NCBI GenBank assembly: GCA_017557625.1 | Contig: JAFYYG010000049.1 | Coordinates: forward strand, 1-36,673 | DNA length: 36,673 nucleotides | Origin: Muribaculaceae bacterium | GTDB lineage: Bacteria; Bacteroidota; Bacteroidia; Bacteroidales; Muribaculaceae | Direction of reading: 5' to 3' | Part shown: piece by piece, positions 1 through 36,673 of the stretch | Numbering within the stretch: position 1 is the first letter of the stretch | Layout: every line of letters starts with the position of its first letter | Notes under the pieces: model-generated | Database searches by the model: none | Seen by the model: only the letters and a program-made list of their open reading frames with translations | Told to the model about the DNA's origin: nothing | Translations under genes and position numbers: made by a program

Positions 1-31
1 ATTTATTTAACAATTTAAAATTCATACAATT

Positions 32-268
32 ATGTCAGAAATTCAAGAAAGAGTAACAGCGATTATCGTTGAGAAATTGGGTGTTAGTGAGTCACAAGTC
101 ACTCCTGAGGCAACATTTGCACAGGATCTCGGTGCCGACAGCCTCGACACTGTAGAGCTCATCATGGAGCTTGAGAAGGAATTTGACATTACTATTCCCG
201 ATGCAGAGACCGAGAAGATTCAAACAGTGGGCGACGCTGTTTCCTTCATCGAGGCTGCTAAAGCTTGA
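32..268 (+). CDS. acpP: Acyl carrier protein
   Basis: Small acidic 78-residue protein that carries growing acyl chains on a phosphopantetheine arm in type II fatty acid synthesis in the cytoplasm. The attachment motif [10 protein letters not shown] is present, with the modified serine at residue 37, and length and charge are normal for the family. It lies 21 bases before fabF, its functional partner, and the two are probably co-transcribed; acpP-fabF-rnc is a common Bacteroidales order. The promoter must lie at or beyond the left edge of the window. Confidence 0.98.
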
Positions 269-289
269 TAGAAATACATTTCCTTATTT

Positions 290-1549
290 ATGGAATTAAA
301 GAGAGTAGTGGTAACAGGTCTTGGTGCCATCACTCCCCTTGGAAACGACGTTGAGACCACTTGGGCCAACGCCATCAACGGAGTGAGCGGTGCAGGACCT
401 ATTACTCATTTTGATGCCTCACTGTTCAAGACACAGTTTGCCTGCGAGGTCAAGGGCTTTAATGTGGACGAGTATCTGGACCGCCGCGACGCACGTCGCA
501 TGGACCTTTACTGCCACTATGCAATGGCAAGTGCCACACAGGCCCTCGCCGACTCGAAGCTCCTTGACGACGAGAGCGTTGACCGCAACGAGATAGGAGT
601 CATCTATGGCTCCGGCATCGGCGGCCTTCACACTTTCGAGAGCGAGGCAGGCTACTATGCCAAGAACGAGGAGAAGGGTCCCAAGTACAACCCGTTCTTT
701 ATTCCGATGATGATTGCCGACATCGCTGCCGGCCACATCTCGATAAAGTGGGGGCTGCGCGGTCCTAACTATGGCATCGTGTCGGCATGCGCCACATCGA
801 CCAATGCCCTTATTGACGCTTTCAACTACGTGCGCTTGGGTAAGGCCACAGCCATCATCACCGGTGGCTCGGAGGCCGCTATCTACCCGGCTGGCGTGGG
901 AGGCTTCAACTCAATGAAGGCCATCTCCACCCGCAACGAAAGTCCTGAAACCGCTTCGCGCCCCTTCAGCGGTTCGCGCGACGGCTTCGTGATGGGCGAG
1001 GGTGGCGTGACGCTGGTGTTTGAGGAATTGGAGCACGCTCTGGCACGCGGTGCCAAGATTTATGCCGAGGTGATAGGCGGCGGCATGAGCGCCGACGCTT
1101 ACCACATCACCGCCAGCCATCCCGAGGGTCTTGGCGCATCGCTCGTGATGAAACGCGCTCTTGAGGATGCCGGAATCACAGCCGATGATGTTGACTATAT
1201 CAACGTTCACGGCACATCGACTCCCGTTGGCGACCTCAGCGAGGCACAGGCCATTCTCGAGGTGTTTGGCAAGCACGCCTATGAGCTCAACATCAGCTCC
1301 ACCAAGTCGATGACCGGCCACATGCTCGGTGCCACCGGCGCTATGGAGGCCCTGTTCTGCGTCAAGGCATGCCAGGACGGAATCGTTCCTCCCACCATCA
1401 ACCATGAGGATGGCGACAACGATCCCGAGATTGACTACAACCTCAACTTCACCTTCAACAAGGCTCAGCGCCGAGAGGTGAAAGTGGCGTTGTCTAACAC
1501 ATTCGGCTTCGGCGGTCACAACGCCAGCCTTATTGTGAAGAAGTACTGA
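290..1549 (+). CDS. fabF: Beta-ketoacyl-ACP synthase II
   Basis: Condensing enzyme that extends acyl-ACP with malonyl-ACP in fatty acid elongation. The 419-residue length fits FabF. The thiolase-fold catalytic set is complete: Cys167 in SACATSTNA, His307 in NVHGTSTPVGD, and Lys339/His344 in STKSMTGHMLGATG. The glycine-rich C-terminal NTFGFGGHNAS motif is also present. It follows acpP closely and is followed by rnc after 68 bases. Nothing in it is unusual. Confidence 0.98.
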   Translation: MELKRVVVTGLGAITPLGNDVETTWANAINGVSGAGPITHFDASLFKTQFACEVKGFNVDEYLDRRDARRMDLYCHYAMASATQALADSKLLDDESVDRNEIGVIYGSGIGGLHTFESEAGYYAKNEEKGPKYNPFFIPMMIADIAAGHISIKWGLRGPNYGIVSACATSTNALIDAFNYVRLGKATAIITGGSEAAIYPAGVGGFNSMKAISTRNESPETASRPFSGSRDGFVMGEGGVTLVFEELEHALARGAKIYAEVIGGGMSADAYHITASHPEGLGASLVMKRALEDAGITADDVDYINVHGTSTPVGDLSEAQAILEVFGKHAYELNISSTKSMTGHMLGATGAMEALFCVKACQDGIVPPTINHEDGDNDPEIDYNLNFTFNKAQRREVKVALSNTFGFGGHNASLIVKKY

Positions 1550-1617
1550 TTTGTTAAACCTAAAGATGGCAAGGCAAGCACCATAGCTTCCTGCATGAGG
1601 CACGTGGTAGTCCTGCC

Positions 1618-2433
1618 ATGAAAACGCTCGACTACACGACCTTGTTTGACAGAATCATATCAGTCGTAAAGTTCCTTTTCGCTAAGGAAAAGGAACTTTA
1701 TGTTTTTATTCATGGCATAACAGGGTTCTATCCGCTTCACATCGAGTACTATAAACTCGCATTCGTCCACCGCTCCCTGCCGGTAAAGACCGCCGACGGA
1801 CGATGGGCCAACAATGAGCGCCTGGAGTTCTTGGGGGATGCCATCCTCGATGCAGTGGTCGGCGCCTATCTCTACGACCGCTACCCCAAGAAGCACGAGG
1901 GGTTCCTTACCAGCACCCGCGCCAAGATTGTGCAGCGCGAGAGTCTGAACCGCATTGGCAAGGTGTTCCGCCTTGAGTCACACGTGAGGGCATCAACACA
2001 CTCTTCAAGCCACAACTCCTACATTAGCGGCAACGCTGTGGAGGCACTCGTGGGTGCCATCTATCTTGACCGTGGTTACAAAGCCTGCAAGGAGTTCATA
2101 GAGAAGAAGATAATCGCCGACAATCTTGACCTCCGTGAGCTCGTGAAGACCGAACAGAACTACAAGTCGCGACTCATAGAGTGGACACAGAAGTACAGGG
2201 TGCAAATCGAGTTCCAACTCATCGACACAATTAATGATTCTGAAGGAAATCCAGTGTTCCGCACCGCCGTACTGCTCGGTGGCATCTTTGCCGCCGACGG
2301 TGAGGGCTACAGCAAGAAAGAGTCGCACCAAGCCGCCAGCAAGAAAACCTACGAGCGACTCAAAAAAAACCAAATCTTCCGCGAACAAGTGCTCTCGACA
2401 GCAGCGCCAATTCCTAATGCTTCACAGCAGTAG
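1618..2433 (+). CDS. rnc: Ribonuclease III
   Basis: Double-strand-specific endoribonuclease for rRNA and mRNA processing. The signature NNERLEFLGDAILD lies near residues 62-75, the second acidic motif (GNAVEALVGAIYLD) near 140, and a double-stranded-RNA-binding domain occupies roughly residues 185-255. At 271 residues it is longer than E. coli RNase III because of an N-terminal extension and a short C-terminal tail, as is usual in Bacteroidetes. The extension (FAKEKELYVFIHGITGFYP) resembles Bacteroides homologues as I remember them, so the start at 1618 is kept. A perfect 14-bp inverted repeat lies inside codons 17-28. A broken copy of an internal stretch occurs at about 3779-3862. Confidence 0.96.
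   Translation: MKTLDYTTLFDRIISVVKFLFAKEKELYVFIHGITGFYPLHIEYYKLAFVHRSLPVKTADGRWANNERLEFLGDAILDAVVGAYLYDRYPKKHEGFLTSTRAKIVQRESLNRIGKVFRLESHVRASTHSSSHNSYISGNAVEALVGAIYLDRGYKACKEFIEKKIIADNLDLRELVKTEQNYKSRLIEWTQKYRVQIEFQLIDTINDSEGNPVFRTAVLLGGIFAADGEGYSKKESHQAASKKTYERLKKNQIFREQVLSTAAPIPNASQQ
1667..1700 (+). other. Perfect 14-bp stem hairpin inside rnc
   Basis: Positions 1667-1680 are the exact reverse complement of 1687-1700, leaving a 6-base loop (GCTAAG). The stem lies entirely inside the rnc reading frame and is followed by a T-rich stretch, so the RNA could form an RNase III-type duplex or an attenuator-like structure. The inverted repeat is seen directly; the function is inferred. Confidence 0.7.
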
Positions 2434-2489
2434 ATTAATAACAAATAAAAACCTGGGAAATAAATTATTAACATATAAATTCTTAAAAA

Positions 2490-2855
2490 ATGAAAGAGTT
2501 GAAAACTATAATTGCCGTGCTTGTTTTTGCGCTTACACTTGTGAGCTGCAATAATGGCGATAAAAACTCAAGCAGTGATTCAGGGGCTGTGGTAGGCTCA
2601 TCTCAAAGTTCTTGCACAAGGGGCGCTGTAGTACCTGATTCAACACGGGTTTCTTGCACAAGGGGCGCTGTTGATTCTACACCTGGTGATAATCAAGCTT
2701 CAAGAGATCCAAATGGTGGATTTAGTGGGGGGTCTTTTGGTGACAATGATGCTGCAAGGGAACCCGATGGTGGATATAATGGTAATTTTGGTGACAATGA
2801 TGCTGCAAGACTACCCAATGGTGGATTTGGTGGCGGTCAAACGAAAAGACTGTGA
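2490..2855 (+). CDS. Small repeat-containing lipoprotein
   Basis: A 121-residue protein of unknown function. The N-terminus is a lipoprotein signal (hydrophobic MKELKTIIAVLVFALTLVSC, lipid-modified Cys20). The mature part is Ser/Gly/Asn/Asp-rich and built of duplications: the word SCTRGAV occurs twice, encoded by an identical 21-bp repeat at 2609-2629 and 2651-2671, and a 17-residue unit around GDNDAAR.P.GG occurs in tandem, with an identical 24-bp core at 2735-2758 and 2786-2809. It looks disordered, perhaps a linker or surface tether. It lies 39 bases before the zinc peptidase gene, also a lipoprotein, and both may have entered the locus together, since a piece of rnc lies beyond them. I recognise no family. 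Confidence 0.75.
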   Translation: MKELKTIIAVLVFALTLVSCNNGDKNSSSDSGAVVGSSQSSCTRGAVVPDSTRVSCTRGAVDSTPGDNQASRDPNGGFSGGSFGDNDAAREPDGGYNGNFGDNDAARLPNGGFGGGQTKRL

Positions 2856-2894
2856 TAGCATTATTGTTAAGCCTAGAAAAAATAATTGAAAACT

Positions 2895-3755
2895 ATGAGA
2901 TTATTCAAAGCTTTAATAGTCCTTTTGGCCATTTCACTGTCGTTGGGTGGCTGTAGTAAGAAGAAAAGAGTTCATCACGACGATGATTCGTCATCAAGTG
3001 AGATGTCGTCAAAGTGTGACTCCGATTCAGCGGTTCAAACAATAGACATTGAACCTCAAGTTGTGGATGTGAGTAATCCGGATTTCTCGCCTGAGGAGCA
3101 GGAGCTTGCAAAATTCTCAAACCAGATTTTTGCTGGTACCGAGGATGAGTGGTCTAAGATTCTGAATGAGCAGGGATTGGGAGAGTATCGCAAGCCCACT
3201 TTGGTGCTCTACACTGGCTCAACAAGCACTGCTTGCGGTCAGGGGCAGGCAGCGATGGGACCATTCTATTGCGGTAAAGACCAGACAATCTACCTCGACA
3301 TGTCGTTTTTCTCTGATATGAAACAACGGTTGGGTGCTGATGGTGATCTTGCCTATGCCTATATGATAGCCCACGAGGTGGGGCACCATGTGGAGTACCT
3401 CACAGGTGTGCTTGACAAGATTCACGCCAAGATGCGTCAGTATGGTCCGGGGGTTGAGGCTAATAAAGAGAGCGTGCGCATAGAGCTTCTTGCTGACTAC
3501 CTTGCTGGATGCTGGGCACACTACGACAATGAGCGTTTCGGCTCACTTGATGATGGCGACTTGAGAGAGGCTATCGACTGCGTAATGTGGATTGGCGACG
3601 ATTACCTTCAGAAGAGCCAAGGCTATGCCTTGCCCGAGCGCTTTACACATGGCACCGTTGAGCAACGCATGCGCTGGTTCAAGGCAGGCTATGAGAGCGG
3701 CGATGTGAAGCGCGGTATTAACGCTGTACTGAGTCTCAGTTACAGCCAACTGTAA
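2895..3755 (+). CDS. YpfJ-type putative neutral zinc metallopeptidase, lipoprotein
   Basis: Predicted membrane-anchored metallopeptidase of the YpfJ family (Zn_peptidase, DUF2248-like). The zinc site HEVGHH sits near residue 160 and the downstream acidic ligand motif ELLADYLAGCWA near residue 200, both as expected for the family; the substrate is unknown. An ATG at 2895 gives a clean lipoprotein signal ending LSLGGC (Cys20), so it is preferred over the in-frame TTG at 2886. A basic stretch, an Asp run and a Ser-rich linker follow the cysteine before the catalytic domain. It is probably co-transcribed with the upstream small lipoprotein. Confidence 0.85.
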   Translation: MRLFKALIVLLAISLSLGGCSKKKRVHHDDDSSSSEMSSKCDSDSAVQTIDIEPQVVDVSNPDFSPEEQELAKFSNQIFAGTEDEWSKILNEQGLGEYRKPTLVLYTGSTSTACGQGQAAMGPFYCGKDQTIYLDMSFFSDMKQRLGADGDLAYAYMIAHEVGHHVEYLTGVLDKIHAKMRQYGPGVEANKESVRIELLADYLAGCWAHYDNERFGSLDDGDLREAIDCVMWIGDDYLQKSQGYALPERFTHGTVEQRMRWFKAGYESGDVKRGINAVLSLSYSQL

Positions 3756-3778
3756 TTCTAGTTTAACATACTGAAAAC

Positions 3779-3862
3779 TATAAATCACTACTCATAGAAT
3801 GGACGAGAAGTATAGGGTACAAATCGAGTTCCAACTAATTGATACTATCAATGACACAGAGG
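3779..3862 (+). pseudogene. Displaced fragment of an rnc allele
   Basis: This stretch aligns with rnc positions about 2155-2250. In frame it reads YKSLLIEWT then KYRVQIEFQLIDTINDTEG, against YKSRLIEWTQKYRVQIEFQLIDTINDSEG in the intact gene. A single-base deletion after the TGGAC codons breaks the frame, and there is no start. Most differences are synonymous third-position changes, so the copy diverged while it was coding. It is therefore more likely the remnant of a different allele than a recent copy of the adjacent gene. The two lipoprotein genes lie between the intact gene and this scrap. Confidence 0.85.
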
Positions 3863-3990
3863 GCGCTCAATAATCAAACTATTAAAAACGATTATATACT
3901 AAAGAAGAATAAAACAATCAACAATTTCAGTATAATTAGTTGATTGAATTTTTAGTGGACTCAAATTATATTCACTAAAACGTTACAAAT

Positions 3991-4371
3991 ATGAAGAAAA
4001 CACTTTTGTTACTGGCAATCATGTTGCCATTCATCTTCACCTCATGTGGAGACGACAATGATGTGCTCTCATCTATGGAGCAGGAACTTGTGGGAGAATG
4101 GGCTATTATTAAAACCACTGACACACAGGCCGATGACTATCATTATGTTTTTAATAAAGAACGCACTGGCTCACGCAGGCACATTGTGAATGGTGAAGTG
4201 GTGACCGATGTGCCGTTCAATTGGACTCTGAACGGCAACACCTTGACACTGGATTATATTGGTCAGAAATTGGTTATGGAAATCACCATGAAAATCAATC
4301 AGATGCATGTGGTATATGTCGCCACTGGAGCCACCGAAGACTATAAAAAAGTGGTCAGCACTGAGGACTAA
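3991..4371 (+). CDS. Lipocalin-like lipoprotein
   Basis: A 126-residue lipoprotein with signal peptide and lipobox FTSC (Cys19). The cysteine is followed by GDDND, an acidic start resembling the lipoprotein export signal that sends Bacteroidetes lipoproteins to the cell surface. The mature part (LVGEWAIIKTTD, then strand-rich segments ending in MHVVYV) looks like the short lipocalin-like beta-barrels common in Bacteroidales, which begin with a GxW motif. Ligand and function are unknown. It is monocistronic, with a strong hairpin terminator at 4416-4454. Confidence 0.75.
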   Translation: MKKTLLLLAIMLPFIFTSCGDDNDVLSSMEQELVGEWAIIKTTDTQADDYHYVFNKERTGSRRHIVNGEVVTDVPFNWTLNGNTLTLDYIGQKLVMEITMKINQMHVVYVATGATEDYKKVVSTED

Positions 4372-4415
4372 TCCCTAAAAACAAACAGTGGTTCAACAGC
4401 CGTTATATAATGGCA

Positions 4416-4454
4416 GACAAAAGCAAAAGTCAGGAGCTGATTTTTGCTTTTGTC
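4416..4454 (+). terminator. Hairpin terminator after the lipocalin-like gene
   Basis: A perfect 13-bp stem (4416-4428 with 4442-4454) with a 13-base loop and A/T-rich arms that supply the T-run on either strand. It lies 45 bases after the stop codon. Confidence 0.8.
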
Positions 4455-4713
4455 TTCTTATTTCTTCTACACCTCTCCCCCAACCTTTTTCCTGTTTTTC
4501 TGAAAGAGACACACCAAAGCATAAGCGATTCAGCATTGGAAGATGCTGGGCGGGTCGAAGACCCGACTTCAATCATAGAAGACCATGCAAGAACCCCAGA
4601 GGGGTTCGCAGCTTTGTCTCTATAAATCGACTACCTATGTGCCTCGGAGAGGAACTTCAACTGAAAATAAACCCATAAATGGCTAAAAATAGATTGGCGA
4701 AGAAGATTAAGCT
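4455..4713. repeat. Non-coding spacer with two palindromes (REP-like)
   Basis: No credible gene. Two small perfect hairpins stand out: CGGGTC-GAA-GACCCG at 4551-4565 and GAACCCC-AGA-GGGGTTC at 4591-4607. The second, followed by a short AT-rich tail, resembles the ACCCC..GGGGT palindromes scattered between genes in many Bacteroidetes genomes. That comparison is from memory and needs a genome-wide search. Confidence 0.5.
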
Positions 4714-5273
4714 CTACTCACCCACTGGTGCTGTGGGGTTGAAGTAGTAGCTGTCGTTGCCTTTGTTGCCTTCCTCGAGCTCATGGTCGATGTCCTCGTA
4801 CTCGCTGTGCTTGCTCTTGTACTCTGGCACAAACTGCTTCATGCTCTTTACCATGTCGTGAATGTTGCCGCTCTGAGCGAGCTCGATGATATTGTCGATG
4901 TTATTGCACACGTCGAGATAATCATATTTGCGCACCTGCGCAATCATAATCTTCTCATTGTCGGTCTTGATTGTGTTCTCCTTGTCGTTGAGCAGTTCCT
5001 CATAGAGCTTCTCGCCTGGGCGCAGGCCAATCTCCTCAATCTTGATATCGATGTGCGGACGCAGGCCCGCCAGCGAAATCATGCGTGTGGCGAGGTCGTA
5101 GATGCGCACAGGCTGCCCCATGTCGAAGATATAGATCTCACCGCCATGCCCCATGCAACCAGCCTCGAGCACGAGCGAGCATGCCTCGGGGATGGTCATG
5201 AAGTAACGGATGATGTCGCGGTGAGTGACGGTGACAGAACCTCCATTTTCTATCTGCTTGCGGAACAACGGAA
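4714..5273 (-). pseudogene. Orphan 3' end of a second FlaA1/CapD-type dehydratase allele
   Basis: Reads in frame as the C-terminal ~185 residues of the dehydratase at 6886-8892, from IPLFRKQIENGG to the identical end FNPTAPVGE, but has no start and no NAD-binding part. The repeat 4709-5273 matches 6881-7445. The last ~95 bases (4709-4803) are identical, whereas the rest differs every 10-15 bases, mostly at synonymous positions (protein changes include SVTVTHRD for PVTVTHRE and HIDIKIEE for NVDIKIEE). This suggests a diverged allele left behind by recombination, with sharing or conversion at the extreme 3' end. At 5273 it is joined abruptly to an unrelated transporter fragment. Confidence 0.9.
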
Positions 5274-5500
5274 TGTCTGCGCCAGTGGCACAGGAGAGGT
5301 CAGCGCACCATTGGTAGCCTTTGTGAGTGCCTTGCCAGGCGTGGCCATTGTGAGAGGAATGGAGCCGGAAATGCCAGCATGCCACACGACGAAGCCACTG
5401 TAGGCCGATGCGATAAGAAGCCGATAATCGACATCAGAACGCTGACGCGCAATTGCCTTGGCAAACACGACACCGACGATAAGGCCAAAACCCTGGGACT
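5274..5500 (-). pseudogene. Fragment of a short-chain fatty acid transporter (AtoE-like)
   Basis: The minus strand reads GFGLIVGVVFAKAIARQ followed by VDYRLLIASAYSGFVVWHAG and ISGSIPLTMATPGKAL, then TNGALTSPVPLAQT. The SGFVVWHAGxSGSIPL stretch is characteristic of the AtoE/SCFA transporter family as I know it. Only about 75 residues from the middle of the protein remain; both ends stop at junctions, with the dehydratase remnant on one side and the tail of an oppositely oriented gene on the other. It is not expressible as a transporter. Confidence 0.75.
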
Positions 5501-5810
5501 CGATGTTAGCAAAGACGGCAAAACGGTAATTGTCACTTCGCAGGGTCACACCAGCAATGGTCGAACCATGGGAGGCATGGCAGTGAACATCTACCAAGTG
5601 GAGTATGCTGAGCCCGAGCCTTTGATCGTCGAGAAAGAGACCAGTGACAGCATTGCCACCACACCACAAGGCGGCAATGCTGCCCAAGACCAAGAGTCAA
5701 CAACAAGTTGGATGGGAACCACCAAAGGAAAGGTCACAACATTTGCTATCGCAGCAGTACTGATAGCTGCTGTTTCCATAGTCATTAAAAAGATAAGCCG
5801 AAAGAAATAA
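5499..5810 (+). pseudogene. Headless C-terminal piece of an unknown membrane-anchored protein
   Basis: The plus strand encodes a plausible protein tail: LGLDVSKDGKTVIVTSQGH, a linker rich in Glu/Ser/Thr/Gln, a single C-terminal membrane segment (TTFAIAAVLIAAVSIVI) and a basic KKISRKK end. No start codon belongs to it: the open frame continues upstream only as antisense of the transporter fragment. I do not recognise the family. It is the third scrap in a row and lies before a terminator shared with the convergent gene. Confidence 0.6.
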
Positions 5811-5860
5811 CCCTCAATCAACAAGTAAACAATGCCCCTAAGAGTTCATTTTTGTGGATA

Positions 5861-5900
5861 AAAAAACAGCATTAGGTTCATGTGAAACTAATGCTATTTT
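5861..5900. terminator. Bidirectional terminator hairpin
   Basis: AGCATTAG (5868-5875) pairs with CTAATGCT (5888-5895), flanked by an A-run on the left and ATTTT on the right, between a plus-strand gene remnant and the convergent minus-strand membrane protein gene. Confidence 0.75.
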
Positions 5901-5917
5901 CATATATGTACATATCA

Positions 5918-6862
5918 TCAATCCTTTCTGCGTTTCCAACTATAGATGTACCATAGCACTGTAGAAATTATAAGCGACAAAATTATAAATGTCCAAAAAA
6001 TAACTTTATTATACCTATCATAAAATGTGTATATATTATTTACTTGGTTACCATTTTTGTCATAGTAAATGCCAGTTTCACTATCATTAATTATTATACC
6101 ATCATCAGTATCATACAGACATAACCAACCAGTCTTCAAGTCCTTTTCAAACACAAATTTTCCATCTGGTCCATAAACATTACTATAAGCTACTTCTTCA
6201 CCTGCATTACTATATCTAAAAGTATAATACTCCCCATTAGTACAATGGAAACCAACATCGTCACCTCTAACACTTTTAAGGACTTTTCCTATTTTGTCAT
6301 TCTCATTCTCAAATACAATAAATTTGCGCTCTAATGTTACATATTTCAAGCAATCATACTCTCGCCATACAGTGCCTTCATAAGATAATTCATCATCAGG
6401 TTCTATTTTAACACCATTTATCTCAACACCACCAAAAGGATCCAATTTTACTGTGTCCCCATTTTCATATAATCGAACGTCTGAACAGGACCAATTGATT
6501 TTATTGTTATCTCTTGAATTGTGAAATTTAAAATGATTTAAAAAATAGCCATCAACAAAAAACATCAAAAAACCCATAGAAAAAACGGCAACAACCAGCA
6601 AAATAAAAAGAACAAGAATGCTATTTGTTGACTTCACAGCCAAGCTCAACTCATTTTTACGCTTTAGAGGTTTCCAAACGAAAAAATACCATAACAAAAA
6701 TATCGCTAATCCAACAAGAAACAATAAGAATAAAATTCTTTCAAATTTTTTATTGTGAACCGTTATCACTGCAAAAAAAATCACTGGAACCTCAGCGATT
6801 AATAAACAAAGAAGTCTTAATAAATACTTATCCATAATTGTTATATTTAAAAAAATTTTCAA
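5918..6862 (-). CDS. AT-rich membrane protein of unknown function
   Basis: A 314-residue protein with three hydrophobic segments near the N-terminus (about residues 12-32, 40-60 and 83-105), a soluble domain of ~180 residues rich in Asp, Tyr and short beta-strand patterns (YDTDDG, YYDKNGNQV), and a last membrane segment (~290-310) followed by the basic end SWKRRKD. A second ATG nine codons in (at 6835) is an equally good start. It lies 23 bases downstream of the dehydratase gene and is probably co-transcribed. Its codons are visibly more AT-rich than its neighbours' and it sits between two copies of the dehydratase 3' end, both pointing to transfer. I recognise no family. Confidence 0.7.
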   Translation of the reverse strand: MKIFLNITIMDKYLLRLLCLLIAEVPVIFFAVITVHNKKFERILFLLFLVGLAIFLLWYFFVWKPLKRKNELSLAVKSTNSILVLFILLVVAVFSMGFLMFFVDGYFLNHFKFHNSRDNNKINWSCSDVRLYENGDTVKLDPFGGVEINGVKIEPDDELSYEGTVWREYDCLKYVTLERKFIVFENENDKIGKVLKSVRGDDVGFHCTNGEYYTFRYSNAGEEVAYSNVYGPDGKFVFEKDLKTGWLCLYDTDDGIIINDSETGIYYDKNGNQVNNIYTFYDRYNKVIFWTFIILSLIISTVLWYIYSWKRRKD

Positions 6863-6880
6863 TTAAAAACTATTAATCAA

Positions 6881-7445
6881 AAGCTCTACTCACCCACTGG
6901 TGCTGTGGGGTTGAAGTAGTAGCTGTCGTTGCCTTTGTTGCCTTCCTCGAGCTCATGGTCGATGTCCTCGTACTCACTGTGCATGCTCTTATACTCTGGC
7001 ACAAATTGCTTCATGCTCTTGACCATGTCGTGGATATTGCCGCTCTGCGCTAGTTCGATGATATTGTCGATATTGTTGCACACATCAAAATAGTCGTACT
7101 TACGCACCTGTGCAATCATGATTTTCTCGTTGTCGGTCTTGATGGTGTTTTCCTTGTCGTTGAGCAGTTCCTCATAGAGCTTCTCGCCTGGACGCAGACC
7201 AATCTCCTCAATCTTGATGTCAACATTAGGACGCAGACCCGCCAGCGAAATCATGCGAGTGGCGAGGTCGTAGATACGCACCGGCTGCCCCATGTCGAAG
7301 ATGTAAATCTCACCGCCATGCCCCATGCAGCCTGCCTCGAGTACGAGTGAACAAGCCTCGGGGATGGTCATAAAGTAGCGGATGATTTCGCGGTGTGTAA
7401 CGGTCACAGGACCTCCGTTCTCAATCTGCTTACGGAACAAAGGAA
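6881..7445 (-). repeat. Long direct repeat of the dehydratase 3' end (copy in the intact gene)
   Basis: Direct repeat of 4709-5273 at an offset of 2172 bases. The first ~95 bases are identical and the rest differs at scattered, mainly synonymous sites. The two copies bracket the AT-rich membrane gene, the terminator and the transporter scrap. Confidence 0.9.
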
Positions 7446-8892
7446 TTACCGAGCCGTTGCTGCCCAGCACATTGCCAAAGCGGGTGGTGATGAACTGGGT
7501 GTTCTTGCCCATCTTTTGAGCATCATAGAACAGCGACTGACAGTAAATCTCGGCAAGGCGCTTAGTGCAACCCATGATGTTACTGGGATTCACAGCCTTG
7601 TCGGTGGATACCATCACAAATTTATACACACCATATTTCAGAGCCAGATCGGCGATATTCTTGGTGCCTTCCACGTTGGTGAGCACAGCTTCGGTTGGGT
7701 TCAGCTCCATCATTGGCACATGCTTATAGGCTGCAGCATGGAACACATATTTAGGCTGGAACTCCCTAAACGCCTTCTCCATGCGGGCATGATTGTGCAC
7801 ATCGCCCATAAAGAGCACCACGTCGGCATCGGGGAAGTCTTTCTGCAACTCAAGACTCAAGTCGTGCATAGGAGTCTCAGCCTGATCCACAAGGATAATG
7901 CGGCGAGCCTTGTAAGTCGCCACCTGCCGCACTATCTCACTACCAATAGAACCGCATGCGCCAGTGATGAGCACCACCGAATCCTTGATATGGGAGCGCA
8001 CGAGTGTATTATTCAGAACGATAGGTTCACGACCAAGCAGGTCTTCAATCTGAACCTCTTTAATATAGGTTGAGATATTAGAGCCATCACGCTCATCGTC
8101 AAGCTCAAACTCCTCAACCTTGTTAATAGCAAGAAGGGCAATATTGTTCTCGATGAATGTGTCGGCAAAGCCATTACGCATCAGCTTGATAGCCGAAGAG
8201 TCAAAAATCAGGGCATGGATTCCACCGCCAACGAAGATATTAGCCACATCATCGGCATTGTATTTATACACCTTGAAGCCGTTGATCTCATCCTTGTCTT
8301 TTCCACTCTTGATGCTGAGCAGACCCACCGGCTCATACTTGCCACCAATCTCGTTCTTCAGGGCGTTGGCAAGTATCAACGAGTCGAGCGACGTGCCAAG
8401 CACGAGCACTTTGCGGCGCTTGTTCTCGGTGACAGTCATGCGGGCATACATATACTTGATTATCAAGCGCTCCACTGTAAGCATGGCAAATGCCAGCACA
8501 CCCACAAAAATCACCCCCCAATAGCTGAACAGCACATCTTGTGTGAATGCGGCATAAATGAGATTTATAAGAATTAGAATAACAGTAGAGACAAATACAA
8601 CTATAAACTCACGGTACAAATCCTCAATTACCGACAGACGAATAACACAAGTGTAACTCTTTGAGAAATATGTCACTAACCCATAAACAGCCACTATAAT
8701 GATAAAGTTTCGCACAATGCTTGAAACAGTGCGGGTAACCTGTGGGTCAAGGTTTGAAGAGACAAACACAACATAACTGCACGCCACAAGCAGCATGTCG
8801 ATAAGAAGTATAATCCATCGTGGAACTGTGTTGGTTTTTAAATTTTTAAACCATTTCAGTTCAAATAACTGTCGTATAATAGCGTCAATCAT
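6886..8892 (-). CDS. Membrane-bound UDP-sugar 4,6-dehydratase (FlaA1/WbpM/CapD type)
   Basis: Large 668-residue enzyme that dehydrates a UDP-linked hexosamine, the first step toward deoxy- or amino-sugars of capsule, LPS O-antigen or protein glycans. About four membrane segments lie in the first ~150 residues, then a CoA-binding-like domain (~170-290), then a short-chain dehydrogenase domain starting with VLITGACGSIGSE near residue 307. The catalytic set appears as Ser (VSTDKAVNP) with MxxxK (MGCTK), so Met takes the usual Tyr place as in WbpM-like enzymes. The start at 8892 is chosen because the upstream in-frame ATG at 8928 falls inside the promoter (8918-8947). The substrate cannot be told from sequence. 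Confidence 0.93.
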   Translation of the reverse strand: MIDAIIRQLFELKWFKNLKTNTVPRWIILLIDMLLVACSYVVFVSSNLDPQVTRTVSSIVRNFIIIVAVYGLVTYFSKSYTCVIRLSVIEDLYREFIVVFVSTVILILINLIYAAFTQDVLFSYWGVIFVGVLAFAMLTVERLIIKYMYARMTVTENKRRKVLVLGTSLDSLILANALKNEIGGKYEPVGLLSIKSGKDKDEINGFKVYKYNADDVANIFVGGGIHALIFDSSAIKLMRNGFADTFIENNIALLAINKVEEFELDDERDGSNISTYIKEVQIEDLLGREPIVLNNTLVRSHIKDSVVLITGACGSIGSEIVRQVATYKARRIILVDQAETPMHDLSLELQKDFPDADVVLFMGDVHNHARMEKAFREFQPKYVFHAAAYKHVPMMELNPTEAVLTNVEGTKNIADLALKYGVYKFVMVSTDKAVNPSNIMGCTKRLAEIYCQSLFYDAQKMGKNTQFITTRFGNVLGSNGSVIPLFRKQIENGGPVTVTHREIIRYFMTIPEACSLVLEAGCMGHGGEIYIFDMGQPVRIYDLATRMISLAGLRPNVDIKIEEIGLRPGEKLYEELLNDKENTIKTDNEKIMIAQVRKYDYFDVCNNIDNIIELAQSGNIHDMVKSMKQFVPEYKSMHSEYEDIDHELEEGNKGNDSYYFNPTAPVGE

Positions 8893-8917
8893 TGCACATT
8901 CTTTAGTAAAAGTGGCG

Positions 8918-8947
8918 CAAATATACAATATTTATTTAAGAAACAAA
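8918..8947 (-). promoter_or_regulatory. Bacteroidetes-type promoter for the dehydratase gene
   Basis: On the minus strand TTTG (8944-8947) and TATATTTG (8918-8925) are separated by 18 bases, matching the -33 TTTG / -7 TAnnTTTG pattern. It lies ~26 bases ahead of the chosen ATG and excludes the longer start. Confidence 0.7.
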
Positions 8948-9012
8948 CAACAATTTTATGCAAAAACATATTTTTTCTTTTATATATAATATTTTAATAA
9001 TAAATACACCTT

Positions 9013-9048
9013 AATTCAAGAAAAAACACTACCTTTGCAGCTTGAATT
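9013..9048 (+). promoter_or_regulatory. Promoter -7 box enclosed by a dyad
   Basis: TACCTTTG at 9030-9037 fits the Bacteroidetes -7 element for the lipoprotein gene at 9079; no clear -33 TTTG is seen. It is enclosed by a perfect 8-bp inverted repeat, AATTCAAG (9013-9020) and CTTGAATT (9041-9048), a plausible operator overlapping the start site. Confidence 0.5.
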
Positions 9049-9078
9049 GACTCTTATCACAAAACGATATATATTGAA

Positions 9079-10245
9079 ATGAGATTTTTCTATCACAAAA
9101 TATCTGTTTTAGTGGCAGTTATGGCACTAGCATCAATTTGCACATCATGTTTCAAGGAAGAACCCCTCAATGCTGAATGCGATATTGAGAAGGCGTGGGT
9201 ACATGTGGCAAATCCTGCCGATTTGTTCTACAACGAGAGCGACACTCTAATTAACGTTATCAGCACCGAGGACAAAATAACGTTCACCATGCGTGACGAT
9301 GCCGACGTAACGGCACTCGCTCCACTGTTCACTATTACTGAGGGTGCCACCATCAGCCCTGCCAACGGCTCTGTTCATGACTTCAGCAATGGTCCTGTGA
9401 AATATACCGTTACCTCTCAGGATGGAAAATGGAGCCGCACCTACACCGTAGAGTGCAACCGCGTGGCGCACTATGTCACTGAGGTGATGAACTTCGACTT
9501 CGAACACTTCGAACTTGACCCAACTTATCACAAATATTATATTTGGCACAACACGTTGCCTGACGGTTCGCTGGGCGATGACTGGGCAACCGGTAATCGT
9601 GGCTACTATCTTGCACAAAGCAGTGCCACTGCCGACAACTATCCTACGACAGTTTTAGAAAACGGCTATGAAGGATATGGCGTCAATTTAACAACACGAG
9701 GCACAGGACCTTTTGGCATATCAAGCAAAAAACCTATTGCAGCAGGCAATATGTTTTTAGGAAGGTTTAATGGAGACATTGCAATGTTTAAGCCTTTGAT
9801 GGCGACAGAATTTGGAATTCCTTTCACCCAAAAACCTCTTAGTCTTTCGGGGTACTACCAGTACAGCCCCAGCACGCCGTTCACCGACAAGAACTTTGTT
9901 CAGCATCCCGAGCGCATCGACGCCGGTGACATCTACTCGGTGCTTTACCTCAATCATGATGCCAACGGCAACCCAGTAGTGCTCTACGGCGACAACGTGC
10001 TCTCAAGCGAGCAGATTGTGGCGGTGGCACGAGTACAAAATGTCAATGAGACCAACGGCCAATGGGTATACTTCGACATCCCATTTGAATATAGACAAGA
10101 TATTGACTTGGAATTACTCGCCAACCGTGGCTACAACCTTACTATCGTGTTCTCATCGAGCATCGAGGGTGCCTCCTTTGAGGGAGCTATTGGCAGCACG
10201 CTAAAGGTTGACAAAGTGAGACTCACCTGCGAGACAAAAGAGTAA
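9079..10245 (+). CDS. Surface lipoprotein with PCMD domain
   Basis: A 388-residue lipoprotein (lipobox CTSC, Cys24). CFKEEP after the cleavage site resembles the K-(D/E)2 surface export signal of Bacteroidetes lipoproteins, so it is probably displayed outside. Residues ~35-125 form a beta-sandwich domain (TINVISTEDKITF..VTSQDGKWSRTYTV). Residues ~135-385 look like a putative carbohydrate metabolism domain (PCMD): NFDFE near the start, a GDDWATGNRGY segment, SLSGYYQYSP, and a final TLKVDKVRLTC. PCMD proteins are thought to bind or process glycans, but no activity is established to my knowledge. It is the first gene of the 9.1-13.9 kb locus. Confidence 0.8.
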   Translation: MRFFYHKISVLVAVMALASICTSCFKEEPLNAECDIEKAWVHVANPADLFYNESDTLINVISTEDKITFTMRDDADVTALAPLFTITEGATISPANGSVHDFSNGPVKYTVTSQDGKWSRTYTVECNRVAHYVTEVMNFDFEHFELDPTYHKYYIWHNTLPDGSLGDDWATGNRGYYLAQSSATADNYPTTVLENGYEGYGVNLTTRGTGPFGISSKKPIAAGNMFLGRFNGDIAMFKPLMATEFGIPFTQKPLSLSGYYQYSPSTPFTDKNFVQHPERIDAGDIYSVLYLNHDANGNPVVLYGDNVLSSEQIVAVARVQNVNETNGQWVYFDIPFEYRQDIDLELLANRGYNLTIVFSSSIEGASFEGAIGSTLKVDKVRLTCETKE

Positions 10246-10278
10246 ATTGTCAATTTTTCAGTAATCAGACTTCACATA

Positions 10279-11064
10279 ATGAAACGATATATAGCATCAA
10301 TATTAATCACAGTAATAGCTTCAATGAGTGCTTGGGCTATTATGCCTAACGATGGCGGATGCCAAAACCTGCAGAACTTCTTCCGCAACGTGGAAGGGTA
10401 TGGCAGACTGGGTTACTCCATTGGCGGCACGGCTCCTATGGGCATGCCCGCCGAGATAAGGAAACTCAATAAGTTTATCCTGCAACCCAATGTGGCATTT
10501 GGTGCCGACCTCATTAAACCCGCCAGTGCCCACTGGGGAGTTCTTGCCGGCATTCATTTCGAAAATAAGGCGATGCACATCGATGCTACCGTCAAGAACT
10601 ACCACATGAGATTAACCCAAGACGGACAATCACTTGAGGGTGTGTTCACTGGCAAGAACGACAGCCATGCAGTGCAGTGGACTTTCACTGTTCCCATTCA
10701 AGCCGTTTATAAGTTCAACGACAAGTGGAAAATTAAGTTTGGACCTTATTTCTCCTATATCACCAGCTGCAACTTCGACGGCTTTGCCTACGATGGCTAC
10801 TTACGCGTTGACGATCCTACTGGAGCCAAAGTGCTACTTGGCACCACCGATGAGGAGCGCGGCAACTATGACTTCAAAGACGACATCCGCAAAGTGCAAT
10901 GGGGCATGGGAGTGGGCGTTGACTACTTTTTCACTCGCAAATTTGGTGTTTATGCCGACCTCAACTGGGGCCTTAGCGGCTTCTTCAAGAGCAGCTTCAA
11001 AACCCTTGACCAGACCCTCTACCCCATCTACGCAACAATTGGCATCGCTTATAGATTTAAGTAA
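10279..11064 (+). CDS. Outer membrane beta-barrel protein (PorT/OmpA-barrel-like)
   Basis: A 261-residue protein with a signal peptide (cleavage likely after SMSAWA) and about eight alternating amphipathic strands such as WGVLAGIHFENKAMHID, WKIKFGPYFSYITS and FGVYADLNWGLSG, ending in IGIAYRFK with the terminal aromatic typical of barrel proteins. It probably sits in the outer membrane between the PCMD lipoprotein gene (33 bases upstream) and the calycin-like genes. Cargo, if any, is unknown. Confidence 0.8.
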   Translation: MKRYIASILITVIASMSAWAIMPNDGGCQNLQNFFRNVEGYGRLGYSIGGTAPMGMPAEIRKLNKFILQPNVAFGADLIKPASAHWGVLAGIHFENKAMHIDATVKNYHMRLTQDGQSLEGVFTGKNDSHAVQWTFTVPIQAVYKFNDKWKIKFGPYFSYITSCNFDGFAYDGYLRVDDPTGAKVLLGTTDEERGNYDFKDDIRKVQWGMGVGVDYFFTRKFGVYADLNWGLSGFFKSSFKTLDQTLYPIYATIGIAYRFK

Positions 11065-11082
11065 TGCAAAATTCACAATGCA
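11062..11082 (+). repeat. Heptad words starting at the stop codon
   Basis: The stop codon TAA of the barrel gene starts a short 7-bp pattern: TAATGCA, AAATTCA, CAATGCA. The words match those after the gene ending at 30058. Confidence 0.55.
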
Positions 11083-11132
11083 ACAATTATAGAAAACATA
11101 ACTTATCAAATAACAATTTAAACGTTTAAATC

Positions 11133-11678
11133 ATGAAGAAAATTTTCACTTTTATCGCAGCTGCAGCTCTTGCTATGACTGCATTTGCTACCGACTATGC
11201 CGGTAAAATCACCGTGTCTGTCAATGGCGAGGGTGGAACTCAAGAGACCACCATCAACATTGACCAAAATGAAGATGGCACCTACTGTCTGAGCATCAAC
11301 AATTTTACTCTCGACAATGACGGCAGCCCAATGGGCGTGGGCAACATTGTGCTTGACAACATGAAGGGCTACACCATCAATGGCGTGACTACCATTGTTG
11401 CTGACCAAAGCATCACCGTCACCGAGGGCGACGACCCCAACATACCTTTCTGGTTAGGCCCTATGCTAGGTGAGGTTCCCATCATCATGGCAGCACAATT
11501 CGACGGCACTGACGCTAAGGCCGACATCGACATTGACATGAGAGAAATCATGGATCAGTTCATCAACGTGAAGTTTGCCACCCCAGGCATCGAAGGTGTC
11601 TATGGCGACGTGAATGGCGACGGCGAAGTGACTGCTGCTGATGTGACAAGTGTTTACAATGTCATTTTAGGACAATAA
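11133..11678 (+). CDS. Secreted calycin-like protein with C-terminal dockerin repeat
   Basis: A 181-residue protein with a signal peptide (cleavage near FATDYAG). Residues ~20-150 form a calycin-like barrel (DYAGKITVSVNGEG, YCLSINNFTL, VGNIVLDNM, WLGPMLGEVPI). The C-terminus GDVNGDGEVTAADVTSVYNV is a single calcium-binding dockerin-type loop-helix. The barrel domain is a clear paralogue of the N-terminal domain of the next gene product (GPMLG.VPI and INVKFA are shared), so the two arose by duplication. The ligand is unknown; calycin folds usually bind small hydrophobic molecules. Confidence 0.8.
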   Translation: MKKIFTFIAAAALAMTAFATDYAGKITVSVNGEGGTQETTINIDQNEDGTYCLSINNFTLDNDGSPMGVGNIVLDNMKGYTINGVTTIVADQSITVTEGDDPNIPFWLGPMLGEVPIIMAAQFDGTDAKADIDIDMREIMDQFINVKFATPGIEGVYGDVNGDGEVTAADVTSVYNVILGQ

Positions 11679-11682
11679 AAAC

Positions 11683-11738
11683 TAAGTGTTAAATGCTAAG
11701 TGTCAAGCACATTCTTGCTTGACACTTAACTCTTAAAA
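11683..11738 (+). terminator. Heptad tract folding into a 13-bp hairpin
   Basis: Positions 11697-11709 are exactly complementary to 11716-11728 (loop CATTCT). The left side is made of 7-bp words (TAAGTGT, TAAATGC, TAAGTGT, CAAGCAC) and the right side of CTTGACA, CTTAACT, CTTAAAA. It can act as a terminator or mRNA 3' end between the two calycin genes, though there is no long T-run. Confidence 0.65.
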
Positions 11739-11774
11739 ATATTGATTTCAATAGGTATTATTACAAACAAAAAC

Positions 11775-13877
11775 ATGAAAAAACTATTCTCTACAATGCT
11801 CGCTGCAGTGACTGCACTGGCAGCATTGGCAACCGACTATACCGGCACACTCACCGTGACGGTAAATGGCGAAAGCACAAACTCTGAATCTACTATCAGC
11901 GTTGTTCAAAACGGAAATGACTACACCTTGAGCATCAACAACTTTGAGCTTGAAGGACTGCCCATCGGCAACATTGTGGTAACAGCTCCTGGCTCTACCA
12001 GCAACGGCTTGACAAGCATCGTCACCAGCCAAGACATCACCATCACCGCTGGCGACGAGGGTGACGAATGGATTGGGCCCATGCTCGGTGTTGTTCCCAT
12101 CAACATGGTGCTGGCTTTCAACGACTATGCCATGACCTCCAACATCGACATCTATATGGCAGAGCTTGAACAGACCATCAACGTGAAATTTGCGCAAGAC
12201 GGAGAGCTCACTGGCTACCAAATCAAGAACAGCGGCTTCGAGTATTTTAAGGACAACGGCGAACCCTATGCTTGGCATGGTTTCAAAAGTGCATCAGGCA
12301 CTTTGGCAAGTAGTGCAAAAGGAACTTTGGCTTCAAGCCCAGATGTGCGCAGTGGAGCAACAGGCACCAGCGCTGTCATCACGTCGGGAAGCACTTGGGG
12401 CATTGTGAACAACGGAACCATGACTACTGGTCAATTAAATGCTGGCAACATTAGCGCAACTAATACTGCCAACCACAGCCACATGGACATGAGTTCTACA
12501 GCTACTGACCAACATGGTGACCCATTCTATACCGTGATGCACGGTCGTCCCGATGCCATCAAGTTCTGGCTGAAATTCACACAAGGTACTGCACAAAACA
12601 CATACAAATATGCCACTATGAGCGCCATCATCACCGATGGCACCTACTATCAAGACCCTGAGGACAAGAATTACACAAACAAACTAGCTTCTGCCAAGAA
12701 CAACACAATTGAAACATGCAGCTGGAGTGAGTTCACTGTGCCTTTCAACTATATAGATGAAAACATCAATGGCCAGGCACTTCTTGTGACCTTCTCGACC
12801 AACGCCACCCCAGGCAAAGGCAGCAGTGGCGACCAGGTTTTTGTTGACGACATCGCGTTGGTTTACAATGCCGCCATCACTGGCATCACTATCAAGGGTC
12901 AAGCTCTGGCTGGCTTCTCGCAAGATGTGTATGAGTACAACTTCGACATCACCGAAGGTGAGACTTTCGCCGACAGCGACATAGCCGCCACCTACGTGAG
13001 CAGTCATGCCTACCTCGTAAAGAAAGTGGTTGAGACCAGCGACGGCTACAAGCTCTTCGTGGCTGTAATCAGCAATGACCTCAACACTTTAAAGGTTTAC
13101 ACCATCAATTACATCAACCCAGGCACCCCACTCGCCACAATCTTGAGCGAAGGCATCGACGAGAAGGAATATATTGTTGCCGATGAACTGGCTATTGCCG
13201 AAGATTTTGAAATCATTGATGGTGACTCGAAGATTGTGGGCGCCACCGATGGCAACGGCAACTATATCACGCTGATTGTACCCACCGACTTCAACGCGAC
13301 ATCAATCGCCGCCAAGGGGCTCAAAGGTTACTACACTATAGAGAACGGCAATCCAGCCATCTCTGCTACCAGCGACATCAATACTGGCAATGATGGCGTC
13401 TCCTATGAGATTGAAACCGTTAATCTGAGTAGGATTGACCAAAACGGCTTCAACGTTGCCCCATCTCAGATTATCTACCTGCAAGGCTATGGCGACGCTG
13501 ACGGCAAGCTGCGCAGCTACCGCAATGCCCCACAAGGCACCAGCATCGTGCTTAATAACTTGAGCAACATCACTATCCAGCCTGGCTATCTCTACAAGAT
13601 GTATGGTATGATGACCCTCAACGAGGCTTGGGAGACTGCAGCACAAGGCGTTATGCCAAAGGTTGCACCAACCGACCCACGCTGGTTTGACAACTACACA
13701 TTTGTGGCGACAAGTGGCGAGGAGACCGTTGTCACTGCCATCGATGACATCAACACTGGCAACAGACAGATTGAAGGCATCTACAACGCCCAAGGACAGC
13801 GCGTGAGCGACACCGCCACCGGCATACTCATCATCCGCTATACCGACGGCACCGCCACAAAAGTCATCAGGCGCTGA
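11775..13877 (+). CDS. Large secreted calycin-like plus PCMD protein
   Basis: About 700 residues. The ATG at 11775 gives a clean signal peptide (MKKLFSTMLAAVTALAALA); the earlier ATG at 11742 would add an unlikely leader. Residues ~20-140 are a calycin-like barrel paralogous to the previous gene product. Residues ~145-375 resemble a PCMD domain (NSGFEYFKDNGEPYAWHGF, then IKFWLKFTQ and QVFVDDIALVYN). Beta-rich segments follow. The C-terminus IEGIYNAQGQRVS..GILIIRY is the short YNxQGQRV sorting-like tail common in Prevotella and Muribaculaceae secreted proteins. It combines the domain types of the other genes of the locus in one chain. Confidence 0.8.
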   Translation: MKKLFSTMLAAVTALAALATDYTGTLTVTVNGESTNSESTISVVQNGNDYTLSINNFELEGLPIGNIVVTAPGSTSNGLTSIVTSQDITITAGDEGDEWIGPMLGVVPINMVLAFNDYAMTSNIDIYMAELEQTINVKFAQDGELTGYQIKNSGFEYFKDNGEPYAWHGFKSASGTLASSAKGTLASSPDVRSGATGTSAVITSGSTWGIVNNGTMTTGQLNAGNISATNTANHSHMDMSSTATDQHGDPFYTVMHGRPDAIKFWLKFTQGTAQNTYKYATMSAIITDGTYYQDPEDKNYTNKLASAKNNTIETCSWSEFTVPFNYIDENINGQALLVTFSTNATPGKGSSGDQVFVDDIALVYNAAITGITIKGQALAGFSQDVYEYNFDITEGETFADSDIAATYVSSHAYLVKKVVETSDGYKLFVAVISNDLNTLKVYTINYINPGTPLATILSEGIDEKEYIVADELAIAEDFEIIDGDSKIVGATDGNGNYITLIVPTDFNATSIAAKGLKGYYTIENGNPAISATSDINTGNDGVSYEIETVNLSRIDQNGFNVAPSQIIYLQGYGDADGKLRSYRNAPQGTSIVLNNLSNITIQPGYLYKMYGMMTLNEAWETAAQGVMPKVAPTDPRWFDNYTFVATSGEETVVTAIDDINTGNRQIEGIYNAQGQRVSDTATGILIIRYTDGTATKVIRR

Positions 13878-13884
13878 TTTATTT

Positions 13885-13916
13885 AGCACACTAATTAAAC
13901 GAATTTAAACTAATTT
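13885..13916. repeat. Left arm of a 32-bp perfect inverted repeat
   Basis: Exact reverse complement of 15371-15402. It lies just after the stop of the calycin-PCMD gene and directly before the shared terminator. Confidence 0.95.
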
Positions 13917-13947
13917 AAAAGAGTCACTTCTCAGGTGACTCTTTTTT
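13917..13947. terminator. Bidirectional rho-independent terminator
   Basis: GAGTCAC (13921-13927) pairs with GTGACTC (13935-13941), with an A-run on the left and six T on the right. It serves the plus-strand gene ending at 13877 and the minus-strand gene ending at 13951. Confidence 0.9.
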
Positions 13948-13950
13948 GCA

Positions 13951-14328
13951 TTAATCTATGTATGGAACTCGGTGAGGTCTAATTGATTGTTCTTTGAAAT
14001 TATAAATCAACCCAAGTTGTAACCCAGTAGCTTTAAGGTAATTGATTACTTGAGCACGATGTTCTGGAAGAACCTCTTTTACTGATTTCAGTTCAACAAT
14101 TATCTTGTCGTAGCAAACGAAGTCGGCCTTATAAAACTTTTTAAGTTCTTCACCTTTATAAAATATGTGTAGTATCTTTTCACGCTCATAAGGAATACCG
14201 CGTTTTTTGAATTCTATTTCAAGAGCTTCTTGGTATACTTCTTCTAAAAAACCTGTGCCAAGATTGCTATGCACTTCCATAACAGCCCCTGTTATCTCAA
14301 AGCATTCTTGTTTGTAAATGAGTTCCAT
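13951..14328 (-). CDS. GxxExxY protein
   Basis: A 125-residue protein with the family signature (GTGFLEEVYQEALEIEF) near residues 22-38 and the downstream core KADFVCYDKIIVELKSV. The ADxx...ExK arrangement resembles PD-(D/E)xK nuclease folds, but the family has no established function that I know of. It is the last gene of a minus-strand group and lies 42 bases after the dehydrogenase; a degenerate copy of the inverted-repeat sequence sits just ahead of its start. Confidence 0.9.
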   Translation of the reverse strand: MELIYKQECFEITGAVMEVHSNLGTGFLEEVYQEALEIEFKKRGIPYEREKILHIFYKGEELKKFYKADFVCYDKIIVELKSVKEVLPEHRAQVINYLKATGLQLGLIYNFKEQSIRPHRVPYID

Positions 14329-14332
14329 AACA

Positions 14333-14368
14333 AAAATTAGTTTTAATTCGTGTGCTAAAACTAATAAG
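14333..14368 (-). repeat. Degenerate third copy of the 32-bp repeat
   Basis: The plus-strand run AAAATTAGTTTTAATTCG then TGTGCTAAAAC resembles the right arm at 15371-15402 with an internal deletion. Both copies are followed by GGATTAGTG, which contains the stop of the gene upstream on the minus strand. Confidence 0.65.
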
Positions 14369-14370
14369 GA

Positions 14371-15342
14371 TTAGTGTGTTTGCGGGTTGTTCACTACATT
14401 TGTGGGATGACCTTCCATGAAAGAGCGCACATTGTTTACAACAACGTCCATTAGGCGCTGGCGAGCTTCGGGACTTGTCCATCCGATGTGCGGTGTGAAA
14501 TAACAATTGTCAAGGGCGAGCAGCGGGTTGTCGGGTGCTGGAGGCTCCTGACACAGCACATCAACTGCTGCAGCTGCTATCACCCCGTTCTTCAATGCCG
14601 CTGCGAGATCTTCTTCCACGATCAGCGGTCCACGGCTGGTGTTGATAATCATACCTGTGGGCTTCATCATTTCTAATCGACGTGAGTTGACAATGCCACG
14701 TGTATCAGCTGTCAATGGGCAATGCAGACTCACCACATCGCATTGACGGAACAAATCGTCGAGCGTCTCTACACGAGTAATATAAGCGGGTAACATCTCT
14801 TGCGATTTACTGGTGAAAGCGAGTACCTTCATGCCCATTGCTGCCGTGATGCGTGCCACCGTGCCGCCAATGTTTCCAAGCCCCACGATTCCAATCGTTT
14901 TGCCATCGAGTTCAATGAACGGAGCGCTGCAATAGGTGTAGTCGATGCTTCGGCTCCACACTCCGGCGCGAGCCTCAAGTGTATAATGCTCGGCATGGGT
15001 TGTCATGTTAAGTAGGTGAGCTACCGCCACTTGCGCCACCGACGCGGTGCTGTAGGCAGGCACGTTGGTAACAATAATGCCGCGCTCGTTGGCGGCATCT
15101 ATATCCACAATGTTGAAACCTGTGGCAATCACACCTATACATTTAAGGTTGGGCAAAGCCTCGATAAGTTTGCGGTCAAAGACCACTTTATTGGTCAGCA
15201 ACACGTCGGCAGGCAAAGCGCGTTCTAATATTTCCTCGGGCTTGCTGCGTGGATAAACAGTCACATCGCCCAATCTCTCTAATGGTTCCCACGACAAATC
15301 GCCAGGATTTCCCACATATCCGTCAAGAACTACAATTTTCAT
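14371..15342 (-). CDS. D-2-hydroxyacid dehydrogenase (hydroxypyruvate reductase-like)
   Basis: A 323-residue D-isomer-specific dehydrogenase that interconverts 2-oxo and D-2-hydroxy acids such as hydroxypyruvate/glycerate. The nucleotide motif GLGNIGG is near residue 150 and the catalytic Arg (NTSRGPL), Glu (LCQEPP) and His (TPHIGWTS) are all present. After the second Rossmann strand (VLAFTSKSQ) the usual acidic residue that selects NAD is missing, so NADP use is possible. It lies between two copies of the 14.3/15.4-kb repeat. The exact substrate cannot be assigned. Confidence 0.88.
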   Translation of the reverse strand: MKIVVLDGYVGNPGDLSWEPLERLGDVTVYPRSKPEEILERALPADVLLTNKVVFDRKLIEALPNLKCIGVIATGFNIVDIDAANERGIIVTNVPAYSTASVAQVAVAHLLNMTTHAEHYTLEARAGVWSRSIDYTYCSAPFIELDGKTIGIVGLGNIGGTVARITAAMGMKVLAFTSKSQEMLPAYITRVETLDDLFRQCDVVSLHCPLTADTRGIVNSRRLEMMKPTGMIINTSRGPLIVEEDLAAALKNGVIAAAAVDVLCQEPPAPDNPLLALDNCYFTPHIGWTSPEARQRLMDVVVNNVRSFMEGHPTNVVNNPQTH

Positions 15343-15370
15343 GATTGCTTTTATGATAATGGATTCTAAA

Positions 15371-15402
15371 AAATTAGTTTAAATTCGTTTAATTAGTGTG
15401 CT
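15371..15402. repeat. Right arm of a 32-bp perfect inverted repeat
   Basis: Exact reverse complement of 13885-13916, lying between the glycosyltransferase stop and the dehydrogenase start on the minus strand. Confidence 0.95.
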
Positions 15403-15415
15403 TTAAAAAAGAGGA

Positions 15416-16180
15416 TTAGTGCGATGTTTCTGGTGTCTGGCGCTTGAAGCGGTCTTTGTTGAATATGCTTTGCCAGCGGAGTTTTATTACTCCGAAGAGC
15501 GCTTCGCTGAAGATGCCGCCGCTCATCTTGCTGGTGCCGAGCACGCGGTTGATGAACACGATGGGCACCTCCTTGATGCGGAACCCCATCTTGTAGGCGG
15601 TGAACTTCATCTCAATTTGGAAGGCATATCCCTTAAACTCCACCGCGTCGAAGTTGATGGCCTCGAGCGCCTCGCGTTTGTAGCATACAAAACCCGCTGT
15701 GGTGTCACGCACCTTCATGCCAGTGACAATGCGCACGTAGGCCGACGCATAATAACTCATCAGCACCCGGCTCATAGGCCAATTAACGACGTTTACACCC
15801 GAGATGTAGCGCGACCCCACGCTCACATCGGCTCCTTCTTCGGCACATGCGCGCTGCAACGGAATCAAATCCTCGGGACGGTGCGAGAAGTCGGCGTCCA
15901 TCTCAATGATATAGCTGTACCCCTTCTCCAACGCCCACTTGAAACCAGCGATATAGGCGGTACCCAAACCGAGCTTTCCCGAGCGTTTCACAATGTTGAT
16001 ACGGTCGGGGATTTCCTCGATGAGACGCTCCACAATCTCGGCGGTTCCATCGGGGCTGTTGTCGTCAATCACCAGCACGTCAAAGCGATGCTGCTCTTCA
16101 AGTCCTAAAACAGCCTTTATGATTGCCTCTATGTTCTCCTTCTCGTTGTAGGTGGGGATAATTACTACACTGTCGCTCAT
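15416..16180 (-). CDS. GT2 polyprenol-phosphate mannosyltransferase (DPM1-like)
   Basis: A 254-residue family 2 glycosyltransferase that would move mannose (or another hexose) from a nucleotide sugar to a polyprenyl phosphate at the inner membrane. IPTYNEKEN at the start, VLVIDDNSPDGTAEIVE near residue 35 and the DADFSHRP metal motif near residue 95 are all typical of DPM1. There is no C-terminal membrane domain, as in soluble-type DPM1 proteins. It is divergent from pdxA across a 230-base spacer. Confidence 0.9.
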   Translation of the reverse strand: MSDSVVIIPTYNEKENIEAIIKAVLGLEEQHRFDVLVIDDNSPDGTAEIVERLIEEIPDRINIVKRSGKLGLGTAYIAGFKWALEKGYSYIIEMDADFSHRPEDLIPLQRACAEEGADVSVGSRYISGVNVVNWPMSRVLMSYYASAYVRIVTGMKVRDTTAGFVCYKREALEAINFDAVEFKGYAFQIEMKFTAYKMGFRIKEVPIVFINRVLGTSKMSGGIFSEALFGVIKLRWQSIFNKDRFKRQTPETSH

Positions 16181-16410
16181 TTTGTATGTTTTATGGTAAA
16201 AATAATACCCTTTTCAGGTTTAAACGACAAAATTAGTAATAAATTCACAACTAAAGCACATTTACGCTCATTTTTTGCCGAAAATGGCAAAAAGACGAAA
16301 AACAACACCTTATTATTGCCTATTTCACAAAAAAGAAGTAATTTAGCAGATTATTTTGTACAATTTTGGCAACAGCATTTGCCAACAACAAACTAACAAA
16401 CTGACATACA
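16181..16410. promoter_or_regulatory. Divergent promoter region between GT2 and pdxA
   Basis: AT-rich. On the minus strand TAATTTTG (16228-16235) fits a -7 box for the glycosyltransferase gene. For pdxA, the AT-rich stretch near 16350-16370 (TTTTGTACAATTTTGG) is the best candidate but does not fit the consensus exactly. No gene is seen. Confidence 0.4.
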
Positions 16411-17523
16411 ATGAGTAACGAAAGAAAGATACGCATAGGCATCACTCAAGGCGACACCAACGGTGTGGGCTATGAGGTTATAATGAAATGCTTTACCAGC
16501 AACGACATCCTTGAGCTGTGCACACCCATCGTCTATGGCTCCAGCAAAATCATGAACTACCACCGCAAGGCGTTGGGGATACAGACTACCCAACTAAACA
16601 TTACACGTAATGCAGGGTACGTGAAAGAGAATCAGCTGAACTTAGTGGAGGTCATCAACGAGGAAGTGAAAATCGAACTCGGACAGCCGGGTAAGCAAGC
16701 CGGCAACGCCGCATTCATGGCTCTTGAGGCTGCCGTGAGCGACCTCAAGAAGGGTGTCATCGACGTGCTTGTCACTGCCCCCATCAACAAAGACAACATC
16801 CACAGCGAAGAGTTCTCTTTCCCTGGCCACACAGAGTATCTTGAGACCAGCCTGGGAGACGGTGCAAAAGCTCTTATGGTATTGTGCAACGACAAAATCA
16901 GAGTTGCGCTCGTCACCACACACATACCTATAGCGAAAGTGGCACAGAGCATCAACAAGGAAGATATTGTGGAAAAACTGCGCATCTTCAACGACTCCCT
17001 GCAACGCGACTTCAACATTCAGAAGCCACGCATAGCAGTACTTGGCCTCAACCCGCATTGCGGTGACAACGGGGTGATAGGAACCGAAGAGAAAGAAATC
17101 ATTGAACCAGCTATCCAAGAGGCCAATGACAACCAAATCCTGTGCTTCGGGCCCTACCCTGCCGACGGATTCTTCGGCAGCAACCAGTATCTTCGTTTTG
17201 ACGGTGTGCTTGCCATGTACCACGACCAGGGGCTCGCGCCCTTCAAGACCATCGCCATGAACGATGGAGTGAACGTGACCGCAGGACTGCCCTACGTGCG
17301 CACCAGCCCCGACCACGGCACTGGCTACGACATTGTCGGTCAAGGCATCGCCAGTGATCTGTCGATGCGTCACGCCATCTACACAGCCATCGACATCTAC
17401 CGCAACCGCAAGAACTGGGATGAGATGTATCAAAACCCTCTCAAAAAGCAGTACTTCGACAAAGGTAAGGACAACGTAGTCCTCGACCTTACCAAGATAG
17501 AAGACGAAGAACCGCTCGGGTAA
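16411..17523 (+). CDS. pdxA: 4-hydroxythreonine-4-phosphate dehydrogenase
   Basis: A 370-residue enzyme of vitamin B6 synthesis that oxidises 4-phosphohydroxy-threonine. The start IRIGITQGDTNGVGYEV matches the GDxxGIGxE family motif in its Bacteroidetes form. Metal-ligand regions are visible as FPGHTEYL, the conserved GLNPHCGDNG, and MYHDQGLAPFKT near residues 269-280, and the end PDHGTGYDIVGQG is typical. It is the first plus-strand gene of the region and leads straight into the inositol cluster, perhaps on one transcript, but has no obvious metabolic link to it. Confidence 0.95.
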   Translation: MSNERKIRIGITQGDTNGVGYEVIMKCFTSNDILELCTPIVYGSSKIMNYHRKALGIQTTQLNITRNAGYVKENQLNLVEVINEEVKIELGQPGKQAGNAAFMALEAAVSDLKKGVIDVLVTAPINKDNIHSEEFSFPGHTEYLETSLGDGAKALMVLCNDKIRVALVTTHIPIAKVAQSINKEDIVEKLRIFNDSLQRDFNIQKPRIAVLGLNPHCGDNGVIGTEEKEIIEPAIQEANDNQILCFGPYPADGFFGSNQYLRFDGVLAMYHDQGLAPFKTIAMNDGVNVTAGLPYVRTSPDHGTGYDIVGQGIASDLSMRHAIYTAIDIYRNRKNWDEMYQNPLKKQYFDKGKDNVVLDLTKIEDEEPLG

Positions 17524-17555
17524 GTTGTAAGTAATAAGTGTCAAGTAATAAGTTT
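17521..17555 (+). repeat. Heptad-word spacer, pdxA to NTP transferase
   Basis: Five consecutive 7-bp words begin exactly at the pdxA stop codon: TAAGTTG, TAAGTAA, TAAGTGT, CAAGTAA, TAAGTTT. Confidence 0.9.
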
Positions 17556-17571
17556 TTTCCTATACTAAACA

Positions 17572-18270
17572 ATGCATTACGCGATAATAGCTGCTGGTGA
17601 GGGCTCAAGGCTGGCGCAAGAGGGCATCGAGAAGCCCAAGCCGCTTGTTGAACTCAACGGCGAGCCCATGATAATGAGGCTCATGAACATATTCATGCGA
17701 TGCAATGCCGAGAGCATCTCGGTAATCATCAACGACTTCATGCCCGAGGTGCGGCATTTTCTCGACAATGTGGAGATTGAAGCCCCTCTCAACGTCATCG
17801 TGAAATCCACGCCAAGCTCCATGCACAGCTTCTGGGAGCTGAGCAAGGTGATGAAACCCGGCAAGTTCTGCCTCACCACTGTCGATACCATTTTCCGTGA
17901 GGAGGACTTCGCCAAGTACATCGCCGCTTTTGAGGCCGACACACGCCACGACGGACTATGGGCGGTGACACCGTTCATCGAGGACGAGAAGCCGCTCTAT
18001 GTGGATGTGAACCGCTGCATGAACATAAAGGCCTTCTGCGACGAGCCGTTTGAGGGTGCCAAGTACGTCTCAGGGGGCGTATATGCCATGACCGACAAGG
18101 CGTTCCCCATCCTCAACGAGTGCATCGAGAACGGCATCTCACGCATGCGCAACTTCCAGCGGGCGCTCATTGGTGCCGGCATGAAGCTAAAAGCCTATAG
18201 CATCGACAAAATCATAGACGTGGACCACGCTAGCGACATTGAAGTGGCACAAGCGTTTATCAACTCATAA
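17572..18270 (+). CDS. Sugar/inositol-phosphate nucleotidyltransferase
   Basis: A 232-residue NTP transferase with the signature AAGEGSRL near residue 6, then the KPKPLVEL lysine motif (~22-28), and a mid-chain metal region around TTVDTIF. Such enzymes join a sugar phosphate or related phosphate to a nucleotide. Its setting with inositol-phosphate synthase and a CDP-alcohol transferase suggests inositol-1-phosphate as substrate and CTP as donor, as in the archaeal IPCT enzymes; this is inference. Its C-terminal codons form part of the heptad tract that follows. Confidence 0.85.
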   Translation: MHYAIIAAGEGSRLAQEGIEKPKPLVELNGEPMIMRLMNIFMRCNAESISVIINDFMPEVRHFLDNVEIEAPLNVIVKSTPSSMHSFWELSKVMKPGKFCLTTVDTIFREEDFAKYIAAFEADTRHDGLWAVTPFIEDEKPLYVDVNRCMNIKAFCDEPFEGAKYVSGGVYAMTDKAFPILNECIENGISRMRNFQRALIGAGMKLKAYSIDKIIDVDHASDIEVAQAFINS

Positions 18271-18294
18271 CTCACAACTCATAACTGAATAACT
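18261..18294 (+). repeat. Heptad-word spacer, NTP transferase to ATP-grasp
   Basis: 7-bp words CAACTCA, TAACTCA, CAACTCA, TAACTGA run from the last codons, through the stop codon (18268-18270), to the next ATG. The repeat therefore also determines the final residues INS. Confidence 0.9.
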
Positions 18295-19182
18295 ATGGCC
18301 GATATCAACATTGCAGGAGTAATGAGGGCGGGAGCCTACTCTCCTAACCACATTGGCAACGACACCGCCATCTTCAACGCCGTCGCCGAACAGCTGCGCA
18401 AGCGGGGATGCATCGTCAACACCTACAGCGAGGAGCAGTTCAACAACGGTGACATCAAGGAGGACATCATCGTGAATATGTGCCGTGAGCACAGCTCTAT
18501 TCTCAAACTGCAAAAGCTTGAGAATAACGGGAAACTGGTTATAAACTCGGGCTTCGGCATTGAGAACTGCACCCGTGAGCGCATGACACGCATCCTGCTG
18601 GGCAACGGAATACCCTACCCCGACAGCATCATCGTCAACACCGACGAGGTGGTGAAAGACCGGCTGAAAAAGAGCGGCTTCCAAAGCTGCTGGATTAAGC
18701 GCGGCGACTTTCATGCCATGCACAAGGAGGATGTGAGCTACGTGCGCCACAGCGAGGAGGCACAAGAGGTGCTGCAAGAGTACTTCCTGCGCGGCATCAA
18801 GCGCGCCGTCATCAACGTGCATCTCGTGGGCGACCTTATCAAGTTCTACGGTGTGAGAGGCACCAACTACTTCTTCTGGTTCTACCCCTTCGACGAAGGC
18901 CACAGCAAGTATGGTCACGAGGCCATCAACGGCAGGTCGCAAGGCTTGAAATTTGACGTCAAGTATCTCAAAAGCATCTGCAACCACGCCGCCGACGAGC
19001 TGAACATAGAGATTTATGGCGGCGACTGCATCGTGGGTGCCGAGGGCGACGTGAAAATCATCGACTTCAACGACTGGCCCAGCTTCGCGCCATGCCGCAA
19101 CGATGCCGCCCCCCACATCGCCAAGCGTATTATTAACATCATCAAAGAGCGAGGAACGAAAATCGAGGATCGAAGGTCGTGA
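18295..19182 (+). CDS. ATP-grasp-like protein of the inositol cluster
   Basis: A 295-residue protein. The C-terminal part IYGGDCIVGAEGDVKIIDFN then DWPSFAPCR has the pattern of ATP-grasp ligases or kinases (Asp and Asn metal ligands late in the fold), and CWIKRGDFHAM around residue 132 looks like the lysine strand that binds ATP. ATP-grasp enzymes form amide or similar bonds through acyl-phosphates, or act as kinases; some phosphorylate inositol phosphates. The acceptor here is unknown. It lies inside the inositol cluster, 24 bases after the nucleotidyltransferase, so its product probably shares that pathway. Confidence 0.7.
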   Translation: MADINIAGVMRAGAYSPNHIGNDTAIFNAVAEQLRKRGCIVNTYSEEQFNNGDIKEDIIVNMCREHSSILKLQKLENNGKLVINSGFGIENCTRERMTRILLGNGIPYPDSIIVNTDEVVKDRLKKSGFQSCWIKRGDFHAMHKEDVSYVRHSEEAQEVLQEYFLRGIKRAVINVHLVGDLIKFYGVRGTNYFFWFYPFDEGHSKYGHEAINGRSQGLKFDVKYLKSICNHAADELNIEIYGGDCIVGAEGDVKIIDFNDWPSFAPCRNDAAPHIAKRIINIIKERGTKIEDRRS

Positions 19183-19185
19183 AAG

Positions 19186-19214
19186 CCACTACTCTACTTT
19201 TCCACTACTCTACT
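19186..19214 (+). repeat. Direct repeat spacer, ATP-grasp to phosphatidyltransferase
   Basis: CCACTACTCTACT occurs at 19186-19198 and again at 19202-19214, directly after the stop codon, followed by a related ATTTTACTATAC. Confidence 0.85.
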
Positions 19215-19231
19215 ATTTTACTATACAAAAA

Positions 19232-20194
19232 ATGAACTTCAAAGAATTAAAACAACAATATAACGAGTCGCTCAAATCGATGGACACTGAGGAGCACATC
19301 GACTTGTGGTTCTACAGGCCATTAGGCTTTGCATGGGCGGTGCTTTTCGCCAAACTCGGCATCAAGCCAAATGCCGTTACCATCGCGTCGATATTCTTAG
19401 GCGTGGCAGGTGGTATTTTGCTCTATTTTGGCGCGTCGCCGCTAATCTGGCTCAACTACTTGGGCATCTTCCTCATCATCTGGGCAAACACCTACGACAG
19501 TGCCGATGGACAGTTAGCGCGTCTCACCAAGCAGTATTCCCAGATAGGACGCATCCTCGACGGAGTGAGCGGCGACTTCTGGGCGTTTGCCATCTATTTC
19601 GCGCTTGTCTTCCGCGAGCTGCACTTTGGCGACGCTGCACTTGGCGACTTCTTTAGTCATCATAATTGGATAATATGGGCATTAGCGATTACAGCTGGTG
19701 TGAGTCATGCTCTGCAATGCGCTATGGCCGACTACTACCGTCAGTTCCACCTATATTTCCTCAAGGGCGAAGGAGGCAGCGAACTCGACAGCACTGATAA
19801 GCTTGACGAGCAAATCAAGCAATCCTCGGGCTTCAAGCGCATCACCATGTTCTTCTATCGCAACTACACTGCCAACCAGGAGCGTCTCACTCCCGCCATG
19901 CAGCGTCTGCGCCGTGAGCTGAAGAACCGGTTTGGCGATGCGATGGCACCACAGCAGTTCCGTGACGACTTCCGAGCGCTCAGCCTGCCACTGATGAAGT
20001 ACACCAACATCCTCACCTTCAACACTCGCACCATCGCCATGTTCATCTCGGTGATTATCAGGATACCCTGGCTGTATTTCGTCTTCGAGCTCGTAGTGCT
20101 CAATTCGTTGCTCATCTACATGATCATGCGCCACGAGAACATATGCAAGAAACTCACCAATGACCTAAAGGCAGGGAAATACGACGGTAAGTGA
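19232..20194 (+). CDS. CDP-alcohol phosphatidyltransferase (inositol-phosphate transferase candidate)
   Basis: Membrane enzyme of 320 residues that replaces CMP on a CDP-alcohol with an acceptor alcohol. The start at 19232 excludes an upstream frame that reads through the repeat spacer. The family motif is at residues 89-115: Asp89, Asp92-Gly93, Ala96-Arg97, Gly106, Asp110, Asp115. Asp110 and Asp115 are separated by four residues (DGVSGD) where the usual motif has three. About five hydrophobic segments surround it, with a charged loop at ~190-260. In gut Bacteroidetes the homologue beside inositol-phosphate synthase is thought to make phosphatidylinositol phosphate; a di-inositol-phosphate type product is an alternative. 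Confidence 0.88.
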   Translation: MNFKELKQQYNESLKSMDTEEHIDLWFYRPLGFAWAVLFAKLGIKPNAVTIASIFLGVAGGILLYFGASPLIWLNYLGIFLIIWANTYDSADGQLARLTKQYSQIGRILDGVSGDFWAFAIYFALVFRELHFGDAALGDFFSHHNWIIWALAITAGVSHALQCAMADYYRQFHLYFLKGEGGSELDSTDKLDEQIKQSSGFKRITMFFYRNYTANQERLTPAMQRLRRELKNRFGDAMAPQQFRDDFRALSLPLMKYTNILTFNTRTIAMFISVIIRIPWLYFVFELVVLNSLLIYMIMRHENICKKLTNDLKAGKYDGK

Positions 20195-20262
20195 TAAGTG
20201 TTAACTGTTTCTAGTTATTCTAGAAAATCTAGACGATCTAGAACTTCTAGAACTCCAGAAAA
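20188..20262 (+). repeat. Heptad then nonad tandem words, phosphatidyltransferase to HAD
   Basis: Three 7-bp words (TAAGTGA holding the stop codon, TAAGTGT, TAACTGT) are followed by 9-bp words with CTAG at 20211, 20220, 20229, 20238 and 20247, a strict 9-bp period. Confidence 0.9.
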
Positions 20263-20266
20263 AACT

Positions 20267-20977
20267 ATGAATTCTATACCAATCAACGGCATAATTTTCG
20301 ACTACGGCGGCACTATCGACAGCCGCGGTGTGCATTGGAGCGAGGTGATTTGGGACGGATACCGCGACGCACAAGTGCCAGTCACCAAAGAGCAGTTCCG
20401 CGACAGCTATGTGATGGCTGAGCGGGAACTCGCACGAGTGCGGCACATCCTTCCCAACGACAACTTCCACGACCTGCTGCTCAAGAAAATGCGCATCGAG
20501 CTGCAAGACCTCGTGGATAAGGGTCTGCTGCAAGGCGACATCGAGCCGCTGGCGCAGCAGATTGCCCAATACTGCTACGATGCGGCACGCTCCAGCATCG
20601 AGGAAGCACGACCGGTGCTCGAACTCCTGAGCCAGCACTACCCAATGATGCTTGTGAGCAACTTCTACGGCAACGTTGATAGCGTGCTGCGCGACTTCGA
20701 CCTGCGCAGGTATTTTAAAGGTGTCATCGAGAGCGCCGTCGTGGGCGTGCGCAAGCCTAATCCAGTAATCTTCAAGCTTGGAGTCGATGTCCTTGAGCTT
20801 CCCGCAAGCGAAGTCCTAGTCATAGGCGACAGCCTCAAAAAAGACATCCTCCCCGCCGAGTCCATCGGCTGCCAAGTGCTATGGCTCAAAGGCAAAGGCT
20901 GGACCGAAGATGAAGATGCCCAAACCCATCCCAATACCATCACTTCACTAAGCGAGGTGCCTACTCTCGTTTTATAG
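20267..20977 (+). CDS. HAD-superfamily hydrolase (inositol-lipid phosphatase candidate)
   Basis: A 236-residue HAD protein. The ATG at 20267 is used because the longer frame only adds translated repeat spacer. Motif I is FDYGGTID with nucleophile Asp12, motif II LVSNFYG, motif III the Lys in GVRKPNP, and motif IV VLVIGDSLKKD. Asp+2 of motif I, normally the acid/base, is Gly14. In its setting it may remove the phosphate from phosphatidylinositol phosphate or a related inositol phosphodiester. This is inferred from neighbours, and the missing Asp leaves the activity open. Confidence 0.8.
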   Translation: MNSIPINGIIFDYGGTIDSRGVHWSEVIWDGYRDAQVPVTKEQFRDSYVMAERELARVRHILPNDNFHDLLLKKMRIELQDLVDKGLLQGDIEPLAQQIAQYCYDAARSSIEEARPVLELLSQHYPMMLVSNFYGNVDSVLRDFDLRRYFKGVIESAVVGVRKPNPVIFKLGVDVLELPASEVLVIGDSLKKDILPAESIGCQVLWLKGKGWTEDEDAQTHPNTITSLSEVPTLVL

Positions 20978-21402
20978 AAAAATAACTCAAATAAATAAAA
21001 ACGTAACTATTCAACGATGTCATCATTATCAAACAATAATAACAAAACCAGACAAAAAAAACAAGATTAAATTTTAGAAAACAAAATTTTTTTGTTGAAT
21101 TTGTTCCTATTTGTTGAGTTTGTTTGATAATGAGTAAAAACATATTTTTTGCCATTTTTCGACGTTTTTCGGGTTTAATTGGGTGGGGTAGCATTATGTT
21201 TTATTAGTTATATTTAGCTGTTTGTCTGTGAAATTTAGGTTAAATTAGCAAAACGGCAGCATCGTTGTGGATATTTAACTAATAAAGTTCTTTTATTTCT
21301 TTTGTAGTTCAGAAAAAGGCAGTACCTTTACACCGCTTTTTTCGCTAAAAGCACATAAAACGAGAATATTAACCAAACAGAAAATAACAAATTATTTTAC
21401 TT
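20978..21402 (+). promoter_or_regulatory. Long AT-rich leader of the inositol-phosphate synthase gene
   Basis: No gene. It holds a perfect 14-bp inverted repeat (21023-21036 with 21120-21133), inside which the word TTTGTTGARTTTGTT occurs twice (21091-21105 and 21110-21124). A second 10-bp inverted repeat is at 21201-21210 and 21276-21285. The promoter is near 21301-21330. Regulation separate from the upstream operon is likely. Confidence 0.5.
21301..21330 (+). promoter_or_regulatory. Probable promoter of the inositol-phosphate synthase gene
   Basis: TTTG (21301-21304), an 18-base spacer and TACCTTTA (21323-21330), one base off the -7 consensus. It would give a leader of about 65 bases. Confidence 0.55.
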
Positions 21403-22710
21403 ATGAGTAATCCAAACGTAAAACCCGCTACCGGCAAATTAGGTATCATGGTAGTAGGACTTGGTGCTGTGAGCACCACATTTATGACTGGTGTCATGAT
21501 GGCACGCAAAGGTCTTGCCAAACCTGTTGGCTCAATGACACAGTACGACAAAATCCGCGTTGGTCGCGGCGAGAACAAGAAATATCTCCATTACAAAGAC
21601 ATCGTGCCGCTGGCAAAACTCGACGACATCGTGTTTGCCGCTTGGGACGTATATCCTGCTAATGCCTATGAGAGCGCCATCAACGCCGAGGTGCTCAAAG
21701 AGAAAGACATCGAGCCTGTAAAGGACGAACTGCTGAAGATTAAGCCTCTCAAGGCCGCTTTTGACAAGAACTACGCCAAGCGTCTTGACGGCGACAACGT
21801 GAAACAGTGCAAAGACCGCTGGGACATGATGGAGCAGGTGCGCGAAGATATCCGCAACTTCAAGGCTGAGACCGGCGTTGACCGCGTAGTGGTGCTCTGG
21901 GCAGCATCCACCGAGATCTACGTTGCTCCCGACAAGAACGTGCACTATAAACTTGACCAGCTCGAGGCTGCCATGAAGGCCAACGATGTTGACCACATCT
22001 CGCCATCTATGTGCTATGCCTACGCAGCACTCAAGGAGGACTGCCCATTTATCATGGGTGCTCCTAACACCACCGTTGATATCCCCGCAATGTGGCAATT
22101 AAGCGACGAGACCAAGGTGCCCATCGCCGGCAAGGACTTCAAGACCGGTCAAACCCTCGTCAAGAGCGGTTTCGCTCCTATCATCGGCGCCCGCATGCTT
22201 GGCATGAGCGGATGGTTCTCTACCAATATCCTGGGTAACCGCGACGGCCTTGTGCTCGACGAGCCCGCCAACTTCCGCACTAAAGAGGTGAGCAAGCTCT
22301 CTACCCTCGAGTCGATTCTCGTTGCCGACGAGCAGCCCGACCTCTACAGCGACATTTTCCACAAAGTGCGCATCAACTACTACCCTCCCCGCAACGACAA
22401 CAAGGAGGGCTGGGACAACATCGACATCTTCGGATGGATGGGCTACCCCATGCAGATCAAGATCAACTTCCTGTGCCGCGACTCTATCCTCGCTGCGCCT
22501 CTGTGTCTTGACTTGTGCTTGCTCATGGACCTCGCTCACCGCGCCGGCCGCTACGGCACTCAGCGCTTCCTGAGCTTCTTCCTCAAGAGCCCACAGCACG
22601 ACTATACCGTTGACGAGATTCCCGTTAACCACCTGTTCCAACAGCACACAATGCTCAAGAACACTATCCGCGAGATGGGTGGCTATGAGGCCGACGAGGA
22701 AATCGACTAA
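21403..22710 (+). CDS. Myo-inositol-1-phosphate synthase
   Basis: A 435-residue NAD-dependent enzyme that cyclises glucose-6-phosphate to inositol-1-phosphate, the entry step for inositol lipids. The nucleotide motif IMVVGLGAVSTTFMTGV is at residues ~15-30. The family landmarks VVLWAASTEIY, SMCYAYAAL, the phosphate/NAD loop (KDFKTGQTLVKSG) and NILGNRDGLVL are present, with the active-site lysines in that central stretch. It has its own probable promoter and a strong terminator, and is the last gene of the inositol cluster; I do not assign the eukaryotic name INO1. Confidence 0.96.
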   Translation: MSNPNVKPATGKLGIMVVGLGAVSTTFMTGVMMARKGLAKPVGSMTQYDKIRVGRGENKKYLHYKDIVPLAKLDDIVFAAWDVYPANAYESAINAEVLKEKDIEPVKDELLKIKPLKAAFDKNYAKRLDGDNVKQCKDRWDMMEQVREDIRNFKAETGVDRVVVLWAASTEIYVAPDKNVHYKLDQLEAAMKANDVDHISPSMCYAYAALKEDCPFIMGAPNTTVDIPAMWQLSDETKVPIAGKDFKTGQTLVKSGFAPIIGARMLGMSGWFSTNILGNRDGLVLDEPANFRTKEVSKLSTLESILVADEQPDLYSDIFHKVRINYYPPRNDNKEGWDNIDIFGWMGYPMQIKINFLCRDSILAAPLCLDLCLLMDLAHRAGRYGTQRFLSFFLKSPQHDYTVDEIPVNHLFQQHTMLKNTIREMGGYEADEEID

Positions 22711-22740
22711 GACACTAAACTAACTTCCTAAATATCTGAA

Positions 22741-22779
22741 AAGTGAGCCTCCCACTTTGCCGTGCGAGGCTCACTTTTT
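22741..22779 (+). terminator. Rho-independent terminator after inositol-phosphate synthase
   Basis: GTGAGCCTC (22743-22751) pairs with GAGGCTCAC (22766-22774), extended by AA/TT and followed by five T. Confidence 0.92.
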
Positions 22780-22800
22780 CAAAAAGGACATCACAATAAA

Positions 22801-23127
22801 ATGCAATTCACCGACCAAGAGAAAATAGCGATTCTGAGCATGCTCATCGAGATGGCGAACGCCAACGACCAGATAGCATACGAGGAGATGATCACCATCA
22901 ATCTCATCTGCCAGAAGCTGGAAATCGACCACAACTCGTTTGTCGTCGCCTACGACCTACGCTGCGAGCACGCCATCGAGGTGCTTAAGAATATGGACAG
23001 CGACAAGAAGCTGCAACTGGCACAGATGATGGTGGAGATTATCGACAGCGACAACGACGTTGACGACCGAGAGATAGCCCTGCTCAACCACGCTTGCCAT
23101 GAGATAGGTATCGACACCTTATTATAA
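22801..23127 (+). CDS. TerB-like small acidic helical protein
   Basis: A 108-residue protein with the all-helical pattern of TerB-type domains: TDQEKIAILSMLIEMANAN.QI and a second half LAQMMVEIIDSDNDVDDRE, an acidic loop that could bind metal. The ATG at 22801 is preferred; the upstream frame begins inside the terminator. No specific role can be given. Confidence 0.7.
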   Translation: MQFTDQEKIAILSMLIEMANANDQIAYEEMITINLICQKLEIDHNSFVVAYDLRCEHAIEVLKNMDSDKKLQLAQMMVEIIDSDNDVDDREIALLNHACHEIGIDTLL

Positions 23128-23150
23128 TATCACTCTTAAAAAACACCAAT

Positions 23151-23354
23151 ATGAGAAGAAGAAAAATACTGAGCATCGGTCTGTTGACAGCAATCTGCGC
23201 CGCCGCTTTTGCCCTCACAGCCACCAGCTGCAACCGCATGTTGACCTACGAGGACGGCATGTTTGACTACAACGAAATCTATACCGACGAGGCCACCAAC
23301 GACACGTTCCAGATCAACAGCGAGATTGACAACGACGACACCGAACGCTACTAA
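23151..23354 (+). CDS. Small lipoprotein
   Basis: 67 residues: a basic MRRRK start, hydrophobic core and lipobox ATSC (Cys27), then a short acidic tail of 40 residues rich in Asp, Glu and Thr. No family recognised. It lies 23 bases after the TerB-like gene. Confidence 0.65.
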   Translation: MRRRKILSIGLLTAICAAAFALTATSCNRMLTYEDGMFDYNEIYTDEATNDTFQINSEIDNDDTERY

Positions 23355-23386
23355 ATGTGGTATTGTCACGGTGTGGACACATCTTC

Positions 23387-23409
23387 TTACCCCTCCTGTA
23401 GAGGGGTAA
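23387..23409 (+). terminator. 9-bp hairpin after the small lipoprotein
   Basis: TTACCCCTC (23387-23395) and GAGGGGTAA (23401-23409) are perfectly complementary. There is no T-run, so it may be an RNA-stability or REP-type hairpin rather than a classic terminator. Confidence 0.6.
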
Positions 23410-23507
23410 CTAACCCATGAGACACAAATAAAAAAATTATCAACAACCACGTACCAAAACTCTTTTTTTCTCGTTCTTATATATAGCAGTAATCAGTAAC
23501 CTATTTT

Positions 23508-24947
23508 ATGAAAATAACGTTCTTAGTACCTCCAGTCCTTGACGGCAACCGCCCGGCAGAGCGCTCGGCGGGGTGCACAAGGGTAGTGTACTTGGCTCCT
23601 AACATATATGAACTCACGGTAATAGGTGTTGTCGAGAACGAGAACCTGGGCGAAGTAGATTACCAAGACTTCGTCTTCAACAAGAAAAATGAGCAGGACT
23701 ACCGCCAATACCTCAGCAGCGACACCAGCGACGTGTATTGCATCTGGACGGTAAATCTCTCTATTGAAAGCGACATCAAAGCCATCGAGATACTGCAGCG
23801 ATACCGTCCCGATTCACGTGTCATCCTCATGGGCCCTGGCCCCTCCTATTTCATCGACAAATGCCTCGTCAACGACCGCATCATCATTGTAAGAGGTGAG
23901 CCCGAGGCGACTATCGTCGAATTGCTGCACGCCATCGATGAAGGCAAGTCGTTCTACGACATCTTGGGAATCTCGTGGATAAGCATGGGGCGCATCGTGA
24001 ACAACGGCTTCCGTCCACTCATCAAGGACCTCGACTCTCTGCCGCTGCCCGCCCGCCATTTCATCGCCGACAGGCGTTACTATAACCCCAAAATCAAGCA
24101 CAAAGGCTACACCACAGCCTTCACTTCGCGCAACTGCCCCTACCACTGTATTTATTGCGTGCCCAGCTCGCTCACTTTCGCCCGCGAGATAGAGAACAAA
24201 CGCCACAACGGCCACAAGCCGCCCATCTCCTACCGCTCGCCCGAGAGCGTTGACCGCGAGATGGAAATGCTCCACAAGCAAGGGTATCAGGCTATTGGCT
24301 TTATGGACGACAACTTCATCTGGAACGAGGAGCGCACACGCCAGCTGTGCGACATAATGAAAAAATACGGTATGTTATGGGGATGTCAGGCGCGCGTCGA
24401 TGCTATCACCGAGCCCATCGCCAAGATGCTCGGAGAGAGCGGATGCTGCTACGTGGACCTCGGCGTGGAGTCGTTCAACGATGAGATTCTCAAATATGTG
24501 CGCAAGGGTATAACCACCGAGCAAATCTACGAGGCCATTGGCCTGCTTAAGAAATACAACGTGCCAGTGAAGCTCAACGTGCTAATTGGAAGCAGTCCGC
24601 TTGAGACAAAAGAGACACTGCACCACACCCTCAAAGAAGCTAAAAAGCTGAAGGTGGACCAGGTGATGTTCAACATCGTCTCACCATTCCCTGGCACCGA
24701 GTTCTACAAACTGTGCAAGGAGAACAATTGGCTCTCGACTGGAGACTACGTGCCCACCGACGTGCAACGCGAGTCAATCCTCAACCTACCGAATATCTCA
24801 TCAAAAGAGATGGAGAGAATACTCTTTAAGAACAACCTCAGCTACTTCCTCTCATGGGACTTCGTGACAAAACAAGTCAAACGCTTCTCAAGCTGGAGCG
24901 AGTTCACCCACGCAGCCAGAGCACTGAAAATAAAACTGTTCGGATAA
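23508..24947 (+). CDS. Cobalamin-type radical SAM enzyme
   Basis: A 479-residue protein with an N-terminal B12-binding-like domain (~1-160; VILMGPGPSYF and VRGEPEATI fit its late strands) and a radical SAM core with CxxxCxxC at Cys210, Cys214 and Cys217 in RNCPYHCIYC. GFMDDNFIW and the DLGVESFNDEILKYVRKG stretch follow as in the BchE/methyltransferase-like group. Such enzymes methylate or rearrange unactivated carbons in lipids, cofactors or natural products. It is 63 bases upstream of a GT2 gene, so a glycolipid or surface-glycan substrate is possible. Confidence 0.88.
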   Translation: MKITFLVPPVLDGNRPAERSAGCTRVVYLAPNIYELTVIGVVENENLGEVDYQDFVFNKKNEQDYRQYLSSDTSDVYCIWTVNLSIESDIKAIEILQRYRPDSRVILMGPGPSYFIDKCLVNDRIIIVRGEPEATIVELLHAIDEGKSFYDILGISWISMGRIVNNGFRPLIKDLDSLPLPARHFIADRRYYNPKIKHKGYTTAFTSRNCPYHCIYCVPSSLTFAREIENKRHNGHKPPISYRSPESVDREMEMLHKQGYQAIGFMDDNFIWNEERTRQLCDIMKKYGMLWGCQARVDAITEPIAKMLGESGCCYVDLGVESFNDEILKYVRKGITTEQIYEAIGLLKKYNVPVKLNVLIGSSPLETKETLHHTLKEAKKLKVDQVMFNIVSPFPGTEFYKLCKENNWLSTGDYVPTDVQRESILNLPNISSKEMERILFKNNLSYFLSWDFVTKQVKRFSSWSEFTHAARALKIKLFG

Positions 24948-24965
24948 TTTAGCAGATATTCCTCG

Positions 24966-25007
24966 TTCCACTTTCCACCTTCCACTTTCCACCTTCCACT
25001 TTCCACC
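24966..25007 (+). repeat. Heptad-word spacer before the GT2 gene
   Basis: Three perfect copies of a 14-bp unit, each made of the heptads TTCCACT and TTCCACC, ending three bases before the ATG. Confidence 0.97.
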
Positions 25008-25010
25008 TAC

Positions 25011-25760
25011 ATGAAGCGTCTTTCAATCATAATCATCACTTACAACGGGTTAGGATTCTTGACCCGTTGTTTAGCATCATTGCATGATTTCATCAGCGAC
25101 CCTTCGTGCGAGGTGATTATCATCGACAACGGCTCCACCGACGGCACGCTCGACTTCCTTCATGAGAATTACCCTCAACTGCAACTAATCTCGAACAGCG
25201 ACAACCGAGGTGTGGCACCGGCACGAAATCAAGGCATCGCTGTGGCCAAAGGTGAGAAACTGCTGCTGCTCGACAACGACACTGAGGCAACTACCGACGC
25301 CATCAATGCCATGAGCGATTATCTCGACAACAACCCACAGGTGGGATTGTGCTCATGCCGGCTCGTTGACAAAGAAGGTATTCCGCAAGACAGCTGCAAG
25401 CCCTACCCTGGTCTGATGATAAAGCTGCGTAATGTGTTGGGAATAGGCAACAAAACGAAATATGAGCCTAACGAAGAAGGAGTAATCGAACCATTATATG
25501 TAATTGGGGCATGCCAGATGTTCCCGCATGCCATCGTCGATAAAGTGGGAATGCTCGACAACCGCATCTTCTACGGTCCCGAAGACGCCGACTGGTGCAT
25601 TCGCATAAAGAAAGCCGGATACCACATCCACTGCCTCAACAACCACACCATAGTCCACGACTACCGCCGCTCCACTAAAAAACGCCCCTTCTCAAAACTC
25701 GGCCGCCTTCACATCAAGGCATTGATCTATTTCTACTGGAAACACAAACGGCTGTTCTAA
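25011..25760 (+). CDS. GT2 glycosyltransferase (rhamnosyltransferase-like)
   Basis: A 249-residue family 2 glycosyltransferase: IIIITYNGLGFLTRCL at the start, EVIIIDNGSTDGTLDFL near residue 35, LLLLDNDTEATTDA with the metal-binding DxD near residue 85, and FYGPEDADWCIRIKKAGYHI near residue 185, which is typical of rhamnosyltransferase-type enzymes. The acceptor is unknown. It probably works with the upstream radical SAM enzyme. Confidence 0.88.
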   Translation: MKRLSIIIITYNGLGFLTRCLASLHDFISDPSCEVIIIDNGSTDGTLDFLHENYPQLQLISNSDNRGVAPARNQGIAVAKGEKLLLLDNDTEATTDAINAMSDYLDNNPQVGLCSCRLVDKEGIPQDSCKPYPGLMIKLRNVLGIGNKTKYEPNEEGVIEPLYVIGACQMFPHAIVDKVGMLDNRIFYGPEDADWCIRIKKAGYHIHCLNNHTIVHDYRRSTKKRPFSKLGRLHIKALIYFYWKHKRLF

Positions 25761-26260
25761 AATCATAAACAACCAGCAATTTTTGCTTGTTTTGGAAAAC
25801 GATAGGAATGCGGCAACCATATATGGAATCCGTGAGTTCTTTTTGACCATTTTCAATGATTTTCTTGTTTATTTGGCGAAAATCAAAAATATTTTGCAAT
25901 TTTAATTGCAAAATAGTAATATTATTGCAAAATTTCTTTAATTTTGCAGAAATTTCTCACGCTCGGCAATGTTCAAGCAAGCATGACGCTGCCCTCGCTT
26001 AATCGAAATTTTGCAATCTAAATCATGGTAAAAGATGGCACTGAATGGCAAAATATTCGCCTTTTCCTTTAATGGATTTTATAATCCATTGAGAGATAGC
26101 GCGTTGTCGCCACCATTTGGATTTCGCTTTGCTTGTGATTTAGAGGATATTAGCGGTTGCGGCATGGCCGCACCGTAGAGAACATACGGCACATCTCGGC
26201 TTCGGCTGGGGTGTGCCGCTTGCTTTGTAAATAATTTATTAACAATAAAAACATAATAGT
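25761..26260 (+). promoter_or_regulatory. 500-base non-coding region with a decamer cluster and hairpins
   Basis: No credible gene. The decamer ATTTTGCAAT or its complement occurs at 25891-25900, 25905-25914, 25924-25933 (minor change) and 26008-26017, with a further ATTTTGCAG at 25941; the first two form a perfect 11-bp palindrome (25891-25901 with 25904-25914). TAATTTTG at 25939-25946 could be a -7 box. A perfect hairpin AATGGATT-TTAT-AATCCATT lies at 26071-26090, and a GC-rich dyad at ~26190-26220 precedes the AT-rich leader of the giant gene. Confidence 0.5.
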
Positions 26261-29200
26261 ATGAAAAAAATCTTATTCTTACTTCTGGCACTCGTGGCGG
26301 GGCAGAGTGCGTGGGCCACGACCAAGACCGTGACCTATACGATAACCAGCGTGGAAAGGAACAGTAGTTTAAACTACGAAGTCGTCTTCACCCGCAGCGG
26401 CGATACACCCTTTGACGACACCGCGCCAACAACGTGTACCATAACCATCCCTGAAAGCGCCCTCAGCACCTCAGGCGGTGCCGGCGGCTTTAGCCTCCAG
26501 ATGGCCGACGGCTTCGTCCTCCGTGGCTCGTGGGCTGCAGGCTCAAATGTTGTGTTCGTGGGCCATAACTTCTATGCCCAATCTACCTCGGGCATCAGCT
26601 ACATTCTCAAGTGCAACAACAGCAACTATTACGTCATGCATGTCACGATGGGAAGGGATGACGGCACCGACAAGATACTCGACACCGATTATAACAGCGA
26701 ATGGAACTTTTTTCACCAATACCCCCCTTCGGCCTACGCCCGCTTCGGCCAAATCTCCATCACCTACAGCGACGCACCTGCTCTTAATATCTTCGAGCCC
26801 GACGGCGAGAACGCCTACAAGATTAAGAGCAAGCAAGACCTGCTGCACTTGGCCAACTATGTGAACGTAGGCCATAACGACTGCAGCGGCCTTACCTTCC
26901 GACAGACGAAGGACATCACTTGCGACGACACCTACGTCCCCATCGGCTACTATGCCAGCAGCAGTGACTATGCCGATTTCAGCGGCACCTACGACGGCCA
27001 GGGCTATACCCTAAGCGGCATCAATGTCGGCACCGCTTATGGTGGTAACGATATGTTCATAGGACTCTTTAGTAGAATCAAGAGTGCTACCATTCAGAAT
27101 GTCGTCCTGTCCAACAGCACTTTTACGGGTAGCGTCGGAGTCGCCGGCATCGCGGCTTACAATTCTGGTGGCACTGTCATCAACTGCCGCGTGGAAAACA
27201 CCGTTACCATCCAGGCCGGCATAAACAGCGCCTCTAGAATGGGCAGCTTCGTGGGCTACAACGTTGGTATGTATTCCAAGGTTATAGGCTGTGTCAGTGC
27301 CGCCACCGTCAGCTGCAATGGAAAGCGCAATTGTGAAGATTTTGGCGGCATTGTGGGCGATATGAGCAGCAGTGTCATCAAGAACTGCCTCTTTACTGGC
27401 ACTATTGTCGATGGCAGCTATTCCAATTTTAAGGGCGGCATCGCAGGCCATGGTAATATTGTCAACAACTTCAGCGAACTCAGCAACAATTACTACACGT
27501 CGGGCAACTTCGGCGGCCTGAACGGCAGCGACGTGGATGGTGCCCGCCTCGCCCGCACCGTCACCCTCGGCGAGGGCGTAATCCTCAGCGGCGACGAGAC
27601 CGACTACGACATCAGCGGACTCACCGCCATCGGCGACGACTACTTCGCACTGCGCCAAGGCTCCACTATCTACAGCGGCGAGGGACAGACACTCACCCTG
27701 AGCTACAGCGGCGAGCTGCCTGCGGGATATGCACCCGTCTATTCGGTGAACGGCAACGCCATCGAGGGCAACACCTTCGAGATGCCAGCGGCAGATGTCA
27801 CCGTCACAGCGACAACCACCGCCATTGACTACACCATCACCCTGCCCACCGACCTTGAGCACGCCACCATTACTAGCGACAAGGCCACGGCGCACGTGGG
27901 CGATACCGTCACGCTCACCGTCACGCCCAATGAAGAATATGTCATCGAGTCGGTAACCGTGATGAATGGTGACAACGAGGTGGAAATCACCGAGGGCGAG
28001 AACAACACCTACACCTTCGAGATGCCGGCAGCCGATGTCACCGTGAGTGTGGAGATACAGCGCCTGCGCTACACCTTCAACAGCACCACTGGCGAGCTGA
28101 AGCTCATCTACGGCGAGTTCAACAAAGACAACAAGTGGGGCAGCGAGGTTCAGCCTGACAGTGTCAAGAGCGTCACCGCCACCAGTGAGGTGAGCTTCAC
28201 TGGCGACTGCTCAGAGCTGTTCTATAATTTCAAAAATTGCGAGAGCATGGATCTGAACAGCGTCAACACCAGCGAGATGACGAATTGTTACAGAATGTTC
28301 TACAACTGTTGGAACCTTACCTCTCTCGACCTCTCGAACTGGAATACCGCCAATGTCACCAGCATGAACCAAATGTTCAATGGTTGCAGTGGTCTCACCT
28401 CGCTCGACCTCTCGAACTTCAACACCGGCAATGTCACCGATATGTGCAGTATGTTCAGCTCATGCTCAAGCCTCACCTCGCTCGATCTCTCGGGCTTCAA
28501 CACTGGCAATGTCACCAATATGAGTAGTATGTTCTGGATATGCTCTGCCCTTACCTCGCTCAACCTCTCGAACTTCGACACTGGTAATGTCACCTATATG
28601 AGCGCTATGTTCGAAGGCTGCTCGGCATTGACTTCTATCGACCTCTCTGGCTGGAACACCGACAACGTTACCGCCATGAACTATATGTTCTACGATTGCC
28701 AGGCCTTGACCACTCTTGACCTATCATGCTTCGACACCGGCAAGGTTGAGTATATGGAGGGAATGTTCTATTATTGTAAAAACTTAACCACCATCTACGC
28801 AGGCTCAGGCTGGAGCACCGAGAGTGTGGAAGAGTCAGATTGGATGTTCAAAGATTGTACTAAACTGGTGGGCGGCATGGGAACTACCTACGACGCTAAT
28901 CACATCGATGCCGAGTATGCCCGCCTCGATGGCCCCAACTGCCCCGGCTACTTCACATCATCGCTACCACGCTACACCTTCGACAGCGAGACCGGCGTGC
29001 TTGCGCTCAACTGGGGCGAGTTCAACAAGGACAACAAATGGAGCTACGAGTTGTCCACCGCTTCTGTGACAAGCGTGACCGCCACCAGCTATGTGAGCTT
29101 CACTGGCGACTGCTCACGTCTGTTCTCAGGTTTCGATCATTGTGTGAACATGGACCTGAACAGCGTCAACACCAGCGAGATGACGAATTGTAATAGTATG

Positions 29201-30058
29201 TTCTATTGGTGCGAGAATCTTGACACACTCGACCTCTCGGGCTGGGACACCGGTAATGTCACCAGCATGAACCAAATGTTCAGTGGGTGTAATGGTCTTA
29301 CTTCGCTCGATGTCTCTGGTTGGAACACTGCCAATGTCACCGATATGTGTCGAATGTTCTTTGACTGCAATAACCTCACCTCGCTCGATCTTTCAGGCTG
29401 GGACGTCGGTAATGTCACCGACATGAGAAGCATGTTCTCCTACTGCAACTCCTTGACCACTGTCGACCTCTCGGGCTGGAACACTGCCAATGTCACCAGC
29501 ATGGAATATATGTTCTACTATTGCACGTCCTTGACCACTCTTGACCTCTCGAGTTTCGACACTGGCAATGTCACCGACATGAGCAAGATGTTGGATAACT
29601 GCCATGCCTTGACCACTATTGACCTATCAAGCTTCGACACCAGCAATGTCATCTACATGTACAATATGTTCTATAATAGTATGAACTTAACCACCATCTA
29701 CGCAGGCACTGGCTGGAGCACCGAGAGTGTGCAAGGCTCAGATTGGATGTTCGCATATTGCGCCTCATTAGTGGGCGGCATGGGAACTACCTACGATGAG
29801 CACCACAGCGATGCCGAGTATGCCCGCATCGACGGCGGCCCCAACTGCCCAGGCTACTTCACCGACAAGAATCCTGTGGTGGTGGTTACTGGCGACGTTG
29901 ACGGCGACGGATATGTGACAACGGTTGATATCACCGCGATTTACAACTACCTACTCAACGGCGATGAGACCTTCCTCTCCACCAGCGACGTGGACGGCGA
30001 CGGCTTTATCACCACTACCGATATCACAGTGATCTACAATATCCTTTTAGGAAATTAA
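26261..30058 (+). CDS. Giant secreted BspA-like DUF285 repeat protein with dockerin end
   Basis: 1265 residues. Signal peptide 1-19; a beta-rich N-terminal domain; Glug-type beta-helix repeats at ~240-400 (GGIVGDMSSSVIKNCLFTGT); a listeria/bacterial-repeat-like domain at ~520-600 (HVGDTVTLTVTPNEEYVIES). Then two DUF285 arrays of 24-residue units (MFxxCxxLTSLDLSxxNTxNVTxM) at ~603-903 and ~904-1205. Each array starts with the same RYTF..GEFNKDNKW lead-in and ends with the same GGMGTTYD..PNCPGYF cap, so the whole ~900-bp module was duplicated. The C-terminus is a two-loop dockerin (DVDGDGYVTTVDITAIYN and DVDGDGFITTTDITVIYN). BspA-type proteins mediate adhesion in other Bacteroidetes; the target here is unknown. 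Confidence 0.9.
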   Translation: MKKILFLLLALVAGQSAWATTKTVTYTITSVERNSSLNYEVVFTRSGDTPFDDTAPTTCTITIPESALSTSGGAGGFSLQMADGFVLRGSWAAGSNVVFVGHNFYAQSTSGISYILKCNNSNYYVMHVTMGRDDGTDKILDTDYNSEWNFFHQYPPSAYARFGQISITYSDAPALNIFEPDGENAYKIKSKQDLLHLANYVNVGHNDCSGLTFRQTKDITCDDTYVPIGYYASSSDYADFSGTYDGQGYTLSGINVGTAYGGNDMFIGLFSRIKSATIQNVVLSNSTFTGSVGVAGIAAYNSGGTVINCRVENTVTIQAGINSASRMGSFVGYNVGMYSKVIGCVSAATVSCNGKRNCEDFGGIVGDMSSSVIKNCLFTGTIVDGSYSNFKGGIAGHGNIVNNFSELSNNYYTSGNFGGLNGSDVDGARLARTVTLGEGVILSGDETDYDISGLTAIGDDYFALRQGSTIYSGEGQTLTLSYSGELPAGYAPVYSVNGNAIEGNTFEMPAADVTVTATTTAIDYTITLPTDLEHATITSDKATAHVGDTVTLTVTPNEEYVIESVTVMNGDNEVEITEGENNTYTFEMPAADVTVSVEIQRLRYTFNSTTGELKLIYGEFNKDNKWGSEVQPDSVKSVTATSEVSFTGDCSELFYNFKNCESMDLNSVNTSEMTNCYRMFYNCWNLTSLDLSNWNTANVTSMNQMFNGCSGLTSLDLSNFNTGNVTDMCSMFSSCSSLTSLDLSGFNTGNVTNMSSMFWICSALTSLNLSNFDTGNVTYMSAMFEGCSALTSIDLSGWNTDNVTAMNYMFYDCQALTTLDLSCFDTGKVEYMEGMFYYCKNLTTIYAGSGWSTESVEESDWMFKDCTKLVGGMGTTYDANHIDAEYARLDGPNCPGYFTSSLPRYTFDSETGVLALNWGEFNKDNKWSYELSTASVTSVTATSYVSFTGDCSRLFSGFDHCVNMDLNSVNTSEMTNCNSMFYWCENLDTLDLSGWDTGNVTSMNQMFSGCNGLTSLDVSGWNTANVTDMCRMFFDCNNLTSLDLSGWDVGNVTDMRSMFSYCNSLTTVDLSGWNTANVTSMEYMFYYCTSLTTLDLSSFDTGNVTDMSKMLDNCHALTTIDLSSFDTSNVIYMYNMFYNSMNLTTIYAGTGWSTESVQGSDWMFAYCASLVGGMGTTYDEHHSDAEYARIDGGPNCPGYFTDKNPVVVVTGDVDGDGYVTTVDITAIYNYLLNGDETFLSTSDVDGDGFITTTDITVIYNILLGN

Positions 30059-30086
30059 TGCATAATGCACAATGCACAATGCATAA
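30056..30086 (+). repeat. Heptad words starting at the stop of the giant gene
   Basis: From the stop codon: TAATGCA, TAATGCA, CAATGCA, CAATGCA, then TAA. It contains TGCATAA/TGCACAA copies that make the tract nearly palindromic. Confidence 0.9.
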
Positions 30087-30610
30087 TTGGCTGTGCTTTC
30101 GTTAATGCCGTCCTAAAAGAGGTTCCCTGTACTACGGCTCCGCCGTAGTCTGGCGCAGGGGCTTGACACAAAAATGCTTGGGGCTTTTGATGGCTCCAAG
30201 CATTTTCCTTTGTGGAGCCGCGCAATACCGATTGCCGAGGTGAGCGTAGCGAACTGTAGGTAATCGGCATTGGGGGTATAACGGCACCCATGGGAATAGT
30301 CGCTGAAGGCGACCCCATTGGCTGCGCTCTAAACAAGGTGAGGGTATTGAAAAACTCCCACTCACAATATAAACAACTGAATTATCTGAATGTTCTGATT
30401 TTATACACAATTGATTTTTCAAGGTTTTATATTTTTTCTTGATTTCAGATTTTTCAGAAAAATCAGTTGTTTTTTATTTTTGACACACCATCACTCACGT
30501 TAAACCAGGGCGTTGTTGATGTATTGCGCCGTATGCACGGCGTTCAAGAAATTCACTGGCAACAACAAAAAAATGACCAATAAACCATAATAGTTCATCA
30601 GTCATTTTCT
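30087..30610. repeat. Non-coding region rich in palindromes
   Basis: No credible gene; open frames here lack domains or initiation signals. Hairpins include ACTACGG..CCGTAGT (~30131-30149), a 14-bp stem with one mismatch around ATGCTTGGGGC (~30171-30206), CCGATT..AATCGG (~30228-30268) and GTCGC..GCGAC (~30299-30313). The region resembles a dispersed intergenic repeat, but no second copy is in this window. Confidence 0.45.
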
Positions 30611-30686
30611 TGGTGATCCGCCTGGGGTTCGAACCCAGGACCCCATCCTTAAAAGGGATGTGCTCTACCTACTGAGCTAGCGAATC
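30611..30686 (-). tRNA. tRNA-Lys (anticodon UUU)
   Basis: The minus strand folds as a full cloverleaf: acceptor GATTCGC with GCGGATC (one T-G pair), TA then D-stem GCTC..GAGC, anticodon stem CATCC/GGATG with loop CTTTTAA (anticodon TTT), T-arm CTGGG-TTCGAAC-CCCAG, discriminator A and an encoded CCA. It lies upstream of no tRNA cluster and there is no integrase nearby. Confidence 0.95.
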
Positions 30687-30836
30687 CCCGTAAAAGCGAT
30701 GCAAAGGTACTGCTTTTTTTTGAACTGGCAAATATTTTTTCACAAAATTGCCAATATTTTCAGAATTATTGCCCTAAAATCACCATAACAAGCGCATCAA
30801 CGGCTGTTTTTTGCGTTTTTTAGAGCTTATTTCCTA

Positions 30837-31298
30837 TTAGAATGGTATAACATCACCCTCGGCGGTGGTGTTATTCTGCACCTCCGTTTGTGCCGGCTGA
30901 ACCGGTTTTTGTTCGGCATTCTCGTTAGTGGCAGGTGCGTCTCCTCCAGACTTTGGTCCACTCTGCCCTCCACCGAGCATCTCAAATGAATCGACATAAA
31001 TCTCGGTGATGTATCGCTTCATCTTGTTCTTGTCTTCCCAGTTGCGTGTGCGTAGCCGGCCCTCAACAAACAACCTTGTGCCCTTTTTTATGTATTTCTC
31101 GGCAACTTCGGCATTGCGGCCCCACATCACGATATTGTGCCACTCGGTTCGCTCAGGAACCTGTGTTCCCGAAGATGTGGTATATCCCCTATCGCTAGTT
31201 GCTAAGGGGAAAGAAGCAACTATTTGACCTTGCGAAGGATATCTAACATCGGGGTCGCGCCCCACATTTCCTAAAAGAATAACTTTGTTTACTGACAT
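30837..31298 (-). CDS. ssb: Single-stranded DNA-binding protein
   Basis: A 153-residue SSB. The OB-fold occupies ~1-108 (MSVNKVILLGNVGRDPDVRY, WHNIVMWGRNAEVAEKYIKKG, LFVEGRLRTRNWED), followed by a Gln/Pro/Asn-rich linker and the interaction tip EGDVIPF, the Bacteroidetes form of DDDIPF. It is downstream of the ArgC-like gene across a spacer made of two heptad tracts. Confidence 0.95.
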   Translation of the reverse strand: MSVNKVILLGNVGRDPDVRYPSQGQIVASFPLATSDRGYTTSSGTQVPERTEWHNIVMWGRNAEVAEKYIKKGTRLFVEGRLRTRNWEDKNKMKRYITEIYVDSFEMLGGGQSGPKSGGDAPATNENAEQKPVQPAQTEVQNNTTAEGDVIPF

Positions 31299-31402
31299 GC
31301 TTTATAGTTTTTAGTTCACAGTTTATAATTCACAGTTGTTGGTTTATCGGGAAAGGCTTTCACTTTTCTCCACTCTCCACTCTTCACTCTCCACTCTCCA
31401 CT
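31299..31402 (-). repeat. Two heptad tracts between the ArgC-like gene and ssb
   Basis: Plus-strand coordinates: CTCCACT occurs five times in register at 31368-31402 (third copy CTTCACT), one base from the ArgC-like stop codon. At 31301-31342 a second heptad series runs up to the ssb start: TTTATAG, TTTTTAG, TTCACAG, TTTATAA, TTCACAG, TTGTTGG. Confidence 0.93.
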
Positions 31403-31403
31403 A

Positions 31404-32309
31404 TTAAAACACTTGTGCCTTGAGTGCGAGGCCAGCTTTCTCGTGCAGGCCAAAGAGGAGGTTCATCACATGTACGGCATTGCCTGCCGAGCCTTTAAGC
31501 AGAGCGTCAATAACCGATGTTATATGCAACCGGCCATCATTGGTACTGAGGTTTAGTAGGCACTTGTTGGTGTTTGTCACGTCGGCGTCATCAACCTTTT
31601 GATTTACCACAAAGGTGAAATTATGGTCTTCATAATACTTGTTGTATAAATCATTTAGACTCTCAATGTCGGCTTGAGCCTCCACCTCTATATTCGCCAT
31701 CAGACCTCGTGTTGTAGTGCCACTTTCCTGCTTGATGTTGACTGTGCCCGTAAAGTCGCTGTCCAAAGCCTTTGTCACAGCCAGGATTTCATGCTTGATG
31801 GAATTGATGTTAATATTATTGTTAAAGCAGTTATTAAAATAAACCGTAACATTAATATCACCACCTTTGAGTAGTTGATTACTTGCCAAAGGCACTATCG
31901 CCAGCAATACCGCCATCGCCTCGGCCGAAGGTATGAGAACGTAGCCATAGCAGTCGTGCACCATAAACTTGCGGTTTATTTCGCACAGACCATACATGGC
32001 TCCTCCCTCAACAAAGCCATAGCTGCGTGACAATTCTATCACACGAAGCTTGTCGTTGGTCGCGAGCGCCTCGTCGCAGAGCGGACTATCGTAGGAATCA
32101 CAGTTGAATATCAGTTCCACCTCATCGATGAGAGGCTCACTGAACTCCAAATCACATTCTCCTGTCAAGCCCTTATGGACTCTCGAGAGCTTGCCATGCT
32201 CTGTATGGCTGCTCACCCATTTAACACTGGCATCAGGATGATTAATTAGCAGTCTAACTAACTCGCCAGCAATTTTCGTCTCGCCACCTGTTATTCCTAT
32301 GTCTATCAT
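31404..32309 (-). CDS. ArgC-like protein without the catalytic cysteine
   Basis: 301 residues with the fold of N-acetyl-gamma-glutamyl-phosphate reductase, which makes the semialdehyde precursor of ornithine. Conserved parts: AGELVRLLINHPD, YGLCEINRKF, the late NTNKCLLNLSTNDGRLHI and the end LLKGSAGNAVHVMNLLFGL. The active-site motif (PGC in the family) reads PSA at residues 127-129, so the thioester cysteine is Ala. The segment that should carry the catalytic His and the STGAGxK loop is replaced by FNNCFNNNININSIKHEIL, and the nucleotide motif GxxGYxG is GGETKIAG. It is probably an inactive paralogue or a sensor. It lies 32 bases after argR. Confidence 0.85.
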   Translation of the reverse strand: MIDIGITGGETKIAGELVRLLINHPDASVKWVSSHTEHGKLSRVHKGLTGECDLEFSEPLIDEVELIFNCDSYDSPLCDEALATNDKLRVIELSRSYGFVEGGAMYGLCEINRKFMVHDCYGYVLIPSAEAMAVLLAIVPLASNQLLKGGDINVTVYFNNCFNNNININSIKHEILAVTKALDSDFTGTVNIKQESGTTTRGLMANIEVEAQADIESLNDLYNKYYEDHNFTFVVNQKVDDADVTNTNKCLLNLSTNDGRLHITSVIDALLKGSAGNAVHVMNLLFGLHEKAGLALKAQVF

Positions 32310-32341
32310 AGTATCTTAATGGTTGATCTTTATATTTTAAT

Positions 32342-32836
32342 TTATTTGACTTGTATCTTGTCAAGAGGCACAAACCTCGAGAAGAACTTTAGTGCATCCT
32401 CGTGCGAGAGATCCTCACGCAAAATGGCAAACAGCGTGTCGGCACCTGCAATTGTGCCTAGCACCTCGTCGGAGCGACTCATGTCGATGTCGTAGGCCAA
32501 ACCAGCCGCATAACCATTGCGAGTCTTAATCACAGCCATATGACCTGAGAAGGCTATCGACACAAATCCCACCTGTTGTTGAATAGTCAGGCTGTTTTGG
32601 CCACTCATCAGCAGCTGGTCCTGTAAATCATTGTTGTCGGGAATAATATACATATATCCCCCATCATTGGTTGCCACTTTAGTGATTTTCATCGCTTTCA
32701 AGTCGCGTGACAAAGTCGCTTGAGTCACTTTGCAACCATTCTTCTCAAGAATTTCAGCTAATTCGTTTTGGCTTCCAATACAGTTTTTCTTAATAAGATT
32801 AACTATAAGCTGTAGACGTTCTTTTTTATTCTTCAT
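32342..32836 (-). CDS. argR: ArgR-type arginine repressor with altered ligand motif
   Basis: A 164-residue transcription factor. The winged-helix DNA-binding domain is at ~1-70 (GSQNELAEILEKNGCKVTQA then TLSRDL) and the oligomerisation/arginine domain at ~85-155. The arginine-binding motif, GTIAGDDT in most ArgR proteins, reads GTIAGADT, with Ala132 in place of the first Asp. It is followed by the ArgC-like gene alone; none of the other arginine genes often found beside argR in Bacteroidetes is present. Confidence 0.93.
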   Translation of the reverse strand: MKNKKERLQLIVNLIKKNCIGSQNELAEILEKNGCKVTQATLSRDLKAMKITKVATNDGGYMYIIPDNNDLQDQLLMSGQNSLTIQQQVGFVSIAFSGHMAVIKTRNGYAAGLAYDIDMSRSDEVLGTIAGADTLFAILREDLSHEDALKFFSRFVPLDKIQVK

Positions 32837-32872
32837 TGTTTGTTTTGTTTAAGGGTGTATTATTCTTTTTTG

Positions 32873-32880
32873 CAAAGATA
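32873..32880 (-). promoter_or_regulatory. -7 box of argR
   Basis: Minus-strand TATCTTTG fits TAnnTTTG about 37 bases ahead of the ATG. The -33 TTTG is not at the standard distance. Confidence 0.5.
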
Positions 32881-32980
32881 TAACAAAAAACAATATCAAC
32901 CTAACAAAAAACAAAAAATATCGCATAAAAATACTCTTTAGTGATTATCCATGGCCCACAAGCGTCGAACACGCCATAAT

Positions 32981-32994
32981 TGCAAACGTTTGCA
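32981..32994 (+). promoter_or_regulatory. LacI-type palindromic operator
   Basis: TGCAAACGTTTGCA is a perfect 14-bp palindrome with a central CG, the layout of LacI/GalR-family operators. It lies 54 bases upstream of the -7 box of the amylase gene. Confidence 0.65.
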
Positions 32995-33048
32995 TTGATA
33001 TTTCATTTTTCACTTCATGTAATCACTCACACATATTATATAAATTTA

Positions 33049-33056
33049 TAACTTTG
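33049..33056 (+). promoter_or_regulatory. -7 box of the amylase gene
   Basis: TAACTTTG, 24 bases ahead of the ATG at 33081; exact match to TAnnTTTG. No clear -33 TTTG, which would fit an activator-dependent promoter. Confidence 0.6.
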
Positions 33057-33080
33057 CTTGCAAAATAAATACCATATAAC

Positions 33081-36000
33081 ATGAAATTCAACATTTTATC
33101 TAAAAAAATTTTGAGTTTGGCATTTTTTGCCATCACATTTGTTGCAGGTTGGGCTGAGACCACTTTTGTGGGGGGGCGCACCGACTTCCGCGACGAGACC
33201 ATCTATTTTGCCATGACAACGCGTTTCTACGATGGCGACAACAGCAACAACACCTACTGCTGGGACGGCAACCATGCCGGCAACGTCGCCAATCAAGACC
33301 CCGAATGGCGCGGCGACTTTAAAGGACTCATCGAGAAACTTGACTACATCAAGGCATTAGGCTTCACAGCCATCTGGATTACCCCAGTGGTGCAGAACGC
33401 GTCGGGCTACGACTATCACGGCTACCACGCCATGGACATGAGCAAGGTGGACCGTCGCCTGGAGAGCGAAGACGTGAAATTCCAAGACCTGATAGATGCC
33501 GCCCATGCACGAGGCATGAAAGTGATATTGGATATTGTGATAAACCACACGGGCAACTTTGGCGAGGAGAATCTGTGCAAACTCTTCAACCGCAACTACA
33601 GCGTGCCGCAGAGCGACATGAACCAGTGCATGGTGCCCTGGACCATCTCGCAGGGCGGCAAGTTGCAGGACAACTACAGCAATCTGGGGGGCAGCGCGCA
33701 GTACAGCGACCGTCTCACCAAGATGAAGAACACCGATGGCATCAATCACGACACCCACAATCTGTGGCACCACTACGGCAACTTCAACTGGGACGAGCCC
33801 AACCGCTGGTGGGCACAAATCGCCGGTGACTGTGTGGACCTCAACACCGAGAACCCAGAGACCTACAGCTACCTCATAAACTGCTACGGCGAGTTTATCA
33901 AGATGGGGGTTGACGGTTTCCGCATCGATACCGGCGGCCACATCTCGCGACTGTCGTTCAACGCCGCTTTCGTTCCTGCCTTCAAAGCACTAGGCGAGCA
34001 GTACAAAAGCAAGCGGTTGAACGAGTGCCCGTTCTATATGTTCGCCGAGGTGTGCGCACGCTTTAGTGATGTGACTTACCGCGGTCAGCCTTCTCTCTCG
34101 CCCTATTTCTACACCTGGCAGAGTGACCAATCGCTGTTGAGCCAGTGGAACAACGACCCAAGCTATTGGAGCAGTGTGGCGGTATTTGAAAGCACCGATC
34201 CAGCCACTCTCGACAACCAGAAACTGTGCCTCGCCGAGCACAACGCCAACCTCAGCGAGAGTGCTCAGCCTCACAGCCAGAACGCACTGCTCGACGGCAA
34301 CAACTACCACACACCCGACTACAGCAACGCCAGTGGCCTTAATGTCATCGACTTCACCGTGCACTGGAATTTCCAAAGCGCGGGACGTGTGTGGGGCGTG
34401 CTCGACAAAGACAACCTCTATAACGATGCCACCTTTAACGTCAACTACGTAGAGAGCCACGACTACGGCCCCGACAGCTTCAACCGCTTCAATGGCGGCA
34501 CCGACCAGTGGGCCGAGAACCTCTCGCTCATGTTTACCATGCGAGGCATTCCCTGCCTCTTCCAAGGCGGAGAGATTGAATTCCGAAAAGGCGTGCGCAT
34601 CGATGAAGGTACCAACATCACCCTCAAGAACAGCGGACGCGCCTACTATGGCGGCTACCTCAAGGGCGATGTCAACACTACCGACTTCGGTGAATACAGC
34701 AACGCCAGCGGCAATGTGGCGGCGACTTTGAGCCGTCCATTAGTGAAGCACCTGCAACGCCTCAACAAGATACGCGCCGCAGTGCCTGCCCTGCGCAAGG
34801 GACAGTACACCAAGAGCGGCTGTTCTTCAAATGGCGGTTATGCCTTCAAGCGCCGCTACACCAGTGGCGACATCGACAGCTACGCACTTATCGCTCTCAA
34901 CGCCGGTGCCACCTTCAGCAACGTGCTCAACGGCACCTATACCGACGTGATCACCGGCAACACCATCACCGTGACCAACGGCACCTTGACCACGCCGTCG
35001 TTCAGCGGCAAGGGCAATATGCGCATCTACGTCCTCAACGGTCCCGGCAAGATTGGTGACGACGGACCATTCCTTTATACCACCAACAAAGTCACCCCTA
35101 CCCTGCTCGCTTACGACGGCACTGAGGAGGAAGGCGATCCAAACACCGAATATGTAAGCGGTGGCAGCAGCAGTGGTGGAGGAGTTGACATCGACAATCT
35201 GGAAGTCTATACTCCCACCATCAGCGATGACGAACTAAGCGTCTTCTACGAGACCTCGACCAACAATACTTTCATCACTCTGTGGGTGTGGAACAGCGGC
35301 ACCAACTTCACCGGAGGCAGCTGGCCCGGCCAGAACGCCAAGCTCATGGGCAAGACCGAAGACGGCACACGCCTCATCTTCAAGTGGACCTACGACGGCG
35401 AGTTCCCTGCCAACAATATGCCCACCGGGCTCATCTTCAGCCAGAGCGGCAGCAATCAGACCGCCGACCTGCAATTTGTGAACCACGGCTACTACATTGA
35501 TGGCGTGTACAACCGCACCATCACCGAGCACGAGCCGGTTGACCCGAGTGTGGCAACGCTGAGCATTGACAAAGAGAGTGGCGAGTATATCGACCTGGTG
35601 ACAGTAACCGTCACCTCATCGTTCAACAACGCCACAATCGTCTATACCACCGACGGCACCGCTCCTACCGCTTCAAGTCCACGAGCCACCGGAAGTGTAA
35701 CTCTCACTTTCAACCAAACTACTACTCTGCGCGCAGGAGTGCTGCATAACGGAGAGGTGAAAAATACCATCACACGCACCTACAAAATACGCTCCAGCCA
35801 TGCTCAGAAACTGCACGCCTATTTCATCGCCCCGGCATCGTGGACCAACACCATCTACTGCTGGGCATGGAACGCGCAGCTGGGCAACAAGAATTACACC
35901 GGAGGCACTTGGCCCGGAGTGGCCTGCAACCTTGTTGGTAGCCACCTCTATAACGGGCTTGATATCTGGGAGTGGGACGGCGGCTTTGTGGGCGACGACA

Positions 36001-36275
36001 TTCCTACCGGCATTATTTTCAGCAATCACGGCAGTCCGCAAACCGCCGACCTAGCATTTGTCAATGGAGCATACTATAACGAGAGTGGCATCGTGACCTT
36101 CCCCGTTGGCGATGTGAACCTTGACGGAGTGGTCACCGCGACCGATATCACCGAAATATACAACGTGCTTCTCGGCACCGACACCACCTACGGTTTCAAT
36201 GCCGACGTCAACGGCGACGGCTCTATCACCGCCTCTGACATCACAACAATTTACGACATAATTTTAGGCAATTAG
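33081..36275 (+). CDS. Secreted multi-domain GH13 alpha-amylase
   Basis: 1064 residues. Signal peptide ~1-25; GH13 catalytic domain ~30-590 with region I DIVINH (151-156), region II GFRID (nucleophile Asp283), the acid Glu323 in MFAEV, and region IV ESHD (His460-Asp461). An all-beta C-domain runs to ~655. Then a starch-binding module 26-type domain (~718-805, LWVWNSGTNFTGGSWPG), a chitobiase-type beta-sandwich (~824-903), a second CBM26-like domain (~912-1000, CWAWNAQLGNKNYTGGTWPG) and a two-loop dockerin (1010-1064). It would hydrolyse starch outside the cell. Regulation is probably through the palindrome at 32981. Confidence 0.95.
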   Translation: MKFNILSKKILSLAFFAITFVAGWAETTFVGGRTDFRDETIYFAMTTRFYDGDNSNNTYCWDGNHAGNVANQDPEWRGDFKGLIEKLDYIKALGFTAIWITPVVQNASGYDYHGYHAMDMSKVDRRLESEDVKFQDLIDAAHARGMKVILDIVINHTGNFGEENLCKLFNRNYSVPQSDMNQCMVPWTISQGGKLQDNYSNLGGSAQYSDRLTKMKNTDGINHDTHNLWHHYGNFNWDEPNRWWAQIAGDCVDLNTENPETYSYLINCYGEFIKMGVDGFRIDTGGHISRLSFNAAFVPAFKALGEQYKSKRLNECPFYMFAEVCARFSDVTYRGQPSLSPYFYTWQSDQSLLSQWNNDPSYWSSVAVFESTDPATLDNQKLCLAEHNANLSESAQPHSQNALLDGNNYHTPDYSNASGLNVIDFTVHWNFQSAGRVWGVLDKDNLYNDATFNVNYVESHDYGPDSFNRFNGGTDQWAENLSLMFTMRGIPCLFQGGEIEFRKGVRIDEGTNITLKNSGRAYYGGYLKGDVNTTDFGEYSNASGNVAATLSRPLVKHLQRLNKIRAAVPALRKGQYTKSGCSSNGGYAFKRRYTSGDIDSYALIALNAGATFSNVLNGTYTDVITGNTITVTNGTLTTPSFSGKGNMRIYVLNGPGKIGDDGPFLYTTNKVTPTLLAYDGTEEEGDPNTEYVSGGSSSGGGVDIDNLEVYTPTISDDELSVFYETSTNNTFITLWVWNSGTNFTGGSWPGQNAKLMGKTEDGTRLIFKWTYDGEFPANNMPTGLIFSQSGSNQTADLQFVNHGYYIDGVYNRTITEHEPVDPSVATLSIDKESGEYIDLVTVTVTSSFNNATIVYTTDGTAPTASSPRATGSVTLTFNQTTTLRAGVLHNGEVKNTITRTYKIRSSHAQKLHAYFIAPASWTNTIYCWAWNAQLGNKNYTGGTWPGVACNLVGSHLYNGLDIWEWDGGFVGDDIPTGIIFSNHGSPQTADLAFVNGAYYNESGIVTFPVGDVNLDGVVTATDITEIYNVLLGTDTTYGFNADVNGDGSITASDITTIYDIILGN

Positions 36276-36316
36276 AAAAAAAGTGAGTGAAAATTTGCAC
36301 TTTTCGCTCACTTTTT
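36276..36316 (+). terminator. Terminator after the amylase gene
   Basis: AAAAAAAGTGAG (36276-36287) and CTCACTTTTT (36307-36316) pair, with the inner TGAAAA/TTTTCG arms (one G-T) extending the stem to about 16 bp. A T-run follows. Confidence 0.9.
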
Positions 36317-36379
36317 ACTATTTTTGCACGTCACGTCACAATTAACTGAATTATTAACCCTATAATTTGTATTTACTAA

Positions 36380-36673
36380 ATGAAGAAAATCACTACTTTA
36401 CTTATTTCTCTCGTTTGCGTGGCTATAGCAGCTAACGCTACTGTTACGATCAATGTTCGCACCACTACCGGCGACGCGCCCTATCTCTATGTGTGGGATG
36501 GCGGTGGCAATCAGCTCAATGGAGCTTGGCCCGGCACGCTGATGGATGCCGAACAAACCTATACCACCACAAGTGATGGCTTGGTTTGGTTCACACAGAC
36601 TTTTGAGGAAGATGCCATAAACATCATCTTCAACGACGGCGGTATTGACGGCGAGGAGCCATTTGTCCAAACC
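36380..36673 (+). CDS. N-terminal part of a secreted starch-binding protein (cut by window edge)
   Basis: 98 codons are visible. Signal peptide MKKITTLLISLVCVAIAANA, then VTINVRTTTGDAPYLYVWDG and GAWPGTLM, a CBM26-type starch-binding module like those of the amylase upstream but placed at the N-terminus. The rest, possibly another GH13 domain, lies outside. The ATG at 36380 follows a short AT-rich leader after the amylase terminator, so it has its own promoter or read-through. Confidence 0.8.
   Translation, partial: MKKITTLLISLVCVAIAANATVTINVRTTTGDAPYLYVWDGGGNQLNGAWPGTLMDAEQTYTTTSDGLVWFTQTFEEDAINIIFNDGGIDGEEPFVQT

Follow-up and report, generated by a model that had tools for sequence, protein, structure and literature searches.

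The intergenic spacers of a rumen Muribaculaceae-like draft genome (Bacteroidales) carry tandem arrays of 7-bp words that share a vocabulary between spacers and keep a fixed orientation at gene boundaries. We give about even odds (roughly 50%) to the view that these are dispersed, slippage-grown intergenic heptad arrays, a variant of the known heptamer repeats of the STRR kind, which are mostly tolerated filler and have been spread by copying. The analysed portion of this genome (G000) comprises 780 kb (26%), and the window discussed below is a stretch of 36,673 nt (contig JAFYYG010000049.1 of assembly GCA_017557625.1, forward strand). Genes were called with a custom hexamer script, and their start positions are uncertain. 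Throughout, U denotes words at the left end of a spacer and V their reverse complements, found at the right end.

A 7-bp period in intergenic spacers

Heptad spacers are genuine. In the 780 kb sample, 133 lag-7 tracts were found in 108 kb of spacers compared to ca. 1.4 in shuffles, with only 10 in the 657 kb called as coding sequence. Identity at lag 7 across 265 spacers was 0.317 vs. 0.2795 after shuffling (z 19), with further peaks at 14, 21, and 28, and 51 lag-7 tracts scored 12 or more (0.1 in shuffled spacers), while lags 4–6 and 8–13 gave 0–6 each. The excess over shuffles that a first-pass annotation of the window had suggested looking for is present in this sample, and tracts are rare inside genes. 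Within the window alone, lag 7 reaches a z of 4.6, yet lags 8–11 are also elevated (2.7–4.0), so the case for a period of 7 rests on the larger sample. Cyanobacterial STRRs are heptanucleotide, dispersed, and intergenic. The arrays described here are likewise made of tandem 7-bp units far above chance, lie mostly outside coding sequence, and use the same words at many scattered places. Judging from a reading of the words, stop codons in all frames are an unlikely reason for the period, as words of the TTCCACT and ATCGGGG types contain no stops.

Arrays in the window

For each candidate stretch of the window, the best lag-7 tract was compared with those of 1000 dinucleotide-shuffled versions. 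Eight of the nine heptad starts listed by the first-pass annotation lie in stretches that pass this test (11683 by virtue of a neighbouring arm), while 11062 does not.

On the plus strand, a V array of TTCCACT and TTCCACC words at 24959..25006 lies on the start side of its spacer, leaving 4 bp to the ATG at 25011 (score 26, 0/1000 shuffles; also detected by TRF). The 20-letter pattern TTCCACTTTCCACYTTCCAC is matched at 15 places in the genome, including two within this array, and its reversed control at none, while the orthologous spacer of the related genome G001 contains no lag-7 tract. A U array of TAATGCA and CAATGCA words at 30056..30087 includes the stop codon of the gene at 26261–30058 in its first word (score 20, 0/1000 shuffles). 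Another U array (TAAGTTG, TAAGTAA, TAAGTGT) at 17520..17553 runs from the stop codon of pdxA (16411–17523), with p 0.002 for 17520–17539 and a TRF call of period 7 at 17528–17553; at the orthologous spacer, G011 has TAATGCA words followed by AAACGAT words. The V array at 18262..18286 (AACTCAT/AACTCAC; score 13, p 0.001) overlaps the stop of the gene at 17572–18270 and is separated from the ATG at 18295 by 8 bp. U words TAAGTGA and TAAGTGT at 20188..20209 (score 10, p 0.001) overlap the end of a gene stopping at 20194 and are followed at 20209..20254 by a 9-bp array of TCTAGANNN-like words (lag 9, score 17, 0/1000 shuffles), which bears out the previously noted switch from a 7-bp to a 9-bp period.

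Between the genes at 11133–11678 and 11775–13877, the stretch at 11683..11736 (plus strand) combines U words TAAGTGT with V words ACACTTA and contains a perfect 13-bp inverted repeat; its p of 0.014 belongs to the partner V arm at 11718–11736, the best tract of the stretch. In G010 and G011, the corresponding spacers hold what, by eye, is a hairpin-like sequence with altered letters. The tract at 11062..11083 (TAATGCA, AAATTCA, CAATGCA; plus strand), which starts in the stop codon of the gene at 10279–11064, is weak by itself (p 0.154), and its sole support is that the G011 ortholog starts with TGCATAATGCATAATTCATAATGCACAAT directly past the stop. On the minus strand, a U array of AGTGGAG words (read on the coding minus strand) at 31367..31402 lies one base past the stop of asd (31404–32309, minus; score 24, 0/1000 shuffles), where the orthologous spacer of G001 has AGTGGAGAGGTAAGAGTAGAGAGTGGAG. 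The V array at 31301..31337 (AACTGTG, AATTATA, AACTAAA on the minus strand) precedes the start of ssb (30837–31298, minus), with p 0.039 at lag 7 for 31301–31316 and a TRF call of period 14 at 31306–31337.

In most spacers, the first word had been said to begin at or within a base or two of the stop codon. Arrays start at the stop codon at 11062, 17521, and 30056, one base past the asd stop at 31368, and a few bases past a stop at 11683. Those at 18261 and 20188 overlap the end of the gene before them, and those at 24966 and 31301 belong to the start side.

Placement and fixed orientation

The arrays belong to gene boundaries rather than to stop codons as first thought, since 62 stop-side and 51 start-side tracts were found in codirectional spacers (both samples) and 61 of 122 tracts are no more than 7 bp away from a start or a stop (21.6 expected). 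This placement test used 122 of the 128 tracts, the other 6 nearly filling their spacer; it and the polarity tests excluded spacers of more than 700 bp, including a 4460-bp stretch of contig C75.

Orientation follows a simple rule on either strand, with U words at the left and V words at the right end of a spacer. Of the 68 hold-out tracts, 56 lay on the side that a lexicon trained on one sample predicted. Neighbouring arrays were ordered UV 26 times, VV 5 times, and never VU, tracts with a lexicon score within 2 of zero being excluded. All these polarity tests treat arrays as independent and are too strong if arrays copy each other. Genome G016 also shows the polarity clearly, and G034 shows it for tracts near a boundary; the G000 lexicon succeeded for 26/34 tracts in G016, 20/37 in G034, and 11/21 in small samples of other genomes. 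A stricter rule of G-rich stop sides was abandoned because 19 G-richer vs. 10 C-richer tracts of 30 in sample 1 became 15 vs. 15 of 32 in the hold-out, unlike the word-lexicon test, which was replicated there.

A selected RNA signal is a doubtful explanation for these arrays. On this view, V words before start codons would form unstructured, G-poor leaders or binding sites for a protein such as S1, and U words after stops would prevent Rho from loading onto the RNA, both serving re-initiation or operon insulation. Start-side tracts are indeed C-richer (21/25 in sample 1 and 23/26 in the hold-out; overall 44 C-richer vs. 4 G-richer), arrays are more common in codirectional than in convergent spacers (97/377 vs. 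7/61, pooled p 0.015), and a translational role has been proposed for similar repeats (MacGregor 2015, PMC4679880, in the excerpts available). However, divergent spacers (13/62) do not differ from codirectional ones (p 0.53). A restriction of arrays to operon spacers was rejected for the same likeness and because the contrast of sample 1 (codirectional 52/193 vs. convergent 2/35) was weaker in the hold-out (45/184 vs. 5/26). Moreover, hold-out tracts in convergent spacers follow the orientation rule in 6/6 cases (only 3/6 for divergent spacers, an exception that counts against the copying model below), and V arrays keep their orientation upstream of promoter-like TAnnTTTG boxes, outside the likely transcript (12 V and 2 T-rich tracts scored as U, though sample 1 rows also helped to train the lexicon; 4 V and 0 U among hold-out rows). 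A translation-reinitiation device, as had been suggested for the window, explains neither observation by itself. Non-array codirectional spacers of G000 lack polarity (GT 0.48 at both ends), which implies that leaders do not need it, although non-array spacers of G034 do show one. The TAnnTTTG boxes themselves are present in 13/78 array-bearing vs. 60/154 non-array codirectional spacers of 60–300 bp (p 0.0005).

Because polarity is seen in convergent spacers and in words without G runs, translation or quadruplex formation is unlikely to be its general cause, and a process acting on DNA at gene boundaries is suggested instead; a polymerase may be involved. In one such scheme, which we consider improbable, a polymerase or reverse transcriptase would repeat a short template at the 3' ends of DNA broken within a spacer, telomere-like, and ends joined head to head would give the order U...V. 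Such a scheme is compatible with arms that are independent of each other and with a rule valid in convergent and codirectional spacers alike. It also fits the strand bias of lag-7 tracts no more than 15 bp from a gene: read 5' to 3', their G/T-rich strand leads away from that gene in 31/36 and 34/42 cases in the two samples of G000, 19/23 in G016, 18/19 in G034, and 3/3 in G001. However, the rest of the genus follows in only 2/4 cases, the 8–11-bp arrays of G000 do not follow this keto rule (12/48; 11/32 and 1/16), though those of G016 do (25/35), AATGCAY words break its sign by their letters, and a vocabulary of many words would demand many templates.

Shared vocabulary and turnover at orthologous loci

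That the spacers are unrelated in sequence is not borne out, as they have a common vocabulary. Among 128 tracts, 251 pairs from different spacers share a 14-mer, compared to 14 in a column-permuted null (maximum of 23 in 20 runs), and 93 share an 18-mer (2.6 in the null). Three spacers between unrelated genes even have a non-periodic centre plus an AAACGAT arm in common, and the six proteins flanking them show no cross match better than E 0.5. The two word classes distinguished earlier (YAANTNN-like and CCACT-like) are largely one vocabulary on opposite strands.

A comparison of orthologous spacers for word turnover, which the first-pass annotation had proposed, revealed that an array tends to be kept at its locus between close species, often with other words. 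Among 39 loci, both G000 and G001 have an array at 10, only one of them at 4 and 3, and neither at 22 (Fisher p 0.0003); of the 10 loci with arrays in both, 3 have no 10-mer in common, 2 have two, and 5 have at least seven. At loci with an array in G000 alone, the G000 spacer exceeds its ortholog by a median of 83 bp for G011 (n 7), 59.5 bp for G046 (n 14), 56 bp for G010 (n 3), and 13 bp for G001 (n 4, p 0.21), vs. median differences of −8.5, −13, 0, and −0.5 bp, respectively, where neither genome has one (spacers of more than 400 bp excluded). Array-free orthologous spacers are shorter, down to 0–6 bp, which may reflect either gain in G000 or loss of long spacers in the relatives.

Local slippage as the sole process, with each array grown in place from bases beside the stop or start and 7 as the preferred step, is hard to reconcile with these data, and we think it unlikely. 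It would account for the decay of word identity along 61 arrays of at least 35 bp, a pattern that local duplication should produce (0.80 at lag 7, 0.71 at lag 35), and for the stop-side arms at C75:46844, which differ by one heptad between G000 and G001. Slippage was also proposed by Mrazek, as cited in excerpts of MacGregor 2015 and Rehm 2015. However, the shared vocabulary, the non-periodic block common to unrelated spacers, the fixed word orientation, and the change of word class at orthologous loci all speak against arrays that arose independently in place.

Hairpins and mobile elements

RNA hairpins between arms were rejected as a general rule because own arms pair no better than swapped ones (p 0.39 and 0.84); the same comparison gave p 0.11 for 6 pairs in G016 and p 0.49 for 7 pairs in G034. 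The mean folding z was −1.52 for 42 spacers with arrays and −1.16 for 73 without. In the arm comparison that gave p 0.39, spacers without arrays did self-pair better (permutation, 0/2000). Single hairpins exist, e.g., at 11683–11736, and mini-hairpins past some stop codons were seen by eye.

REP/BIME elements are characterised by an invariant palindromic core and by their association with a Y1 transposase of the RAYT type. A mobile palindromic REP/BIME or MITE element, in which the spacer unit would be a transposase-moved hairpin and the heptads its decayed arms, is an improbable source here: UV order is dyad-symmetric, the palindromic centres GACGAGNNNNNNCTCGTCC and CTGCGACTCNGTCGCAG recur (with 0 matches to reversed patterns), and the mini-hairpins agree with it, but only a minority of the listed spacer centres are palindromic (about 5, by eye), no constant termini or target duplication were noticed, and the arms of one spacer are unrelated in class (same class in 4/27 classified pairs, 4.6 when permuted). 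A transposase as driver was likewise rejected, as matches to PF01797 (Y1_Tnp) occur in 22/22 genomes (21 above the cut-off), including array-poor ones, with no relation to array density.

A proposed copying model and known heptamer systems

The reading that we favour is that of slippage-grown arrays spread by copying. Arrays would grow by slippage in 7-bp steps, and their words would diverge through point mutations. Copying from other arrays, by gene conversion or by template switching at common words, would spread them and swap them between spacers. We propose that polarity is kept because the copied unit retains its side and orientation. Arrays would mainly be filler that is tolerated in spacers without a promoter, in line with the scarcity of TAnnTTTG boxes there, and not a device that regulates particular genes, with insertions elsewhere probably purged by selection. 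A polarity like that of G000 in two genomes with other words, together with published arrays in other phyla, weighs against a purely historical account, which does not require it. It is a long shot that the heptad arrays of several phyla are one phenomenon under one polarity law, with a strand laid 5' to 3' from the gene and the same word sense at every boundary; a spacer would then resemble two repeat-capped ends joined head to head, with breaks capped by iterative, telomere-like 7-nt synthesis templated by existing arrays or RNA.

Our literature search for tandem intergenic heptamers together with Bacteroidales returned no match. Nevertheless, the first-pass statement that Bacteroidales have no known equivalent does not hold, as excerpts of MacGregor 2015 (PMC4679880) describe TAACTGA direct repeats in Beggiatoaceae, Cyanobacteria, and five Bacteroidetes including Paludibacter propionicigenes, a member of this order. 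There, 147 of 170 sets in the BOGUAY table point toward a start codon and 12 toward a stop, 24 sampled Microcystis sets have mixed orientations, two Cyanothece strains differ mostly by 7-nt indels, and relatives of two Bacteroidetes have shorter, repeat-free spacers. Like those repeats, the present arrays consist of heptamers between genes. Rotating TAACTGA gives AACTGAT, which is frequent among our V words (e.g., at C23:16023), and V words share the forward orientation just upstream of starts. However, the excerpts describe one dominant word with related heptamers rarely repeated, while our listings contain many word classes with TAACTGA as one among several; here, stop- and start-side arms are also about equally common, and one word class gives way to another between orthologous loci.

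Excerpts of Rehm 2015 (PMC4692102) report G-quadruplex-forming GGGNATC heptamers in Xanthomonas and Nostoc. Whichever way the ORF points, upstream repeats lie mostly within 50 bp of it on the non-coding strand, and downstream repeats sit on the coding strand no more than 50 bp past the stop, some overlapping it; those between divergent ORFs are under-represented, and 83% of loci keep the repeat between two Xanthomonas species with differing lengths. Our ATCGGGG class is the same type of word under a similar strand rule, with the G-rich strand pointing outward from the closest ORF (ATCGGGG on stop sides, CCCCGAT on start sides). Unlike in that system as excerpted, no difference between codirectional and divergent spacers is seen here, and G-run units are, by letters, limited to the ATCGGGG class rather than typical of most words. 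Words that lack G runs (AACTGAT, AGTTCAT, and AATTGTT in G034) obey the rule as well, so quadruplex formation cannot be its general cause. The heptanucleotide long simple sequence repeats of Mrazek 2007, as cited in the excerpts of both papers, are runs of one unit, while the arrays here drift and mix words in register. Heptamer arrays are thus known from several bacterial phyla, some with a similar direction rule and, in these excerpts, without an accepted cause (MacGregor 2015, PMC4679880; Rehm 2015, PMC4692102). In the clade described here, arrays are numerous and fall into several word classes, and some sister species have them while others do not, which makes their origin testable.

A 7-bp period in intergenic spacers

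The window is one complete contig (C37) of the draft genome G000 (3.05 Mb, 76 contigs). By our own gene calls it holds 5.6 kb of spacer, too little for statistics alone, and larger samples of G000 were therefore taken: sample 1, with 20 stretches and 413 kb including the window, and a hold-out sample of 20 further stretches (367 kb). Homologues of the window's asd with 75-86% identity come from MAGs, most of them of rumen or other ruminant forestomach origin, whose labels are Muribaculaceae, Prevotellaceae or Bacteroidales; the DNA of MAG RGIG8108 is contained in the related genome G001.

The 7-bp period that the first-pass annotation reported in spacers is real. Across the 265 spacers of sample 1, lag-7 identity is 0.317 vs 0.2795 after dinucleotide shuffling (z 19), with extra peaks at lags 14, 21 and 28, and coding sequence of the same sample has its 3-bp period and no lag-7 excess. 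Tracts scoring at least 12 number 51 at lag 7 vs 0.1 in shuffles, and 0-6 per lag at lags 4-6 and 8-13. Score-10 tracts number 63 in sample 1 and 70 in the hold-out (shuffles 0.73 and 0.67); inside coding sequence there are 3 and 7, five of these ten beginning in the last 22 codons of a called gene and the other five falling within two called genes. The window by itself gives z 4.6 at lag 7, but lags 8-11 are also raised (z 2.7-4.0), so that it is insufficient to favour 7 over neighbouring lags. The called genes at C23:22917-25418 and C75:59348-60415 (contig:position in G000) carry G-rich then C-rich heptad arrays mid-gene; they have the look of genes fused across what was once a spacer, or of errors in gene calling.

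Array anatomy and shared vocabulary

Half of the arrays (61/122) lie within 7 bp of a gene boundary, where random placement expects 21.6 (maximum 35 in 1000 simulations). Many spacers hold two, one past the stop codon and one ahead of the next start. Words drift along an array with the register kept, as at C16:73683 (TTCCCGA to TCCACTT to AACACTT). When the seven columns of each array were permuted, preserving period, composition and drift, 14 tract pairs in different spacers had a common 14-mer, vs 251 in the real data. Three spacers (C23:36563, C75:78083 and C23:62078) have a block in common that includes a non-periodic centre, and the proteins on either side show no relationship, the best cross hit being no better than E 0.5. 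The data thus go against the earlier view that no common sequence is copied among these spacers.

Other repeats occur alongside. Palindromic centres recur in G000, CTGCGACTCNGTCGCAG at 7 places and GACGAGNNNNNNCTCGTCC at 12 distinct places, several between a U and a V array (word types defined below) and some with ATCGGGG and ACACTTA arms; they resemble a small family of dispersed repeats. A separate 9-bp class with a palindromic core, TCTAGANNN, lies at 20209-20254 of the window and at about 8262-8310 of a relative's locus (L145), and is seen in several spacers of the genus, which also has 8-bp (AACAAGAN-like) and 10-bp (CTAGGAATNN-like) classes. By eye, short GC-rich hairpins of GCGCC-NNN-GGCGC type stand immediately 3' of stop codons, ahead of the U array (C16:33647, C17:21299, C17:31945, C23:77196, C75:54053). 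Between two genes at 11683-11736 of the window lies a perfect 13-bp inverted repeat, TAAGTGTCAAGCA...TGCTTGACACTTA; in the orthologous spacers of the related genomes G010 and G011 a hairpin-like sequence is kept with letters changed, by eye as if compensated. The window also encodes a 1265-aa ORF with 78-bp internal repeats (26261-30058), which looks BspA-like.

Polarity of the words

Words at left spacer ends (U) and their reverse complements at right ends (V) were separated with a lexicon of 5-mers, trained by position on 60 sample 1 tracts. It predicts 50/60 tracts on leave-one-out and the correct spacer half for 56/68 hold-out tracts (p 3e-8; since arrays may have been copied from one another, this and the other polarity p values overstate independence). 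Of the 12 misses, six are members of an off-centre UV pair. It is right for 6/6 hold-out tracts in convergent-gene spacers and for only 3/6 in divergent ones. Adjacent arrays within one spacer are ordered UV 26 times, VV 5, and never VU or UU; at a lower threshold the counts are UV 35, VV 9 and VU 2. Array spacers of G000 are polar in G+T content, which is 0.52 at the first end and 0.40 and 0.39 at the last (p 0.0003, 0.0001); non-array spacers have 0.48 at either end (p 0.99, 0.89) and are not polar. The sign does not hold for 8-11-bp arrays of G000.

In G016, of the same genus, a lexicon trained on that genome places 28/34 tracts correctly (p 0.0001), and the G000 lexicon 26/34. In the A+T-rich G034, from another family of the order, the figure is 24/37 (p 0.049), and among tracts no more than 15 bp from a gene G+T content places 18/19; polarity is seen there in non-array spacers too. 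Small samples of other genomes gave 11/21 with the G000 lexicon.

V arrays precede a promoter-like TAnnTTTG box in 12 cases, nine of them AACT-class heptads ending exactly 6 nt before it; that scan also scored two T-rich tracts as U. The combined AACT pattern has 28 sites in G000 (e.g., C23:61421, C29:7813, C46:31381) and none in a reversed control. This could mean that array and promoter are copied together as a module, or that the promoter includes the array. Arrays before such boxes likely sit outside the transcript, with orientation unchanged. The box is scarcer in array spacers (13/78) than in others (60/154).

Comparison between species

G000 and G001 were compared at 39 orthologous gene pairs: arrays occur in both genomes at 10, in only one at 7 and in neither at 22 (p 0.0003). 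Shared loci range from near-identical, with the first arm shorter by one heptad (C75:46844), to lacking any common 10-mer (3/10 loci); at C75:54053 both arms differ in word class. Spacers at the same gene pairs are often short in G010, G011 and G046: that at C23:62067 measures 89 bp in G000 and 91 bp in G001, vs 4, 6 and 6 bp, and that at C23:58727 measures 52 and 60 bp, with no gap in G046 and G010. By eye, arrays at asd-ssb are present in the window and in L033-L035, its closest relatives; they are missing from loci L037-L048, where the spacer is mostly shorter. Density is patchy, with at least one lag-7 tract in 7/21 other genomes of the genus (20-40 kb sampled each).

Candidate explanations

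We give roughly even odds to a DNA-level process that would extend arrays stepwise, 7 bp at a time, with copying from spacer to spacer that preserves side and sense, and with arrays tolerated chiefly where a promoter is not needed; that arrays are copied, and where the sign comes from, is what we infer. Local slippage as the sole process is contradicted by the shared vocabulary, the three-spacer block and the polarity. A translation device would leave unexplained the arrays in convergent spacers, those flanking promoters and the unpolarised ordinary leaders. Quadruplexes fail as the cause of polarity, since words lacking G runs are oriented in the same way, and hairpin pairing is not maintained per spacer.

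Relation to known heptamer repeats

In MacGregor 2015 (PMC4679880), TAACTGA arrays of one Beggiatoaceae genome are directed mostly toward start codons, and such arrays are also recorded in cyanobacteria and five Bacteroidetes. Rehm 2015 (PMC4692102) describes GGGNATC-type heptamers of Xanthomonas and Nostoc as intergenic repeats with the nearby ORF on the 5' side of the repeat, whichever way the ORF runs, and leaves their function open. Set against these papers, the G000 arrays form a many-word system in which word classes are exchanged, extending both, and raise the possibility that a single rule underlies the two reports. We therefore regard them as a variant of the known heptamer repeats, with new features.
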